Shown here one piece after another: positions 1 to 63,250 of a DNA stretch of 63,250 nucleotides. Where the stretch lies: contig NZ_JANFNH010000043.1 of the NCBI RefSeq assembly GCF_024436055.1, positions 1 through 63,250 on the forward strand, written 5' to 3'. The position numbers and the translations under genes were made by a program. This stretch comes from Streptantibioticus rubrisoli (GTDB lineage: Bacteria > Actinomycetota > Actinomycetes > Streptomycetales > Streptomycetaceae). The notes beneath the pieces are model-generated. The model saw only the letters and a program-made list of their open reading frames with translations. It made no database searches and had not been told where the DNA came from. Every line of letters starts with the position of its first letter. Positions within the stretch are counted from its first letter, which is position 1.

Positions 1-228
1 GGTTGGGGACGGGGGTTCGCGGCTGTCGTCACCGGGTTGCCGTGCGGGCTGCGGCTGTTGGGGGGCGTTGGCTCTGCTTGCGGGGGCTGTGGCGGAGAGC
101 CGTTCTGCGGAAAAACGGTTCCGGGGCCCCCTGTCCGGTCATGGGAAGCTATGGACGGTAGATCGTCGCTGGTAGGCGCTCCGCGCGGGGCGGGCGCCAT
201 GCGGACGGGTGGGAGTGCGGCAGCGCAG
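1..228. other. Intergenic region at window start
   Basis: G-rich sequence upstream of the FUSC gene. The open frame extends back to position 37, but the residues it would add are low-complexity Gly/Arg/Cys-rich and look non-coding. I see no RNA gene or clear promoter here. Confidence 0.5.
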
Positions 229-2511
229 ATGGGACTGGCACGTCAAAGGGCGCGGCAGGTGTGGGACCGTTTCGTCGCATCCGACCCGGGGCTGATCCGG
301 CTGATGGCCGGACTGCGTACCGTCGCGTCGATCGTGCTGACCCTCGCGGTGCTGGTCGCCTTCCAGATCCCGGTGAGCCTGCTGGTCGCGGGTGCGATGG
401 CGGCCATGGTCGCGACGTTCGCGATCAGCGAGCCGCTGCCCAGGGACCAGGCGGTCACCCTCGCCTGGGGGCTGCCCACCGCGTTCGCCGCGATGTCCCT
501 CGGCACTCTGCTGAACCACTACGTGATCATCGGCGACCTGTTCTTCGTCGCGCTGATCTTCGCCGCCGTCTACGCCCGCCGGTTCGGCGATCGCGGTACC
601 TCGCTCGGACTGATCGGCTTCCAGGTCTACTTCGTCTCGCTGTTCGTGCACGCCCACGTCGGCATGCTGCCGCAGTTGTACGGAGTGCTGTTCGCCGCGT
701 TCTGCTGCGCGGCGGTCGCGCGGTTCGCACTGGTGCGGGCCACCCCGGAGTTCACGCTGCAACGGCTGCGCCGGGCGTTTCGGGCCCGGCTGGCCCAAGT
801 GGTGGACGCCCAGACGGCGTTGGTCGGCGAGAGCTCACCGGAGAAGCTGGACAGGGCGGTTGACAATCTGCGGCGGCAGACCGCGAGGCTCCACGAGTGC
901 GCCCTGATGATCCAGGGGCGGCTGGAGGACGGCACTCGCGACGCCGCCTCCGCCGCGCTGGTGCAACGCCGGATCGCCGACGCCGAGATCGCGGCCGAGC
1001 GGCTCGGCGTACTGCTGCTGAAGGCCCGGGCCTTCGACGACGCCGACACCCTCACCCTGCACCTGCCGGACGCCCCCGCGCTGGACGCGCCCGCGAAAGC
1101 GCCGGTGGAGGACGAGACGACCCGGCGGCTCCGCCGCGACCTGGCGGGACTGCACCTGCTGATCACCCGGCTCTACCCGCAGGACCGCGGCACCGGGCTG
1201 GCCGTGGTCCGCAACCGCCTGCTGGACTACCGGGAGGACGAGAACCTGCCGCGCGCCTCGCTCGCCGTACAGGACGCGTTCCGCGGCATCGGTGAGGCGG
1301 CGCGCTCGGTGCTGGGCCTGCGGCTGGCGCTGGACGGGCCGCAGGACGAGGCGGACGACAGCCCGGAGGCCACCCGTTCCCGCGAGGAGTTCGACGCGGA
1401 GGACGTGGCCATCAGCCGGGAGGAGGAGCCGGAGGAGGAACTGACCGGGCTGCAACGGCCCACCACCCGGGCGGCGTTCCAGGTGGGCATCGGTTCGGCG
1501 CTGGCCATCGTCGGCGGTGAGTTCCTGTCCAGCCAGCGCTGGTACTGGGCGGTGCTGACCTGCTGGGTCGTCTTCCTCAACACCTCCTCGACCGGCGAGA
1601 TCCTGGTCAAGGGCTACCGGCGGGTGCTGGGCACGGTCATCGGCGTGATCGCCGGTGTGCTGCTCGCCGGACTGGTCGGCCACCACACCTGGACCGCGTT
1701 CGCCCTGGTACTGCTCTGCGTGTTCGGCGCGTTCTTCACCGCGCCGCTGTCGTACGTGCTGATGTCGTTCTTCCTCACCGCGATGCTGGGCCTGCTCTAC
1801 ACGCTGTTGAGCACCTACAGCATCGCCGTGCTGGAACTGCGCATCGAGGAGACCGTGTTGGGCGCCGCCTGCGGCATGATCGCCGCGCTGTTCGTGCTGC
1901 CGGTACGTACCCACCACCACACCGACCGGCAGTTGCGGGAGGTGCTGGACAAGCTCGCCGAGGTCAGCTCGGCCGCGGTCGAGCAGCTCAGCGGCGGTCC
2001 CGCGGCCGATCTGCTCGACATAGCACGGGAGTTGGACACCGCGCTGGACAACCTGCGGCGCTCCACCCGGCCGTTGACGCACCCGATCACCCCGCTGCGG
2101 GTGCGCCGCCGGACCGCACGCTATCTGGTGGCGCTGCTGGAGACCTGCGCGTACCACGCGCGCAGTCTGGCGGCCACCGCCGAACTCGTGCCCAGCAGCA
2201 CCCGTATCGCCGCCGACCCGCGACTGGAGCGGGCCGGGCGGCGCATCCGGCGCAACATCGACGTGCTCATCGAGCACCTGGAGGACGAGGACGCCAGCAG
2301 CGAGGTGGAGTCCGGTGCGAGCGTGGCCTCCATGCTGGAGGGGCCGGAGGCGGTCGGGCCGAAGCCCGGCTCGGTGACGTTCCGGGTGCTACGGCATCTG
2401 CACCGGCTGCACGAAGGCGTGGTGGGCCTCGCCCGGCCGCTGGGCGTCCCGGTCGCCGAGACCCGCGAGCGCAGCGGCAAGGCGGCCCAGGGCCTGTCCG
2501 GCGTGTCCTGA
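229..2511 (+). CDS. FUSC family integral membrane transporter
   Basis: Large membrane protein of the FUSC/aromatic acid exporter (YccS/YhfK-like) superfamily, likely an efflux or lipid-associated transporter in the cytoplasmic membrane. The N-terminal quarter has a run of hydrophobic segments. A charged cytoplasmic region rich in Glu/Arg follows, then a second cluster of hydrophobic helices (about codons 425-560), then a long hydrophilic tail. This two-block layout with a central soluble domain is typical of the family. The start is uncertain: ATG codons at 151, 199 and 229 are all in frame. I chose 229 because the residues before it are low complexity and the coding-like sequence begins there. 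It converges with rocD. The substrate is unknown. Confidence 0.8.
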   Translation: MGLARQRARQVWDRFVASDPGLIRLMAGLRTVASIVLTLAVLVAFQIPVSLLVAGAMAAMVATFAISEPLPRDQAVTLAWGLPTAFAAMSLGTLLNHYVIIGDLFFVALIFAAVYARRFGDRGTSLGLIGFQVYFVSLFVHAHVGMLPQLYGVLFAAFCCAAVARFALVRATPEFTLQRLRRAFRARLAQVVDAQTALVGESSPEKLDRAVDNLRRQTARLHECALMIQGRLEDGTRDAASAALVQRRIADAEIAAERLGVLLLKARAFDDADTLTLHLPDAPALDAPAKAPVEDETTRRLRRDLAGLHLLITRLYPQDRGTGLAVVRNRLLDYREDENLPRASLAVQDAFRGIGEAARSVLGLRLALDGPQDEADDSPEATRSREEFDAEDVAISREEEPEEELTGLQRPTTRAAFQVGIGSALAIVGGEFLSSQRWYWAVLTCWVVFLNTSSTGEILVKGYRRVLGTVIGVIAGVLLAGLVGHHTWTAFALVLLCVFGAFFTAPLSYVLMSFFLTAMLGLLYTLLSTYSIAVLELRIEETVLGAACGMIAALFVLPVRTHHHTDRQLREVLDKLAEVSSAAVEQLSGGPAADLLDIARELDTALDNLRRSTRPLTHPITPLRVRRRTARYLVALLETCAYHARSLAATAELVPSSTRIAADPRLERAGRRIRRNIDVLIEHLEDEDASSEVESGASVASMLEGPEAVGPKPGSVTFRVLRHLHRLHEGVVGLARPLGVPVAETRERSGKAAQGLSGVS

Positions 2512-2599
2512 TCGGCTTGCCGCTGGTTCGGCACCGCCGGGCTCCGCCGCGGGGGCTGCCCGCCGTCGCGGCGGGATTTCGGTGGGCGGGATCCGGGCG
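2512..2599. terminator. Intergenic hairpin element between convergent FUSC and rocD
   Basis: Convergent genes are separated by 88 bp containing a perfect 7-bp GC-rich stem (2559-2565 with 2569-2575, 3-nt loop), a plausible bidirectional terminator. The same stretch (about 2521-2580) resembles intergenic sequence at about 3905-3975 and 23730-23800, so it may be a member of a dispersed repeat family. Confidence 0.5.
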
Positions 2600-3814
2600 C
2601 TACCCGCCAAGGACCGCGCGGAGTTGGTCCAGGCCCCAGTCCAGGTCCTCCTTGGAGATCACCAGGGGCGGGGCGATGCGGATCGTCGCGCCGTGAGTGT
2701 CCTTGACCAGGACGCCGCGTTCCATCAGCGCCTCCGACACCTCGCGGCCCGAGCCGTGGCCGGGGGCGATGTCCACACCGGCCCACAGGCCCCGGCCGCG
2801 TACCGCCTCCACCGCTCCGCCGCCCACCAGCGCGCCCAGCTCCCGGTGCAGATGCGCTCCCAACTCGGTGGCGCGCCGCTGGAATTCACCGGTGCGCAGC
2901 ATCGCGATGACCTCCAACGCCACCGCGCAGGCCAGCGGGTTGCCGCCGAACGTCGAACCGTGCTCGCCCGGCCGGTACACCCCGAGCACGGCGTTCGACG
3001 ACACCACGGCGGAGACCGGCACCACGCCGCCGCCGAGCGCCTTGCCCAGCACGTACATGTCCGGTACGACGCCCTCGTGTTCGCACGCGAAGGTGCGGCC
3101 GGTGCGGCCGAGGCCGGACTGGATCTCGTCGGCGATGAACAGTACGTTCCGCTGCGCGGTGATCCGGCGCACCTCGGCCAGGTAGCCGGGCGGCGGTACC
3201 AGCACTCCGGCCTCGCCCTGGATCGGCTCCAGCAGTACGGCCACCGTCCGGTCGTCCACCGCCGCCTCCATCGCGGCCACGTCGCCGTAGGGGACGATCT
3301 CGAAGCCGGGGGTGTACGGACCGTAGTCCCGGCGGGCCTCCTCGTCGGTGGAGAAGCTGATGATCGTGGTGGTGCGGCCGTGGAAGTTGTCGGCGGCCAC
3401 CACGATCTTCGCCTGGCCGTCGGGGACGCCCTTGACCCGGTAACCCCACTTGCGCGCGGTCTTGACCGCGGTCTCCACGGCCTCGGCGCCGGTGTTCATC
3501 GGCAGGACCATCTCCATGCCGCACAAGTCCGCCAATTCGGTGCAGAACGCGGCGAACTGGTCGTGGTGGAACGCGCGGGAGGTGAGGGTGACGCGGTCCA
3601 ACTGGGCCTTGGCCGCGTCGATCAACCGCTGGTTGCGGTGGCCGAAGTTGAGCGCGGAGTACCCGGCGAGCATGTCGAGGTAGCGACGGCCCTCGACGTC
3701 GGTCATCCACGCGCCTTCCGCTGTCGAGACGACGACGGGCAACGGGTGGTAGTTGTGCGCGCTGTGCGCATCGGCTTCCCGGATCAGCTCGGAGGAAGTG
3801 GCGTGGGTGGTCAT
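2600..3814 (-). CDS. rocD: Ornithine--oxo-acid transaminase
   Basis: Class III PLP-dependent aminotransferase of 404 residues that converts ornithine and 2-oxoglutarate to glutamate semialdehyde and glutamate, in arginine/ornithine catabolism. Visible hallmarks are the N-terminal NYHPLPVV motif, the phosphate-binding NTGAEAVETAVK segment near residue 107, the cofactor aspartate D229 in ADEIQSGLGRTG, and the PLP lysine K258 in LGKALGGG. Full family length. The ATG start follows a short purine-rich stretch. It is monocistronic here, divergent from glyA. A different ornithine/acetylornithine transaminase is possible, but the RocD signature motifs fit well. Confidence 0.93.
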   Translation of the reverse strand: MTTHATSSELIREADAHSAHNYHPLPVVVSTAEGAWMTDVEGRRYLDMLAGYSALNFGHRNQRLIDAAKAQLDRVTLTSRAFHHDQFAAFCTELADLCGMEMVLPMNTGAEAVETAVKTARKWGYRVKGVPDGQAKIVVAADNFHGRTTTIISFSTDEEARRDYGPYTPGFEIVPYGDVAAMEAAVDDRTVAVLLEPIQGEAGVLVPPPGYLAEVRRITAQRNVLFIADEIQSGLGRTGRTFACEHEGVVPDMYVLGKALGGGVVPVSAVVSSNAVLGVYRPGEHGSTFGGNPLACAVALEVIAMLRTGEFQRRATELGAHLHRELGALVGGGAVEAVRGRGLWAGVDIAPGHGSGREVSEALMERGVLVKDTHGATIRIAPPLVISKEDLDWGLDQLRAVLGG

Positions 3815-3899
3815 GTACGGGGCACTCCGTTTCTCGTCGCACGACTACACGTCGAGGCAGCTTGCCGCCTCAAGTGTGCGGCGCGGAACCCCTACCGGG

Positions 3900-3985
3900 G
3901 GGTTCGGTTCGTCGGGTTGGTACCGCCGGGGCCACGCCGTGGGGGTCGCTCGCCGTCGCGGCGGATCTTCTTGTCGCCGTCTGCC
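3900..3985. repeat. Dispersed intergenic repeat, copy B
   Basis: GC-rich intergenic sequence with the same order of short blocks (GGTT, GTACCGCCGGG, GCCGTCGCGGCGG, ATCTTCTT) as stretches near 2521-2580 and 23725-23810. It contains a short GC-rich inverted repeat. By-eye similarity only. Confidence 0.4.
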
Positions 3986-4032
3986 CGGCGAGCACCCCCG
4001 AAGATCTCGCCCCGCTCCGCGATAGGCTCTGA

Positions 4033-4115
4033 ACGGGCCGTGACTGGCGCGCTGGGATGGGAATGACCATCGGGGAGCGGCTCGGGGAGTAACAGGGAGC
4101 CGTGCGCCTGGGCCG
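4033..4115 (+). promoter_or_regulatory. ZTP (pfl) riboswitch upstream of glyA
   Basis: The sequence carries the conserved pfl-motif blocks in order: GGGCCGTGACTGGCG, then a hairpin GGGATGGGAATGACCATC, then CGGGGAGCG, a variable linker hairpin, and GTGCGCCTGGGCCG at the 3' end. This is the consensus of the ZTP/ZMP-sensing riboswitch, which activates one-carbon genes when 10-formyl-THF is short. It ends about 40 nt before the glyA start, leaving room for an expression platform and the CAGGAGAG ribosome binding site. glyA is a standard target of this class in Actinobacteria. Confidence 0.9.
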
Positions 4116-4156
4116 TCCGTAACGCAGAGCTGTCCGTACGCCCTCAGGAGAGTCCC

Positions 4157-5599
4157 ATGGCCGCAGAGCCGACCGCCGAGACGATCGCCTACCGCTCCGC
4201 CCTGGAGGTGATCGGCGGCGTCGAGCCGCGGGTCGCCGACGCCATCCGCGCCGAGATCGCCGACCAGCGCGAGTCCCTCAAGCTCATCGCCAGCGAGAAC
4301 TACGCCTCCCCGGCGGTGCTGCTGGCCATGGGCAACTGGCTCAGCGACAAGTACGCCGAGGGCACCGTCGGCCGCCGCTTCTACGCGGGCTGCCGCAACG
4401 TCGACACGGTGGAGGCGCTCGCCGCCGAGCACGCCCGCGAGGTCTTCGGCGCCGCGCACGCCTACGTACAGCCGCACTCCGGCATCGACGCCAACCTGGT
4501 GGCCTTCTGGGCGGTGCTCTCCCAGCGGGTGGAGAGCCCGGCGCTTCAGAAGGCGGGCGTCCGGCACGTCAACGACCTCACCGAGCAGGACTGGGCGACG
4601 CTCCGCCGTGAGCTGGGCGACCAGCGGATGCTGGGCATGTCGCTGGACGCGGGCGGCCACCTCACGCACGGCTTCCGCCCCAACATCTCCGGCAAGATGT
4701 TCGACCAGCGCTCCTACGGCACCGACCCGGCCACCGGCCTGGTCGACTACGACGCGCTGCGGGAGAGCGCCCGCGAGTTCCGCCCGCTGATCATCGTCGC
4801 CGGGTACTCCGCGTACCCGCGGCTGGTGAACTTCCGGATCATGCGGGAGATCGCCGACGAGGTCGGCGCGACGCTGATGGTCGACATGGCGCACTTCGCG
4901 GGCCTGGTCGCGGGCAAGGTGCTCACCGGCGACTTCGACCCGGTACCGCACGCCCAGATCGTCACCACGACCACCCACAAGTCGCTGCGCGGCCCGCGCG
5001 GCGGCATGGTGCTGTGCGACTCCGAGCTGGCCGAGCACGTCGACCGCGGCTGCCCGATGGTGCTCGGCGGCCCGCTGCCGCACGTGATGGCCGCCAAGGC
5101 GGTGGCGCTGGCCGAGTCCCGGCAGCCCGGCTTCCGGGACTACGCGCAGCGCATCGTCGACAACGCCCAGGCGCTCGCCGAGGGCCTGCTCAAGCGCGGC
5201 GCCCGCCTGGTCACCGGCGGCACCGACAACCACCTGGTGCTGCTGGACGTCTCCGGCTACGGCCTCACCGGCCGCCAGGCCGAGGCGGCGCTGCTGGACA
5301 GCGGCATCGTCACCAACCGCAACTCCATCCCGCAGGACCCCAACGGCGCCTGGTACACCTCCGGCGTCCGGCTCGGCACACCCGCGCTGACCACCCGTGG
5401 CCTGGGCACCGCCGAGATGGACGAGATCGCCGAGCTGATCGACACCGTGCTGGCCGCCACCGCGCCCGGCACCGGCGCGGACGGCAAGCCGTCCAAGGCC
5501 AAGTACACGCTGGACGCGGCCGTGGCCCAGCGGGTCGAGGGCAAGGCGAGCGACCTGCTCGCCGGGTTCCCGCTCTACCCGGGCATCGACCTGAGCTGA
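4157..5599 (+). CDS. glyA: Serine hydroxymethyltransferase
   Basis: PLP enzyme of 480 residues that interconverts serine and glycine while charging tetrahydrofolate with a one-carbon unit. Hallmarks are [11 protein letters not shown] near residue 41, the cofactor contacts D243 and H246 in [13 protein letters not shown], and the PLP lysine K275 in [14 protein letters not shown]. It is longer than the roughly 420-residue E. coli-type enzyme, with an insertion around residues 125-160, matching the long actinobacterial SHMT subtype. The ATG follows CAGGAGAG at good spacing. A ZTP riboswitch lies directly upstream, so expression probably responds to folate one-carbon stress. Confidence 0.95.
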
Positions 5600-5676
5600 C
5601 GGCGCACCGCCGGAGGGCGCGCGGGGTGCCCGGCCTTGACGGCGCGCCGTCGCAGGACGCGCGGGGGTGCCTGGCC
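5598..5676. repeat. Imperfect 40-bp tandem duplication before trpS
   Basis: Two imperfect copies with a 40-bp period (5598-5637 and 5638-5676), both beginning GACGGCGC and ending near TGCCYGGCC. The first copy starts at the glyA stop codon. It fills the glyA-trpS gap. Confidence 0.5.
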
Positions 5677-5691
5677 GCTCCGCCGACCTGA

Positions 5692-6714
<1,023 letters not shown>

Positions 6715-6776
6715 GCGACGGCGCGCCTTATCCTCCAGATCTTCCGCGGATCCGACGGTTCGAAAGGGGTGTGCGC

Positions 6777-7358
6777 ATGGGGACCAGCACGATCGGTGTG
6801 TCCATCGCGGTCCCGGAGCCGTACGGCAGTCTGCTCCAGGAGCGCCGGGCGGGGTTCGGGGACCTGGCGGCCCACGCCATCCCCACGCACATCACGCTGC
6901 TGCCGCCCACCGAGGTCGACGCCGCCGCGCTGCCCGGCTTCCGGCGGCACCTGGCGGAGGTGGCCGAGTCCAGCCGGGCCTTTCCGCTGCGGCTGGACGG
7001 CACGGACTCCTTCCGTCCGCTGTCGCCGGTGGTGTACGTACGGCTCGCCGAGGGCGCGGTGGACTGCTCGCTGCTGCAGGAACGGGTGCGGTCCGGGCCG
7101 GTGGCCCGGGAGCTGCAGTTCCCATACCACCCGCATGTGACGGTGGCGCACGGCATCGAGGACGAGGCGATGGACCGCGCCCAGCGGGAGCTGGCGGGCT
7201 TCACCGCGCACTGGACGGTCAGCGAGTTCTCACTCTACGAGCAGGGTGAGGACGGCGTGTGGCGCTCGATGGGCGACTACCCTTTCGGCCGCCCGGGCAC
7301 GACCGCGGCCGTGCCTGCGCAGACGGCCCACCTGGATGGGGACCCGCTGCGCGCGTAG
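6777..7358 (+). CDS. 2'-5' RNA ligase / cyclic phosphodiesterase family protein
   Basis: Protein of 193 residues in the 2H phosphoesterase superfamily. Both signature tetrads are visible: HIT at 38-40 and HVT at 120-122, spaced as expected for the paired catalytic histidines. The family includes ThpR-type RNA cyclic phosphodiesterases; the physiological substrate in Streptomyces is not established. I prefer the ATG at 6777 because AAAGGGG lies 7 nt before it, while the GTG at 6771 is too close to that site. It follows trpS with a 62-bp gap and may be cotranscribed. Confidence 0.8.
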   Translation: MGTSTIGVSIAVPEPYGSLLQERRAGFGDLAAHAIPTHITLLPPTEVDAAALPGFRRHLAEVAESSRAFPLRLDGTDSFRPLSPVVYVRLAEGAVDCSLLQERVRSGPVARELQFPYHPHVTVAHGIEDEAMDRAQRELAGFTAHWTVSEFSLYEQGEDGVWRSMGDYPFGRPGTTAAVPAQTAHLDGDPLRA

Positions 7359-7549
7359 CGTGAGCGCTTTATCACACGATGTGGAGAAAGCCGCGTATTT
7401 CACGGAACGTGGCGCCACGCCCGGCTCCGTGCGATTCGCCGCGAATGGCCTACGGCCCCGCCGCCAACCGGTGGATGTCCCCCTTTCCAGTTTCCAGTGG
7501 ATCGCGGACGGGCAGGTGTGCGGCCGGTCACCGAGGGTAGGCGCCGATC

Positions 7550-8551
7550 ATGGACTGGTTGACACGGCTGCCCGTCGTCGGTCCGTGGATCGCCCGCGGC
7601 ATGCGGACGCACGCCTGGCGCGCCTTCGAGCACGCGCAGCGGGCACAGTGGACCCGGCTGGCCGCGGCCATAACCTTCATCAGCTTCATCGCGCTGTTCC
7701 CGCTGCTCACCTTGGGCGCGGCGATCGGCGCCGCGGTACTGACCAACAGCCAGCTGCACACCTACGAACTGAAGCTCAGCCAGCAGGTGCCGGGCCTGTC
7801 CAAGCAGTTCGACATCGCCACCCTGGCCGCCAACGCGGGCACCGTCAGCGTGGTGGCGGGCGTCGCCCTGCTGCTGGCCGGTATCGGCTGGGTCGACCAG
7901 CTGCGCGGCTGCCTACGGGCCATCTGGGGCCGCGACCAGGAGTCGGTCAACTGGCTGCTGCGCAAGGCCAAGGACGCCGGGGTGCTGGCCGGGCTGGGCG
8001 CGGTGGGCCTGTTCTCGCTGACCGTGTCGACGTTCGCCACCAGCGCGGTGGGCTGGACCGCCCGGCAGATCGGGCTGGGCTCCAGCGGTGCGGGCAGCGT
8101 GCTGCTGACCGTCATCGGGTACTGCGTCGCCGTACTCGCCGACGTCCTGCTGCTGGTGTACCTGCTGACCTGGCTACCGGGCGTCAGGCCCGCCCGGCGC
8201 TCGGTCGTCGTGGCGGGCCTGCTCGGCGCGGTCGGCCTGGAGATCCTCAAGGTGGCGCTCAGCGGCTATCTGCAGGGCGTGGCCACCAAGAGCATGTACG
8301 GCACGTTCGGCACCCCGGTCGCGCTGCTGCTGTGGATCAACTTCATGGCGAAGCTGCTGCTGTACTGCGCGGCCTGGACCGCCACCGCCACCAGCGCACC
8401 GTCGGCCGTCGAGCGGCCGAACGGTTCCGGGGCGGCCCCCGACGCCGCCCCGGAACCGCCCGCTACGACTCCCCGCGCCGCTTCGGCAGCGGCCAGCGCT
8501 TCCGCACCACCAGCGCCACACCACCCAGCACCGCCAGGGCGCCGGCGGTGA
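7550..8551 (+). CDS. YihY/virulence factor BrkB family membrane protein
   Basis: Integral membrane protein of 333 residues with about six hydrophobic segments and the family pattern (AITFISFIALFPLLTLGA near the first helix, SMYGTFGTPVALLLWINFMAKLLLY near the last). Function is poorly defined; it was once thought to be RNase BN. The C-terminal Ala/Pro-rich tail (about the last 30 residues) is encoded by the antisense strand of the carboxypeptidase gene, giving an 89-bp convergent overlap, and may be recent read-through. The ATG has GAGGG upstream. Confidence 0.85.
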   Translation: MDWLTRLPVVGPWIARGMRTHAWRAFEHAQRAQWTRLAAAITFISFIALFPLLTLGAAIGAAVLTNSQLHTYELKLSQQVPGLSKQFDIATLAANAGTVSVVAGVALLLAGIGWVDQLRGCLRAIWGRDQESVNWLLRKAKDAGVLAGLGAVGLFSLTVSTFATSAVGWTARQIGLGSSGAGSVLLTVIGYCVAVLADVLLLVYLLTWLPGVRPARRSVVVAGLLGAVGLEILKVALSGYLQGVATKSMYGTFGTPVALLLWINFMAKLLLYCAAWTATATSAPSAVERPNGSGAAPDAAPEPPATTPRAASAAASASAPPAPHHPAPPGRRR

Positions 8552-9722
8552 TCCCGGCCGCCATCGCCGCACCGCCGGAGCCCGAGCCGGGCGCGGCCGC
8601 CGCGGACGCCGAGGCGTTGCCGCCCTTGGCGCCCTCGGTGCGGCCACCGGACGCGGACTGGGCGCTCTTCGGCGCCACCAGCGTGCCGACCGGCTTGACC
8701 TTGCCCGCGGCCTGGAAGCCCCAGTCGAGCAGGGCGGCGGTCTCCTTGTAGACCATGTTGTCGCCAGAAGCCGGGTGCATCACGGTGACCAGCAGCTTCA
8801 CCCCGTCGTGGTCGGCGACGCCGGTGAAGGTGTTGCCCGCGTTGGTGGTGAACCCGTTCTTCACGCCCGCCAGGCCCGGATACGGCTTGACCCCGTCGAT
8901 ACCGCTGAGCAGCCGGTCGGTGTTCTGGATGCCGAACGTCTCCCGTTCCTTGGTGCCTTTCTTGAAGTCACCGGGGAACTGGGCGCTCGCCGTTGAGCAG
9001 TACTCGCGGAAGTCCGCGTTCTGCAGCCCGGCGCGGGCGAACAGCGACAGGTCGTACGCCGAGGAGACCTGACCCGGCATGTCGTAGCCGTCAGGGCTGA
9101 CCACATGGGTGTCGTTGGCCTGTAGGTCCTTGGCGCGCTCCTGCATCTCGTGGACCGTCTTGTCCACGCCGCCGTTCATCGCGGCCAGCACGTGCACCGC
9201 GTCGTTGCCCGAGCGCAGGAACACCCCGCGCCACAGGTCCTGCACGGTGTACGGCAGGTTCTCCTTGATCCCGACCATGCTGCTGCCATCCCCTATTCCC
9301 GCCATGTCCTGCGGGGTGACGGTATGCGTCAGGTTCCTGGGGAACTTGGTGATCAGGGTGTCCGCGAACAGCATCTTCAGCGTGCTCGCGGGGGCCAGCG
9401 GCCAGTGCGCGTTGTGCGAGGCCAGTACCTCGCCGGTCTCCGCGTCGGAGACGATCCACGCACGGGCCGAGATCTTCGGTAGCGGGGGCACACCTGAGGT
9501 GAGGTCGACCTGGGTGCCCGACTGGGCGAGCCGGTCACCACCGATGGTTGACATGTTCTCGGGCGGCCGCGGCTCCTCCGGCTGCTGGGGCGTCCTGGCC
9601 GGTTGCCCCGGGTGGGGCGCGGCGGACGCGGCGGTAGCGGCCGGAAACAGCGCGGTGCCCACCAGGGCGGCGGCACACACGGTCAGCGCGGGACGGCGCA
9701 GGGCCTGACGATTCGTGAGCAC
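8463..9722 (-). CDS. D-alanyl-D-alanine carboxypeptidase (serine-type, PBP class C)
   Basis: Peptidoglycan-trimming DD-carboxypeptidase of the S11 family. From the GTG at 9722 the protein has 419 residues: a signal peptide (about 1-35), the catalytic domain with S113-TLK, S171-GN and K288-NG, then an Ala/Gly/Ser-rich linker and a C-terminal membrane helix followed by a Lys/Arg tail that anchors it outside the membrane. The third motif reads KNG instead of the canonical KTG. The frame is open to an ATG at 9854, but that would bury the signal peptide. It neighbours the SCO4848-like gene, as in other Streptomyces. Confidence 0.88.
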   Translation of the reverse strand: MLTNRQALRRPALTVCAAALVGTALFPAATAASAAPHPGQPARTPQQPEEPRPPENMSTIGGDRLAQSGTQVDLTSGVPPLPKISARAWIVSDAETGEVLASHNAHWPLAPASTLKMLFADTLITKFPRNLTHTVTPQDMAGIGDGSSMVGIKENLPYTVQDLWRGVFLRSGNDAVHVLAAMNGGVDKTVHEMQERAKDLQANDTHVVSPDGYDMPGQVSSAYDLSLFARAGLQNADFREYCSTASAQFPGDFKKGTKERETFGIQNTDRLLSGIDGVKPYPGLAGVKNGFTTNAGNTFTGVADHDGVKLLVTVMHPASGDNMVYKETAALLDWGFQAAGKVKPVGTLVAPKSAQSASGGRTEGAKGGNASASAAAAPGSGSGGAAMAAGITAGALAVLGGVALVVRKRWPLPKRRGES

Positions 9723-9943
9723 CAACCGAACGTACAGGGAGATAGCGGAAGATCGGTCATCGCCGAGATGACCCGGAGGGGTGAGGAGTGACACGGCTGC
9801 CAGGGGGAACCGCTGGCGGCAGTCGGGCGTCTTCACCTCCCAACCATTTGTCAACGCGGCATGCCCAGCACCCCGGCTGTCGTAGCCGGTTGAGCAGTAC
9901 CCCGGCTGACCGCCGCCGGTTGATGCCGTTTCATACTGAAGGC

Positions 9944-10192
9944 ATGAAGCTCACTCGCCGCGCCTCCTGGTTCCTCACCGCCTTCGGCGTGTGGAGCTGG
10001 TGCATCTGGATCACCTTCGTCAAGAACCTGTGGGCCGACGCCAGCGGTCTGGCGTTCCACAACGGCCAGCCCACCGCCTACTTCTGGGTGCACCTGCTGC
10101 TCGCCATCACCTCGTTCCTCCTCGGCACCGCCGTCGGCGTCCTGGGCCTGCGCGGTCTGCGGGCGCTGCGCACCGAGGTGCGGCGCGCGTAG
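9944..10192 (+). CDS. SCO4848 family small membrane protein
   Basis: Protein of 82 residues with two predicted transmembrane helices (about 8-26 and 44-65) and basic ends, matching the small actinobacterial SCO4848-type family next to a DD-carboxypeptidase gene. The open frame extends upstream, but the ATG at 9944, preceded by CTGAAGGC, is where hydrophobic protein-like sequence begins. No function is known; the repeated proximity to a cell-wall enzyme suggests an envelope role (inference). Confidence 0.8.
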   Translation: MKLTRRASWFLTAFGVWSWCIWITFVKNLWADASGLAFHNGQPTAYFWVHLLLAITSFLLGTAVGVLGLRGLRALRTEVRRA

Positions 10193-10241
10193 CCCCCGCA
10201 CCTGCGTGCGCGGTACGTGTGCGCGGCGAGCACCGGCAAAG

Positions 10242-10300
10242 CGAAGGTCCCGTTCCCGGGCTGGGAACGGGACCTTCGTCCGTTGGGAGCGGGACCTTCG
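10242..10300. terminator. Bidirectional terminator with an extra third arm
   Basis: Perfect 16-bp stem (10242-10257 with 10263-10278, 5-nt loop) between the convergent SCO4848-like gene and sdhB. A near-copy of the 3' arm recurs at 10285-10300, so the 5' arm can pair with either of two partners. Confidence 0.85.
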
Positions 10301-10310
10301 CCCCGTCAGG

Positions 10311-11084
10311 TCAGAACCGGCGCGTGATCAGCGCCCGCTTGACCTCCTGGATGGCCTTGGTCACCTCGATACCGCGCGGGCAGGCGTCCGTGCAGTTGAA
10401 GGTGGTGCGGCAACGCCACACGCCTTCCTTGTCGTTGAGGATCTCAAGCCGCTGCTCGCCGCCCTCGTCACGCGAGTCGAAGATGAAGCGGTGCGCGTTG
10501 ACGATGGCCGCCGGTCCGAAGTACTGGCCGTCGTTCCAGAACACCGGGCAGGACGACGTGCACGCGGCGCACAGGATGCACTTGGTGGTGTCGTCGAAGC
10601 GCTCCCGGTCCTCGGCGGACTGGCGGCGCTCGCGGGTCGGCTCGTTGCCCTTGGTGATCAGGAACGGCATCACGTCCCGGTAGGCCTGGAAGAACGGCTC
10701 CATGTCGACCACGAGGTCCTTCAGGACCGCCATGCCCTTGATGGGCTCGATCGTGATCGGCTTCTCCGGGTTGATGTCCTTCAGCAGAGTCTTGCACGCC
10801 AGCCGGTTGCGGCCGTTGATGCGCATCGCGTCCGAGCCGCAGATGCCGTGCGCGCAGGAGCGGCGGAAGGTCAGCGAACCGTCGATCTCCCACTTGACCT
10901 TGTGGAGGGCGTCAAGGACGCGCTCCTTGGGGTCCATCTCCAGCTGGTAGTCGACCCACGAGACCTCGTCGGAGACCTCGGGGTTGAACCGGCGGACCCG
11001 CAGCGTGACGGTGATCGTCTCGAACGCGCTGTTCTCGGCCGCGTCCAGGGCGGCGGAGTGCTTGTCCAGCGTAGGGGTGCTCAT
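10311..11084 (-). CDS. sdhB: Succinate dehydrogenase iron-sulfur subunit
   Basis: Subunit of complex II (257 residues) that passes electrons from the flavoprotein to the membrane quinone site. All cluster ligands are visible: C77, C82, C85 and C97 for [2Fe-2S]; C169, C172 and C175 with C235 for [4Fe-4S]; C179, C225 and C231 for [3Fe-4S]. Its ATG overlaps the sdhA stop by 1 nt (TGATG), so it is translationally coupled. Last gene of sdhCDAB, followed by a strong terminator. Confidence 0.96.
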   Translation of the reverse strand: MSTPTLDKHSAALDAAENSAFETITVTLRVRRFNPEVSDEVSWVDYQLEMDPKERVLDALHKVKWEIDGSLTFRRSCAHGICGSDAMRINGRNRLACKTLLKDINPEKPITIEPIKGMAVLKDLVVDMEPFFQAYRDVMPFLITKGNEPTRERRQSAEDRERFDDTTKCILCAACTSSCPVFWNDGQYFGPAAIVNAHRFIFDSRDEGGEQRLEILNDKEGVWRCRTTFNCTDACPRGIEVTKAIQEVKRALITRRF

Positions 11085-12838
11085 CAGTACTTACGCTCCA
11101 TCGGCTGGTAGCGGGTCTGGACGACCGGCTTGTAGTCGAGGCGGATCGACTCGGTGCCGTCCTCGCCAACCTCGCGGTACGCCATGGTGTGCCGCATGAA
11201 GTTGACGTCGTCACGGTTCGGGTAGTCCTCGCGGTAGTGACCGCCGCGGGACTCCTTGCGGGCCAGCGCGGAGACGGCCAGCACCTCGGCCAGGTCGAGC
11301 AGGTTGCCCAGCTCGATGGCCTCCAGCAGGTCGGTGTTGTACCGCTTGCCCTTGTCCTGGACGCTGACGTTCTTGTAGCGCTGCTTCAGCTCGGCGATGT
11401 CCTCGACGGCCTGCTTCAGCGTCTGCTCGGTGCGGAACACCATGGCGTTGGTGTCCATGGTCTCCTGCAGCGCCTTGCGGATCTCGGCCACCCGCTCGTT
11501 GCCAGTGGACTCGCGCAGCGACTCGACCTGGCTGACCACGAGCTCGGACGGGTTCTCCGGCAACTCGACGAAGTCGTTCTCAGCTGCGAACTTCGCGGCG
11601 GCGATGCCCGCCCGGCGGCCGAACACGTTGATGTCCAGCAGGGAGTTGGTGCCCAGCCGGTTGGCGCCGTGCACCGAGACGCACGCCACCTCGCCCGCCG
11701 CGTACAGGCCCGGCACGACGGTCGTGTTGTCCGCCAGCACCTCGCCCTGGACGTTGGTCGGGATGCCGCCCATCGCGTAGTGCGCGGTCGGCTGGATCGG
11801 CACCGGGTCGGTGTACGGCTCGATGCCGAGGTAGGTGCGGGCGAACTCGGTGATGTCCGGCAGCTTGGCGTCCAGCTGCTCCGGCGGCAGGTGGGTCAGG
11901 TCCAGGTAGACGTGGTCGCCCTCGGGGCCGCAGCCGCGGCCCTCGCGGATCTCGGTGTAGATCGCGCGGGAGACCACGTCACGCGAGGCCAGGTCCTTCA
12001 TGACGGGCGCGTACTTCTCCATGAAGCGCTCGCCGTCCTTGTTGCGCAGGATGCCGCCCTCACCACGGGCACCCTCGGTGAGCAGGATGCCCATCCGCCA
12101 GATGCCGGTCGGGTGGAACTGGAAGAACTCCATGTCCTCCAGCGGCAGTCCGCGCCGGTAGGCGACCGCCTGGCCGTCACCGGTGAGGGTGTGCGCGTTG
12201 GAGGTCACCTTGAAGAACTTGCCGGTGCCACCGGAGGCGAACACCACGGCCTTCGCCTGGAAGACGTGGATCTCGCCGGTGGCCAGCTCGTAGGCCACCA
12301 CACCGGCGGTGCGCTTGACGCCGTCCACCTCGGTGAGCAGCAGGTCGAGCACGTAGAACTCGTTGAAGAACTCCACGCCCTCCTTGACACAGTTCTGGTA
12401 CAGCGTCTGGAGGATCATGTGGCCGGTGCGGTCGGCCGCGTAGCAGGCGCGGCGCACCGCGGCCTCGCCGTGGTTGCGGGTGTGGCCGCCGAAGCGGCGC
12501 TGGTCGATGGTGCCGTTCGGGGTCCGGTTGAACGGCAGGCCCATCTTCTCCAGGTCGAGGACCGCGTCGATGGCCTCCTTCGCCAGGATCTCGGCGGCGT
12601 CCTGGTCGACCAGGTAGTCACCGCCCTTGATCGTGTCGAAGGTGTGCCACTCCCAGTTGTCCTCCTCGACGTTGGCGAGGGCGGCGGCCATACCGCCCTG
12701 CGCGGCGCCGGTGTGGGAGCGGGTCGGGTAGAGCTTGGTCAGCACGGCGGTACGGCTGCGCTTGGTCGCCTCGATGGCCGCGCGCATGCCGGCGCCGCCG
12801 GCGCCGACGATGACGGTGTCGTACTTGTGGATCTGCAT
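11084..12838 (-). CDS. sdhA: Succinate dehydrogenase flavoprotein subunit
   Basis: Catalytic subunit of complex II (584 residues). It has the N-terminal FAD-binding [11 protein letters not shown], the covalent-FAD histidine H42 in [10 protein letters not shown], and the substrate-site segments HPTG and the [10 protein letters not shown] block. Full length. It oxidises succinate to fumarate at the cytoplasmic face of the membrane. It starts 16 bp after sdhD and overlaps sdhB. Confidence 0.97.
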
Positions 12839-12854
12839 CGCGTCAGCCCCGCGT

Positions 12855-13328
12855 CTACTGGATGTTCGGGTCGAAGGTGAAGATCACCAGCGTGCCCAGG
12901 AAAACGGTGAACACCGTGGCCGTGTAGAGCAGCCACTTCAACCAGAACCGGGTGGTGTCCCGCTCGGCGTAGTCGTTGATGACCGTCCGCAGGCCGTTGG
13001 CGCCGTGCAGCATCGCGAGCCACAGCATGCACAGGTCCCACAGCTGCCAGAACGGTGAGGCCCAGCGGCCCGCCACGAAGGCGAAGCCGATCTTGGTGAC
13101 GCCGCCGTCCAGCACCAACTGGATCAGCAGGTGGCCGAGGACCAGCACCACCAGGACGATGCCGGACAGCCGCATGAACAGCCAGCCGTACATCTCGAAG
13201 TTGGTGCGGGTGGCGCGCGGTGTGCGCTTGCTGCGGGCGCGCGGCGGCTCGATGACCGGTGCCGGGTTGTCCGGGCTGAAGGTGGTGGCGCTCGTCGCCA
13301 CGGCGTCGACAGGAGTCTCGGCAGACAT
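12855..13328 (-). CDS. sdhD: Succinate dehydrogenase hydrophobic membrane anchor subunit
   Basis: Protein of 157 residues with a hydrophilic N-terminal extension (about 45 residues) and three transmembrane helices, one carrying the haem/quinone-site type pattern [17 protein letters not shown] set the start at the ATG at 13328; the longer open frame would run into sdhC. It follows sdhC with 2 bp between genes. It anchors SdhAB and helps form the quinone site. Confidence 0.92.
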
Positions 13329-13330
13329 TC

Positions 13331-13711
13331 TCAGCTCCCGAACAGAGTGCGCAGGGTGTGCTGCAGGACGGGGTAGAACGCCCCGGCCATCAGCACGATC
13401 CAGATACCGACCACGGACCACAGCATCTGGCGCTGGTACCGCGGGCCCTTGGCCCAGAAGTCGACGGCGATGACGCGCAGGCCGTTCAGGGCGTGGAAGA
13501 GGATGGCCGCGACCAGGCCGTACTCCATCAGGTTGACGATGGGGTTCTTGTAGGTCGCGACCACGTTGTCGTAGGCCTGCGGGGACACACGAACGAGCGA
13601 GGTGTCGAGGACGTGGACGAACAGGAAGAAGAAGATGAGGACACCGGTGACTCGATGAGCCACCCAGGACCACATACCTTCCCGGCCGCGGTACAGCGTT
13701 CCAGCCGGCAC
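13331..13711 (-). CDS. sdhC: Succinate dehydrogenase cytochrome b556 subunit
   Basis: Protein of 126 residues with three transmembrane helices and the conserved WSWVAHRVTGVLIFFFLFVH segment plus LFHALNGLRVI, whose histidine is a likely haem ligand. I chose the GTG at 13711 because GGAGG lies 6 nt upstream and the resulting N-terminus matches the known actinobacterial SdhC length; the frame stays open to 13786. First gene of the operon. Confidence 0.92.
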   Translation of the reverse strand: MPAGTLYRGREGMWSWVAHRVTGVLIFFFLFVHVLDTSLVRVSPQAYDNVVATYKNPIVNLMEYGLVAAILFHALNGLRVIAVDFWAKGPRYQRQMLWSVVGIWIVLMAGAFYPVLQHTLRTLFGS

Positions 13712-13866
13712 GGAAAACCCTCCGGATACGGGACTAGGGGCCTTGCCGGCTTCACTGTCGGTCGGGCCCGGCCGGGTACGGTCCACCGGCCCCCGACATC
13801 GTAGCGACGCCCTTCGCCGCTTGGTCGTCGGGGTGGCTCAGGTGTGATCGATCCCGCACATGCGGG

Positions 13867-14448
13867 CTACTGGCCGCCCCCTGGGGGTGACCCCAGAGCG
13901 CCCAGCCGGGGTGTGTCGCGGCGGGCGGGCCGGGCCAGTCGGGCGAGCCGGCCGCGGGCGAGGGCGCGCAGCTCGTCGGCGGCGACGGCACGTTCCTGCT
14001 CGGGAGTGTTGCCGAGCCGCAGCCGTAGACAGGCCAGTACGTGGTCGAGGTGCTCGTCCGGGTGAACGTCGTCAAGGCAGATGACGAAGGGGTGGCCGAA
14101 ACGCCGCTCGTACTCGGCGAGTCCGACCCGCAGCGCGGTGTGCGCCGCGAGGCCGCCACCGGGCGGCAGCGGCAACGGGCGCTCACCGGCCAGTGCTTCG
14201 GCCAGGTCGCCCGGGGTCAGCCGGTAGGCGGCGGTGTCCGCGGCGGCGAGTAGCGCGCCCAGATCGGGGTACGGGCGGTGCGCGGCCATGCGGCGCGCCC
14301 ATTGGCGGCAGCCGCAGCAGGTGAGCAGCGCGGTCTCGGCGGCGGCGGTCGCGGCGCGGTTGAGCGCCGCGAGCCCTGTGACGGGGCTGCCGTGGGCGCG
14401 GCCCTGCCGCGGTATCGGCGCCGACGTTCCGGGGAGGTCGCTGGCCAG
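13867..14448 (-). CDS. OHCU decarboxylase-like protein with an apparent CTG start
   Basis: Resembles 2-oxo-4-hydroxy-4-carboxy-5-ureidoimidazoline decarboxylase, a uric acid catabolism enzyme. Conserved-looking parts include the GCRQWARRMAAHRPYPDLG segment and FGHPFVICLDD. The first ATG in this frame (14289) would cut off the first conserved helix. Upstream in the same frame there is no ATG, GTG or TTG, but CTG at 14448 sits 6 nt after a perfect AGGAGG, giving 193 residues. The HPxxG catalytic block of the classical enzyme is not apparent (the aligned stretch reads LAGERPLPLP), so this may be a divergent paralogue. No other uricase-pathway gene is nearby. Confidence 0.65.
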   Translation of the reverse strand: MASDLPGTSAPIPRQGRAHGSPVTGLAALNRAATAAAETALLTCCGCRQWARRMAAHRPYPDLGALLAAADTAAYRLTPGDLAEALAGERPLPLPPGGGLAAHTALRVGLAEYERRFGHPFVICLDDVHPDEHLDHVLACLRLRLGNTPEQERAVAADELRALARGRLARLARPARRDTPRLGALGSPPGGGQ

Positions 14449-14888
14449 CTTCGGCCTCCTGATGCGATGGATGCGATGGATGCGATACGGAAATGTTGCG
14501 AGAAAACGGGATAGAGCACCCGGGGGAGCGGCAGAAGACGGTGCCGGAGAGAGGACTCGGACAACGTATCGGCGGATGCGCGTACTTGACCGCCAGATGT
14601 GCGAATTTCACCCGTACGGGAGAGAAATCGGCCACGAGGTGGACAGGGTGGCCGTAACGGCAGAGGCGGCCGGAGTCGCCTCCCCCCACAGGAGCGTCTC
14701 CGGCCGCCGTCTCGCGGCGCGTGCCGTTCTGCGCGTCGCTTACTCAAGACAGCGCCAACGGGCGCGAAAGTGTCACACCCCCCGCCGCGGGCCCAACACG
14801 GGCCGTTTCGGCGCCACTTGTACACCGAGGCGTACCGGGCAGGCGCTGGATACCGGATCGGTAGTCGGAGCGGACGTTCGGATCAGGC
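14449..14888. promoter_or_regulatory. 440-bp divergent intergenic region with hairpin and 9-bp repeats
   Basis: This lies between the minus-strand OHCU-like gene and the plus-strand sigma factor. It holds three copies of a 9-bp unit ATGCGATGG (14462-14487, last copy partial) and an 11-bp perfect stem (14665-14675 with 14698-14708). No convincing ORF is present. Promoters for both genes should lie here, but I cannot place them confidently. Confidence 0.5.
14462..14487. repeat. Short 9-bp tandem repeat
   Basis: Two full copies and one partial copy of ATGCGATGG lie directly upstream of the AGGAGG of the OHCU-like gene, on the strand opposite to it. They fall in its 5' untranslated leader. Confidence 0.8.
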
Positions 14889-15533
14889 ATGATGAGGCGC
14901 GTGGTGGGGGCTGACCAGGACACGGACGAAGCGCGGGTGACGGCTGCCATAGCGGCCGCCCAGCGCGGCGACGAGGCTGCCTTCCGCACCGTCTACCGCA
15001 GCGTCCATCCCCGTCTGCTCGCCTACGTACGCACGCTGGTCGGCGACGTGGACGCCGAGGACGTCGCCTCCGAGGCGTGGTTGCAGATCACCCGGGACCT
15101 CGACCGGTTCACCGGGGACGCCGACCGGTTCCGTGGCTGGACCGCGACGATCGCCCGGAACCGAGCACTGGACCATCTGCGTCGTGTCGGCCGAAGGCCT
15201 GTCGTGGGCGCCGACGAATCGGTTCTCTACGGCATGCCGGACCGCGCGGACACCGCGGGACAGGCACTGGAAGCGCTGGCCACCGATCGGGCCATGGCGT
15301 TGATAGCGCGGCTGCCGGTGGACCAGGCGGAGGCCGTGATGCTGCGTGCGGTGGTGGGGCTGGACGCCAAGGGCGCGGCGGAGGTGCTCGGCAAGCGTCC
15401 GGGCGCGGTACGCACGGCAGCGCACCGCGGGCTACGACGGTTGGCGGAGCTGTTGGAGGACGGCACGGGGGGCATTGGGACGGACGACGGTGTGACGTTT
15501 GCGGCCGCGCCGACGCAGAAGGACGTGAGATGA
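14889..15533 (+). CDS. ECF-type RNA polymerase sigma factor
   Basis: Group IV sigma-70 factor of 214 residues. Region 2 is seen in FRTVYRSVHPRLLAYVRTLVGDVDAEDVASE and the WTATIARNRALDHLRR helix; region 4 in LPVDQAEAVMLRAVVGLDAKGAAEVLG and GAVRTAAHRGLRRLAE. It directs core polymerase to a specific stress or envelope regulon, not identifiable here. Its stop overlaps the next gene's start (ATGA), so the two are translationally coupled. The partner is a predicted membrane protein and probably the sigma regulator. Confidence 0.88.
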   Translation: MMRRVVGADQDTDEARVTAAIAAAQRGDEAAFRTVYRSVHPRLLAYVRTLVGDVDAEDVASEAWLQITRDLDRFTGDADRFRGWTATIARNRALDHLRRVGRRPVVGADESVLYGMPDRADTAGQALEALATDRAMALIARLPVDQAEAVMLRAVVGLDAKGAAEVLGKRPGAVRTAAHRGLRRLAELLEDGTGGIGTDDGVTFAAAPTQKDVR

Positions 15534-16630
15534 GCGGAAGCCGCCATGACTGGCTGGATGAGGAAGCCGCCGAGCGTCTGCTGAGCGGCGAACCAGTCAA
15601 TGCCGGGGACCCCGCCGACGCCGGGGACAAGGGACGCGACGGAACCCCAACCGTCCGGGCCCTGACCGAGCTGTTGGCCGCGGCCACCCGCTCCACGGTC
15701 GAACAGGGCCGTGAGGACGCGGCGTTGGCGGCTTTCCGCGCGGCCCGCGAGCACACCGCCCCCGCCGTGGAGTCCGCGGCGACCGGGGCGGTCGTCGGCG
15801 TACCGCTGCCGCCCGAGGAGCCGGTCACCGAGGCCACGGACAACGCTGTCCCCTTTGCGCCGGAATTCTCGCCGGAATTCGCGCCGGAATACGCGCCCGA
15901 GCGGCGCAGACGGCTGCGGCGGCTGCGCGGCCTGTCCGGTTCGGCGAAGGTCGCGGTGGCCGCGGCCTTCGCGGCGACCGCACTGGTCGGCGGGGTCGCC
16001 GCGGCGGCCGGTACCGGGGTGATCCCCTCGCCGTTCAGCAGCGGCGACACCACCCCCGAGTCGACTGACGGCTCCCAGGCGCCGTCACTGGACGGCAGCG
16101 CGGTGCCGCAGACCCCCGACGGCGCGCCCTCGACGGTGCCCGACTCGCCGGGCGCCGCGACCAGGGGCGGCGCCGGTACGGAGTCGCCGTCCCAGTCGCC
16201 CGGCGGCTCCGGCACGCCCGGCGCGGCGGGCGGAACCAACAGCTCCACGCCGGGGGACCACGGTCAGGGCAACTGGGACCAGGGCTCCGACGACCATGAC
16301 CCGGACGCGTTGTGCCGCGCCTACCTGGCGGCGGCGGGCGGCGGCGGGCTGCGGGGCAATGAGTGGCAGTGGCTGTCCAAGGCCGCGGGCGGCCAGCAGG
16401 CCGTTGACGCGTACTGCCGCCAGCGGCTGGGCCTCGGCTCCGGCGGTGACCGGCAGTCGCACGGCGGCACCAACGGCTCCGGCAACGGCGGCGGCAGCGG
16501 CAACTCCAACGGCGGCACCGGTGGCACCGGTGGTACCGGCGGCGGTGACGGCAACGGCAACGGCGGCAATGGCAACGGCAACAGTGGCGGCCGGGGCAAC
16601 AACCGGCTGGTCCAGCTGCCGCCCCTGTGA
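15530..16630 (+). CDS. Single-pass membrane protein coupled to the ECF sigma factor (putative anti-sigma)
   Basis: Protein of 366 residues: a cytosolic N-terminal part (1-138), one transmembrane helix at about 139-161, then a long extracytoplasmic tail rich in Ser/Thr/Pro/Gly that ends in Gly/Asn/Thr low-complexity repeats. Positions 110-124 hold a small repeat of PEF/PEY units. It has no zinc-binding HxxxCxxC anti-sigma motif that I can see. The ATGA overlap with the sigma gene and the membrane topology argue for an anti-sigma or sensor role (inference). Confidence 0.75.
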   Translation: MSGSRHDWLDEEAAERLLSGEPVNAGDPADAGDKGRDGTPTVRALTELLAAATRSTVEQGREDAALAAFRAAREHTAPAVESAATGAVVGVPLPPEEPVTEATDNAVPFAPEFSPEFAPEYAPERRRRLRRLRGLSGSAKVAVAAAFAATALVGGVAAAAGTGVIPSPFSSGDTTPESTDGSQAPSLDGSAVPQTPDGAPSTVPDSPGAATRGGAGTESPSQSPGGSGTPGAAGGTNSSTPGDHGQGNWDQGSDDHDPDALCRAYLAAAGGGGLRGNEWQWLSKAAGGQQAVDAYCRQRLGLGSGGDRQSHGGTNGSGNGGGSGNSNGGTGGTGGTGGGDGNGNGGNGNGNSGGRGNNRLVQLPPL

Positions 16631-16779
16631 GCCCGGGCGGCGAGCCCCGGAAACAGCGCCGCAGTAGGCCGCGAACGGCGGTGTAACACTTTTCAACCAC
16701 CTGGCGCAGATGCTTATGGGTCGACTGGTCATCGACCCGCGGCGTGTCGGTTCCCCCGTTACCGACGCGGACCGCGCCT

Positions 16780-16819
16780 GACGCGGGTGGGGCGCCTTTC
16801 CCCCCGCCCCACCCGCGTC
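16780..16819. terminator. Rho-independent-like hairpin
   Basis: Perfect 15-bp GC-rich stem (16780-16794 with 16805-16819) and a 10-nt pyrimidine loop, 150 bp after the putative anti-sigma gene. The rest of the 340-bp gap (16631-16970) holds no gene that I can see; no cobalamin riboswitch was recognised upstream of the mutase. Confidence 0.75.
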
Positions 16820-16970
16820 GACAGGCCTCCTGTGATGTCACGCCCCCGTTCGGGCATGCTGTGAGCAAGGTCCCAGCGTGCGGGGCTCCACCGATCGCAC
16901 GCCCGCCACTACAGTCCGTTGCGGGGGCTGCGGTTACTCGTCGGTAGACACGAGCGGGAGGCGTTAGGAC

Positions 16971-18569
<1,599 letters not shown>

Positions 18570-18582
18570 CCTCCGAGCCCTG

Positions 18583-18618
18583 AAGGGGCGCGCGGAACTG
18601 CGCGACCAGCCACAACGG
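18583..18618. repeat. Streptomyces-type dispersed intergenic element
   Basis: The stretch GGGGCGCGCGGAACTGCGCG followed by ACCAGCCACAACGG matches a short element seen repeatedly between genes in Streptomyces genomes. It sits in the gap between the convergent mutase and acyltransferase genes. Confidence 0.5.
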
Positions 18619-18701
18619 TGCCGCGGACGATCGACGGCCCATCGACCACACCCCGCACATCCACCGCCCCCCGCCCATCGACCGCGCCCCCAGCGGAGCG
18701 G

Positions 18702-19820
18702 CTAGCGCGACCCGTCCCGCAGGGCGCGCCGCAGGCGGGGTGCGAGGGGCCGCTCCACGGCCACATGCAGCAGCCAGGCCAGTGCCAGCATCGCCGCCGC
18801 CGTACCCGCCAGTGCCACCGGTGCCGGGAGGCGCAGGTCGTGGTGGAGTGCCGGGATCACCACCCAGCCCAGGTGCTCGTGGACCAGGTAGAACGGGTAC
18901 GTCAGCGCGCCCGCGGTGGTCAGCCAGCGCCAGTCGACCCGGCTGACCGGGGTCAACGTGACCGCGGCCACCGCCGCGAACGCCAGCGTGACCAGGGCGA
19001 TCACCGTGAGCTGGGTGCGGTGGTGGAAGGCCGCCACATGCGCGGGCGCCACCAACTCCCGTACCGCGTAGTGCTGGCCGAGCAGCCAGCCGACGGCGAC
19101 CACCGCCCAGCCGGTGGCGTCATGCCCGTACCGGTACACCAGGTACAGACCGATGCCACCGAGGAAGAACGGCGCGTAGTCGGGCATCAGTAGCTGCTGC
19201 AGCAGCGGCTCATGGGCCGCGTCGGCGAAGACGGCGCCCGCCGTCCACAGCGTGCAGAACAGCAGCACCCGGCGCCGGTTGGCGCCGCGCCACAGCACGC
19301 ACAGCGCGAACAGCAGGTAGAACCGCAGCTCCGCCCAGAGCGTCCAGCACACCCCGAGCACCCGCTTGGCGCCGACCGGCATCTGCAGCATGGTCAGGTT
19401 GGTCAGCAGATCGCTGGGCGAGACCGGATGGAACGCCACCCATGGCAGCGCGAAGACGAAGGTGACCAGCAGTATCGCCGCCCAGTAGGCGGGCAGCAGC
19501 CGACCCGCCCGCGAGGCGGCGAACGCCATCGGGGAGCGGCCCCAGCCGCTCATGCAGATGACGAACCCGCTGATGACGAAGAAGAGTTGGACCCCGAGGC
19601 AGCCGTACGAGGCCGGTCCGGCAAGGCTCGGGAAGAGCTTGTGCGGCGAGGCGCCCCAGGCGCGGGTGATGTCGCCGCCGCGCCCGGCGTAGTGGTACGC
19701 GCACACCGACAGCGCCGCCACCAGCCGCAGCCCGTCCAACGCCCGCAGCCGCCCGGCGCGCCCGCCGCCCGACACCACGGCCGGAGCCGGTCGCGCGGCG
19801 GCGATCGGCTGCGCGGTCAC
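18702..19820 (-). CDS. Acyltransferase 3 family membrane protein
   Basis: Integral membrane O-acyltransferase of 372 residues with about ten hydrophobic helices. The family start RLRALDGLRLVAALSVCAYHY contains the conserved histidine, and GCLGVQLFFVISGFVICMSGWG is the second signature. It likely adds acetyl groups to an extracytoplasmic glycan. The GTG start at 19820 overlaps the stop of the upstream glycosyltransferase gene (GTGA), so it belongs to that operon and may decorate the nonulosonic-acid polymer (inference). Confidence 0.85.
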   Translation of the reverse strand: MTAQPIAAARPAPAVVSGGGRAGRLRALDGLRLVAALSVCAYHYAGRGGDITRAWGASPHKLFPSLAGPASYGCLGVQLFFVISGFVICMSGWGRSPMAFAASRAGRLLPAYWAAILLVTFVFALPWVAFHPVSPSDLLTNLTMLQMPVGAKRVLGVCWTLWAELRFYLLFALCVLWRGANRRRVLLFCTLWTAGAVFADAAHEPLLQQLLMPDYAPFFLGGIGLYLVYRYGHDATGWAVVAVGWLLGQHYAVRELVAPAHVAAFHHRTQLTVIALVTLAFAAVAAVTLTPVSRVDWRWLTTAGALTYPFYLVHEHLGWVVIPALHHDLRLPAPVALAGTAAAMLALAWLLHVAVERPLAPRLRRALRDGSR

Positions 19821-21169
19821 GAGGTGGCCGCCTGGCGGTCGGCGGCCCGGTCGGTGCTCCGCGAGGTCAGCACCCGGGCCCGGCGCACCACCCTGCGCAC
19901 CGTGCGGCTGCGCGGCAGGAAGGCGAGTTGGGACGGTACGCCACCGGGCAGCGCCAGCGAGGTGAGTCGGCGCCGCTTGAAGTACCGCCGGTCCTCGGGG
20001 TGTTCGGACAGCTGGCGCACCGCCTCGTCGCGCAGGTGCGGGTACGCCTTGGACTGCATACAGTAGCCCACCGCCCGCAGCAGCCCGGTGATTTCCGCGG
20101 TGGACCGCGGCCTGCCTGCGGGCTCGCGGTCGTCCAGCGGTGGCAGCAGGGCGTCGACGAGGGTGACCGGCACCCGGTTGCTGTTCTGGAACGGAGACAG
20201 CCGCTCCAGCAGCAGCCCGGTGCCGGTGCGGGCCACCGGCAGGTCGAAGAACCGCGAGGCGGTGAGCAGGGCGGTGGAGAAGCAACCCACCACCAGCGCG
20301 GGCCGCAGCCGCTGGAACAGCACCTCGGCGAGGACCGGGGTGTCGCAGACGGTCAGCTCGACGCCGAGCTCCGCGGCCTCCTTCTCCAGCAGGTGCGGCC
20401 AGTGCGCGGGCGCGGTCGGATGCGGCTTGAACACCGCGCTGCGGTGGCCGCGCGCCGCGATCCCGCGCAGCATGCGCAGGTGCAGCCGCTCCTCCTCCTC
20501 GGTGGTGAGGATCTCCAGCGCCGACAGGTACTGGCCGAGCAGCAGCGCCGGACCGTCCGCCGCCACCGGCCGGTCGTCGCAGGCGGCCAACTGCTCAAGT
20601 ACCGCCCGGAAGGCCCCGGTTGGTACCACCTCGGGCCTGACCCTGTGCTCCGACAGCAGCAGCGGGGCCAGGCCCGGCACCAGGTCGAGGTGGAGCAGTC
20701 GGCGGATGCGGCTGGTGACCAGCAGCTCCAGTTTGTTGCGGGTGGGGCCGTAGCTCATCAGGCCGTCCGCGTAGACGTCGATGGGCGCGGCCGGGAAGAG
20801 CTGGACGAGCGCCAGCGCGGGTTCCACCTGGATGGACTCCACAGCTAGTTCTATCTCGTCGTCCCCCAACCGCCACAGCAGCCTCAGGTGCCGCTCCCAC
20901 AGCGGTACGTCGTCCGGGCGCGGGCTCCAACCGCTGGGATGGAACGGGGAGATGGTCTCGTTCCACGACAGCACCTGGTCGAAGCGGTCGCGTAGCGCGG
21001 TGAAGCCCGGCATCCGGTCCAGCGGTGCGGTGGTCTCCGGCACCGGAGCGTTATTGCTGACCAGCAGGATCCGCCGGTCGGCCGGAGGGAACCGGTCGGC
21101 GTCCAGCGCGGCGGCCAAGGTGGCGGCGCCGTAGAGGGTGGACGCCAGGAAGATCTGGGTACGCGCCAT
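19817..21169 (-). CDS. Polysialyltransferase-like glycosyltransferase
   Basis: Protein of 450 residues resembling the alpha-2,8-polysialyltransferase (POLYST) family: an N-terminal QIFLASTLYGAATLAAAL segment, KPHPTAPAHWPHLLEKEAAELG in the middle with the HP motif implicated in donor binding, and VVGCFSTALLTASRF near residue 290. It likely uses a CMP-activated nonulosonic acid made by the neuA/neuB genes nearby to extend a polymer. It overlaps the GT2 gene by 1 nt (TGATG) and the acyltransferase gene by 4 nt. The family call rests on motif recognition by eye. Confidence 0.75.
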   Translation of the reverse strand: MARTQIFLASTLYGAATLAAALDADRFPPADRRILLVSNNAPVPETTAPLDRMPGFTALRDRFDQVLSWNETISPFHPSGWSPRPDDVPLWERHLRLLWRLGDDEIELAVESIQVEPALALVQLFPAAPIDVYADGLMSYGPTRNKLELLVTSRIRRLLHLDLVPGLAPLLLSEHRVRPEVVPTGAFRAVLEQLAACDDRPVAADGPALLLGQYLSALEILTTEEEERLHLRMLRGIAARGHRSAVFKPHPTAPAHWPHLLEKEAAELGVELTVCDTPVLAEVLFQRLRPALVVGCFSTALLTASRFFDLPVARTGTGLLLERLSPFQNSNRVPVTLVDALLPPLDDREPAGRPRSTAEITGLLRAVGYCMQSKAYPHLRDEAVRQLSEHPEDRRYFKRRRLTSLALPGGVPSQLAFLPRSRTVRRVVRRARVLTSRSTDRAADRQAATS

Positions 21170-22170
21170 CAGGCCGCCGCCTCCCCGTTCGCGTCCTTGC
21201 CGGGCAGCAGCCGGTCCAACCAGCGCAGCCGCCGCAGCCGTACCGAACGGTCCAGGTCCATCGAGTCCAGCGCGGCGGTCAGCAGCTCCTGCGGCATCCG
21301 CTTCATCGCGGCCACGCTCAACGCCTTCAGTTTCCGGGCGACTTGCGGCTCGAAGCGGTCGATGTTGGACAGATGGTGGGCGATGATCGCGCAGTAGGTG
21401 CGGACCGCCTTCGGCAGGAACTCCTCCGCCCTGGGGTCCTGTGCCGTCTCGGCCAGCACCTGGTCAAAGGAGCGTATGAAGTCCAACTGCCGTACATCGC
21501 CGATCTGGGTGAGCGAACTGGCCACCCCGCGCCGGTAGAAGACGCCGAGCAGCCCGAGCACCGCGAACGACTCCGCCCTGCGGTGCAGCCGCCAGATCCA
21601 CGGCCGGTCCTCCGCGGTGCGCAGCCCGTCCGGGAAGTGCAGCAGCCCCGCGTCCTTCAGCCTGCGGTGGTACATCCCGGCCCAGGCGTACGGGTAGTCG
21701 ACGGAGGTCGAGGTGTCCGCGGGCAGGATCGCCTCGCGCGGGTCGAGCACCCGGCCGCGGCGGCCGTCCGGTACCCGGTGGACCACCCGCTCCCTGCCGG
21801 TGCACTGCACATGGTCGGTGCGCACGAAGTCGCAGCCCAACTCCTCGATCCCCGCCAGTAGTTCGGGGAGGTAGCCGGGGGCCAGCCAGTCGTCGCCGTC
21901 GAGGAACGCCAGGTACTCGCCCTCGGCGGCGTCCAGGCCGGTGTTGCGGGCGGTGGCCAGGCCCTGGTTGCGCTCGTGCCGCAGCAGCCTGGCGCCGGGC
22001 AGTTGACCGCCCGCGGCGCGTTCCAGGATCTCCGGCGTCCGGTCGGTCGAACAATCGTCGACGAGAATGAATTCAAAATCCGCGCGGGCATTCGATGCCA
22101 GACTTCTCAACATGTCGGGTGCGAATGTCTGCACGTTGTAGAACGGCACGATGACGGAGAGCTTGGCCAC
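21169..22170 (-). CDS. Family 2 glycosyltransferase
   Basis: GT-A fold glycosyltransferase of 333 residues. It opens with LSVIVPFYNV, then the nucleotide-binding DDCSTD (38-43), ARNTGLDAAEGEYLAFLDGDDW with the metal-binding D91-D94, and a Trp-rich acceptor region. It resembles TagF/TagE-like or GT2 enzymes that build wall glycopolymers. First gene of a three-gene minus-strand operon, divergent from the DUF6716-like gene. Confidence 0.88.
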   Translation of the reverse strand: MAKLSVIVPFYNVQTFAPDMLRSLASNARADFEFILVDDCSTDRTPEILERAAGGQLPGARLLRHERNQGLATARNTGLDAAEGEYLAFLDGDDWLAPGYLPELLAGIEELGCDFVRTDHVQCTGRERVVHRVPDGRRGRVLDPREAILPADTSTSVDYPYAWAGMYHRRLKDAGLLHFPDGLRTAEDRPWIWRLHRRAESFAVLGLLGVFYRRGVASSLTQIGDVRQLDFIRSFDQVLAETAQDPRAEEFLPKAVRTYCAIIAHHLSNIDRFEPQVARKLKALSVAAMKRMPQELLTAALDSMDLDRSVRLRRLRWLDRLLPGKDANGEAAA

Positions 22171-22357
22171 TTGCGGAACGTTATGCGGCGGCTCGCCATT
22201 TGGGATTGCGGGCCGCGGGCCGTCCGGTGAACGAAGCGTGGCAGAGCCGTGAACCCGGCGCGGCGAGCGGCCGGAGAGCCTGTCGTCGGCGCGCTGTTAA
22301 CCATTTGTTGCGGCCTTGTACGCCCACCGCTTTGATTTGATTCCTACGGTCTCCGGC

Positions 22358-23659
22358 GTGCCAACCAGTGCCACCCCGGTGAAAAAGATCACGGTACTCG
22401 CGGATTCGGACACGCGTTGGAAGTGGGGCGCCCAGACCGCAGGCCGAATAGCCGAGCAGGCGTGTCTTGACGCGCGGTTGCTGCGCGGTCGGGCCACCCC
22501 GACCCCCCGGCAGCTGGCCGAGGTCGGGATGCCCGCGGACTCGATGAGCGAGGTGACCGCGGCGCAGTTCCTGGCCGAGACCGACCGGGAGAGCGCGGAT
22601 GTGGTCATCCTCGCCTGCGTCGGCGGCACCGTACAGGCCGTGCTGCACGGGCTGGCCCGCGCCTGGCAGGGCCGCGAGCGGCGGCCGGTGCTGGTCACCG
22701 GATACGTCGGGGTGGTCTACGAGAAGCTTGCCGACGGTCTGCTGCTGCGGCACGGCGCGGACGTGGTACTGGCCAACAGCCGCCACGACGCCGAGCGGTT
22801 CCGCGCGGTGTACGAGGGCGTCGGGGCGGATGCGGACTGCGTGGTGGAAAGCGCGCTGCCGTTCCTGGCCGGTGAGCCCTACCAGCCGTCCGCCGAGCGG
22901 CCGTTGACCGTGGTCTTCGCCGCCCAGCCGTCGGTGCCGGACGGCCGCCGGGACCGCGAGTACCTGCTGGACCGGGCGGTACGGCACGCCGAGGCGCACG
23001 CCGACCGCGAGGTGCTGGTGAAGCTGCGCAGCAAGCCCGGAGAACACACCACGCACATCGAGGAGACCCCCTACCCCAAGCTGGCCGCCCGCCGCCGACT
23101 CCCGCCCAACCTGCGGCTGGTGTACGGGCACATGGGCGAAGTCCTCGACCGCACCGACCTGTTGGTGACGGTCAGCTCGACGGCGGCCCTGGAGTCGATG
23201 CACCGCGGCATCCCCACCGCCGTCCTCACCGACCTCGGGGTGCGCGAGGCGCTGGGCAACCACCACTTCCTGGGCTCCGGATGCCTGGCCTCCTGGGACG
23301 AGTTGGACGCGGGTGCGCTGCCGAAGGCCGACGCCGGGTGGCTGCGGCGGCACGGCGTGCGGGCGCACGACCCGTTCCGGGCCGTGCGGGAGCGGGTGGC
23401 CGCTCTGGCGTCCGCGTCCACGCTTCCGGCGCTTCGGCCGTACTACACGGTGCAGACGGCGCCCGGCTATCTGCCCGGCATCCTCGCCCGGCACCACCTC
23501 GACGTGAAGGGCGCCCCGCTCCCGGGCGCGCCCGCACCGGCCGCCTCCGGCGGACTGCGCGGCGCGGTACGGGAGTTCACCCGCGACGCCGCCCGCACCC
23601 TCTACCGCCAGGGCGTCCAACGCGTGGCGCCCGTGATCCGCCGCTGGGGGCAACTGTGA
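22358..23659 (+). CDS. DUF6716-like putative glycosyltransferase
   Basis: Soluble protein of about 433 residues from the GTG at 22358 (the frame stays open to a TTG at 22316). It starts KKITVLADSDTRWKWGAQTA and has GYVGVVYEKLADGLLLRHGADVVLANSRHDAERF and SSTAALESMHRGIPTAVLTD, a pattern like GT-B glycosyltransferases or CDP-glycerol glycerophosphotransferases. I recognise it as the kind of protein annotated DUF6716 in Streptomyces nonulosonate clusters. Function unproven; it probably acts on the same glycopolymer. Confidence 0.7.
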   Translation: MPTSATPVKKITVLADSDTRWKWGAQTAGRIAEQACLDARLLRGRATPTPRQLAEVGMPADSMSEVTAAQFLAETDRESADVVILACVGGTVQAVLHGLARAWQGRERRPVLVTGYVGVVYEKLADGLLLRHGADVVLANSRHDAERFRAVYEGVGADADCVVESALPFLAGEPYQPSAERPLTVVFAAQPSVPDGRRDREYLLDRAVRHAEAHADREVLVKLRSKPGEHTTHIEETPYPKLAARRRLPPNLRLVYGHMGEVLDRTDLLVTVSSTAALESMHRGIPTAVLTDLGVREALGNHHFLGSGCLASWDELDAGALPKADAGWLRRHGVRAHDPFRAVRERVAALASASTLPALRPYYTVQTAPGYLPGILARHHLDVKGAPLPGAPAPAASGGLRGAVREFTRDAARTLYRQGVQRVAPVIRRWGQL

Positions 23660-23724
23660 GGGGCACTCGGGCCGTTGGGCCGCAGCGGAACTCCTCCGGT
23701 CACGCTGGGGGTCCCCGCCCGGTC

Positions 23725-23845
23725 GCTGCCGGTTCGGCACCGCGGGACTGCGCCGTCGGGGTCAGCGCCGCCGCGGCGGGTCCTTCTTCTCGCGACGGGG
23801 ACTTTCGGCCGGTTGCGGCGGCGACTTCTTCCCGCCACCACGGTG
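23725..23845. repeat. Dispersed intergenic repeat, copy C
   Basis: GC-rich sequence before neuA with blocks similar to those near 2521-2580 and 3905-3985: CGGTTCGGCACCGCGGGACT, then GCGCCGCCGCGGCGGG, then CCTTCTTCTCGCG. A second, weaker echo follows inside the same stretch. Confidence 0.45.
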
Positions 23846-23871
23846 AGCAACCACAAGCGAGTAGCCCGGCG

Positions 23872-24570
23872 GTGCCGAACTCACCCCAGCCCACGGTGCT
23901 GGCCGTCATCCCCGCCCGAGGCGGCTCGAAGGGCGTACCCGGCAAGAACCTCGCCGAGGTCGGCGGTGTGCCGCTGGTCGCCCGGGCGGTACGGGCTTGC
24001 GCGGCGGCAAAGCTGGTCGACGCCGTCCTCGTCTCCACCGACGACTTCGGCATCGCCGAGGCGGCCCGAGCGGCGGGAGCGGAGGTGGTGGCGCGGCCAC
24101 CGGACATCTCCGGCGACACCGCGACCAGCGAGTCCGCCGTCCTGCACGCGATCGACGCGTACCAGGCCATGCACGGCGGCGTGGTCGACGTCGCCGTGCT
24201 GGTGCAGTGCACCAGCCCGTTCCTCGCCGCCGGGGACATCGACGGCGTGGCCGCCGCCGTACTGGAGGACGGCGCGGACAGCGCGCTGACCGTCGCCCCG
24301 TTCCACGGCTTCGTATGGCGCGACGACCCAGGCGGCGCGCACGGCGTCAACCACGACAAGGCGGTCCGCCCGCGCCGCCAGGACCGACCCCAGGACCTGC
24401 TGGAGACCGGCGCCGCATACGCCATGAAGGTCCCCGGCTTCCGCGCGTCCGGCCACCGCTTCTTCGGCCGCACCGCCCTCGTCCGCACCGACCCCGCACG
24501 CGTGCTGGAGATAGACGAGCCGGGCGACCTCGCCCGGGCCCGTGCGCTCGCGCCGCTCCTCGACACCTGA
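23872..24570 (+). CDS. neuA: CMP-nonulosonate (N-acylneuraminate) cytidylyltransferase
   Basis: Activates a nonulosonic acid (sialic acid or Kdn type) with CTP to give the CMP sugar. The signature nucleotide-binding motif IPARGGSKGVPGKN is at 13-26, followed by QCTSPFL and the ETGAAYAM segment, all typical of NeuA. Length is 232 residues. The GTG start at 23872 gives a standard N-terminus; the long upstream open frame is repeat DNA. It lies 23 bp before neuB. Confidence 0.9.
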   Translation: MPNSPQPTVLAVIPARGGSKGVPGKNLAEVGGVPLVARAVRACAAAKLVDAVLVSTDDFGIAEAARAAGAEVVARPPDISGDTATSESAVLHAIDAYQAMHGGVVDVAVLVQCTSPFLAAGDIDGVAAAVLEDGADSALTVAPFHGFVWRDDPGGAHGVNHDKAVRPRRQDRPQDLLETGAAYAMKVPGFRASGHRFFGRTALVRTDPARVLEIDEPGDLARARALAPLLDT

Positions 24571-24593
24571 CCTTCGCGAAAGGACCGTCCCCC

Positions 24594-25538
24594 GTGACCA
24601 CCACCCCCCACCGTCTGCGCACGATCGGCGACCGTCTCGTCGGCACCGGCCGTCCCGTCTACATCACCGGCGAGATCGGTATCAACCACAACGGTGACCT
24701 GGAGAACGCCTACCGGCTGATCGACGCCGCCGTCTCGGCCGGGTGCGACGCGGTGAAGTTCCAAAAGCGCACCCCGGAGATCTGCACCCCGCGCGACCAG
24801 TGGGACATAGAGCGTGACACCCCGTGGGGCCGGATGACGTACATCGACTACCGGCACCGCGTCGAGTTCGGCGAGCAGGAGTACCGGGCCATCGACGCGT
24901 ACTGCCGTGAGCGGGGCATCCACTGGTTCGCCTCGCCGTGGGACGTGCCCAGCGTGGAGTTCCTGGAGCAGTTCGACCTGCCCGCGCACAAGGTGGCCTC
25001 CGCCTGCCTGACCGACGACGAGCTGCTGCGCGCGCTGCGCGCCACCGGCCGCACGGTCGTCCTGTCGACGGGCATGTCCACCCCGAAGCAGATCCGGCAC
25101 GCGGTCGAGGTGCTCGGCAGCGACAACGTCCTTCTGTGCCACGCCACTTCGACGTACCCGGCCAAGCACGAGGAGCTCAACCTGCGCATGATCCACACCC
25201 TGCAGGCCGAGTACCCCAACGTGCCGATCGGCTACTCCGGCCACGAGGTCGGCCTGCAGACCACGCTCGCCGCGGTGGCACTCGGCGCGGTGTTCGTGGA
25301 GCGGCACATCACCCTCGACCGCGCGATGTGGGGCTCCGACCAGGCCGCCTCGGTGGAGACCTCGGGCCTGCAGCGGCTGGTGCGCGACATCCGGATCGTG
25401 GAGCGGTCGCTGGGCGACGGCGTCAAGCGGGTGTACGAGGGCGAGCTGGGGCCGATGAAGAAGCTGCGCCGGGTGCCGGGCGTGGTCGCGGAGGCCGAGG
25501 CGGCCGCCGCGGCCGAACGAGAGCCGGTCTCCGCGTGA
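24594..25538 (+). CDS. neuB: NeuB-type nonulosonic acid synthase lacking the SAF domain
   Basis: Condenses phosphoenolpyruvate with a hexose or hexosamine to make a nonulosonic acid. TIM-barrel motifs are GEIGINHNGD (26-35), KFQKRTPE, HATSTYPA, and the metal ligands H217 (GYSGHE) and H238 (ERHITLDR). At 314 residues it is about 35 shorter than classical NeuB: the barrel is complete, but the C-terminal antifreeze-like SAF domain is missing, replaced by an Ala/Glu-rich tail. No NeuC-type epimerase is nearby, so mannose-derived Kdn is a reasonable product (inference). The GTG start lies 11 nt after GAAAGGA. Confidence 0.9.
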   Translation: MTTTPHRLRTIGDRLVGTGRPVYITGEIGINHNGDLENAYRLIDAAVSAGCDAVKFQKRTPEICTPRDQWDIERDTPWGRMTYIDYRHRVEFGEQEYRAIDAYCRERGIHWFASPWDVPSVEFLEQFDLPAHKVASACLTDDELLRALRATGRTVVLSTGMSTPKQIRHAVEVLGSDNVLLCHATSTYPAKHEELNLRMIHTLQAEYPNVPIGYSGHEVGLQTTLAAVALGAVFVERHITLDRAMWGSDQAASVETSGLQRLVRDIRIVERSLGDGVKRVYEGELGPMKKLRRVPGVVAEAEAAAAAEREPVSA

Positions 25539-26674
25539 CCGGATCACCGGCCGCCGACCCACCGCGGGCCACCGCCGCCGTACCGGCCCCGCGCGCCCCC
25601 GGCGGCCAGCACGCGGCGCTGCGCACCCTGGCGCTCGTGGAGTCCCCGGTGCAGCTGCTCAACCTGCTGGAGTGGACGTACGCCCAGCGCGCCGCCGGAA
25701 CGCTCGACCTGGCCGACTGCACCGTCGTGGTGCTGCCGCCGCGCGATCCGATGAGCCGCGGGCAGCTGCGCCGGATGGCCGAGCTGGCCCGGGACGAGGG
25801 GCTGGCGCTGCGCTGGTGCGAGCCGCGCACCGCCACCGCCGGGCCGGTGCGCACCCTGGCGGGGCTGACCCCGCTACTGCTGCGGGCCAGGCGCCTGGTG
25901 CTGGGTGACCCGTTCTCCCGCTTCGTGCAGGCCCTGCTGCCGCTGAGCCGGGCGAAGGACCTGGTGGTGATAGACGACGGCACGGCGACCATGGAGTTCG
26001 TGGCGCTGATCGCCGCCGGGCAGCGGCTGGTGCGCTGGCACCGGACCGGGCGCGGCGCACGGGACGCGGTGTTCGCCGCGGTGGCCGCGGGCGCCCGGCG
26101 GCGGCTGACCGCGGGGCCCGGTCGCCGGGTGGAGCTGTTCACCTCGATGCCGGTCACCCCGCCGCCCGGCACCCGGCTGACCGCCAACCGGCTGGCGTGG
26201 ACCCGGGAGCGCTTCGGCCCGCCCAGGGTGCGGCGCGGCGCGGACCTGATCGGCACCTCGCTGGTGGAGACCGGAGTGGTGGACCCGAACGCCTATCTCG
26301 CCGCCGTCCGCGGCATAGCCGCCGCGCACGGCGCCACCCGCTACTTCGCGCACCGCAGGGAGCGCGAGGACAAGCTGCGGCGGCTGTCCGCCGCCACCGG
26401 CCTGGAGATCGTCCGGCCCGACCTGCCGCTGGAGCTCGTCGCCCGGCGCGGCCCGATAGGCGCCCGCCTGCTGAGCTTCCCGTCGACCGTGGTGCACACC
26501 CTGCCGCTCGCCCTGGACGGCACGGGCGTGGAGGTCGCCGTGTGCGAGGTGGACCCCTCGTGGCTGACCAGCGGCGCCTCGCCGCGCGCCCAGGGCTTCC
26601 TGTCCGGCATCACCAGCGCCGCCCGCAGCAGGCACGGGCTCGGCGCGATCCGCAACCCGGTGGCGGTGACCTGA
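25535..26674 (+). CDS. Putative CMP-sugar glycosyltransferase (GT52/polysialyltransferase-like)
   Basis: Protein of 379 residues, translationally coupled to neuB (GTGA overlap). The N-terminal TLALVESPVQLLNLLEW is the type of opening seen in GT52 and related sialyl/polysialyltransferases. VIDDGTATMEF near residue 150 and YFAHRREREDKLRR around 270 also fit, the latter resembling the HRRE-type basic motif of that group. Likely transfers the CMP-activated nonulosonic acid to a glycan primer. Family membership is by motif recognition only. Confidence 0.65.
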   Translation: MTGSPAADPPRATAAVPAPRAPGGQHAALRTLALVESPVQLLNLLEWTYAQRAAGTLDLADCTVVVLPPRDPMSRGQLRRMAELARDEGLALRWCEPRTATAGPVRTLAGLTPLLLRARRLVLGDPFSRFVQALLPLSRAKDLVVIDDGTATMEFVALIAAGQRLVRWHRTGRGARDAVFAAVAAGARRRLTAGPGRRVELFTSMPVTPPPGTRLTANRLAWTRERFGPPRVRRGADLIGTSLVETGVVDPNAYLAAVRGIAAAHGATRYFAHRREREDKLRRLSAATGLEIVRPDLPLELVARRGPIGARLLSFPSTVVHTLPLALDGTGVEVAVCEVDPSWLTSGASPRAQGFLSGITSAARSRHGLGAIRNPVAVT

Positions 26675-27573
26675 TGAGCGTGGCCCTTGACACCCCCGCG
26701 GCCCGGCTGACCTCCGGCGAGGCCGCGGAGCTGGCCGCCCGGCACGGGCTGACCCCGGCCGTGCGGCGGCCCTCGCTGCCGGACTACCTGCGCCAGCTGT
26801 GGGGCAGACGGCACTTCACCGTCGCCTACGCCCGGGCCCGGCTGACCGCGCTGTACGCCACGGCCCGGCTCGGCCAGATCTGGCACGTGCTGACGCCGCT
26901 GTTCAACGTCGCCGTCTACTGGCTGGTCTTCGGCTATCTGCTGAACAAGAAGGCCGGGACCGGCGACAACTACATCGCGTTCCTGTCCGTCGGCATGTTC
27001 GTGTTCACCTACTCGCGGGAGTCCATCGCGAGTGGCACCTGGTCGATCTCCAACCGGATCGAACTGGTCCGCGCGATGCACTTCCCGCGCGCCTGCCTGC
27101 CGATCGCCTCCACGCTGGTGCAGCTCCAGCAACTGGTGCTGTCCATGGGCCTGGTGATCAGCATCTGCCTGGCCACCGGCGAACCGTTCGGCGCCCGCTG
27201 GCTGCTGCTGGTTCCGGCGCTGGCGTTGCAGACGGTGTTCAACCTCGGCTGCGGGATGCTGATGGCCCGCATCGGCGCCCGCAACCACGACATCGGCGAG
27301 CTGGTGCCGTTCCTGCTGCGTACCTGGATGTACACCTGCGGCGTCTTCTACAGCATCGCCAAGGTCACCGGGCACGCCCCGCGGATCATCCGGCTGCTGC
27401 TGGAGTCCAATCCCGGCGCGATCTACATCGAACTGGCCCGGCACGCGCTGCTGGAAGGTTACGCACAGCTGACCCCGCACGTGTGGATACTGGCCGCGGC
27501 CTGGGCGGCGGTCGCGCTGGTGACCGGTCTGGTGGTCTGCTGGCAGGCCGAGGAGAAGTACGGCCGTGGCTGA
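26674..27573 (+). CDS. ABC-2 type polysaccharide exporter permease
   Basis: Membrane subunit of a TagG/KpsM/RfbA-like exporter (299 residues, about six hydrophobic helices). The N-terminal amphipathic part contains LGQIWHVLTPLFNVAVYWLVFGYLL, a hallmark of this family. Its ATG overlaps the previous stop by 1 nt. It probably moves the lipid-linked glycopolymer across the membrane. The ATPase (TagH-type) gene that normally follows is not present here; instead a 21-bp direct repeat and a short open frame follow. Confidence 0.88.
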   Translation: MSVALDTPAARLTSGEAAELAARHGLTPAVRRPSLPDYLRQLWGRRHFTVAYARARLTALYATARLGQIWHVLTPLFNVAVYWLVFGYLLNKKAGTGDNYIAFLSVGMFVFTYSRESIASGTWSISNRIELVRAMHFPRACLPIASTLVQLQQLVLSMGLVISICLATGEPFGARWLLLVPALALQTVFNLGCGMLMARIGARNHDIGELVPFLLRTWMYTCGVFYSIAKVTGHAPRIIRLLLESNPGAIYIELARHALLEGYAQLTPHVWILAAAWAAVALVTGLVVCWQAEEKYGRG

Positions 27574-27596
27574 AAAGAAGTACGGCCGTGGCTGAA
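27554..27596. repeat. 21-bp direct repeat at the permease 3' end
   Basis: Two identical 21-nt copies (27554-27574 and 27576-27596, period 22). Each contains the end of the permease frame (GTACGGCCGTGGCTGA) and a GTGGCTGAA that looks like the start of a following gene. After the second copy the frame reads V-A-E-H for about 30 codons and stops at 27682. Confidence 0.9.
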
Positions 27597-27679
27597 CACG
27601 CAATGCCCAGTGCGCTGTTCGGCCACGATCGATACCTATCCGTGACCCGTTCAACCCGGCGCCACGCGCCCGCCATCCC

Positions 27680-29260
27680 GTGATCACCGCCACCGTGTTC
27701 CCTGCTGCCATGGGGAGCACACCGCGGAAGGCCGCGCGGATCGCGGTTCTCGCGGACAGCACACTGACCAACGACTCACGAGCGCAGCGGGTGGCCCGCG
27801 CCGCCGCCGACGCGGGCTACGACGTCACGCTCATCGGCCGCGCCGACAGCCAACCGGCACCGGTGATCAAGGGCGTCGCGGTGATCACCGTGGACGTGCC
27901 GGAGACGCTGCGCCGCCACCGGCTGCGCAGGCCTCGACCGGGCCTGCGCTGGCCACTTGCGTACCGCTGCGCCGAGGCGCACCGCTACCGCACCGCGCAA
28001 CTGGCCGTACGCGAACAGCTGTTGCGCACCCGGGACGCCGAACTGGGCGTGCTCTACCGCCCGTTGGCCCGGCAGGCCGCGGCCCGGGCCGGGTACTCGC
28101 TGGCCCGCGCCCGGTACGCGGTGCGCCGCACCTGGACGCGGGTGCGGGCCGCCCAGTACCAGGCCGCGGTGCGCCGCCGCGCCGTACCGGACGGCTTCCT
28201 GGACAACCTCGCCACCGCGCTGTTCCGGCTGCTGCCGGTGCGGCGCGCCTGGCGGCGGCTCGATCCGCTGCTGCTCGACCTGGAGGCGGCGTACGGGCCG
28301 GTGCTGGACGAGCGGCGCCCGCAGCTGATCCACGCCCGCGGGCGCCGGGTGCTCGGGGTGGCGCTGCGCGCCGCGGTACGGGCGCAGGCCGCCGGGCGGA
28401 CGGTGAAGGTGGTGTGGGACGCCGACGAGTGCGCGGCGCTCGCCCCGACCTCCTCGCGCCGTGCCGCGGTGGCCAGGGACGCCGACGAGCGGGCGCACGC
28501 CGCCGGGGCCGACGCGGTGGTCACGGTGTGCGAGGCGTACGCGGAGCAGTTGCGCACCCGGCACAAGCTGCCGGTGCCGCCCACCGTGGTGCTCAACGCC
28601 CCCAAGTACCAGGACCTTTCGGCGCGCAGCGACAGCGGCGGGGTGCGGGCGGCCTGCCGTCTCACGCCGGATGTGGCGTTGCTGGTGCACAGCGGGGCGG
28701 TCGGCCCGGAGCGCGGGCTGCTCACGGTGGTGGAGGCGCTGCCCAAGCTGTACGACCTGCACGCGGCGTTCGTGGTGCCGGAGCCCAGCGCGCCGTACGT
28801 ACGCACGCTCATCGAGCGCGCGTCGGAGCTGGGCGTGGCCCCCCGACTGCACATCCTGCCGTTCGTACCGCCCGAGGAGATCGCCGGTTACCTGGCCTCC
28901 GCCGACATCGGCGTGGTCCCGGTACACCACCAGCCGCACCACGAAGTGGCCCTGGCCGCGCGCTACTTGGAGTACGCGCACGCCCGGCTGCCGGTGGTGG
29001 TCAGCGGTGTACGGGCGATGGCCGCCGCCACACTGTCGCTGGGCAACGGTGAGGTGTTCCGGGCCGGGGACACCGCCGACTTCGTGCGCGCGGTGGGCGC
29101 GGTGCTGACCAACCGTCCGCGCTACCGCAGGGCGTACGAGCGCTCGCCGATGCTGGGCCAGTGGTCCTGGCAGCACCAGTCGGGGCCGCTGCTGGAGGTG
29201 TACGCGCGGTTGACGGGTGCGCCAACGATCGTCGGACCCGCGCTGCTCGCCCGAACCTGA
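27680..29260 (+). CDS. Family 4-like glycosyltransferase
   Basis: GT-B enzyme of about 516-526 residues (ATG 27710 or GTG 27680). The N-terminal domain starts ARIAVLADSTLTNDSRAQRVARAAADAGYDVTLIG; the C-terminal donor domain has HSGAVGPERGLLTVVEALPKL and YLASADIGVVPVHHQPHHEVALAARYLEYAHARLPVV, the usual EX7E-like region of retaining GTs. Both starts lack a clear ribosome binding site. Last gene of the glycopolymer cluster; the acceptor is unknown. Confidence 0.82.
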   Translation: MITATVFPAAMGSTPRKAARIAVLADSTLTNDSRAQRVARAAADAGYDVTLIGRADSQPAPVIKGVAVITVDVPETLRRHRLRRPRPGLRWPLAYRCAEAHRYRTAQLAVREQLLRTRDAELGVLYRPLARQAAARAGYSLARARYAVRRTWTRVRAAQYQAAVRRRAVPDGFLDNLATALFRLLPVRRAWRRLDPLLLDLEAAYGPVLDERRPQLIHARGRRVLGVALRAAVRAQAAGRTVKVVWDADECAALAPTSSRRAAVARDADERAHAAGADAVVTVCEAYAEQLRTRHKLPVPPTVVLNAPKYQDLSARSDSGGVRAACRLTPDVALLVHSGAVGPERGLLTVVEALPKLYDLHAAFVVPEPSAPYVRTLIERASELGVAPRLHILPFVPPEEIAGYLASADIGVVPVHHQPHHEVALAARYLEYAHARLPVVVSGVRAMAAATLSLGNGEVFRAGDTADFVRAVGAVLTNRPRYRRAYERSPMLGQWSWQHQSGPLLEVYARLTGAPTIVGPALLART

Positions 29261-29477
29261 CAGGTATCGGCACCTTGCCGTACGAACCTGACCGAGTCTC
29301 CGCCGTACGGGGCCGTTGCCGAGCAATCGGACGTCCGGTGGTCCACCATGGAGTGGAAGGGAAAACGAAGGCTTAACAAGTGGAGATACCCGCCGCCACG
29401 CCGAATATGCACCACAGGGGTGATGATCTCGTCACTTGAAGGCTGGAATTTTCACTGACGACACACCTGGAGTGGTC

Positions 29478-30689
29478 ATGAGTCCTACGCTGTCGGGGGT
29501 GGACCACTCACTACCCGCGCCCGCGTCCGGCGCCCTGCCCGAGGAACTGTTCACCGAACTCGTCGCGTTCCGCCGTGACTTGCACATGCACCCGGAGCTG
29601 TCCCGCGAGGAGTTCCGCACCACCGAGGCGATCAGGCGGCGCCTCGCGCAGGCGGGCCTGAAGCCGCGGGTGCTGCCCTCCGGTACCGGAGTGATCTGCG
29701 ACGTCGGCGCCGACGAGCCCGGCCGCGGCCGTCTCGCGCTGCGCGCCGACATCGACGCGCTGCCGATCCCGGACGCCAAGACGGTCCCGTACCGCTCGAC
29801 CGCCAAGGGCAGGGCACACGCCTGCGGCCACGACGTCCACACCACCGTCGTCCTGGGCGCCGGCCTGGTCCTCGCCGAGCTGGACAGGGCCGGGAAGCTG
29901 CCCTGGCCGGTGCGGCTGGTGTTCCAGCCCGCCGAGGAGAGCATGCCGGGCGGCGCCCTCGACATGCTCAAGGCCGACGTGCTGGACGGGGTGGAGCGGA
30001 TCCTGGCCGTGCACTGCGACCCCAAGGTCGAGGTCGGCCGGATCGGGCTGCGCACCGGAGCGATCACTTCCGCCTGTGACCGCCTTGAGCTGCGGCTCGA
30101 CGGCGCGGGCGGCCACACCGCGCGCCCCCATCTGACCACCGACCTGGTGACCGCCGCCGCCAAGATCGCCACCGAGCTGCCCGCCGCGCTCGCCCGCCGG
30201 ATCGACCCGCGCGCCGGTGTCTCGGTGGTCTGGGGCCGGATGCAGGCGGGCCACGCGTGCAACGTGATCCCCCAGCGCGCGGAGCTGGAGGGCACGGTCC
30301 GCTGCCTCAACCTCGACGCGTGGCACGAGGCGCCCGATCTGATCCACGAGGTGATCGACCAGATCGCCGCGATCTACCGGGCCAAGTGGGAGCTGACCTA
30401 CCACCGGGGCGTCCCCCCGGTGGTCAACGAGGCGACCTCCGCGGACCTGCTTCGCGAGGCGATGACCTACCGGCACGGCGTCCACGCCGTGGAGGACACC
30501 GAGCAGAGCCTGGGCGGCGAGGACTTCTCCTGGTACCTGGAGCACGTCCCCGGCGCCCTGGCCCGGCTGGGCGTCCGCCCGGTCGGCGACCCCACCATCC
30601 GCGACCTCCACCGCGGCGACTTCGACGTGGACGAGGAGGCGATCCGGGTGGGCGTCGAGCTGTTCACGGCGGCGGCACTGCTGGAGTAG
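29478..30689 (+). CDS. M20 family amidohydrolase
   Basis: Zinc-type aminoacylase/hippurate hydrolase-like enzyme of 403 residues. Metal-site segments are RADIDALPI, HACGHDVHTT, QPAEE, and HRGD near the C-terminus; GGHTARPH is the dimerisation-domain histidine. It hydrolyses N-acyl or N-carbamoyl amino acid type substrates in the cytoplasm; the specific substrate is unknown. The ATG at 29478 is preferred over 29436, where the extra residues are not family-like. It borders the accessory island. Confidence 0.9.
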   Translation: MSPTLSGVDHSLPAPASGALPEELFTELVAFRRDLHMHPELSREEFRTTEAIRRRLAQAGLKPRVLPSGTGVICDVGADEPGRGRLALRADIDALPIPDAKTVPYRSTAKGRAHACGHDVHTTVVLGAGLVLAELDRAGKLPWPVRLVFQPAEESMPGGALDMLKADVLDGVERILAVHCDPKVEVGRIGLRTGAITSACDRLELRLDGAGGHTARPHLTTDLVTAAAKIATELPAALARRIDPRAGVSVVWGRMQAGHACNVIPQRAELEGTVRCLNLDAWHEAPDLIHEVIDQIAAIYRAKWELTYHRGVPPVVNEATSADLLREAMTYRHGVHAVEDTEQSLGGEDFSWYLEHVPGALARLGVRPVGDPTIRDLHRGDFDVDEEAIRVGVELFTAAALLE

Positions 30690-30709
30690 GGCGCTAGCGG
30701 AGTGAGGGC

Positions 30710-30946
30710 TCAGCGCAGCAGCGTTGCCCGCCAGAAGCGGTGGATGATCTCCCGGAAGCCGGTGTGCGAGGGGTTGCGGCCCACATGCTGGAAGGCCCAG
30801 TCGCGGACGTCCTCGAACTCCTCGCTCGCCTGCGATGTCTCGTCGCAGCGCATGCACTCCATCTCGAACACGATCCTGGGCGCCTCCGGCGCGGTCTCCG
30901 GTCCGATCATCCAGTCCGCGCGGCGGATCACCGTGTGCGCGCTCAA
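30710..30946 (-). CDS. Small Cys-rich DUF7848-like protein
   Basis: Protein of 78 residues. The TTG start at 30946 overlaps the stop of the upstream minus-strand gene (TTGA), which supports it. The sequence MSAHTVIRRADWMIGP then ECMRCDETS and WAFQHVGRNPSHTGFREI matches the pattern of Streptomyces DUF7848-type proteins often found next to XRE/DUF397 genes. Function unknown. Confidence 0.6.
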   Translation of the reverse strand: MSAHTVIRRADWMIGPETAPEAPRIVFEMECMRCDETSQASEEFEDVRDWAFQHVGRNPSHTGFREIIHRFWRATLLR

Positions 30947-31182
30947 CGCACCCACCTCCGCGCGGCGTTGACCTCCGCCACCTTGGCGCGCAGCGCTTCG
31001 CTGCGGCTGGCGAGGGAGACGTCCCCGGGGTGCGCGACCCACGGCTCACCGTCGCCCGCCGGGCGCAGATGCACCATGCCGTCCCGCATGAACAGCACCA
31101 CGCCCACCCGGTCCCGTGCCCGATCCAGCACCACTGCCCCTGTCTCGGGGATCTCCGCCGCGTACATCCGCCGCCCTTCCAT
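30943..31182 (-). CDS. Small hypothetical protein paired with a DUF7848-like gene
   Basis: Protein of 74-79 residues (ATG 31167 or 31182). It looks like a small beta-rich regulatory-type domain with GAVVLDRARDRVGVVLFMRDGMVHLRPAGD. It overlaps the downstream DUF7848-like gene and lies divergent to the XRE gene. Similar pairs occur beside XRE/DUF397 loci in Streptomyces, but I do not know a function. Confidence 0.55.
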   Translation of the reverse strand: MEGRRMYAAEIPETGAVVLDRARDRVGVVLFMRDGMVHLRPAGDGEPWVAHPGDVSLASRSEALRAKVAEVNAARRWVR

Positions 31183-31317
31183 CTCCGCCCGCGCTTCCGC
31201 TTACCGTGCGCAAGCGGTCCTTTACTGGTTGTTCCCCAGAGTGGAGCCTCCGGCGCTACGCTGAACAGGGGGTCTGGGGTTACTGCGGTTCGAGTAAGGC
31301 GGAGGGCAACGCCTCGT

Positions 31318-32154
31318 ATGGCCAAGCGACTTGAGCAGGGCTCGCTGCGCGAGCTTCTCGGCAAGGAGGTTCGTCGCCGCCGCACGGAGGCTGGGCTCAC
31401 CCAGCAGCAGTTGGGCGCAATCATCCACGTTGTGGACAGCCGCATTGCGCAGATCGAGACGGCGACGGGGGCCAAGGTCACGTATGACCTTTGCGCCGCG
31501 CTTGACGCCGCGCTGAAGACGGGGGGCCTGCTCACTGACCTGTGGGAGCACATCCGGCGGGAGACCTATCCGAACTACGTGCGGCGGGTGTTGGACCTCC
31601 AGCAGAAGGCGCTGGTGATTCACCAGTTCTCGGAGTTTGTTCCTGGACTGCTTCAGACAGAGGGTTATGCTCGCGCGCTGCTCAAGTCCGGTCTGGTTTA
31701 CAGCGGCGGAGATCTGGAGGAGAAGGTCTCATCTCGGCTCACCAGGCAAGCGGTTCTGAACGGCCCGAACCCGCCTTGGTACTGGGCCATCCTCGACGAG
31801 GTGGCTCTCTACCGTGAGTTCGGCGGGCGGCAGGTCGTGCGTGAGCAGTTAGCGCACGTGTTGGACCTGGCAGGCAGGCCGAGCGTCCACATCCAAGTGC
31901 TGACGTTTGACAAGGCCGAACCCGCCGCCGTCGGCGGGACGTTGACCATCATGGAGCTTCCGGACGGCGGACGGATGGCTTACGACGAGGGCATCACCTC
32001 CGGCACTCTGGTCGAGGGCATCGAAGACGTCAGGAAATACGCTCGCGTTTACGATCGGGTGCAGGCCAACGCCCTGCCGCAGGATGAGTCCGCGGCGTTG
32101 ATCCGCAAGGTGATGGAGGAGCGATACCCATGCCCGCCACCCGAATTGACCTGA
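31318..32154 (+). CDS. XRE-family transcriptional regulator with DUF5753 domain
   Basis: Protein of 278 residues. The N-terminal helix-turn-helix is RRRRTEAGLTQQQLGAIIHVVDSRIAQIE; the C-terminal region with FVPGLLQTEGYARALLK and REQLAHVLDLAGRPSVHIQVL is DUF5753. This class pairs with a DUF397 protein in Streptomyces and includes regulators such as those of the WhiJ type. The ATG at 31318 gives the normal N-terminus. Codon use is less GC-biased than in the core genes, as expected for accessory DNA. It overlaps the next gene by 25 bp. Confidence 0.88.
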   Translation: MAKRLEQGSLRELLGKEVRRRRTEAGLTQQQLGAIIHVVDSRIAQIETATGAKVTYDLCAALDAALKTGGLLTDLWEHIRRETYPNYVRRVLDLQQKALVIHQFSEFVPGLLQTEGYARALLKSGLVYSGGDLEEKVSSRLTRQAVLNGPNPPWYWAILDEVALYREFGGRQVVREQLAHVLDLAGRPSVHIQVLTFDKAEPAAVGGTLTIMELPDGGRMAYDEGITSGTLVEGIEDVRKYARVYDRVQANALPQDESAALIRKVMEERYPCPPPELT

Positions 32155-32342
32155 CCACCGCGTACTGGCGCAAGAGCAGTTACAGCAACGTGGACGGCGG
32201 CGAGTGCGTCGAGGTCGCCGACAACGTCCCCGGCCATATACCCGTCCGCGACAGCAAGGACCCGCAGGGGCCGACGCTCCTCTTTACCGCCGAGGCGTGG
32301 AACGCCTTCGTGCGGGCCGTAAAGTCGGGCCGCTGGGCCTGA
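32130..32342 (+). CDS. DUF397 domain protein
   Basis: Protein of 70 residues with the family landmarks WRKSSYSNVDGGECVEVAD and VRDSKDPQGPTLLFTAEAW. It overlaps the 3' end of the XRE gene, the usual arrangement of the XRE/DUF397 (WhiJ-type) pair, and is thought to modulate that regulator. Confidence 0.9.
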   Translation: MPATRIDLTTAYWRKSSYSNVDGGECVEVADNVPGHIPVRDSKDPQGPTLLFTAEAWNAFVRAVKSGRWA

Positions 32343-32494
32343 GCCGGGCTACTTGGGGACAAGCCCCCAAACCCCCTGGCGTCACTACCCTTGATCCCAC
32401 CGTGCCACCGCCGCATGCGCGGCCAGTCATCCGATCGGGGCGGGCTGCGCCGTATCCCAGGCAGCCGGGGCATCCGCGTGCCAGACTGCCCGCA

Positions 32495-32761
32495 ATGACG
32501 CAACATGCCTTACATCTCACCGCCGCTGTGACGCACGAGAACGACTGGTACGTCGCCCGCTGCCTTCAGGTTGAGGTGGCCAGCCAGGGCGCCACCATCG
32601 AGGAGGCCCTCGACAATCTTCGCGAGGCGTTGGAGTTGTACTTCGAGGACGAGCCCGCGCCCGAGGCCTGTGACGACGTGCCGTTCGGGCGATCTTCCGC
32701 TGCCCCGGCGGACGTACCGTGGAAGGTGATGGCTGACCGACTGGACCTGGTGGCGTCATGA
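32495..32761 (+). CDS. HicB-like antitoxin-type protein, no HicA partner
   Basis: Protein of 88 residues with the HicB fold pattern: LTAAVTHENDWYVARCLQVEVASQGATIEEALDNLREALELYFED. No hicA toxin gene is adjacent. Its stop overlaps the start of the PAS-PP2C gene (ATGA), so it is translationally coupled to a signalling phosphatase. It may be a stand-alone regulator rather than an antitoxin (inference). Confidence 0.8.
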   Translation: MTQHALHLTAAVTHENDWYVARCLQVEVASQGATIEEALDNLREALELYFEDEPAPEACDDVPFGRSSAAPADVPWKVMADRLDLVAS

Positions 32762-33999
32762 GGACCGCGGCCCTGGACTTCGCGGCGGTGTTCGCCGCCG
32801 CGCCCGCGCCCTGTCTGGTGCTCGATCCCGAGCTGGTCATCGCGGAGGCCAACGAGGCCTACCTGCGGGTGACCGGTCGCGGTCGGCGGGAGCTGCTGGG
32901 GCGGCACATCTTCGATGCCTTCCCGGACAACCCGGCGGACCCGGAGGCCGACGGGCCGCGCAAGCTTCGCGATTCGCTGGAGCGGGTGCTCTCCTTGCGC
33001 AGCCGTGATGTGATGGCCGTCCACCGGTACGACATCCCGGTGCCCGGCAGCCCCGGGGAGTTCGAGGCGCGGTGGTGGAGCTCGGTGAACGCCCCGGTCC
33101 TGGGCCCGGACGGCGAGGTGGCGTGGATCATCCACCGGGTCGAGGACGTCACCGCGTACGTCCAGGCGCATCCGCCCGATCCGCTGGCCGAGTCCTCCTA
33201 CGGACAGTGGCAGAGGGTGGAGGCGGAGCTCTACACCCGCGGCCAGGAGCTGCAGCGTCTGAACGAGGAGCTACGGCAGGCACACGCCGAGGAACGCGAG
33301 GTGGGCCTGGCCCTGCAGCGCGCCATGCTCTACGCCCCCGATCTGGAGCGGCACAAGGATCTGGCGCTGCGCTATCTGCCCGCCGTCGGAACTCTCAACG
33401 TGTGCGGGGACTGGTACGACGTCGCCGACATCTCCGAGGACCGGCTCGCGGCAGCCGTCGGCGATGTCGTCGGGCACGGGCTGGAAGCGGCCATCGTCAT
33501 GGGAATGCTGCGCAGTGCGCTCAGCGCGGCCATCCGGGCCTCCGACGGTCCGGCCCGCGCGTTGGAAGCCCTCGGCCGCTACGCCGAATCGGTCGAGGGA
33601 GCCCTGGGCACCACCGCCGTCAAGGTCCTCATCGACAAACGCGCCCGCATGATCGTCTACAGCAGCGCGGGCCACCCGCCACCGGTGCTCCTGCACACCG
33701 ACGGCACCACCGAGCTCCTGGACAAGGCCACGGATCCGCCGCTGGGCACGATGACCTTCGACGTGCCGCGTTCCCAGGCCGTTGCCACCTACCGGACCGG
33801 GGACGCCCTCGTCCTCTACACCGACGGCCTCATCGAACGCCCCGGCGAGGACATCGACCTCGGCCTGAACCGCCTGACCCAGGCCCTCACCGACTCCGTC
33901 GGGCTCGATGGCGACCGGATGGCCGACAGCGTCCTGGCCTCCCTCGGCGTGGCCGACGGCGCACGCGATGACATCGCCCTGCTGATCTTGTGCCTGTAA
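32758..33999 (+). CDS. PAS-domain PP2C (SpoIIE-type) protein phosphatase
   Basis: Protein of 413 residues: a PAS sensor domain (about 10-130, with DPELVIAEANEAYLRVTGRGRRELLG), a coiled-coil-like linker (about 150-185, rich in Glu/Leu/Gln), then a SpoIIE/RsbU PP2C domain with CGDWYD, GDVVGHGLEAA and YSSAGHPPPVLL. Such enzymes dephosphorylate anti-anti-sigma factors to control stress sigma factors. It is coupled to the HicB-like gene; no partner anti-sigma or antagonist gene lies in this window. Confidence 0.88.
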   Translation: MRTAALDFAAVFAAAPAPCLVLDPELVIAEANEAYLRVTGRGRRELLGRHIFDAFPDNPADPEADGPRKLRDSLERVLSLRSRDVMAVHRYDIPVPGSPGEFEARWWSSVNAPVLGPDGEVAWIIHRVEDVTAYVQAHPPDPLAESSYGQWQRVEAELYTRGQELQRLNEELRQAHAEEREVGLALQRAMLYAPDLERHKDLALRYLPAVGTLNVCGDWYDVADISEDRLAAAVGDVVGHGLEAAIVMGMLRSALSAAIRASDGPARALEALGRYAESVEGALGTTAVKVLIDKRARMIVYSSAGHPPPVLLHTDGTTELLDKATDPPLGTMTFDVPRSQAVATYRTGDALVLYTDGLIERPGEDIDLGLNRLTQALTDSVGLDGDRMADSVLASLGVADGARDDIALLILCL

Positions 34000-34048
34000 C
34001 CGGGGAGCCCGTGGCCGCCCCGCGGCGGCATCCGCGTGGTGACGTCTA

Positions 34049-34255
34049 CTAGCCTGCGCTGTCCGGTGGGGCGGTGACATGCCGCTGTGCGAGCCGTCGA
34101 CGTCCCGGTGCCGACGGCTCGTTCGCGACTTGTTCCTGTTCCTCCAACTGTTCAGTGAGCGGGCCGAGTTCGGCGGGAAGCTGGCGGCGGCCGGTCTGAA
34201 TCCCGGCGTCAGGTGCGGGTGTTGGTCCTCTGCCCAGGGGGCGGCGCTTGGTCAC
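34049..34255 (-). CDS. Small hypothetical protein downstream of the relaxase
   Basis: Protein of 68 residues from the GTG at 34255, with GGGAGG about 9 nt upstream. It sits 21 bp after the relaxase stop, in the same direction. It is hydrophilic and Pro/Glu/Arg-rich, with no family I recognise. Its position suggests it belongs to the mobilisation operon. Confidence 0.45.
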   Translation of the reverse strand: MTKRRPLGRGPTPAPDAGIQTGRRQLPAELGPLTEQLEEQEQVANEPSAPGRRRLAQRHVTAPPDSAG

Positions 34256-34276
34256 GCGGAACAACCTCCCATACCG

Positions 34277-35326
34277 CTACCGGCCGAGCCCGCCCCGGCC
34301 TTGGCCTTGGCCGGTCTGCCGTGGATGAGACTGCTGGGCACCGGGCGGCTGGCGCTTTTGTGGCCGGGGCCTTGGGCGGGCGGCGCCTATCCCCGCTAGG
34401 CGGATGGCCTCGGCCGCTTCCGCCGTCTCTGGGGACGGCGTCGGCGCTTCCACTTCTGGGGCGGGCTTCGGCGCCTCCTGCGCTGGTGCCTCGGCACGGC
34501 GGGGTGGGGTGGGGGTGGCCCAGGTGACGCGGGGGTCCGGTTCGCCGGTGCCGATGTAGGCGCTGAGGTCCTTCCACCGCAGGTCACGGCTGACGCGGGA
34601 GGCGGACACCCAGATCTTCTCGCCCGCTGAGTCCGTCCAGCCGGGAAGGTGGAACGCGTAGCCGTTCATCCGGCCATTACTGGCGACGTTAGCGCGGAAC
34701 TCCACGCCCGCGGCGGAGAGTTGGGCCTCGAACTCCTGGGGGCCGCGTCCGGCGGCGCGGTCGCGGGCCGTCCGGACAAGTGCGCGTAGCTGCTCGCGCT
34801 CGGGGCTCGAGGCGCCCCGGCGAGCCGCGGCGGCCTTCTCCTGGCCTGACACCTGGGGTGCCGTCCGGTTGCTGCGTTCATCGGCGTTGATCAGGCCGTG
34901 CTCGCGTTCCAAGGCCCGGACTATGGGGCGGGACCGGCGGAAGTCGAACCCGTCGCTGGCCAACTCGCCGTTCCAGCGGACCCGGGCCACCGTCAGGTGA
35001 ATGTGGTCGTCGCCGTGGCGGACGGCCGTCCACGGTACGTCGGGACCCCACATCCGGCCTACGTACTGCTCGGCAATGACGGCCCACTGCTGGTCGGTGA
35101 GCACGCCGTCCTCGTCCGGCAGCGACAGACTGCACCGCCAGATCGGGCGGGTGGCATCCGGGCGCTGCCGGATGTGGCGGTCGATGATCCTCGCGACCTG
35201 CTGGTGGGTGCCGGGTACGTTGCCCGCGATGATCCGGGGGTCCTTGTGCTCCTCCCGGTGGCCGGGGCCGAAGTCGTACCGGAGCGCGCCCCCCGCGCGG
35301 CGGCCTTTGGTGATCTTGGCGATCAC
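34277..35326 (-). CDS. MobA/VirD2-family relaxase
   Basis: Relaxase of 349 residues: nicks and binds the transferred strand at oriT. The N-terminal MIAKITKGRRAGGALRYDFG and the HxH metal site H108-I-H110 in HGDDHIHLTV mark the family; the C-terminal part is Pro/Ala/Glu-rich. It is shorter than many relaxases, without a visible helicase or primase domain. The GTG start overlaps the mobC stop (GTGA). No type IV secretion, replication or integrase genes are in this window, so the element would need a helper. Confidence 0.85.
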   Translation of the reverse strand: MIAKITKGRRAGGALRYDFGPGHREEHKDPRIIAGNVPGTHQQVARIIDRHIRQRPDATRPIWRCSLSLPDEDGVLTDQQWAVIAEQYVGRMWGPDVPWTAVRHGDDHIHLTVARVRWNGELASDGFDFRRSRPIVRALEREHGLINADERSNRTAPQVSGQEKAAAARRGASSPEREQLRALVRTARDRAAGRGPQEFEAQLSAAGVEFRANVASNGRMNGYAFHLPGWTDSAGEKIWVSASRVSRDLRWKDLSAYIGTGEPDPRVTWATPTPPRRAEAPAQEAPKPAPEVEAPTPSPETAEAAEAIRLAGIGAARPRPRPQKRQPPGAQQSHPRQTGQGQGRGGLGR

Positions 35327-35715
35327 GGGTTGCCCTTGTCGGCTTCGTCCTCGTCGGTCTCGGGGTCCGCGCCGAGACCGCGTACCGCCAAGGCGGCGTT
35401 GCCTATCTCCTCGACGGCGGCGAGGATTGCGGCTGGGAGTTCCCTGTTCTGGTGGGCGTACCTGGTGAGCTGATTGAGGTTGTTGGCGGCCTGGACGAGC
35501 TGCCCGTAAGCGGCGTGGTTGATCAGCGGCACGACGGGCACATCGCCAGGTATGCCGGGTCGGCCAAGGGCTTGTTCAACCACGGCGCGGACCCACGCGC
35601 CGAGTTCGCGGCGGCCGGTGCGGTCGCGCGCCTGACGCCAGCGTTCCAACTCGCGTGGCGTCAATCGGACGCTGACACAGTGAGTTCGGGGCTCCCCCGG
35701 CGTACCTCGGACCAC
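35323..35715 (-). CDS. MobC-like relaxosome accessory protein
   Basis: Protein of 130 residues with the N-terminal ribbon-helix-helix-like SVRLTPRELERWRQARD and the C-terminal NNLNQLTRYAHQ motif of bacterial mobilisation proteins (MobC). It helps the relaxase bind oriT. I chose the GTG at 35715, after GGGAGGG; the frame is open further upstream. Coupled to the relaxase gene. Confidence 0.8.
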   Translation of the reverse strand: MVRGTPGEPRTHCVSVRLTPRELERWRQARDRTGRRELGAWVRAVVEQALGRPGIPGDVPVVPLINHAAYGQLVQAANNLNQLTRYAHQNRELPAAILAAVEEIGNAALAVRGLGADPETDEDEADKGNP

Positions 35716-35878
35716 ATTCCCTCCCCGTTCTGGTTCCGCCGATCTATCATCCCCGGAGCCGGAACGCGGCCGAGGGAGGGGCCTGGCTTTCCGCCGTGAA
35801 CGAACAGAGCGCTGGGCGGGCCGCCCGCAGTTCGGCGCTGGGGGTACTTGGCGGGCGTGGTCGGGGAAGATGGTGGGC

Positions 35879-36109
35879 ATGGGTAACCAACTGCCGAGGC
35901 CCGGGGCGGGCATGCGGGCGTGCGAGTGGTGCGGCCAGCCGTTTCAGGTGAACGTGGTCGGGCGGGCGCGGCTCTACTGTGGTCGATCATGCCGGGAACT
36001 CGCTTACCGCGAGCGGCGGACACGGCGACAGATCGACGAGGCGGTGGCCGCTGCCCTCACCGCTGCGGATTCGGCAGCTGATGAACCCGGAGCGCATCGG
36101 AGGGATTAG
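35879..36109 (+). CDS. Small zinc-ribbon protein
   Basis: Protein of 76 residues with paired Cys motifs CEWC and YCGRSC, 17-18 residues apart, then a basic helix (YRERRTRRQID). It looks like a small zinc-finger DNA- or RNA-binding protein, common on actinobacterial mobile elements. It is divergent from the mobC-relaxase operon. Function unknown. Confidence 0.6.
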   Translation: MGNQLPRPGAGMRACEWCGQPFQVNVVGRARLYCGRSCRELAYRERRTRRQIDEAVAAALTAADSAADEPGAHRRD

Positions 36110-36199
36110 GCCGTCGGCGGTCGCGCTGGCCGCGCTAGGGGCAGCCCCCAGCGAGTTGGCGCCGGAAGGGGTTGCGCAAGGTAAATTGAGCGTGTCACT

Positions 36200-36445
36200 A
36201 TGCATCGCATGATGCAGAAGACACCGGCCCAGCTCAGGGCCGACGCGGAGGAGGCCCTGAAGGGGCCGGGGCAGCGTCGCGTCAAGCTGCTGGCGCAGCT
36301 GGAAGAGCTCGATGAGGAGCTGCGCCCGCTGATTCGGGCGGCGCGTGAAGTCGAATTGCCAATCCGGCGGATCACCGAGTTGACGGCGGTGGCGCCGAAC
36401 ACGGTGCGGGCCTGGACCGGGACAACGCGTCAGGTCAAGGGGTGA
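36200..36445 (+). CDS. Small helix-turn-helix-like protein
   Basis: Protein of about 78-81 residues (ATG 36200, 36209 or 36212). The first half is a charged helix; the second half reads RRITELTAVAPNTVRAWTG, a helix-turn-helix of the type found in small phage or plasmid regulators. It lies at the right end of the accessory island. No family name assigned. Confidence 0.55.
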   Translation: MHRMMQKTPAQLRADAEEALKGPGQRRVKLLAQLEELDEELRPLIRAAREVELPIRRITELTAVAPNTVRAWTGTTRQVKG

Positions 36446-36952
36446 CGCGCGTCCGCGTTTCAGGGGGCACCGATGTCCACGGCGGTGGTGCCCCCAGCGC
36501 CGCCGCAAGATCCGGATCGGGGCGACGTTCTCGCCCCGTCCGGTCGCTGGAGCGCCCCGTCAGTTCCTGACCTCTCTGGTAGCAGCCTGCGTGAAGATGC
36601 CCGCAGCGTGGCGGACGGCAGAAGGGTGCACCGCCCAAGCGTGTCACGTGACTACTCAGCGCGGCGGACCGCTGCGGATCGTCACCCGCTGCCTCCGCGC
36701 CCTCGCCCGCGCTGTACCGCAACGTCGCCGCTCCGCCGCGCAGGCGCGCCCGGCCCGTGCCCACCGGCCCCCGCAAGCCTCCCCCTCCGGATGGATCATC
36801 CGGTCGCCACCCGGTGCTTGCTGGCCGGAAACCGACCGTTGGGCTCGATCTGGTAACAGGTTCCCAACCCCCCTTTACCTGGCATCTACGCGCGTTAAGC
36901 TCCCGTTCGACCAGCGCCGGACGGGGCGCTATCTGGATGAAGGGGACCCCTC
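36446..36952. promoter_or_regulatory. 507-bp leader region of the nucleoside uptake genes
   Basis: No convincing gene. The right end (36830-36950) resembles a core-genome promoter leader: it contains the palindrome copy at 36886-36897 about 55 nt before the bmp start, and an AAGGGG ribosome binding site. The left part is likely the junction with the accessory island. Confidence 0.5.
36886..36897. promoter_or_regulatory. Palindromic operator candidate, bmp copy
   Basis: CTACGCGCGTTA, matching the palindrome CTACGCGCGTAG at 10 of 12 positions, in the leader of the nucleoside-binding lipoprotein gene. One of five copies in nucleoside-salvage leaders. Confidence 0.65.
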
Positions 36953-38005
36953 GTGCGCCGGGTAACCACAACAATCGCCGCCGCGGGCATAGCCGCGGCC
37001 CTCGCTGTGAGCGCCACCGCGTGTGGTGCCAGTTCCACGTCCTCCGGTTCGAGCGGCTCCAGCTCGGCCAAGGGCGACATGAAGGTCGGCATCGCCTACG
37101 ACGTGGGCGGTCGCGGTGACCACTCGTTCAACGACTCCGCCGCGCGTGGCCTGGACCAGGCCACCAAGGAGTTCGGCGGCACGCCGAAGGAGCTCACCGC
37201 CAAGACCACGGACACCGAGCCGGACCGTGAGCAGAACCTCTCCAACCTCGCCAGCGCCGGTTACAACCCGGTCATCGCGGTTGGCTTCGCCTACGCGAAC
37301 GCGGTCAAGGCGGTCTCGGCGAAGTTCCCGAAGACCAACTTCGGCATCGTGGACTCCGTGGTGCCGGCCAGCAACGTCGACAGCATGACCTTCGCCTCGC
37401 CGGAGAGCTCCTACCTCGCGGGTGTCGCGGCGGCGCTGAAGTCCAAGAGCGGCCAGATCGGCTTCATCGGCGGTGTGGACAACCAGCTCATCAAGGGCTT
37501 CCAGGCGGGCTTCGAGCAGGGTGTCAAGGACACCAAGCCCAGCGACAAGGTCACCACGCAGTACCTGACCACCGGCTCCGACCTGTCCGGCTTCAGCAGC
37601 CCTGACCTGGGCAAGAGCGCGGCCAGCGGCATGCTGTCCAAGGGCATCGACGTGATCTACACGGCGGCCGGCAGCTCCGGTTCCGGTGCGATCGAGGCCG
37701 TGCACGGCCAGAAGGGCGCCTGGGCGATCGGTGTCGACTCCGACCAGTACCAGGACCCGGGCCTGGCCCAGTACAAGGACTCGATCCTGACCTCCGCGGT
37801 CAAGAACGTGAACGTCGCGGTCTACAACCTGATCAAGAGCGTGCACGACGGCAAGCCGCTGACGGGCAACAACACCTACGGTCTGAACAACGGTGGTGTC
37901 AGCCTGGCCACCAGCGGTGGCTTCATCAGTGACATCCAGTCGCAGCTCGACGCGGCCAAGCAGAAGATCGTGAGCGGTCAGATCAAGGTCAAGTCCACTC
38001 CCTGA
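36953..38005 (+). CDS. BMP family nucleoside-binding lipoprotein
   Basis: Substrate-binding lipoprotein of 350 residues (PnrA/BmpA family) for a nucleoside ABC importer. The signal peptide ends in VSATAC, placing the lipid on C24, and a Ser/Gly linker follows. KVGIAYDVGGRGDHSFNDSA is the family ligand-pocket opening. Start GTG after AAGGGG. It is separated from the ATPase gene by a hairpin at 38033-38076 and a palindrome at 38143. Confidence 0.93.
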   Translation: MRRVTTTIAAAGIAAALAVSATACGASSTSSGSSGSSSAKGDMKVGIAYDVGGRGDHSFNDSAARGLDQATKEFGGTPKELTAKTTDTEPDREQNLSNLASAGYNPVIAVGFAYANAVKAVSAKFPKTNFGIVDSVVPASNVDSMTFASPESSYLAGVAAALKSKSGQIGFIGGVDNQLIKGFQAGFEQGVKDTKPSDKVTTQYLTTGSDLSGFSSPDLGKSAASGMLSKGIDVIYTAAGSSGSGAIEAVHGQKGAWAIGVDSDQYQDPGLAQYKDSILTSAVKNVNVAVYNLIKSVHDGKPLTGNNTYGLNNGGVSLATSGGFISDIQSQLDAAKQKIVSGQIKVKSTP

Positions 38006-38032
38006 CCCGCAGATCGCTGAACGGCACGGCGT

Positions 38033-38076
38033 ACGGGGCCCGGTGGCGGAGGCAGTACTTCTCCGCCGGGCCCCGT
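38033..38076 (+). terminator. Hairpin after bmp (partial terminator/attenuator)
   Basis: Imperfect GC-rich stem (38033-38050 with 38062-38076, 3-nt bulge). It could end most transcripts after bmp, keeping the binding protein more abundant than the transporter subunits. Confidence 0.6.
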
Positions 38077-38142
38077 TCGGCACGTGACCGTCACACCCCC
38101 GGTGAGCGGCCGCCCGTGCGGCCGCAGAAATCGCCCGCGAAC

Positions 38143-38154
38143 CTACGCGCGTAG
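38143..38154. promoter_or_regulatory. Palindromic operator candidate, ABC operon copy
   Basis: Perfect CTACGCGCGTAG 64 nt before the apparent ATPase start. It implies a second regulated promoter inside the bmp-ABC gap. Confidence 0.7.
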
Positions 38155-38217
38155 AAAGCAAGTTGCGCGGTACGTTCGCCCCCTCGCCCCACTCCTTCGC
38201 CCCGAGGAGAGTGCGCC

Positions 38218-39786
38218 ATCAACGCGTCAGCCCCTCCCCCCGCAGTCCAACTCAAGGGAATCACCAAGCGGTTCCCCGGAGTCGTCGCCAACCACGACAT
38301 CGACATCACCGTCGCCCGTGGCACCGTGCACGCCCTGGTGGGCGAGAACGGCGCCGGAAAGTCGACCCTGATGAAGATCCTCTACGGCATGCAGAAGCCG
38401 GACGAGGGCACCATCACGATCGACGGCGAGCAGGTGACGTTCAACCACCCCGGCGATGCCATCGCCCGGGGCGTCGGCATGGTGCACCAGCACTTCATGC
38501 TCGCCGACAACCTCACCGTGCTGGAAAACGTCGTGCTCGGCAGCGAGAAACTGCACGGCATCGGCGGCAAGGCACGCGCCAAGATCCTTGAGATATCCGA
38601 CAGTTACGGCCTGGGCGTACGCCCCGACGTACTCGTCGAGGACCTCGGCGTCGCCGACCGGCAGCGCGTGGAGATCCTCAAGGTCCTCTACCGCGGCGCC
38701 CGTACGCTGATCCTGGACGAGCCGACCGCGGTCCTGGTCCCGCAGGAGGTCGAGGCGCTCTTCGACAACCTGCGCGGACTGAAGGCCGAGGGCCTGACCG
38801 TCATCTTCATCTCGCACAAGCTGGGCGAGGTGCTGTCGGTGGCCGACGAGATCACCGTCATCCGCCGTGGCACCACGGTCGGTTGCGCCGACCCGAAGAC
38901 GACCACCTCCAAGCAGCTCGCCGAGCTGATGGTCGGCAGCGAACTGCCGTCCCCCGAGACCCGCGAGTCCACCGTCACGGACATCCCGCTGCTGACCGTC
39001 GAGGGGCTGCGGCTGACCGCCCCGGACGCCGACGGCATCGAGCGCACCGTGCTGGACGACATCGCCTTCACCATCCACAAGGGCGAGGTCCTCGGCCTCG
39101 CGGGCGTCGAGGGCAACGGCCAGGCCGAACTGGTCGAGGCCATCATGGGCATGCGCGACCCCGACGCCGGTGTGATCACCCTCGACGGCGCCGACATCTC
39201 GCACGCCCCCACCCGGCGGCGCCGGGAGAGCGGCATCGGCTACGTCCCCGAGGACCGCCACCGGCACGGCCTGCTGCTGGAGGCCCCGCTGTGGGAGAAC
39301 CGCATCCTCGGCCACGTCACCGAGAAGCCCAACAGCAAGGGCGCGCTGCTCGACCCCAACGCGGCCCGCAAGGACACCGAGCGGATCGTCGCCGAGTACG
39401 ACGTGCGCACCCCCGGCATCGACGTCACCGCGGCCTCGCTGTCCGGCGGCAACCAGCAGAAGCTGATCGTCGGCCGGGAGATGAGCCACCACCCCAAGCT
39501 GCTCATCGCCGCCCACCCCACCCGCGGTGTGGACGTCGGCGCGCAGTCGCAGATCTGGGACCAGATCCGCGAGGCACGCCGCGAGGGCCTGGCCGTGCTG
39601 CTGATCTCCGCCGACCTGGACGAGCTGATCGGCCTGTCCGACACCCTGCGGGTGATGTACCGCGGCCGGCTGGTCGCGGACGCCGACCCCGCCACGATCA
39701 CCCCCGAGGAGCTGGGCTCCGCCATGACCGGCGCGGCCTCCGGCCACCTTGAGCACTCCACCGCCGCTGGGGGAGAGGACGAATGA
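38218..39786 (+). CDS. Nucleoside ABC transporter ATPase (two ABC domains), apparent ATC start
   Basis: Duplicated ATPase of the sugar/nucleoside family (about 522 residues). The first Walker A is GENGAGKST at about residues 42-50; the second half keeps LSGGNQQKL and the family PTRGVDVG motif. The first standard start in this frame is GTG at 38326, which would remove the first strand LKGITKRFPGVVANHDIDITV. An ATC at 38218 sits 7 nt after GAGGAGA and restores a normal N-terminus, so I place the start there. It overlaps the next permease gene (ATGA). Confidence 0.85.
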   Translation: MNASAPPPAVQLKGITKRFPGVVANHDIDITVARGTVHALVGENGAGKSTLMKILYGMQKPDEGTITIDGEQVTFNHPGDAIARGVGMVHQHFMLADNLTVLENVVLGSEKLHGIGGKARAKILEISDSYGLGVRPDVLVEDLGVADRQRVEILKVLYRGARTLILDEPTAVLVPQEVEALFDNLRGLKAEGLTVIFISHKLGEVLSVADEITVIRRGTTVGCADPKTTTSKQLAELMVGSELPSPETRESTVTDIPLLTVEGLRLTAPDADGIERTVLDDIAFTIHKGEVLGLAGVEGNGQAELVEAIMGMRDPDAGVITLDGADISHAPTRRRRESGIGYVPEDRHRHGLLLEAPLWENRILGHVTEKPNSKGALLDPNAARKDTERIVAEYDVRTPGIDVTAASLSGGNQQKLIVGREMSHHPKLLIAAHPTRGVDVGAQSQIWDQIREARREGLAVLLISADLDELIGLSDTLRVMYRGRLVADADPATITPEELGSAMTGAASGHLEHSTAAGGEDE

Positions 39787-40913
39787 AGAAGTTCGCGAAG
39801 ATAGACAAGGAGCGGCTGCTGCTCGGCCTGGCCGCTCCGGTGCTCGCCCTGGTGGCGGCGTTCCTCGTCACCAGCCTGGTGCTGCTCGCCACCGGCAAGC
39901 AGCCGTTCAACGCCTTCCAGATCATGGGCAGTTACGGCGTCAAGAGCGACAGCCAGGTCTACATCCTGAACAAGGCGACCACGTACTACCTGGCCGGTCT
40001 CGCGGTGGCCGTCGGCTTCCGGATGAACCTGTTCAACATCGGTGTGGACGGCCAGTACCGGCTCGCGGCGTTCGTCGCCGCGGTGGTCGGCGGCATGGTG
40101 AGCCTGCCCAGCTTCCTGGAACTGCCGCTGATCATCATCGTCGCGATGCTGGTCGGCGCGGCCTGGGCGGGCCTGGCCGGTCTGCTCAAGGTGGGCCGGG
40201 GCGTCAGCGAGGTCATCGCCACGATCATGCTGAACTCGATCGCCACCGCGATCATCGGCTATCTGCTGCAGCCCGGTCGGCTGGCGCACCTGGACGCCAA
40301 CACCAACAGCGTGCACACCACGGTGCTGCCGAAGTCCGGCTGGTTCTTCACCTTCACCACCAACCCGGCGGCCGGTCCCATCCAGGGCTTCATCGTCATC
40401 GCGGCGCTGGCCGGTGTCGGCTACTGGTTCGTGCTCAACCGCACCCGGTTCGGCTTCGACCTGCGCACCGTCGGCCAGTCCGAGTCCGCCGCGCAGGCGT
40501 CCGGTGTGAACGTCAAGCGCATGGTGGTCACCAGCATGCTGATCTCCGGCGCGGTCGCCGGTCTGGTGGGCATGCCCACCCTGCTCAACGAGTCCCACCA
40601 GTACGCCACCGACTTCCCCACCGGAATCGGTTTCACCGGTATCGCCATCGCCCTGCTCGGCCGCAACCACCCGGCGGGCATCGCGCTCGGCGCGCTGCTG
40701 TGGGCGTTCCTCGACCGCACCTCCAACTGGCTTGAGTTCAACGGCTACGACAAGGAGATCGTCGGCGTCATGCAGGGCGTCATCGTGCTCTGCGTGGTCA
40801 TCGCCTACGAACTCGTCCGCCGCTACGGCCTCGGCCGCCAGCAGCGCCGGGTGGGCGAGGAACTCGCCGCCGCGGCGCGCAAGAACACCGTGAAGGAAGA
40901 GGTGACGGCATGA
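39783..40913 (+). CDS. Nucleoside ABC transporter permease
   Basis: Membrane subunit of 376 residues with about eight to ten hydrophobic helices and the family segments FRMNLFNIGVDGQYRL and SEVIATIMLNSIA. Coupled on both sides by ATGA overlaps with the ATPase and the second permease genes. With the lipoprotein it forms the nucleoside importer. Confidence 0.92.
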   Translation: MKKFAKIDKERLLLGLAAPVLALVAAFLVTSLVLLATGKQPFNAFQIMGSYGVKSDSQVYILNKATTYYLAGLAVAVGFRMNLFNIGVDGQYRLAAFVAAVVGGMVSLPSFLELPLIIIVAMLVGAAWAGLAGLLKVGRGVSEVIATIMLNSIATAIIGYLLQPGRLAHLDANTNSVHTTVLPKSGWFFTFTTNPAAGPIQGFIVIAALAGVGYWFVLNRTRFGFDLRTVGQSESAAQASGVNVKRMVVTSMLISGAVAGLVGMPTLLNESHQYATDFPTGIGFTGIAIALLGRNHPAGIALGALLWAFLDRTSNWLEFNGYDKEIVGVMQGVIVLCVVIAYELVRRYGLGRQQRRVGEELAAAARKNTVKEEVTA

Positions 40914-42193
40914 GCGCCACCACGACCGCCGTCAAGGCCACCGCGCCCAAGGCTCCGCAGGCCAAGGGCACAGGGCGCCTCTCCTATCCCGTCATGCTGG
41001 TGCTGCTCGCGGGCGTGCTGCTCGCGGTCTGCGCGGTACGGGCGATCACCGGGGCGCAGGACGTGACGTCCTCCGGCCAGATCAGCGGCATGCTGACGAT
41101 GGCGGTGCCGATCGGCCTCGCCGGGCTCGCCGGTCTGTGGTCGGAGCGGGCCGGTGTGGTCAACATCGGCCTTGAGGGCATGATGATCCTCGGCACCTTC
41201 TTCGGGGCCTGGATCGGCTGGCAGACCAACCCGTGGCTCGGCCTGGTCGCCGGAATCCTCGGCGGCATGCTCGGCGGCCTGCTGCACGCGGTCGCCACCG
41301 TCACCTTCGGCGTGGACCACATCGTCTCCGGTGTGGCGATCACCCTGCTCGCCCAGGGCATCACCCAGTACCTGGCCAAGCGCTGGTTCAACACCGGCCA
41401 CGCCGCGACGCTCGGCGGCAACCCCAAGCAGTCACCGCCGATCAAGCCGGTGCAGTCGATCACCGTGCCGGGGCTGTCCGACTGGCTGCTGGGCATCGAG
41501 CACCACCACTGGTTCCTGGTCTCCGACGTCGCGGGCATCCTCGGCGGCCTGGTCACCGGGCTGTCCTACTTCACCGTGCTCGCCGTGCTGCTGTTCGCCG
41601 CCACGTTCTACGTGCTGTGGCGCACCGCCTTCGGCCTGCGGCTGCGCTCGTGCGGTGAGGCGCCGATCGCCGCCGAGTCGCTCGGTGTGAACGTGTACTT
41701 CTACAAGTACATGGCGGTCGTGCTCTCCGGTGGACTCGCCGGTTTCGGTGGCGCGTTCCTGGCCATGGTCCCGTCGCACATCTACAACGAGGGCCAGACC
41801 GGCGGGCGCGGTTACATCGGTCTCGCCGCGATGATCTTCGGCAACTGGCGGCCCGGCGGGCTGGCGATGGGCGCGGGCCTGTTCGGCTACACCGACAGCC
41901 TGGCGCTGCGCAGCGGTGGCCCGGCGGCGCACGCGCTGCTGTTGCTGCTGGTGATCCTGCTCGCCCTTCTGGCGGGTTGGAAGTTCTACCGCAAGAGCTA
42001 CCGACAGGGCGTGCTGAGCGCGGTTTCCGCGGCACTGCTGCTGTTGTGGTTCGTGATGACGGACACCATCCCGAACGAATTCGTCTCCGCCACCCCGTAC
42101 GTGGCCACGCTGCTGGTGCTGGCGCTGTCCGCGCAACGGCTGCGGATGCCGAAGGCGAACGGCAAGCCCTACCGGAAGGGCCAGGGCAAGTGA
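40910..42193 (+). CDS. Nucleoside ABC transporter permease
   Basis: Second membrane subunit (427 residues). It has AGLWSERAGVVNIGLEGMMI, typical of this family, and about ten hydrophobic helices. The stop overlaps the start of the cytidine deaminase gene (GTGA), linking import directly to metabolism. Confidence 0.92.
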   Translation: MSATTTAVKATAPKAPQAKGTGRLSYPVMLVLLAGVLLAVCAVRAITGAQDVTSSGQISGMLTMAVPIGLAGLAGLWSERAGVVNIGLEGMMILGTFFGAWIGWQTNPWLGLVAGILGGMLGGLLHAVATVTFGVDHIVSGVAITLLAQGITQYLAKRWFNTGHAATLGGNPKQSPPIKPVQSITVPGLSDWLLGIEHHHWFLVSDVAGILGGLVTGLSYFTVLAVLLFAATFYVLWRTAFGLRLRSCGEAPIAAESLGVNVYFYKYMAVVLSGGLAGFGGAFLAMVPSHIYNEGQTGGRGYIGLAAMIFGNWRPGGLAMGAGLFGYTDSLALRSGGPAAHALLLLLVILLALLAGWKFYRKSYRQGVLSAVSAALLLLWFVMTDTIPNEFVSATPYVATLLVLALSAQRLRMPKANGKPYRKGQGK

Positions 42194-42588
42194 CCGACCA
42201 GCCCATCGACTGGGAGGGTCTGCGCGCGGCGGCCCGGGACGTGACGACCCGGGCCTACGCGCCGTACTCCGGCTTCCCGGTCGGCGCCGCCGCGCTGGTC
42301 GACGACGGGCGGACCGTCGTCGGCTGCAACGTGGAGAACGCGGCCTACGGGGTCGCGCTGTGCGCCGAGTGCGGACTGGTCTCCGCGCTGCACGCCTCCG
42401 GTGGCGGTCGGCTGACGGCGTTCACCTGCTGCGACGGGCAGGGCCGGGTGCTGATGCCGTGCGGGCGCTGCCGCCAACTGCTGTGGGAGAACGGCGGTCC
42501 CGAGCTGCTGGTCGACACCGCGCGCGGCGTCCGGCCGATGCGCGAGTTGCTTCCGGACGCCTTCGGCGCCGAGGATCTGGACCGCTAG
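42190..42588 (+). CDS. cdd: Cytidine deaminase
   Basis: Tetrameric-type cytidine deaminase of 132 residues. Zinc ligands C58 (with catalytic E60 in CAEC), C91 and C94 (PCGRC) are all present, plus the substrate-binding NVENA. It converts cytidine and deoxycytidine to uridine and deoxyuridine. GTG start coupled to the permease gene; 31 bp precede deoA. Confidence 0.95.
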   Translation: MTDQPIDWEGLRAAARDVTTRAYAPYSGFPVGAAALVDDGRTVVGCNVENAAYGVALCAECGLVSALHASGGGRLTAFTCCDGQGRVLMPCGRCRQLLWENGGPELLVDTARGVRPMRELLPDAFGAEDLDR

Positions 42589-42619
42589 GGCAAAACGACG
42601 TAAGGAACGCGAACCCCTC

Positions 42620-43897
42620 ATGGACGTCATCTCCGTCATCCGTACCAAGCGCGATCGTGGTCGTCTCAGCGACGAGCAGATCGACTGGGTGATCGACGCG
42701 TACACCAAGGGCGAGGTCGCCGACGAGCAGATGTCCGCGCTCGCCATGGCGATCCTGCTCAACGGTATGGACCGGGCCGAGATCGCCCGCTGGACCGCCG
42801 CGATGATCGCCAGCGGTGAGCGGATGGACTTCTCGTCGCTGCCCCGGCCGACCGCCGACAAGCACTCGACGGGCGGTGTCGGCGACAAGATCACACTGCC
42901 GCTGGCCCCGCTGGTCGCCGCGTGCGGCGCCGCCGTACCGCAGCTGTCCGGCCGGGGCCTCGGCCACACCGGCGGCACGCTGGACAAGCTGGAGTCCATC
43001 CCCGGCTGGCGGGCGCTGCTGTCCAACGACGAGATGATGGGCGTGCTGCGCGATGTCGGCGCGGTCATCTGCGCGGCCGGTGACGGGCTGGCGCCCGCCG
43101 ACAAGAAGCTGTACGCGCTGCGCGATGTGACCGGCACGGTGGAGGCGATTCCGCTGATCGCCTCCTCCATCATGTCCAAGAAGATCGCGGAGGGCACCGG
43201 TTCGCTGGTGCTGGATGTGAAGGTCGGCTCCGGCGCGTTCATGAAGAACCGCGAGGACGCGGCCGAACTCGCCCGCACCATGGTCGGGTTGGGCACGGAC
43301 CACGGCGTCAGGACCGTCGCCCTGCTGACCGACATGTCCACGCCGCTGGGCCTGACGGCCGGTAACGCGCTCGAAGTCCGGGAGTCCGTCGAGGTGTTGG
43401 CGGGCGGCGGCCCGGCCGACGTGGTCGAGCTGACGCTGGCGCTGGCCCGCGAGATGCTCGACGCGGCGGGCCTGAAGGACGCCGACCCGGCGAAGGCGCT
43501 GCGCGACGGTTCCGCGATGGACCACTGGCGCCGCATGATCGCCGCGCAGGGCGGTGACCCGGACGCGGCGTTGCCGGTGGCGCGTGAGCGGCACGTGGTG
43601 ACCGCTTCCGCTTCCGGTGTGCTCACCGCGCTGGACGCCTACGCGGTGGGCGTCGCCGCCTGGCGCCTCGGCGCGGGCCGGGCCCGCAAGGAGGACCCGG
43701 TGCAGGCGGGCGCGGGCATCGAGATGCATGCCAAGCCGGGTGACTCCGTCACGGCTGGCCAGCCCCTGCTGACCCTGCACACGGATACTCCGGAGCGCTT
43801 CGAGTACGCGCTGGCCGCGCTGGAGGGCGGGGTGACGATCTCGCCGTCCGGCACGGCGTACGAGCCGCAGCCGATCGTGCTGGAACGTATCGCCTGA
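42620..43897 (+). CDS. deoA: Thymidine/pyrimidine nucleoside phosphorylase
   Basis: Enzyme of 425 residues that cleaves thymidine and deoxyuridine with phosphate. The family signature SGRGLGHTGGTLDKLES (around residue 112) and KHSTGGVGDK are intact. Full length with the C-terminal domain. Last gene of the pyrimidine part of the operon, before a terminator. Its product, deoxyribose-1-phosphate, feeds the mutase and deoC. Confidence 0.95.
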   Translation: MDVISVIRTKRDRGRLSDEQIDWVIDAYTKGEVADEQMSALAMAILLNGMDRAEIARWTAAMIASGERMDFSSLPRPTADKHSTGGVGDKITLPLAPLVAACGAAVPQLSGRGLGHTGGTLDKLESIPGWRALLSNDEMMGVLRDVGAVICAAGDGLAPADKKLYALRDVTGTVEAIPLIASSIMSKKIAEGTGSLVLDVKVGSGAFMKNREDAAELARTMVGLGTDHGVRTVALLTDMSTPLGLTAGNALEVRESVEVLAGGGPADVVELTLALAREMLDAAGLKDADPAKALRDGSAMDHWRRMIAAQGGDPDAALPVARERHVVTASASGVLTALDAYAVGVAAWRLGAGRARKEDPVQAGAGIEMHAKPGDSVTAGQPLLTLHTDTPERFEYALAALEGGVTISPSGTAYEPQPIVLERIA

Positions 43898-43919
43898 TTG
43901 TCGGGTCACCCGTACGCAT

Positions 43920-43953
43920 GAACGGGACCGGTGGCACTGCCCCGGTCCCGTTC
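43920..43953. terminator. Terminator after deoA
   Basis: Perfect 12-bp stem (43920-43931 with 43942-43953) and a 10-nt loop 22 bp after the deoA stop. Confidence 0.85.
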
Positions 43954-43994
43954 GGCATGCTGGGATGGGCGTCGCACGGACTGAGGAGACCACC

Positions 43995-44588
43995 ATGAGC
44001 GCACTCCCCATCGAGCCGCCGCGCGGTGACGGTTACAGCTGGGATGAGCTTCTTGAGCTCTGGGAGACGATGGATCACCCCGAGGGCTGCAAGGTGGAGA
44101 TCATCGATGGGAGCATCACGGTGACGCCATCGCCCGCCAACCAGCACTCCGGCATCGGGTACAAGCTGCTGAACGCGCTCGTCAAGGGGATGCCCGAAGA
44201 GTTCGGGGTGTACCCGCAGGTGGATGTCGCCATCCCTGGTTACCAAAGTCTGTACGTCCCTGACCTCACTGTGGTTCCGCAAGCAGTGGTGGACAACACC
44301 CCGGGACATTACATCTTGGCGAGTGAGGTCGCCCTGACCGTCGAGATCACATCACCGTCGAACGCTCGACGTGACCGTGTCACCAAGCTCGCAGGGTACG
44401 CGCTTGGTGGCATCCCGCTGTACTTGCTGATCGATCGCTGGGCATCGGGCGGGCCGATGGTCACGCTCTTCGGCAAACCGGGAGACAGGACGTACCAAGT
44501 CCTCCAGTCAGCCAAGTTCGGCGACCCTGTCTATCTGCCCGCCCCGTTCGACCTCACCCTCGACACCAGCACGTTCCCCGTCAACTGA
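43995..44588 (+). CDS. Uma2 family (DUF820) restriction-endonuclease-fold protein
   Basis: Protein of 197 residues of the Uma2 family (PD-(D/E)XK fold). Visible pieces are CKVEIIDGSITVTPSPANQHSGI at the N-terminus, VPDLTVVP, EVALTVEITSPSNARRDRVTKLAGYALGGIPLYLLID near the active site with the E-X-T and K pattern. Families of these are expanded in Streptomyces; function is unknown, and a link to mobile DNA is often suspected. GAGGAGA precedes the ATG at 43995. Codon bias is weaker than in its neighbours. It overlaps the convergent MFS gene by 8 bp. Confidence 0.85.
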   Translation: MSALPIEPPRGDGYSWDELLELWETMDHPEGCKVEIIDGSITVTPSPANQHSGIGYKLLNALVKGMPEEFGVYPQVDVAIPGYQSLYVPDLTVVPQAVVDNTPGHYILASEVALTVEITSPSNARRDRVTKLAGYALGGIPLYLLIDRWASGGPMVTLFGKPGDRTYQVLQSAKFGDPVYLPAPFDLTLDTSTFPVN

Positions 44589-45837
44589 CCGCCGCCGCCC
44601 GTCGCGCCGCCCGCGTCCCGTACAGCGTGACCCCCGCCGCAGCCGCCATCACGGCCAATCCCACCGCCGTCGCCGCGGGCCAGCCGCCGTCATGGTAGGC
44701 GGCGGCCCCAACCGTGCCGCCCACGCTGTTGCCGATGTAATACGCCGTCAGGTAAAGGGCGCTGGCCTGGGCGCGGCCCGAGGTCGCCGTGTGGGAGACC
44801 GCGCCGGAGGCGACCGAGTGGCCGGTGAAGAAGCCCGCTGTGATCAGCACAAGTCCGGCCAGTACAGCGGCGATTGAGTCGGCGAGGCTCAGCAGCAGGC
44901 CCGTCGCCACCGCCACGATCCCGCAGTACAGCGCACCGCGCCGACCCAGCCGGGCCACCAGCTTTCCGGCCGCCGCCGAGCTCGCCGTACCCACCAGGTA
45001 GACCAGGAAGATCGAGCCGACCAGACCGTCCGGCAGGTCGAACGGCGCCGCCGTCAGGCGGTACCCCAGCACCGTGTAGACCGAGCCGAAGACCGCCATG
45101 AACAGCATGCCCAGCAGGTACAGGCGCAGCAGCAGCGGATTGCGCACGTGCCCGGTGAACGTGGCCAGCAGCGCGCGCGGGCTGATCGGGGACGGCGTGA
45201 AGTTCCGCGCCTTCGGCGCGAGCAGGATGAACGCCACCGCGCAGCCAAGCGACAGCACGCCCAGCACACCGAGCGCCACCCGCCAGCCCGCGAACTGGGC
45301 GACTAAACCGGCGATCACCCGGGAGGACATGCCGCCCAGGCTGTTGCCCGCGACGTACAGGCCGATCGCGGAGGCGATCGCCTTCTTGGAGACCTCCTCG
45401 GCCAGATACGCCATGGCGGTCGCCGGAAGCCCGGCGAGCGCGACGCCCTGCAGCGTCCGCAGCGCCACCAGCACCGTCAGGTTCGGCGAGAACGGCACCG
45501 CCAGCCCGATCAGCGCGGCGCTGACCACCGCGACCGCCATCACCGGCGTGCGGCCGTACCGCTCGGACAGCGCGCTGACCGGGATCAGTGCGATCGCCAG
45601 CCCGGCCGTGGTCATCGACACCGTCAGGCTGGCCTGCGCCGGGCTCACAGCGAGGTCCGTGGAGATCGCGGGCAGCAGTCCCTGGGTCGAGTACAGCAGC
45701 AGGAAGGTGGCCGTCCCGGCGGCGAACAGGGCCAGGATCGCCCGCCGGTAGGCGGCGCTGCCGGGTAGGAGCTTGGTTTCCGTGGCGGCGTCCGCGGTCG
45801 TGGTACGAGCGGACGCCGGGGTATCGACATCGGGCAT
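44581..45837 (-). CDS. MFS transporter
   Basis: Twelve-helix major facilitator protein of 418 residues (ATG 45837), close to the drug/sugar efflux type: ALSERYGRTPVMAVAV is the loop-2 motif. Divergent from a LysR gene with a 62-bp gap, the classic arrangement in which the regulator controls the exporter. Substrate unknown. Confidence 0.9.
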   Translation of the reverse strand: MPDVDTPASARTTTADAATETKLLPGSAAYRRAILALFAAGTATFLLLYSTQGLLPAISTDLAVSPAQASLTVSMTTAGLAIALIPVSALSERYGRTPVMAVAVVSAALIGLAVPFSPNLTVLVALRTLQGVALAGLPATAMAYLAEEVSKKAIASAIGLYVAGNSLGGMSSRVIAGLVAQFAGWRVALGVLGVLSLGCAVAFILLAPKARNFTPSPISPRALLATFTGHVRNPLLLRLYLLGMLFMAVFGSVYTVLGYRLTAAPFDLPDGLVGSIFLVYLVGTASSAAAGKLVARLGRRGALYCGIVAVATGLLLSLADSIAAVLAGLVLITAGFFTGHSVASGAVSHTATSGRAQASALYLTAYYIGNSVGGTVGAAAYHDGGWPAATAVGLAVMAAAAGVTLYGTRAARRAAAVS

Positions 45838-45899
45838 ACCCCGAACGTACGACCGGCATATTGATGCGTCCAATGCACGAAATAGAAATAATCGTTCCC

Positions 45900-46895
45900 A
45901 TGCAGCATGAGCACAGGTCAGAGCGGGGTGCGTCATCCCTCCGCAAGGAAAACGACATCGCGGCGACAAATATCCGTCAAGGTAAGGGAGATGGCCGCGA
46001 CTGGTCCGCCGTGCTCGCCCCGCGGCTCGCCCAGTTCGCCGCCGTCGCCCGCCACGAGCACATCACCCGCGCCGCGCAGGAACTCGGCGTACCGCAGTCC
46101 AGCCTCAGCCGGGCCATCGTGCGCCTTGAGGAGGACCTCGGCGTCACCCTGCTCGCCCGGCACGGCCGCACCGTCTCGCTGACCCCGGCCGGGCGGATGT
46201 TCCTCGGCTCGGTGGAGCGCGCCCTCGACGGCGTGGAGCGCGCCGCGGAGACGGTACGCGCCGACGCCGACCCGTCGACCGGCCGGGTGGCCTTCGGCTT
46301 CCTGCACACGCTCGGCCCGGAGACGGTGCCGGGGCTGCTGCGGGAGTTCCGCGCGGACCATCCGGGGGTGCGCTTCCAACTCGTGCAGAACTACGGCGAG
46401 GCGATGCTGGAGCGGCTGCGCGCGGGGGAGTTGGACCTGTGCCTGACCGCTCCACTGCCGGACGCGCCGGACCTGGTGGTGCGGCGGCTGGACGAGCAGC
46501 GGCTGCGGCTCGTCGTTCCGGAGGGGCACCGGCTCGCCGGTCGCAGGCGGGTACGGCTGGCGGAGACGGCCGAGGAGTGGTTCGTCACGCTGGAGGCGGG
46601 GTACGGGCTGCGCCGCATCACCGACCGGCTGTGCGCGGAGGCGGGGTTCACCCCGAAGATCGCCTTCGAGGGCGAGGAGGCGGAGACGCTGCGCGGCCTG
46701 GTGGCCGCGGGGCTGGGCGTTGCGCTCCTGCCTCCGCCGCCGGTACCTCGGCCCGGCGTGGTGGAACTGACCGTTTCCGGCCCCCGCGCGGTACGCGAGA
46801 TCGGGGTGGCCTGGTTGGACGGTCATCCCGACACGGCACCCGTCGCGGCGTTCAAGCGGTTTCTACTGGGGCGGCGGGGGCGGTTGTTGGCGTAG
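45900..46895 (+). CDS. LysR-type transcriptional regulator
   Basis: Protein of 331 residues with a short extension before the winged helix-turn-helix (LAQFAAVARHEHITRAAQELGVPQSSLSRAIVRLEEDLGVTLLARHGRTVSLTPAG) and a substrate-binding co-inducer domain (about 130-320). The ATG at 45900 is the first plausible start; the 30-residue N-terminal extension is unusual and the real start may be later. Probably regulates the divergent MFS gene. Confidence 0.88.
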   Translation: MQHEHRSERGASSLRKENDIAATNIRQGKGDGRDWSAVLAPRLAQFAAVARHEHITRAAQELGVPQSSLSRAIVRLEEDLGVTLLARHGRTVSLTPAGRMFLGSVERALDGVERAAETVRADADPSTGRVAFGFLHTLGPETVPGLLREFRADHPGVRFQLVQNYGEAMLERLRAGELDLCLTAPLPDAPDLVVRRLDEQRLRLVVPEGHRLAGRRRVRLAETAEEWFVTLEAGYGLRRITDRLCAEAGFTPKIAFEGEEAETLRGLVAAGLGVALLPPPPVPRPGVVELTVSGPRAVREIGVAWLDGHPDTAPVAAFKRFLLGRRGRLLA

Positions 46896-46911
46896 TGGCG
46901 TGCCCGGAAAC

Positions 46912-47172
46912 TCAACCGGCCCAGGTGACTTGTGTGATCACGATGACTTCTGCCCGCTCAAGCGGAAGAAAGGCCAGGAGGCCGAACCCTCCGAAGAAGT
47001 CCAGCAGCCGCAAGCTGCCCGGTCTCGGCCCCCTCCCGGCCTCCAGCGCATCCCTTCCCAGAGCAGCCAGTTGCCGCGCCAGTCGTTCTACTTCGGCCAC
47101 CACCTCTTCGGGCAGCCCGCCCACAACGTGTTCGGCATCTGGGTCATAGGCCCAGGGCCACGCGTCGCTCAC
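46912..47172 (-). CDS. RelE/HigB-like small toxin-type protein
   Basis: Protein of 86 residues with [25 protein letters not shown] and LRLLDFFGGFGLLAFLPLERAEVIVITQV, a pattern similar to small RelE-fold toxins of Streptomyces. Its start overlaps the stop of the partner gene upstream. The toxin assignment is an inference from size, fold pattern and pairing. Confidence 0.5.
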   Translation of the reverse strand: MSDAWPWAYDPDAEHVVGGLPEEVVAEVERLARQLAALGRDALEAGRGPRPGSLRLLDFFGGFGLLAFLPLERAEVIVITQVTWAG

Positions 47173-47528
47173 TGGGCCGTCTTCACCTCATGTTCTGCGG
47201 CATCCAAGATGGCTCGGATCTCGGCCAAGGCTGGGCGTGCGGCGTCGAGGCTGGGTGCGTACTGCGCGGCATCCTCCATCTCGCGCAGCCGCGCGGCACG
47301 CGTTGGGTGGCGTTGGATCGCGATGGTCATGCCCCAGTAGAGGAGGAACGTGCGTAGCGGCGCGATGCTGCTCTGAGCGGCGGCGTTCTCCGCGGCTTCC
47401 GCCAAGTGATCGTTGAATCTGGGTAGATCAGCGGGGATGATCTGTGACACCGCCCGTCGCAGGGCTGTGGGCGTCAGGGCTGGCATGGGAATGAGCGGCC
47501 CCTCGGGGGGCGTGTGCTGTGCGGACAT
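47169..47528 (-). CDS. DUF6247-like protein, likely partner of the small toxin-type gene
   Basis: Protein of 119 residues that I associate with the DUF6247 annotation: an N-terminal PLIPMPALTPTALRRAVSQIIP segment, FNDHLAEAAENAAAQSSIAPLRTFLLYWGMTIAIQR, and a helical C-terminus. First gene of a two-gene overlapping operon with the RelE-like gene. By analogy it would be the antitoxin or regulator (inference). Confidence 0.6.
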   Translation of the reverse strand: MSAQHTPPEGPLIPMPALTPTALRRAVSQIIPADLPRFNDHLAEAAENAAAQSSIAPLRTFLLYWGMTIAIQRHPTRAARLREMEDAAQYAPSLDAARPALAEIRAILDAAEHEVKTAQ

Positions 47529-47659
47529 GGCCTCTCCTCGGGGTGGGGTTTTTCACCGTAGCGCGGCCGTACGGGCGTCCAGACGCATCGCGCGCATTTT
47601 CATACCTTCGTGCGACCTCGTGCCGCGCCAGTACATGTGCGAATCAGTACCCTGCCCGA

Positions 47660-48166
47660 ATGCCACCCAGTGAGCGCATCACGAAGGCCATCGAAGTCCA
47701 AGCCGTCGGCGATGCCGCGGCCCGTGTGAACGCATGGCAGCGAAGTCAGGGGGCCGAGACGGTCGACGACCTCAACGCCATGGCTTGGGAGAACGTCGAC
47801 GCCATTGAACCTTCAGCGTTGAGTAACCCGCCGCCCCGTCCCGAACCCCGCCGCCAGCGGCATCCGCAAGCCCAGCGGCGGTGGAGCCGCCAGTGCGTCG
47901 ACCACCGGGCGGGACAGCGCCCGGTCGCAGAGTGTGCCGAGGGCGAAGTCGGCGGTCAGGGCCAGGACTTCGGGGCGGTGCTGGTGCAGGCGGTGGCCGT
48001 CGGAGTGGACCTCGAAGCGGCAGATGTTGGGGTTGACCTTCTTGACGCGCTCCGCGAGGCGGTAGGACAACTCCGGGTCGGACGCGGTGTCGTTGGTGCC
48101 GTGCACCATCAGCACGTGGCGCCCGGCGAGGTGTTTCACCGGATCGGGTTCCTGCCCGGCCGGTAG
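47660..48166 (+). pseudogene. Truncated gene remnant antisense to hydrolase
   Basis: An ATG at 47660 opens a frame whose first roughly 50 residues look like real protein (SERITKAIEVQAVGDAAARVNAW then GAETVDDLNAMAWENVDAIEP). After about 47812 the frame continues on the antisense strand of the hydrolase gene and becomes Arg/Pro-rich. This suggests the 5' end of a gene cut off by a rearrangement at the hydrolase 3' end. Confidence 0.35.
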
Positions 48167-48622
48167 CCAAGGGGCGATCGCGGCAACGGAGTTGACGGCC
48201 GGGTGGCCGCCCGCCCGTAGTGCGGCGCGGGCGCCCACGTCGATGCCGACCAGGCACAGCGGTACGTCCCCGTACCGCCGCACGATCTCCTCCGCCGCCC
48301 ACGCGGCATCCTCCGCGGGATGCGCGTGGTTGCCGTTCCAGCCGCGGAAGCGGTAGTGCACCACGTGCGCCACCAGCCCGTCGGAGCGCCCGGCCCGTAC
48401 CAGCGCACGGGCCAGCGGCCAGGCCGTCGCGGCCGACAGGGCGGAACCGCGCCGGTTGCTCACCGCACGGCCCGCGGGCAGCACCAGCACCACGGCGCGC
48501 ACCGCGGTACCGGCGACCGCGCCCATGGCCCGTCCCAGCCGGGCGCTGCGCGCCGCCGCGGCCAGCGGCGCCACGCCTTTTCGGGGGGTGGCCCCCGTAC
48601 CACCGAGGGATTGCGAAGCCAT
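47813..48622 (-). CDS. Alpha/beta hydrolase (dienelactone hydrolase-like)
   Basis: Protein of 269 residues. The segment LCLVGIDVGARAALRAGGHP resembles the nucleophile elbow of alpha/beta hydrolases but with D in place of the usual S or C (G-I-D-V-G), and LMVHGTNDTASDPELS and SDGHRLHQH could supply the Asp and His. The D nucleophile position is notable and suggests altered chemistry or loss of activity. It is divergent from add; ATG at 48622. Confidence 0.7.
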   Translation of the reverse strand: MASQSLGGTGATPRKGVAPLAAAARSARLGRAMGAVAGTAVRAVVLVLPAGRAVSNRRGSALSAATAWPLARALVRAGRSDGLVAHVVHYRFRGWNGNHAHPAEDAAWAAEEIVRRYGDVPLCLVGIDVGARAALRAGGHPAVNSVAAIAPWLPAGQEPDPVKHLAGRHVLMVHGTNDTASDPELSYRLAERVKKVNPNICRFEVHSDGHRLHQHRPEVLALTADFALGTLCDRALSRPVVDALAAPPPLGLRMPLAAGFGTGRRVTQR

Positions 48623-48705
48623 GGCAGAACCTTGGCAGACCTGGCGGTGTGGTCCACCTGGCCGGTAGGTCAATGTTCGGTATCGGAATCCCTCAAACCG
48701 GCTTT

Positions 48706-48717
48706 CTACGCGCGTAG
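48706..48717. promoter_or_regulatory. Palindromic operator candidate, add copy
   Basis: Perfect CTACGCGCGTAG 17 nt before the adenosine deaminase start codon, where a bound protein would block initiation. Confidence 0.7.
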
Positions 48718-48733
48718 GCGCTAGCATCAGCCA

Positions 48734-49954
48734 ATGGAGAAGACAAGCCAGCTCACGAACCAGCTGGAGCAGACCCTCGGAGCCGCCGCGTCCGCGACGC
48801 CGGACCGGATCCGCCGGGCCCCCAAGGTGCTGCTCCACGACCACCTCGACGGTGGTCTGCGTCCCCAGACGATCATCGAACTCGCCGAGGCCATCGGCTA
48901 CGAGAACCTGCCCGAGACCGACCCCGAGCGGCTCGCCGTCTGGTTCCGGGACGCCGCCGACTCGCCCGCCAAGGAGGGCGGCGCCGGTCTGGTGCGCTAC
49001 CTGGAGACGTTCACCCACACCTGCGCCGTGATGCAGACCCGCGACGCGCTGTTCCGGGTGGCCGCCGAGTGCGCCGAGGACCTGGCCGCCGACGGCGTGG
49101 TCTACGCCGAGATCCGCTACGCCCCCGAGCAGCACCTGGAGGCCGGGCTCACCCTTGAGCAGGTCGTGGAGGCGGTCAACGAGGGCTTCCGGGAGGGTGA
49201 GCGCCGCGCTCTGGCCAACGGGCACCGCATCCGCGTCGGCGCCCTGCTCACCGCCATGCGGCACGCCGCCCGCTCGCAGGAGATCGCCGAACTCGCCAAC
49301 CGCTACCGGGACATGGGCGTCGTCGGCTTCGACATCGCGGGCGCCGAGGCGGGCTTCCCGCCCACCCGGCACCTGGACGCCTTCGAGTTCCTCAAGCGGG
49401 AGAACAACCACTTCACCATCCACGCCGGTGAGGCCTTCGGCCTGCCGTCGATCTGGCAGGCGATCCAGTGGTGCGGCGCCGACCGGCTCGGCCACGGCGT
49501 GCGGCTGATCGACGACATCCACGTCTCCCAGGACGGCTCGGTCAAGCTGGGCCGACTCGCCTCGTACGTACGGGACAAGCGGATCCCGCTGGAGATGTGC
49601 CCGACCTCCAACCTGCAGACCGGCGCGGCGGACAGCTACCACGAGCACCCCATCGGCCTGCTGCGGCGGCTGCACTTCCGGGTGACCGTCAACACCGACA
49701 ACCGGTTGATGAGCGGTACGACGCTGAGCGACGAGTTCCAGCACCTGGTGGACGCGTTCGGCTACACGCTCGACGACCTGCTGTGGTTCACCGTCAATGC
49801 GATGAAGTCCGCGTTCATTCCTTTCGATGAACGTCTGGCCATGATCAACGACGTGATCAAGCCCGGCTACGCCGAGTTGAAGGCCGAGTGGCTGTTCCGT
49901 CCGGCGACCGCGCAACCCCCGCTGGCCAGCGGTTCTACCGCCGAGCAGGGCTGA
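48734..49954 (+). CDS. add: Adenosine deaminase
   Basis: Enzyme of 406 residues that converts adenosine and deoxyadenosine to inosine and deoxyinosine. Zinc ligands H35 and H37 (LHDHLDGG), the HAGE catalytic segment, and TVNTDNR near the C-terminus carrying the conserved Asp pair are visible. Somewhat longer than the human enzyme, normal for actinobacteria. A palindrome copy lies 17 nt upstream. Confidence 0.94.
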
Positions 49955-50132
49955 CCTCAGGTCGCGGAAACGCCTCTGGGGCCGCGCGGTCACGGTGCTA
50001 CGCGCGGCCCGGTCGCCCTGTTTGCAACCGGTGGCTGGGCGTCACTACGGTACTGCGAACAGTGATCGCCTCATGACCCGGCGTGGTCACTGCTGCCGTC
50101 GGGCCGCCACAAGCCACCAGAGGATTGAAACG

Positions 50133-50465
50133 ATGAAGAACGGAACCATCAGGACCCTCGGTGCCGCAGCGCTCGGTGTGGCCTTCGCCGCCGCCGCTGC
50201 GGGCTCCGCGAACGCCGCGGAGGCCGCCACCCCGTCGGCGCTCCCGGCCGCCAACCCGGCCGCCGTGCTGGACGGCGTGACTGGGAAGCTCCCGGTCGAG
50301 AAGGTCGCCGGGCTGCTGCCCGGCGCGAGCACCGTGACCCAGTCGGCCCAGGGCGTGCTGCGGAACGTGAGCGGTCCGGACGGCAACGGTCTGCTCGGCG
50401 GCCTGCAGCCGGGCACCCTGCCCGTCGGCTCGGTCACCGACGCGGTGGGCGCCGTAGGCCACTGA
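50133..50465 (+). CDS. Small secreted protein
   Basis: Protein of 110 residues with a signal peptide (about 1-27, cleavage near SANAAEA). The mature part is Ala/Gly/Pro/Val-rich with LLPGASTVTQSAQGVLRN and no Cys. Small secreted proteins of this type are common in Streptomyces. AGAGGATTG precedes the ATG. Function unknown. Confidence 0.65.
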   Translation: MKNGTIRTLGAAALGVAFAAAAAGSANAAEAATPSALPAANPAAVLDGVTGKLPVEKVAGLLPGASTVTQSAQGVLRNVSGPDGNGLLGGLQPGTLPVGSVTDAVGAVGH

Positions 50466-50528
50466 CGCCCTTCCTCCTTCGGGCGTCTGACCAGAGCGGG
50501 CCGTGTTCTACCCCCGGGACACGGCCCG
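50464..50528. terminator. Two hairpins between convergent genes
   Basis: A 7-bp stem (50464-50470 with 50481-50487) and a 10-bp perfect stem (50497-50506 with 50519-50528) between the small secreted protein gene and vanZ-like gene. Confidence 0.75.
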
Positions 50529-50547
50529 TTCGCACGCCCGGCGCCGG

Positions 50548-51090
50548 TCAGCGGGTGGCGCCGAGCCCGGACATCGCGGGCGTCCTGGCCTGCGGCTCGC
50601 GGTCCGGCCGGGGCTCGTGCCGCCGGTGGCCGCGTCTGCGCAGCGCCCGCCGGGCTGCGGGAACCACCAGCAGATGGGCCAGCGCCACCCCGGTGGTGTT
50701 GAGCAACAGCGCGTCGACGTCCAGCAGTTGACCGGCCATCCAGGTGCGCACCGCCTCGACGCCCAACGACAGCATCAGCCCGGTGAAGACGGTACGGGCG
50801 AAGGAGACCACCGGCGGTACGTCCAACCGCCCACCGGCCAGCGGCAACAGCACGCCGAGCGGCGCGAGCAGCAGCAAACCGCCGCCGATGCTGCGCACCG
50901 CCGCCACCGGGCCGAGCGCCAGGTCGGCGCGAATGGTGTGCAATGGAGTGAAGTTGCCCGCCGCCATCCAGGTCGCCGGCGACGGCCGCAGGGCGAGCCA
51001 GTAGACCACCGCCAGATACACCACGGTCAGGACCGCGCCCGCAGGCCGCGCCCAGGTAAGGGTCAGCGGCCGCCGCTCATCTCGCTGCAC
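50548..51090 (-). CDS. VanZ family membrane protein
   Basis: Protein of 180 residues with about four hydrophobic helices and the VanZ-family pattern VYLAVVYWLALRP, NFTPLHTIR and LLLNTTGVALAH. VanZ proteins are associated with teicoplanin susceptibility and polar lipid export; the role here is unknown. Convergent with the small secreted gene. Confidence 0.82.
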   Translation of the reverse strand: MQRDERRPLTLTWARPAGAVLTVVYLAVVYWLALRPSPATWMAAGNFTPLHTIRADLALGPVAAVRSIGGGLLLLAPLGVLLPLAGGRLDVPPVVSFARTVFTGLMLSLGVEAVRTWMAGQLLDVDALLLNTTGVALAHLLVVPAARRALRRRGHRRHEPRPDREPQARTPAMSGLGATR

Positions 51091-51169
51091 GCCGTCAATG
51101 ACGCACGGTGACCTGCGGCGGTTCCTTGGTCCCGCCGGACGAGACCTACGTCATGTCCGACTCGGGCCG

Positions 51170-51760
51170 TCAGGCCCTGGTGCCCTCGGTCGATCCGGCG
51201 TCCGGCCGGGTGCGCAGCGCGTCGTCACAGCGGTAGCGCAGCGGTGGGACGCCGCGGTCCGGGCCGCCCAGCACCACCGAGCGGTCGGCGGCGCCCGCCG
51301 CGGTCCCGGCGAAGGTGCACACCAACTGGCCCACCGCGTAGGAGGGCAGGTCGTCGGGGTCCTGGTTCAGCCGCAGCGTCTCCGCCGGATCCCCGGGGAA
51401 CGGCCCGTTCACGCTCAGCCCGCCCGGCACCTCGGAGGCGAAGCCGCCCCTCTCCTCGGCCTGGTCGGGCTTGCGCAGCAACTCGGCCAGCAGCGTACGG
51501 GCGGTGGCCAGCCGGTCGGAGTGCCGGTCGGGGACGACGCGCCGCACCGGTGAGACCCGCTGGCTGCACACCAGGTACACGTCCACGGTCACCGTGCCCC
51601 GCGCCGTGCTCGACGCGGTACGCGGCTGGTCGCAGGAGACCCGGGTCGGCGCCGCCCCCGCGTCCACCGGTACCGAGGTGGCGCGGATCCCGCACCCCGC
51701 CGTACCGAGGGCCAGCGCCAGCACAACCCCCGCGCCCAGCAGCCGCCTTGGCGACGTCAA
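51170..51760 (-). CDS. Lipoprotein of the AfsQ locus
   Basis: Lipoprotein of 196 residues. The TTG start at 51760 overlaps the kinase stop (TTGA) and follows GAGGAGGGG. The lipobox is LGTAGC. The mature domain has VDVYLVCSQRVSPVRRV and LVCTFAGTA, resembling the GerM-like domain. The third gene after afsQ1-afsQ2, as in S. coelicolor, so a role in envelope signal sensing is likely. Confidence 0.8.
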   Translation of the reverse strand: MTSPRRLLGAGVVLALALGTAGCGIRATSVPVDAGAAPTRVSCDQPRTASSTARGTVTVDVYLVCSQRVSPVRRVVPDRHSDRLATARTLLAELLRKPDQAEERGGFASEVPGGLSVNGPFPGDPAETLRLNQDPDDLPSYAVGQLVCTFAGTAAGAADRSVVLGGPDRGVPPLRYRCDDALRTRPDAGSTEGTRA

Positions 51761-53511
51761 CTCCGCCCCTCCTCGGGCTCGTTCGGCGCACCGTGGTCGC
51801 ACGGGTCGCCGGAGTCATGGTGTTCGGCGGGCGGGATCGGCAGCCGCAGCGTGAACACCGCGCCGCCCTCGGGCCGGTTGGCGGCGGTGATGGTGCCGCC
51901 GTGGATGTGCGCGTTCTCCATGGCGATGGACAGACCGAGCCCGCTGCCCTCGGAACGCGCCCGCGAGGCGTCCGCCTTGTAGAAGCGGTCGAAGACATGC
52001 GGCAGGACGTCCTCCGGAATGCCCGGCCCGTTGTCCGCCACCTCGACCACCAGCTCCGCGCCCGCCCCTGGCCCGCCGCCACCGGCAACGGAGGCGCTAC
52101 GCGCCGCGGCGTGGCCCTCCCGTCGCCCGCCACCGCCCTCAACGGAGGCGCTCCGCGCCGCTGCGCCGCCCTCCCGTCGCCCGCCACCGCCCTCAACGGA
52201 GGCGCTCCGCGCCGCGGCGTGGTCTTCGGTGCGCACCGTCACCCGCACCGGAGAGCCGCCGTGCTTCAGGGCGTTGCCGATCAGGTTGGCCAGGATGACG
52301 TCCAGCCGCCGGGGGTCGAGCCGGACCACGATGCCGCGTGGCGCGTCCAGTTCGACCGCGTCCAGCCAGGCGCGGGTGTCGATGCAGGCGGTCACCATGT
52401 CGGCGACGTCCACCTCGTCGGCGCGCAGCTTGGCGGTGCCCGCGTCGAACCGGGTGACCTCCATCAGGTTCTCCACCAGGTCGCCGAGCCGCCGGGTCTC
52501 GGTGACCACGAGGCGTACCGCCGGTTCGATCATCGGGTCGAGGGCGTCGGCCTCTTCCTCAAGCACCTCCGTGACGGCGGTGATCGCGGTCAGCGGGGTG
52601 CGCAGCTCGTGTGACATGTCGGCGACGAACCTGCGGGACGCCTCCTCCCGGTCGCTCAACTCCTCGACCCGGCGCTGCAACGCCTCGGCCGCGCTGTTGA
52701 ACGTCCTTGACAGCTCGGCCAGTTCGTCTGTTCCGGAGACCCGCAGCCGGGTGTCCAGGTGCCCCTCGCCGAGCCTGCGCGCCGCGTCGCCGAGCCGCTG
52801 CACCGGTCGCAGCACGGTGGAGGCGGCGGCCTGGGCGAGCAGCGCGGCGCCGATCAGGGCCAGCAGGGTGGCGATGCCCAGCGACCAGGCCAGCGAGTTG
52901 AGGTCGGAACGCTCCGCGTCCAGCGACTTGTACATGTAGCCGGTCGGGCCGTTGCCCATCATCTTCGCGCCGCCGACCAGGAACGGCCGCCCGCCGGGCG
53001 CGGTGCGCTGCCAGTACAGGTGGTACGCGGCCTCATTGCCGTCCTTGAGCGGGCGGGGCTTGTTCACCGCCTTCTGCAGCGCGGCCGGTACCTGGTCGAG
53101 GGTGAACACGTCCCGGTCGGAGGTGGCCGCGCACTCGTTGCCGTTGCCGTCCTTGGCGATCAGCAGAACCTGGTAGTTCTGCGTGCTCGCCGCCATCCGG
53201 TTGGCGGCCTCCTGCAACTCGTCGCACGGCGGATTCACCGGCAGTGAGCCGACGTTGCGGGTCATCGACGCGCGGAAGTCGTTGAGCGCCGCGTTCTGCG
53301 CACGGGTGAGCACCGCGTCGCGGTTCAGCCAGTACGCGATGCCGGACACCGACACCGCGGCGGTCAGCGCGACCGCCGCGAACACCGCCACCAGCCGCAG
53401 CCGCAGGCTGCCGAACCGCAGCCGGGACAAGGCGGCCCTGAACCTCACCGCGGCCTCGCTATCGCCCGTACGCCCGTTGTCACTGCGGCGGGTCCAACCG
53501 GTAGCCGACAC
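51757..53511 (-). CDS. afsQ2: AfsQ2 sensor histidine kinase
   Basis: Membrane kinase of 584 residues: two transmembrane helices (about 41-60 and 210-230) flanking an extracytoplasmic sensor, then HAMP (about 230-285), dimerisation box with H301 in SHELRTPLTAI, N413 of the N-box, and the G1 motif DNGPG at 493-497. Between the N and G1 boxes (about 431-481) lies a triplicated 18-residue unit starting AAARSASVEGGGG, encoded by a 54-bp tandem repeat. The first ATG overlaps afsQ1 by 32 bp; GTG 53448 is an alternative start. Signals to AfsQ1. Confidence 0.9.
   Translation of the reverse strand: MSATGWTRRSDNGRTGDSEAAVRFRAALSRLRFGSLRLRLVAVFAAVALTAAVSVSGIAYWLNRDAVLTRAQNAALNDFRASMTRNVGSLPVNPPCDELQEAANRMAASTQNYQVLLIAKDGNGNECAATSDRDVFTLDQVPAALQKAVNKPRPLKDGNEAAYHLYWQRTAPGGRPFLVGGAKMMGNGPTGYMYKSLDAERSDLNSLAWSLGIATLLALIGAALLAQAAASTVLRPVQRLGDAARRLGEGHLDTRLRVSGTDELAELSRTFNSAAEALQRRVEELSDREEASRRFVADMSHELRTPLTAITAVTEVLEEEADALDPMIEPAVRLVVTETRRLGDLVENLMEVTRFDAGTAKLRADEVDVADMVTACIDTRAWLDAVELDAPRGIVVRLDPRRLDVILANLIGNALKHGGSPVRVTVRTEDHAAARSASVEGGGGRREGGAAARSASVEGGGGRREGHAAARSASVAGGGGPGAGAELVVEVADNGPGIPEDVLPHVFDRFYKADASRARSEGSGLGLSIAMENAHIHGGTITAANRPEGGAVFTLRLPIPPAEHHDSGDPCDHGAPNEPEEGRS
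52087..52221. repeat. 54-bp in-frame tandem repeat inside afsQ2
   Basis: Copies begin at 52087, 52141 and 52195 (the third partial), each opening AACGGAGGCGCT. 54 is a multiple of three, so the reading frame is kept. It encodes the AAARSASVEGGGGRREGH-like unit in the ATP-binding domain. Confidence 0.95.
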
Positions 53512-54157
53512 CGCGCACGGTACGGATCAGCTTCGGGGAGGACGGCACGTCCTCGACCTTGGCCCGCAGCCGCTGGACGCACGCGTCCACCAGCCGGGAG
53601 TCACCCAGGTAGTCGTGCTCCCACACCAGCCGCAGCAGTTGCTGCCGGGACAACGCCTGGCCCGGGCGGCGGCTCAGCTCCAGCAGCAGCCGCAGCTCGG
53701 TCGGGGTCAGTTGGAGGTCGTTGCCGTCCTTGGTCACCGTCATCGCCGACCGGTCGATCACGATCGAGCCGAAGGACGCCGAGTCCGTGCTGTCCCGCTC
53801 ACCGCGCCGCAGCACCGCGCGGATCCGGGCGTCGAGCACCCGCGGCTGGATCGGCTTGACCACGTAGTCGTCGGCGCCCGACTCGAGGCCGACCACCACG
53901 TCGATGTCGTCGCTGCGCGCGGTGAGCAGGATGATCGGCAACTGGTCGGTGCGGCGGATCCGACGGCACACCTCGAACCCGTCGATGCCCGGCAGCATCA
54001 CGTCCAGCACGATCAGGTCGGGACGCTGCTCGCGCAGCCGCTCCAGACCCTCCTCGCCGGTCGCGGCGGCCACCACGCGGTGGCCCTGCCGGGACAGGGC
54101 AAGTTCGAGGCCCGTACGGATGGCGTCGTCGTCCTCGATAAGCAACAGGAAGGGCAC
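53480..54157 (-). CDS. afsQ1: AfsQ1 response regulator
   Basis: OmpR-type regulator of 225 residues: receiver with E8/D9, phospho-acceptor D52 and K101, and a winged-helix DNA-binding domain ending VRGVGYRLDPPQ. It recognises GTNAC-N6-GTNAC sites and links nitrogen/envelope signals to antibiotic production in S. coelicolor. The GTG at 54157 gives the same length as the S. coelicolor protein; ATG 54166 is an alternative. It is divergent from sigQ across an AfsQ1 box. Confidence 0.95.
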   Translation of the reverse strand: MPFLLLIEDDDAIRTGLELALSRQGHRVVAAATGEEGLERLREQRPDLIVLDVMLPGIDGFEVCRRIRRTDQLPIILLTARSDDIDVVVGLESGADDYVVKPIQPRVLDARIRAVLRRGERDSTDSASFGSIVIDRSAMTVTKDGNDLQLTPTELRLLLELSRRPGQALSRQQLLRLVWEHDYLGDSRLVDACVQRLRAKVEDVPSSPKLIRTVRGVGYRLDPPQ

Positions 54158-54229
54158 GCAGGCCATTGTGGCGTACCGCGGGGTGTCACCGCGTACACCC
54201 CAGGGGGCGAAGCACCGTCGCGCGGCCCT

Positions 54230-54245
54230 GTGACAGGGCTGTGAC
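54230..54245. promoter_or_regulatory. AfsQ1 binding site
   Basis: GTGAC-AGGGCT-GTGAC, a perfect match to the known AfsQ1 site GTNAC-N6-GTNAC, located 73-88 bp from the afsQ1 start and about 117 bp from the sigQ start. Confidence 0.85.
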
Positions 54246-54361
54246 ACTCGACGGACAGCCTCATGAAAGTGGTCCGCCAGAGTTGTGTGCACCGGCGGGA
54301 AACCTCGCCGGTGACTACCACGAAATCCAGATCTGACCGGTTCCACTCACGGGGGCACGAG

Positions 54362-55132
54362 ATGAGCGCAATGCACACCACCACCTCCGCCGCGATCGTG
54401 CGGCAGCGTCCGCACACCGCCCAGTGGAACAACGAGGGACTGTCCGGTGCCGCAAGCGGGCGGGGGTGCGCACGCGGCACCGGACGCACCTCGGTCGGCT
54501 CGACGGCGGTGCGCCACCGGGCGCCCTACCTGAGCGCGATCGACGGCGGCGCCGCGGGGGTTGCCGCCAACACCGGGTACGGGGAGGCGGCCAGCGCGCG
54601 CAAGGCGGCCAGTGAGGCGGACTTCACCGCCTACGTCGCCGAGCGCCGCGCCTCCCTGTACGCGACCGCCTACCACCTGACCGGTGACCGGCACGAGGCG
54701 GAGGACCTGCTGCAGAGCGCGCTGTTCTCCACCTACCGTGCCTGGGACCGGATCAGCGACAAGGCGGCGCTCGGCGGCTACCTGCGCCGCACCATGACCA
54801 ACCTGCACATCAGCGCCTGGCGGCGGCGCAAGCTCAACGAGTACCCGACCGAGGAACTCCCCGAGACCGCCGGTGAGTCCGACGCGATGCGCGGCACCGA
54901 ACTGCGCGCCGTGCTGTGGCAGGCGCTCGCCAAGCTGCCGGAGCAGCAGCGCACGATGCTCGTGCTGCGCTACTACGAGGGCCGCACCGACCCGGAGATC
55001 GCCGAGATCCTCGGCATCAGCGTCGGCACCGTCAAGAGCAGCATCTGGCGCTCGCTGCGCCGCCTGCGCGACGACGAGGTGCTGGCCCAGGGCCGCGACG
55101 AGGCGGAGGCGTTCGACGAACTCGTCGCCTGA
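54362..55132 (+). CDS. sigQ: RNA polymerase sigma factor SigQ
   Basis: ECF-type sigma factor of 256 residues (SigE subfamily in Streptomyces) encoded divergently from afsQ1. The first ~85 residues are low complexity; then region 2 (ATAYHLTGDRHEAEDLLQSALFSTYRAWDR), and region 4 (LPEQQRTMLVLRYYEGRTDPEIAEILGISVGTVKSSIWRSLRRLR). AfsQ1 is known to control sigQ, and a perfect AfsQ1 box lies in the gap. Confidence 0.92.
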   Translation: MSAMHTTTSAAIVRQRPHTAQWNNEGLSGAASGRGCARGTGRTSVGSTAVRHRAPYLSAIDGGAAGVAANTGYGEAASARKAASEADFTAYVAERRASLYATAYHLTGDRHEAEDLLQSALFSTYRAWDRISDKAALGGYLRRTMTNLHISAWRRRKLNEYPTEELPETAGESDAMRGTELRAVLWQALAKLPEQQRTMLVLRYYEGRTDPEIAEILGISVGTVKSSIWRSLRRLRDDEVLAQGRDEAEAFDELVA

Positions 55133-55172
55133 GACGGGTCGCCTGGGACAGGGGGAAACGGGGGAACGGGGG

Positions 55173-55208
55173 CCGTAGGGGCGGGACCACAGGGTCCCGC
55201 CCCTACGG
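55173..55208. terminator. Bidirectional terminator between sigQ and uridine kinase gene
   Basis: Perfect 16-bp stem (55173-55188 with 55193-55208) and a 4-nt loop, 41 bp after sigQ. Confidence 0.9.
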
Positions 55209-55210
55209 GG

Positions 55211-55840
55211 TTATGCCCGTACGGGCTGCGGCGCGGCGGCCGCCACGATCCGTTCGAGCGCTTCGCGCTGCCCCAACGGCGCCGCCCCCAGGGCGACTTG
55301 TCCGGCGACGATCTCGCGCTCCCGCCGCATCAGCCGCCATCCCCTGCGGAGCAGGAACGGAACCGACTTGCGGCCCTCGCGCAGGTCCCGCCGGAACCGC
55401 CGCCAGGCGGTGACCGCCGGACGCCCGCGCAGACAGACGGCGTCAGCCAGCACTCCGGCCGCGCGGCAACGCTCGATGATCTCGGCCGCGAAGATCCCCT
55501 CGGCGACGAACACCGGCGCACCGCCCAGTTCGAACTCGGTCATGCCGACGATCGAGCTGCTGGCGATGGAGTAGACCGGCACCACCGCCGTCCCGCCGCG
55601 CACCGCCGTGACGATCGCGGCGACGGCCGCGTCCGCGTCCCAGGACCGCGGGGAGTCCCAGTCCGTAGCGCCACCGCCCGGCAGGGCGGGCAGCGTCGGG
55701 TCGTCACCCTCCTTGTAGAAGTCGTCGAGGTTGAGCACCGGAAGCCCGGTACGGGCGGCGAGCGAACTCTTTCCGGAACCTGAGGGCCCGGTCAGCAGCA
55801 CGACACGGGCAGCGCCTGGGCAGGGGTCAGCGACAGTCAC
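55211..55840 (-). CDS. Uridine kinase family protein
   Basis: P-loop kinase of 209 residues. The Walker A GPSGSGKS is at 18-25, followed by LDDFYKEGDDPTLP, a uridine-kinase-type segment, and DWDSPRSWD. It phosphorylates uridine or a related nucleoside. I chose the GTG at 55840; the open frame continues upstream but without protein-like sequence. Fits the nucleoside-salvage neighbourhood. Confidence 0.85.
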   Translation of the reverse strand: MTVADPCPGAARVVLLTGPSGSGKSSLAARTGLPVLNLDDFYKEGDDPTLPALPGGGATDWDSPRSWDADAAVAAIVTAVRGGTAVVPVYSIASSSIVGMTEFELGGAPVFVAEGIFAAEIIERCRAAGVLADAVCLRGRPAVTAWRRFRRDLREGRKSVPFLLRRGWRLMRREREIVAGQVALGAAPLGQREALERIVAAAAPQPVRA

Positions 55841-55969
55841 GGAACACCAGTGTGAGGCATACGACGCGCGCGAGCGCTGGTGGACCATGCGTAACGAACA
55901 AACTACGATGAGTGGTTGCAGGTTTGTGTGCCAACGCCCTTTGACGTCCGGTAAGTCAGGTAGGTCGCC

Positions 55970-56338
55970 ATGTCGTTCCGTATCCCCGCAGGCCGCGCGC
56001 TGCTTCGTACCGCGGTCGCCCTGTCCACCGCAGCGGGCGCGCTGGCGGCCAGCGCGGGCGCCGCCTCGGCCCGCAGCGAACTGCACCTGCCGGGCGGCGG
56101 GGACGTGGTGAGCGGCACGTTGCAGGGCCTGGACAGCTCGGTGGGCCCGGTCAAGCGCCTCCAGCTGTACCCGCTGGCGAAGACCACCGTCGACCCGCTG
56201 ACCAACACCGTCGGCACCCAGATCGCCGACTTCAAGCCGATCACCACCAGGCCGCTGACCAGGCCGCTGTCCGACGGCGACTCGCTGTCCGAACTCCCGT
56301 TGGTCGGCCCCCTGACCAAAATCCTGCCGGGGGGCTGA
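55970..56338 (+). CDS. Small secreted protein
   Basis: Protein of 122 residues with a signal peptide (about 1-35, cleavage after ASA near SARSE). The mature part includes LHLPGGGDVVSGTLQGLDSSVGPVKRLQLYPL and has no Cys. Similar in size and composition to the one at 50133, suggesting related secreted proteins. Function unknown. Confidence 0.65.
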   Translation: MSFRIPAGRALLRTAVALSTAAGALAASAGAASARSELHLPGGGDVVSGTLQGLDSSVGPVKRLQLYPLAKTTVDPLTNTVGTQIADFKPITTRPLTRPLSDGDSLSELPLVGPLTKILPGG

Positions 56339-56366
56339 CCGCGAACGGCCAACCCCCCGGCAGGAT
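56321..56366. terminator. Hairpin between convergent genes
   Basis: Perfect 14-bp stem (56321-56334 with 56353-56366); the left arm overlaps the end of the secreted protein gene. Confidence 0.85.
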
Positions 56367-56374
56367 CACGAAGG

Positions 56375-57238
56375 TCACACCCCGATCGGATGCCAGACGG
56401 TCTTGGTCTCAAGGAACGCCAGCAGCCGGTCGGTGCCGGGCTCGGCCGACCAGTCCTCGTCACGCGGCCGCAGCACCCGCTTGAGGTTCTCCGCGGCGGC
56501 CGTCTCCAACGCCGTCGCCAACTCCGCGTCCGCGCCGGTCAGATCGATCGCGTTGACATCGCTGTGCGCGGCCAGGTGCGGGCCGATCTCGGCCGCCTTG
56601 CCGGACAGCACGTTGACCACGCCACCGGGCAGGTCCGAGGTGGCCAGCACCTCGCCCAGCGACAGCGCGGGCAGCGGGGACTTCTGCGAGGTCACCACCA
56701 CGGCCGTGTTACCGGTGGCGATCACCGGGGCCAGCACCGAGACCAGCCCGAGGAACGAGGAGTCCTGCGGCGCCAACACGGCCACCACACCGGTCGGTTC
56801 GGTGGTGGACAGGTTGAAGTACGGCCCGGCGACCGGGTTCGCGGCGCCCGCGATCTGGCCGATCTTGTCCGTCCAGCCCGCGTACCAGACCCAGCGGTCG
56901 ACCGCCGCGTCCACCACGGCCGCCGCCTTGGACTTGGACAGCCCCTCGCCCTCGGCCACCTCGCGGACGAACTGCTCGCGGCGGCCCTCCAGCATCTCGG
57001 CGATCCGGTACAGGATCTGACCGCGGTTGTACGCGGTCGCCCCCGACCAGCCGCCGAACGCCTTGCGCGCGGCCACCACCGCGTCCCGCGCGTCCTTGCG
57101 GGACGCCAGCGGAGCGTTGGCCAGCCAGTTGCCCTTAGCGTCCGTCACCTCGTACACCCGCCCGCTCTCGGACCGGGGGAACTTGCCCCCGACGAACAGC
57201 TTGTAGGTCTTGAGGACGCCCAACCTTGACTCAGACAT
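56375..57238 (-). CDS. Truncated aldehyde dehydrogenase-like protein
   Basis: Protein of 287 residues related to the N-terminal NAD-binding half of ALDH (KLFVGGKFPRSESGRVYEVTDAKG and FNLSTTEPTGVVAVLAPQDSS). It stops before the catalytic Cys domain, so it should not be an active dehydrogenase alone. Its start overlaps the end of the full-length ALDH gene by 8 bp, so the two are cotranslated. It may act as a partner or scaffold. Confidence 0.8.
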   Translation of the reverse strand: MSESRLGVLKTYKLFVGGKFPRSESGRVYEVTDAKGNWLANAPLASRKDARDAVVAARKAFGGWSGATAYNRGQILYRIAEMLEGRREQFVREVAEGEGLSKSKAAAVVDAAVDRWVWYAGWTDKIGQIAGAANPVAGPYFNLSTTEPTGVVAVLAPQDSSFLGLVSVLAPVIATGNTAVVVTSQKSPLPALSLGEVLATSDLPGGVVNVLSGKAAEIGPHLAAHSDVNAIDLTGADAELATALETAAAENLKRVLRPRDEDWSAEPGTDRLLAFLETKTVWHPIGV

Positions 57239-58661
57239 TGAGGTACGCCTCCAGACCGTGACGGCCGCCCTCGCGACCGAAGCCCGACTCCTTGTAGCCG
57301 CCGAACGGCGAGGTCGGGTCGAACTTGTTGAACGTGTTGGCCCACACCACGCCCGCGCGCAGCTTGTCGGCCATCCACAGGATGCGCGAGCCCTTCTCCG
57401 TCCAGATGCCCGCCGACAACCCGTACGGGGTGTTGTTGGCCTTCTCCACCGCCTCCGCCGGAGTACGGAAGGTCAGCACCGACAGCACCGGGCCGAAGAT
57501 CTCCTCGCGGGCGATCCGGTGCGCCTGGCTGACGCCGGTGAACAGCGTCGGCGCGAACCAGTAACCGGTGGACGGCAGTTCACAGGCGGGCGCCCAGCGC
57601 TGCGCGCCCTCGGCCTCGCCGCTGTCCGCCAGCGACTTGATACGGGCCAGCTGCTCGGCGGAGTTGATCGCGCCGATGTCGGTGTTCTTGTCCAGCGGAT
57701 CACCGACCCGCAACGTCGACATGCGCCGCTTGAGCGCCTCCAACAGCTCGTCCTGGACGGACTCCTGGACCAGCAGCCGGGAACCGGCGCAGCACACGTG
57801 GCCCTGGTTGAAGAAGATGCCGTTGACGATGCCCTCGACCGCCTGGTCGATCGGCGCGTCCTCGAAGACGATGTTCGCGGCCTTGCCGCCGAGCTCCAGC
57901 GTCAGCTTCTTGCCGGTGCCCGCGACGGTACGGGCGATCGCCTTGCCGACCTCCGTGGAGCCGGTGAACGCCACCTTGTTGACGTCCGGGTGGGCGACCA
58001 ACGCGGCGCCCGTGCTGCCGTCACCGGTGAGGATGTTGACGACGCCCTTCGGCAACCCGGCCTGGCGGCAGATGTCCGCGAAGAACAGCGCCGACAGCGG
58101 GGTGGTCTCGGCGGGCTTGAGCACCACGGTGTTGCCGCAGGCCAGCGCCGGGGCGATCTTCCACGCCAGCATCAGCAGCGGGAAGTTCCACGGGATGACC
58201 TGACCGGCCACGCCCAGCGGCTTGGGGTCCGCACCGAATCCGGCGTGGCCGAGCTTGTCGGCCCAGCCCGCGTAGTAGAAGAAGTGCGCGGCGACCAGCG
58301 GAAGATCGGCGTCCCGCGACTCGCGGATCGGCTTGCCGTTGTCCAGCGACTCCAGCACCGCCAGCTCACGCGAGCGCTCCTGGATGATCCGGGCGATCCG
58401 GAACAGGTACTTGGCGCGCTCGGAACCCGGCAGCGCCGACCACTTCTCGAACGCCTTCCGGGCGGCCCTGACCGCCGCGTCCACGTCCGACTGACCGGCC
58501 TGCGCGACCTCGGACAGCACCTCCTCGCTGGACGGCGAGACGGTCTTGAAGACCTTGCCGTCCTCCGCGGGACGGAACTCGCCGTCGATGAACAGCCCGT
58601 AGCTCGGCGCGATGTCGACAACGGAACGCGACTCGGGCGCCGGTGCGTACTCGAAAGCCAT
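57231..58661 (-). CDS. Aldehyde dehydrogenase
   Basis: NAD(P)-dependent aldehyde dehydrogenase of 476 residues. Cofactor motif IPWNFP (N159), general base E256 in LELGGK, and catalytic Cys at position 290 in FNQGHVCCAGSR are all present. ATG at 58661; the frame stays open upstream. Positioned 5 bp after deoC, it could oxidise the acetaldehyde released by deoC (inference). Confidence 0.93.
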   Translation of the reverse strand: MAFEYAPAPESRSVVDIAPSYGLFIDGEFRPAEDGKVFKTVSPSSEEVLSEVAQAGQSDVDAAVRAARKAFEKWSALPGSERAKYLFRIARIIQERSRELAVLESLDNGKPIRESRDADLPLVAAHFFYYAGWADKLGHAGFGADPKPLGVAGQVIPWNFPLLMLAWKIAPALACGNTVVLKPAETTPLSALFFADICRQAGLPKGVVNILTGDGSTGAALVAHPDVNKVAFTGSTEVGKAIARTVAGTGKKLTLELGGKAANIVFEDAPIDQAVEGIVNGIFFNQGHVCCAGSRLLVQESVQDELLEALKRRMSTLRVGDPLDKNTDIGAINSAEQLARIKSLADSGEAEGAQRWAPACELPSTGYWFAPTLFTGVSQAHRIAREEIFGPVLSVLTFRTPAEAVEKANNTPYGLSAGIWTEKGSRILWMADKLRAGVVWANTFNKFDPTSPFGGYKESGFGREGGRHGLEAYLNV

Positions 58662-58666
58662 GTTGA

Positions 58667-59677
58667 TCAGTCCACCGTCACGTAGTCGGGACCGGAGTAC
58701 CGGCCGGTGCTCAGCTTCTGACGCTGCATCAGCAGGTCGTTCAGCAGGCTGGAGGCGCCGAAGCGGAACCAGTCCGGGGTCAGCCACTGTTCACCGAGGG
58801 TCTCGTTCACCATCACCAGGTACTTGATGGCGTCCTTGGTGGTGCGGATGCCGCCCGCGGGCTTCACGCCGACCTGTACGCCGGTGGCGTCCCGGAAGTC
58901 CCGTACCGCCTCCAGCATCAGCAGGGTGTTCGGCGGGGTGGCGTTGACCGCGACCTTGCCGGTGGAGGTCTTGATGAAGTCGGCGCCCGCGAGCATCGAC
59001 AGCCAGGAGACCCGGCGGATGTTGTCGTACGTCGCCAACTCGCCGTTCTCGAAGATCACCTTCAGGTGCGCGGCGCTGCCGTCCGGGCGGGCGCAGGCCG
59101 CCTTGACCGCCTTGATCTCCTCGAAGACCTGCATGTAGCGGCCGGAGAGGAAGGCGCCGCGGTCGATGACCATGTCGATCTCGTCCGCGCCCGCGGCCAC
59201 CGCGTCGGCGGTGTCCGCCAGCTTCACCGGCAGCGCGGCGCGCCCGGCCGGGAAGGCGGTGGCCACCGACGCCACGTGGATGCCGGAGCCGTCGAGCGCT
59301 TCCTTGGCGGTCTTCACCATGTCCGGGTAGACACAGATCGCGGCGACCTTCGGGGTCGTACGGTCGGTCGGGTCGGGGTTGACGCCCTTGGCGCACAGCG
59401 CCCGGACCTTGCCCGGGGTGTCGGCGCCTTCCAGGGTCGTCAGGTCGATCATCGAGATCGCCAGGTCGATGGCGTAGGCCTTCGCCGTGGTCTTGATCGA
59501 ACGGGTGCCGAGCGTGGCGGCACGGCCTTCGAGGCCGACCGCGTCCACGCCGGGCAACCCGTGCAGGAACCGGCGCAGCGCTGCGTCGGACGCGGTGACG
59601 TCGGCCATCGACGCCAGCCGCTCCGCGGCCTGCGGGCTGTATGCGGGCGTGATGGGCCCAGGGGTCTGCATGGTCAC
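58667..59677 (-). CDS. deoC: Deoxyribose-phosphate aldolase
   Basis: Class I aldolase of 336 residues that splits deoxyribose-5-phosphate into glyceraldehyde-3-phosphate and acetaldehyde. The Schiff-base lysine K236 is in FIKTSTGK, and VKPAGGIR holds the second essential lysine. It is longer than E. coli DeoC because of an N-terminal extension. The GTG start at 59677 (or ATG 59671) is 14-20 nt from the palindrome at 59691. Confidence 0.93.
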   Translation of the reverse strand: MTMQTPGPITPAYSPQAAERLASMADVTASDAALRRFLHGLPGVDAVGLEGRAATLGTRSIKTTAKAYAIDLAISMIDLTTLEGADTPGKVRALCAKGVNPDPTDRTTPKVAAICVYPDMVKTAKEALDGSGIHVASVATAFPAGRAALPVKLADTADAVAAGADEIDMVIDRGAFLSGRYMQVFEEIKAVKAACARPDGSAAHLKVIFENGELATYDNIRRVSWLSMLAGADFIKTSTGKVAVNATPPNTLLMLEAVRDFRDATGVQVGVKPAGGIRTTKDAIKYLVMVNETLGEQWLTPDWFRFGASSLLNDLLMQRQKLSTGRYSGPDYVTVD

Positions 59678-59690
59678 CAGCAGAGCATAT

Positions 59691-59702
59691 CTACGCGCGT
59701 AG
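59691..59702. promoter_or_regulatory. Palindromic operator candidate, deoC copy
   Basis: Perfect CTACGCGCGTAG 14 nt upstream of the deoC start on the minus strand. Confidence 0.7.
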
Positions 59703-59826
59703 CGTTTGCCTAGTCCTCTGCGCGAGCGGAACGGGGAACAAGGGCGGACGGCACACCGGCGGACCGGGCAAAGCTCACGTCAGGGAGCCGTCGGCAAAAC
59801 GGCTTCCGTCATGCAGAATCATCCGC

Positions 59827-60444
59827 ATGACAAGCGAGCAGAAGTACGCCGACCGGTCGTTCCGGTCACCGATGGGCATCGCCGGAGGAGTGCTGCTGCT
59901 CGCGATCGGTGGCTGGCTGGTCGGCGACGCCGTGGCGAACGGCACCGGCCGTACCCCGTGGGTGGCGCTGGCCGCCCTGCTGTTCGCCGCACCGCTGCTG
60001 ATCGCCTTCACCATCCGCCCGGTGGTCTACGCCAGCCAAACACGGATGCTGGTGCGCAACCCGTTCCGCTCCATCACCATCCCGTGGGCCGCGGTGGAGA
60101 CCGTCCGCGCCGGATACTCCAGCGAAGTCCTCGCCGGTGGGCGGAAGTTCCAGCTCTGGTCGGTCCCGGTCTCGCTGCGCGCCCGCAAGCGCGCCGCCCG
60201 CCAGGCCGCTCGGGCGACCGCCGAGGACCCCTTCGGCCGCGGCCCCCGCGCGCTGCGGCTGCGTCCCGACGCACCCTTGCGCGCGCCCGCCGACCAGGCG
60301 GTGGACGACCTGCGGGAGCTTGCGGAGCGGCACGCGTCCGATGAGGGTGCGAAGGGAGAGGTCTCCGTTCGCTGGGCGTACGAGATCATCGCGCCCGCGG
60401 CTGTGGGGGGCGTCGCCCTCGCGGTGTTGCTGGCAGCGGGCTGA
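59827..60444 (+). CDS. PH domain-containing membrane protein
   Basis: Protein of 205 residues: two transmembrane helices near the N-terminus (about 16-35 and 45-62), a bacterial PH-type domain (about 65-150, RPVVYASQTRMLVRNPFRSITIPWAAVETVRAGYS), and a C-terminal helix (about 185-203). Common in Streptomyces; function unknown. Followed by a strong terminator. Confidence 0.82.
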   Translation: MTSEQKYADRSFRSPMGIAGGVLLLAIGGWLVGDAVANGTGRTPWVALAALLFAAPLLIAFTIRPVVYASQTRMLVRNPFRSITIPWAAVETVRAGYSSEVLAGGRKFQLWSVPVSLRARKRAARQAARATAEDPFGRGPRALRLRPDAPLRAPADQAVDDLRELAERHASDEGAKGEVSVRWAYEIIAPAAVGGVALAVLLAAG

Positions 60445-60472
60445 CCGCCCGCTCGTTCCGGTCAGCCCAAAA

Positions 60473-60512
60473 GTTTGGGCGGGCGGGCCGAAAAACGCCC
60501 GCCCGCCCAAAC
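60473..60512. terminator. Bidirectional terminator
   Basis: Perfect 16-bp stem (60473-60488 with 60497-60512) and an 8-nt A-rich loop between the convergent PH-domain and sugar-phosphate mutase genes. Confidence 0.92.
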
Positions 60513-60519
60513 TGCGCCC

Positions 60520-62199
60520 TCAGATACCGGCCGCAGCCGACATGTCCTTCTTCAGCGCCGCCAGCACCTCACTCGCCGCCGCCCGGGCCGAGGGCAACGC
60601 GTCGAGCCCGGCCACCGGGACCACCGCCTCCAGGTAGCACTTCAGCTTCGGCTCGGTGCCGCTCGGTCGGACGATGACCCGCGCCGCGGAGACCGTCCCG
60701 TCGCCCGCGAGGTGGTAACGCAGACCATCGGTGGGCGGCAGCCGGTCGCTGCCCTGGCTCAGGTCCTCCGCCGAGGTGACGGCGAGACCGGCGAGTTCGG
60801 CTGGCGGCTGCTCCCGCAGCCGCCGCATCGCGTCGGCGATCAGCGTCAGATCGGCGACCCGCACCGACAACTGGTCGGTGGCGTGCAGGCCGTGCCGTAC
60901 CGCCAGTTCGTCCAGCAGGTCGTTGAGGGTGCGGCCCTCCGCCTTGAGCCCGGCCGCCAGCTCGGCGACCAGCAGCGCCGCGGTGACGCCGTCCTTGTCC
61001 CGTACGCCCTCGGGGTCGACGCAGTACCCCAGCGCCTCCTCGTACCCGTACCGCAGACCCTGGACCCGGGCGATCCACTTGAAGCCGGTGAGGGTGTCCT
61101 GGTACGGCAGCCCGGCCGCCGCGGCGATCCGCGACAGCAGCGAGGACGACACGATCGAGGCCGCCATCGTGCCCTTCGCGCCCCTGCGCACCAGGTGCGC
61201 GGCGAGCAGTGCGCCCACCTCGTCACCGCGCAGCATCCGCCAGCCGCCCGCCGCGGCGGCGTCCGGTACGGCCACCGCGCAGCGGTCCGCGTCCGGGTCG
61301 TTGGCGATCACGATGTCCGGGCGTTCGGCACGGGCGTGCGCGAACGACAGGTCCATGGCCCCCGGCTCCTCCGGGTTCGGGAAGGCCACGGTCGGGAAGT
61401 CCGGATCCGGCTGCGCCTGCTGCGGCACGACGGCCGGGGCCGGGAAGCCGACCCGGGCGAACGCCGTGGTCAGCACGTCAGCGCCGACGCCGTGCATCGG
61501 CGTGTAGACGACGGAGACATCGCGCGGGCCGCCCTCGGCGACCACGGTCGCGGCGCGGTCCAGGTACGCCTCGACGATCTCGTCGTCCAGCGTCCGCCAG
61601 CCGCCGTCGGCCAGCGGCACCTCGGCCAGGGCGCCGATCGCGGCGATCTCCGCGGCGATCCCGGTGTCCGCGGGCGGCACGATCTGCGAGCCGTCACCGA
61701 GGTAGACCTTGTAACCGTTGTCCCGCGGCGGGTTGTGGCTGGCGGTCACCATCACACCGGCCGCCGCGCCCAACTCCCGGATGGCGAACGCCAGTACCGG
61801 CGTGGGCAGCGGTCGCGGCAGCAGGGCGGCACGCAGTCCGGCACCGGTCACCACGGCCGCGGTGTCCCGTGCGAAGTCGTACGACTTGTGGCGCGCGTCG
61901 TAACCGATCACCACCAGGCCGTCGGTGTGGCCCTGCGCCTTGAGGTAGGCGGCCAGGCCCGCCGCCGCACGGATCACCACGGCGCGGTTCATCCGCATCG
62001 GGCCCGCGCCCAGCTCGCCCCGGAGTCCGGCGGTGCCGAACTGGAGGGTGCCGGAGAAGCGCTCGGCGATCTGCGCCGCCGCCTCCGGCGTACCGCCGTC
62101 GATCAGCGCGGCCAGTTCGGCGCGGGTTTCCGGATCGGGGTCCTCCGCCAGCCAGGCGCGAGCCCGGGTCAGCGTGTCCATTCCCATCTGAGGTCCCAT
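60520..62199 (-). CDS. Phospho-sugar mutase (phosphomannomutase/phosphopentomutase type)
   Basis: Alpha-D-phosphohexomutase superfamily protein of 559 residues: phosphoserine S154 in TASHNPP, the metal loop DPDADR at 301-306, the sugar-binding and RPSGTEPK phosphate loop near the C-terminus. Next to purine phosphorylase and deoC, it may convert ribose/deoxyribose-1-phosphate to the 5-phosphate, replacing the unrelated DeoB (inference). The ATG at 62199 is 22 bp from the purine phosphorylase stop. Confidence 0.9.
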   Translation of the reverse strand: MGPQMGMDTLTRARAWLAEDPDPETRAELAALIDGGTPEAAAQIAERFSGTLQFGTAGLRGELGAGPMRMNRAVVIRAAAGLAAYLKAQGHTDGLVVIGYDARHKSYDFARDTAAVVTGAGLRAALLPRPLPTPVLAFAIRELGAAAGVMVTASHNPPRDNGYKVYLGDGSQIVPPADTGIAAEIAAIGALAEVPLADGGWRTLDDEIVEAYLDRAATVVAEGGPRDVSVVYTPMHGVGADVLTTAFARVGFPAPAVVPQQAQPDPDFPTVAFPNPEEPGAMDLSFAHARAERPDIVIANDPDADRCAVAVPDAAAAGGWRMLRGDEVGALLAAHLVRRGAKGTMAASIVSSSLLSRIAAAAGLPYQDTLTGFKWIARVQGLRYGYEEALGYCVDPEGVRDKDGVTAALLVAELAAGLKAEGRTLNDLLDELAVRHGLHATDQLSVRVADLTLIADAMRRLREQPPAELAGLAVTSAEDLSQGSDRLPPTDGLRYHLAGDGTVSAARVIVRPSGTEPKLKCYLEAVVPVAGLDALPSARAAASEVLAALKKDMSAAAGI

Positions 62200-62221
62200 C
62201 TGCGGCTCCTTGCGGGTGAGA

Positions 62222-63037
62222 TCAGATACGGCCGAGCACCTGGGCGAGGAGGCTGCCCATGCGGGTGGCGGACTCGCGCCCGGCCTCCAGGACCTCTTCG
62301 TGGTTGAGCGGCTCGCCGGTCATGCCCGCGGCGAGGTTGGTCACCAGCGAGATGCCCAGCACCTCGGCGCCCGCCTCACGGGCGGCGATCGCCTCCAGCG
62401 TGGTCGACATACCCACCAGGTCGCCGCCGATCGCACGGACCATGCCGATCTCGGCCGGGGTCTCGTAGTGCGGGCCGGGCAGCTGCACGTAGACGCCCTC
62501 GGTCAGCGTCGAGTCGACCTCCTTGCACAGCGTGCGCAGCCGCGGCGAGTACAGGTCGGTGAGGTCCACGAAGTTGGCGCCCACGATCGGCGAGGTGGCC
62601 GTCATGTTGATGTGGTCGCTGATCAGTACGGCTTCGCCGGGCTTGAACGTGGGGCGCAGACCACCGCAACCGTTGGTCAGCACGACGGTCTTGCAGCCCG
62701 CGGCGACGGCGGTACGCACGCCGTGCACGACGGCGGCCACGCCGCGGCCCTCGTACAGGTGGGTGCGGCCCAGGAAGACCAGGGCGCGCTTCTCGCCGAT
62801 CGTTACGGAACGGATCTTGCCCGCGTGGCCAGCGACGGCCGGGGGCGGGAAGCCGGGAAGTTCTGTGACGGGGAACTCGTGGTCGGCCTCGCCGAGGGCG
62901 TCGGCGGCCGGGACCCAGCCGGATCCCATGACGAGCGCGACGTCATGGGTCTCGGCGCCGGTGAGCTCGCGCAGGCGGGTGGCGGCCTCGTTCGCGGCGG
63001 CGTAGGGGTCGGTGGGGAGATTTGCGGTTGCGTTCAC
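62222..63037 (-). CDS. Purine nucleoside phosphorylase (trimeric type)
   Basis: Enzyme of 271 residues that cleaves inosine and guanosine. Family motifs are [15 protein letters not shown] near residue 37, the phosphate-binding GRTHLYEG segment, [21 protein letters not shown], and [17 protein letters not shown] near 203, all of the trimeric type. Start GTG; a palindrome copy lies 25 nt upstream. Forms an operon with the mutase gene. Confidence 0.94.
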
Positions 63038-63250
63038 GCGGAGAGGGTAGCGCGCGGATGGCTACGCGCGTAGATGCATTTCATCACGTTTCCGCTCACG
63101 CTGGCGTTTGGCGGTTCCCCCAGGGATGCGCTGGCGCTGCCAGGCTGCCCCGCCCGCCCACTCGTTTGGCGTTTCGCCTTTGGTTGCCGGGGCGCAGGGC
63201 CGTGCGGGGGTCGATTGGGGGTGCGCTGCGTGGTTTTTTACCCACCCACC
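63038..63250. promoter_or_regulatory. Upstream region of the purine phosphorylase gene
   Basis: 213 bp up to the window edge. It contains the palindrome at 63062-63073; the rest is G-rich on the plus strand, with a TTTTTT run near the right edge. No gene is visible. Confidence 0.5.
63062..63073. promoter_or_regulatory. Palindromic operator candidate, purine phosphorylase copy
   Basis: Perfect CTACGCGCGTAG 25 nt upstream of the purine phosphorylase start. Confidence 0.7.

Follow-up and report, generated by a model that had tools for sequence, protein, structure and literature searches.

The locus raises the question of what a recurrent 12-bp palindrome in front of nucleoside genes controls, and which protein reads it. 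The window, that is the whole stretch of DNA analysed (63,250 nucleotides, its contig ending at position 63250), contains four exact copies of CTACGCGCGTAG, at 38143, 48706, 59691 and 63062, and a near copy, CTACGCGCGTTA, at 36886, all exactly where the initial annotation had located them. CTACGCGCGTAG is the only perfect 12-bp palindrome with more than two copies in the window, where 0.004 (first-order) or 0.003 (second-order Markov) copies are expected. Sequences with up to two mismatches to it number eight against a mean of 4.8, a count equalled by 11 of 100 shuffles; this count is ordinary, and the signal therefore resides in the exact palindrome. One other single-mismatch copy lies at 7347, where a predicted gene ends, and two-mismatch copies are also found at 2154 and 10181.

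The same four sites, before abcA, add, deoC and pnp, are the only exact copies in the genome (7,263,112 bases, 103 contigs), which contains one copy of the reversed control pattern. A genome scan allowing two mismatches was uninformative (257 sites against 603 for the reversed control), and the relaxed pattern CTAYNCGNRTAG gave only seven sites, five of which precede purine or nucleoside genes. The idea that the palindrome marks a regulon is thus strongly supported: all exact copies in the genome stand in nucleoside leaders, none among unrelated genes, and they are placed as repressor sites would be.

The near copy CTACGCGCGTTA (36886..36897, forward strand) is the putative, asymmetric operator of bmp, which encodes a PnrA/Bmp-type, nucleoside-binding substrate-binding lipoprotein (36953..38005, forward strand, GTG at 36953; Pfam PF02608, 218 bits). 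It ends 55 nt before the start codon, between a -35-like TTTACC (36874-36879) and a -10-like TAAGCT (36896-36901), overlapping the latter hexamer as judged by eye. The next copy (38143..38154) covers the -35 position of the abcA operon, with a -10-like TACGTT (38171-38176) 16 nt downstream; the gap to the gene is 63 nt if translation starts at ATC 38218 and 171 nt to GTG 38326, the first common start. This target operon (38218..43897, forward strand), recognised from open reading frames and family profiles and grouped from context only, consists of the ABC ATPase gene abcA (38218/38326-39786), two permeases (39783-40913 and 40910-42193, the second assigned from context only), a cytidine deaminase (within 41977-42588) and a thymidine/pyrimidine phosphorylase (42620-43897). 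The adenosine deaminase gene add (48734..49954, forward strand, ATG at 48734; NF006847, 624 bits against a cut-off of 412) follows its operator (48706..48717) by 16 nt, with a -10-like TAGCAT (48722-48727) 4 nt downstream of the site.

The remaining two targets lie on the reverse strand. The deoxyribose-phosphate aldolase gene deoC (58667..59677, GTG at 59677; TIGR00126, 180 bits against a cut-off of 117) is separated by 13 nt from its operator (59691..59702), which has a -10-like TATGCT (59689-59684) 1 nt downstream. The purine-nucleoside phosphorylase gene pnp (62222..63037, GTG at 63037; TIGR01698, 327 bits against a cut-off of 303) lies 24 nt from its operator (63062..63073), with a -10-like TACCCT (63049-63044) 12 nt downstream, and is probably co-transcribed with a phosphoglucomutase/phosphomannomutase-like gene (60520..62199, reverse strand; PF02878-PF02880). 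The -10-like hexamers of add, deoC and pnp stand just before the start codons, so that these transcripts are probably leaderless. The location of the operators within core promoters suggests repression.

These leaders are conserved at orthologous positions. Counted as distinct leaders, since rows overlap (the window and L001, for example), the exact 12-mer was present in 27/27 pnp leaders (31 rows), 25/25 deoC leaders (28 rows) and 23 of 26 abcA leaders, one of the others having a single mismatch and two (L049, L096) no site; the asymmetric letters of the bmp operator were unchanged in all 19 distinct leaders (23 rows) of Streptomycetaceae loci. The exact site also preceded add in each of 80 relative loci. 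On a wider scale CTACGCGCGTAG was found in 297/297 Streptomycetaceae genomes covering 16 genera and, in a class draw, in 10/265 genomes outside this family. All three genomes of the own genus have four exact copies. Two genomes of this genus (L011, L365) have an extra site, flanked by an XRE gene and a gene with an ATPase domain, for which no tie to purines was found.

The fetched loci contained 181 exact sites, a sample biased by the 80 loci fetched by add and by overlap between loci, of which 165 belonged to add (92), abcA (25), deoC (24) and pnp (24). Seven of the 16 residual sites were in genomes outside Streptomycetaceae (L139-L145), and five accompanied purine or nucleoside genes: deoC (L159), second adenosine deaminases (L147, L161), purS (L162) and, in its leader, a secreted 5'-nucleotidase (L149). 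L148 has a site 17 nt ahead of a gene that looks HAD-like by eye, and three were judged to be in coding or unrelated contexts (L105, L110, L129). Exact copies with no tie to purines were also seen inside predicted genes (L218, L238), within a different repeat, CACTAC-N4-GTAGTG (L220), and in leaders of secreted-protein genes.

The initial annotation had described a regulon for nucleoside salvage. The regulon stands, its restriction to salvage does not, as copies occur before purS, purN and purK. The leader of purS, which heads the de novo purine operon purSQ, had a copy differing at one or two positions in 18/18 Streptomycetaceae loci read, all from one genus and drawn from 47 matched genomes of the family; the central C|G was kept in all 18 variants. 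A pattern search also found the purS copy in four genomes of other genera, and in other families of the order all 12 purS loci were at four to five mismatches, i.e. the site was absent. Copies also precede purN in four genomes and purK in the own genome (sites only), and some genomes have them ahead of genes for a second adenosine deaminase and for a secreted 5'-nucleotidase; seven rows of the second add paralog all had the site within one mismatch. Because of these additional sites, the palindrome is read here as the mark of a purine regulon and not of salvage only.

The window itself was said to contain no candidate regulator. None tied to the palindrome was found, although regulator-type genes are present by eye, namely a response regulator/kinase pair at 51757-54346 and, within 45588-46895, a LysR-like ORF. 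The candidate, a LacI-family gene at G000:C53:2049-3071, lies outside the window and directly downstream of glnR, whose GlnR domain is confirmed by Pfam. Its product has a LacI helix-turn-helix at the N terminus (PF00356, 52 bits against a cut-off of 27) and a sensor domain of the periplasmic-binding type (PF13377, 113 bits; PF00532, 84 bits). The gene was present in 17/17 Streptomycetaceae tested at 67-100% identity, with the helix TSTAVVSYV in all. Among six order-mates from other families, two gave no match at E 1e-40 and four none better than 1e-46, and the helix differed in both of those read. As a palindrome CTACGCGCGTAG is even, and the C|G at its centre is the usual signature of LacI-family operators (PMC4052901). 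The leader of the candidate lacI was without the site in 20 of 20 Streptomycetaceae rows, so the regulator is linked to its operator by comparison, and not by neighbourhood or autoregulation.

This comparison was provided by related genes in a distant family, f15. All 14 close homologs there, query included, adjoin genes for nucleoside hydrolase and/or adenosine deaminase, and CTANNCGNNTAG lies 29-101 nt before the LacI start in every one of them, in a scan whose pattern included the C|G centre. The 14 genes are related (six genera) and so do not represent 14 independent events. CTANNCGNNTAG occurred in 15 of 24 upstream windows of 150 nt and nowhere in the remaining 91,045 bases of the same 24 loci (Markov expectation 0.02). 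It was also absent within 200 nt of LacI genes with other helices (0/31), a set that leaves out four rows with an unparsed helix, one of which, L352, has the site. The Streptomycetaceae and f15 LacI groups are joined in the tree with support of 99/94, and position 3 of the half-site is C in Streptomyces and A in f15. The pairing of helix with operator by clade is, like the sites, their conservation and their promoter placement, established by sequence comparison. One locus with the helix TSTAVVSYVL and a hydrolase neighbour, L354, had no site. In six homologs the first contact position is occupied by Glu, Asp or Pro; a related site was found in L356 and L361-L363 and none in L359 and L360. The best LacI homolog outside Streptomycetaceae is in G367, which has three exact 12-mers; a purine-like operon is close to just one of them, and its lacI adjoins none. 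A transferred regulon was considered for this genome and rejected, since the 12-mers lie in a low-complexity stretch, in a coding frame and about 630 nt from PfkB/QueE-like/IMPDH-like genes.

The first candidate was a DeoR-family gene (PF08220, PF00455) that follows an lpd-like gene and lies some 2.3 kb past the pnp operator; in the own genome it is on contig C80, whose first gene is lpd. It would sense phosphorylated (deoxy)ribose, a ligand taken from the family name, and it scored 74 against the cut-off of 244 for the E. coli DeoR equivalog NF007961. Its orthologs (83-98% identity) were present in 20/20 Streptomycetaceae of the class draw, the first 70 residues were identical in the 23 Streptomycetaceae rows read, and an exact site lay less than 4 kb from the gene in the 13 genomes with both coordinates listed. 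The gene was demoted because its outside relatives occur in other contexts with no good copy of the motif: homologs of 54-70% identity with the near-identical helix SEVTVRRD are found in families f15 and f24, the ABC-ATPase genes near five of the outside loci are only 31-34% identical to abcA, none of the outside loci read has add, deoC, pnp, deoA or bmp, and a scan on the CGCGCG core gave no copy there with fewer than two mismatches. The even palindrome, with its central C|G kept even in the weak purS sites, has LacI-type geometry, and a DeoR regulator would leave the control of purS, purN and purK without a reason. Ownership of the site by the DeoR protein is therefore considered unlikely.

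It is likewise improbable that the site belongs to some other family, such as GntR, TetR, MerR or a second LacI protein. LacI was the sole family surveyed for candidates, in three genomes, and the spacer position between -35 and -10 at add, deoC and bmp would suit a MerR-like activator as well as a repressor. However, the clade-specific coupling of TSTAVVSYV to CTANNCGNNTAG in f15 would be unexpected for an unrelated family, and the hisC-linked LacI protein has a different helix and a leader with no such site. An RNA element or a conserved pattern of promoter hexamers, with no protein involved, is the most remote of the explanations. The sites do abut -10-like elements, and part of the conservation may thus be promoter, but the add, deoC and pnp sites are upstream of the inferred leaderless transcript starts and hence would lie outside the RNA, the -10 varies (TAGAGT, TATGCT, TACCCT) while the 12-mer is constant, and the two elements are anything from overlapping to 16 nt apart.

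The glnR-linked LacI protein is thus the strongly preferred reading, CTACGCGCGTAG being probably the operator of a purine-metabolism repressor encoded directly behind glnR. This protein probably binds the palindrome, represses and responds to a signal. A LacI dimer would read the half-site CTAC-N-C on both sides of the central C|G and would occupy the core promoter of each of five targets (bmp, add, deoC, pnp and the nucleoside ABC-cdd-deoA operon). Occupancy would be weaker, at sites with one or two mismatches, at purSQ and, in some species, at purN, purK, the second adenosine deaminase and the secreted 5'-nucleotidase, and RNA polymerase would be blocked until purine status changes. A single operator serves de novo synthesis as well as uptake and salvage, and for this reason purine sufficiency, conveyed by a nucleobase or nucleotide co-repressor, is modestly favoured as the signal; a nucleoside inducer is the lesser but still appreciable possibility. 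When the candidate was aligned with PurR the ligand-contact positions were partly kept: the Phe and Asp positions were retained and the Arg/Thr stretch did not align, residues which we take to form the nucleobase co-repressor pocket.

As is proposed for the candidate, E. coli PurR is a LacI-type purine repressor acting across many operons, and its operator is likewise an even palindrome centred on C|G. The candidate matches solved PurR chains at about 150 bits and falls below the E. coli PurR equivalog NF007979 (180.5 bits against a cut-off of 501); the operator letters differ, and in the present regulon it is the uptake and breakdown genes that have the strongest sites. In B. subtilis one regulator, also named PurR, serves both the uptake of purines and their de novo synthesis, with a protein fold and operator unrelated to those of the LacI-type candidate. 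CytR of E. coli and UriR of Corynebacterium are LacI-type proteins that control genes for nucleoside uptake and breakdown, as is proposed for the candidate, and the candidate is below both (NF008269, 160.7 against 436; UriR, 105 against 550). Neither is, to our knowledge, a regulator of de novo purine genes. PurR orthologs have been reported from three gamma-proteobacterial orders only, and AdeR and HpxR were described in the same comparative-genomics survey as local LacI regulators of nucleoside utilisation (PMC4052901); the f15 or Streptomyces regulator may be identical to the AdeR or HpxR group.

In S. coelicolor, XdhR regulates the purine-salvage operon xdhABC (PMC6627660); it is purine-linked like the candidate and differs in regulator and targets. 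LacI and PurR do not occur in the main text of that review, and XdhR was the only Streptomyces regulator of nucleoside salvage or de novo purine synthesis found in the openly accessible literature, RegPrecise tables excluded. GTP, ppGpp and c-di-GMP are fed by purine pools and bear on antibiotic production and sporulation (PMC6627660). It is conceivable, and proposed tentatively, that the glnR-linked LacI protein is a Streptomycetaceae master purine regulator derived from a local nucleoside hydrolase/adenosine deaminase repressor of other actinobacteria, having gained de novo operons through weakened operators and a position at the nitrogen-control locus, so that nitrogen control, nucleotide second messengers and antibiotic onset would be tied to purine status. 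In S. coelicolor the LacI regulator encoded behind glnR is SCO4158, which might regulate glnR according to PMC9739823, where a 2012 antibiotic-pigment study is cited; the available part of that paper gives no purine role for it. SCO4158 has the same gene position as the proposed regulator, and on comparative evidence the palindrome is likely read by a protein of this type. With the operator in every sampled Streptomycetaceae genome and the regulator gene named, the question is directly testable in a laboratory strain, and if the assignment is true the uncharacterised LacI protein beside GlnR would be an overlooked purine regulator of Streptomyces.

The palindrome CTACGCGCGTAG was placed by the initial annotation at 38143, 48706, 59691 and 63062 of the window, with a near copy at 36886, and all five coordinates were recovered. 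It was the sole 12-bp perfect palindrome with more than two copies in the window, where Markov models predicted 0.003–0.004 copies by chance. A scan of the whole 7.26 Mb genome returned the four window copies and no others, and both congeneric genomes contained four copies each at similar spacing. At least one exact copy was present in each of 297 Streptomycetaceae drawn evenly from 16 genera (1 to 6 copies per genome; the reversed pattern gave 0 to 3). In a class-wide draw the palindrome was found in 31/31 Streptomycetaceae compared to 10/265 other genomes, nine of which had one copy and one, G367, three. The recurrence of the palindrome is real and far from chance. In G367 an exact 12-mer lies approximately 630 nt upstream of a PfkB, QueE-like and IMPDH-like gene set (L215:6526–10061).

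The gene families adjoining the sites encode a Bmp lipoprotein, ABC ATPase, permease, cytidine deaminase, thymidine phosphorylase, adenosine deaminase, deoxyribose-phosphate aldolase and purine-nucleoside phosphorylase. Conservation at orthologous leaders was confirmed: in 80/80 relatives identified by protein similarity the exact 12-mer precedes add. A TAGAGT-like -10 usually comes next and leads straight to a leaderless ATG. Among distinct leaders from Streptomycetaceae loci the exact 12-mer preceded pnp in 27/27, deoC in 25/25 and abcA in 23/26, with one mismatch in one further abcA leader. The bmp leaders contained an identical asymmetric site, CTACGCGCGTTA, in 19/19 cases, the tail of which forms a -10-like TAAGCT (or TTAC-type variants). 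The nucleoside ABC ATPase seemingly starts at a rare ATC codon (window 38200–38230, GAGGAGAGTGCGCCATC), the sole common in-frame start being a GTG at 38326, near the Walker A motif. The string GGAGAGTGCG(C/T)CATCAA was found in many of 28 relatives compared, though many of these also have in-frame GTGs. Immediately upstream of bmp, a relaxase gene (PF03432) with a small accessory ORF (34277–35913) is the remnant of a mobilisable element beside the regulon.

The initial annotation described a nucleoside-salvage regulon; the nucleoside genes stood, while the limit to salvage did not, since sites were also found before purS-purQ, purK and purN. The one-mismatch list of the same genome included CTACGCGCATAG before purS-purQ and CTACGCGCGTTG before purK. 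A PurS search of 60 genomes of the order listed 30 loci. The site was present in all 18 listed Streptomycetaceae loci, which belong to one genus (one mismatch in 17, two in 1), and the central C|G was kept in every case; in the 12 listed loci of two other families the best match in the purS leader had at least four mismatches. Four genomes from three further genera (L012, L366, L222, L225) also have the purS site, and in G058 (L162) it is an exact 12-mer. Exact copies lay upstream of purN in four genomes (L219, L221, L227, L233), at which the PurN reading frame was confirmed with 75–100% identity. A second adenosine deaminase gene carried a copy inside codons 3–7 in four genomes and a one-mismatch copy in a fifth, and the leader of a secreted 5'-nucleotidase had an exact copy in G095 and one mismatch in G200, the two loci where this gene was found. 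Curated models gave, for one example each, 222 bits for PurN, 596 for PurK, 108 for PurS, 331 for PurQ and 574 for adenosine deaminase. The palindrome is predicted to mark a family-wide purine regulon that is wider than salvage.

The relaxed pattern CTAYNCGNRTAG gave 7 sites in the same genome compared to 13 for the reversed control. Of the 7, four lie in the window, one is the purS site, one precedes an XRE/ATPase gene pair and the last falls within a coding frame. Several other occurrences were recorded. CTATGCGCGTAG (position 1501 of both L011 and L365) is genus-conserved between genes assigned by eye to an XRE-type regulator and an ATPase-domain protein. Genes for a secreted Ig/CBM-like protein, alike in four genomes (L229, L232, L234, L240), have an exact 12-mer at their start, and one of these genomes has two exact 12-mers 46 bp apart. 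Three consecutive 16-bp palindromes CACTAC-N4-GTAGTG at L220 (approximately 1480–1545), beside a CopD-like gene, belong to a different operator family, in which the 12-mer occurs by accident. CTACGTGCGTAG (L006 1501; C8:17412 of the same genome) overlaps the start region of a nitrilase-like gene, beta-ureidopropionase-like by eye, and its centre is unlike that of the operator.

The weak sites retain CTA...CG...TAG. A central C|G in an even palindrome of this kind is the LacI signature in a family-wide survey (PMC4052901). Only two LacI genes were common to this genome and two small Streptomycetaceae genomes at high identity, one of them directly behind GlnR (Pfam GlnR_1st) and outside the window (G000:C53:2049–3071). 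This glnR-linked gene was present in 17/17 Streptomycetaceae tested (67–100% identity), with the helix TSTAVVSYV in all 17 proteins and no site in the leader of the Streptomycetaceae lacI gene itself. The nearest two relatives outside the family (G367 and G366) have an identical helix. In G366 lacI and a nucleoside hydrolase-adenosine deaminase operon point away from each other, and the 135-nt gap between them contains the palindrome TCTAAACGATTAGA. Searching 250 genomes of the G366 family at E 1e-60 gave 24 homologs in 20 genomes. Each of the 14 at 62–100% identity, query included, adjoins hydrolase and/or deaminase genes, with CTANNCGNNTAG 29–101 nt upstream of its start. Three more distant homologs that keep a TSTAVVSYV-type helix have CTATGCGCTTAG; L354, also distant with the same helix, was without a site. 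Where the first contact position is Glu or Asp, four homologs have CTACACGTGTTG or CAACACGAGTTG instead and one (L360) has no such site; the Pro variant (L359) has none. CTANNCGNNTAG occurred in the 150-nt upstream windows of 15/24 homolog loci, nowhere in the remaining 91,045 bases of these loci, and within 200 nt of 0/31 LacI genes with other helices. A maximum-likelihood tree joined the Streptomycetaceae group (with G367) to the hydrolase/deaminase group with 99/94 support, and midpoint rooting left the Glu/Asp/Pro group outside. The glnR-linked LacI protein is supported as the candidate regulator by this comparative evidence from a second clade.

Inspection by eye placed the add, deoC and bmp sites within the -35/-10 spacer, touching or overlapping the -10, and the pnp, abcA and purS sites over the -35 position. 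This core-promoter placement is usual for a repressor, suggesting repression as originally proposed, though a protein binding in the spacer may act as an activator instead. The add, deoC and pnp transcripts look leaderless, so the predicted operator would be absent from their RNA. A rival regulator of the site is a DeoR-family protein encoded near pnp (L135:13067–14029; G000:C80:1697–2656). In G002 its gene and the pnp site are approximately 2.3 kb apart; in the present genome it is on contig C80. The gene is conserved as highly as the LacI gene, and in 13 genomes compared an exact operator lies no more than 4 kb away, but neither nucleoside genes nor a good motif copy were seen at the outside loci read for its relatives. 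Residues 1–70 of the protein do not vary among 23 Streptomycetaceae sequences, with overall identity down to approximately 80%. By position, its S. coelicolor counterpart is presumably SCO4920. A carbon-catabolite list includes SCO4920 as a DeoR-family gene (PMC4848846), and elsewhere it is given as a network-module centre (PMC3224704). With the LacI protein as the preferred candidate, the DeoR protein may be a second layer of control.

The 12-mer string was matched in two papers, both unrelated judging by title. The S. coelicolor counterpart of the LacI gene by position, SCO4158, is mentioned as lying downstream of glnR, of which it is a possible regulator (PMC9739823), and also appears in lists (PMC5839063, PMC4848846). 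The LacI survey (PMC4052901) includes AdeR, HpxR and UriR as nucleoside regulators; its text does not give the taxa of AdeR and HpxR where these are named, and part of the regulon may therefore already have been predicted in silico. The candidate scored far under the curated cut-offs for PurR, CytR, RbsR and UriR, and is a LacI-family protein not filed as a PurR ortholog. We infer that it would work like a PurR/CytR hybrid.
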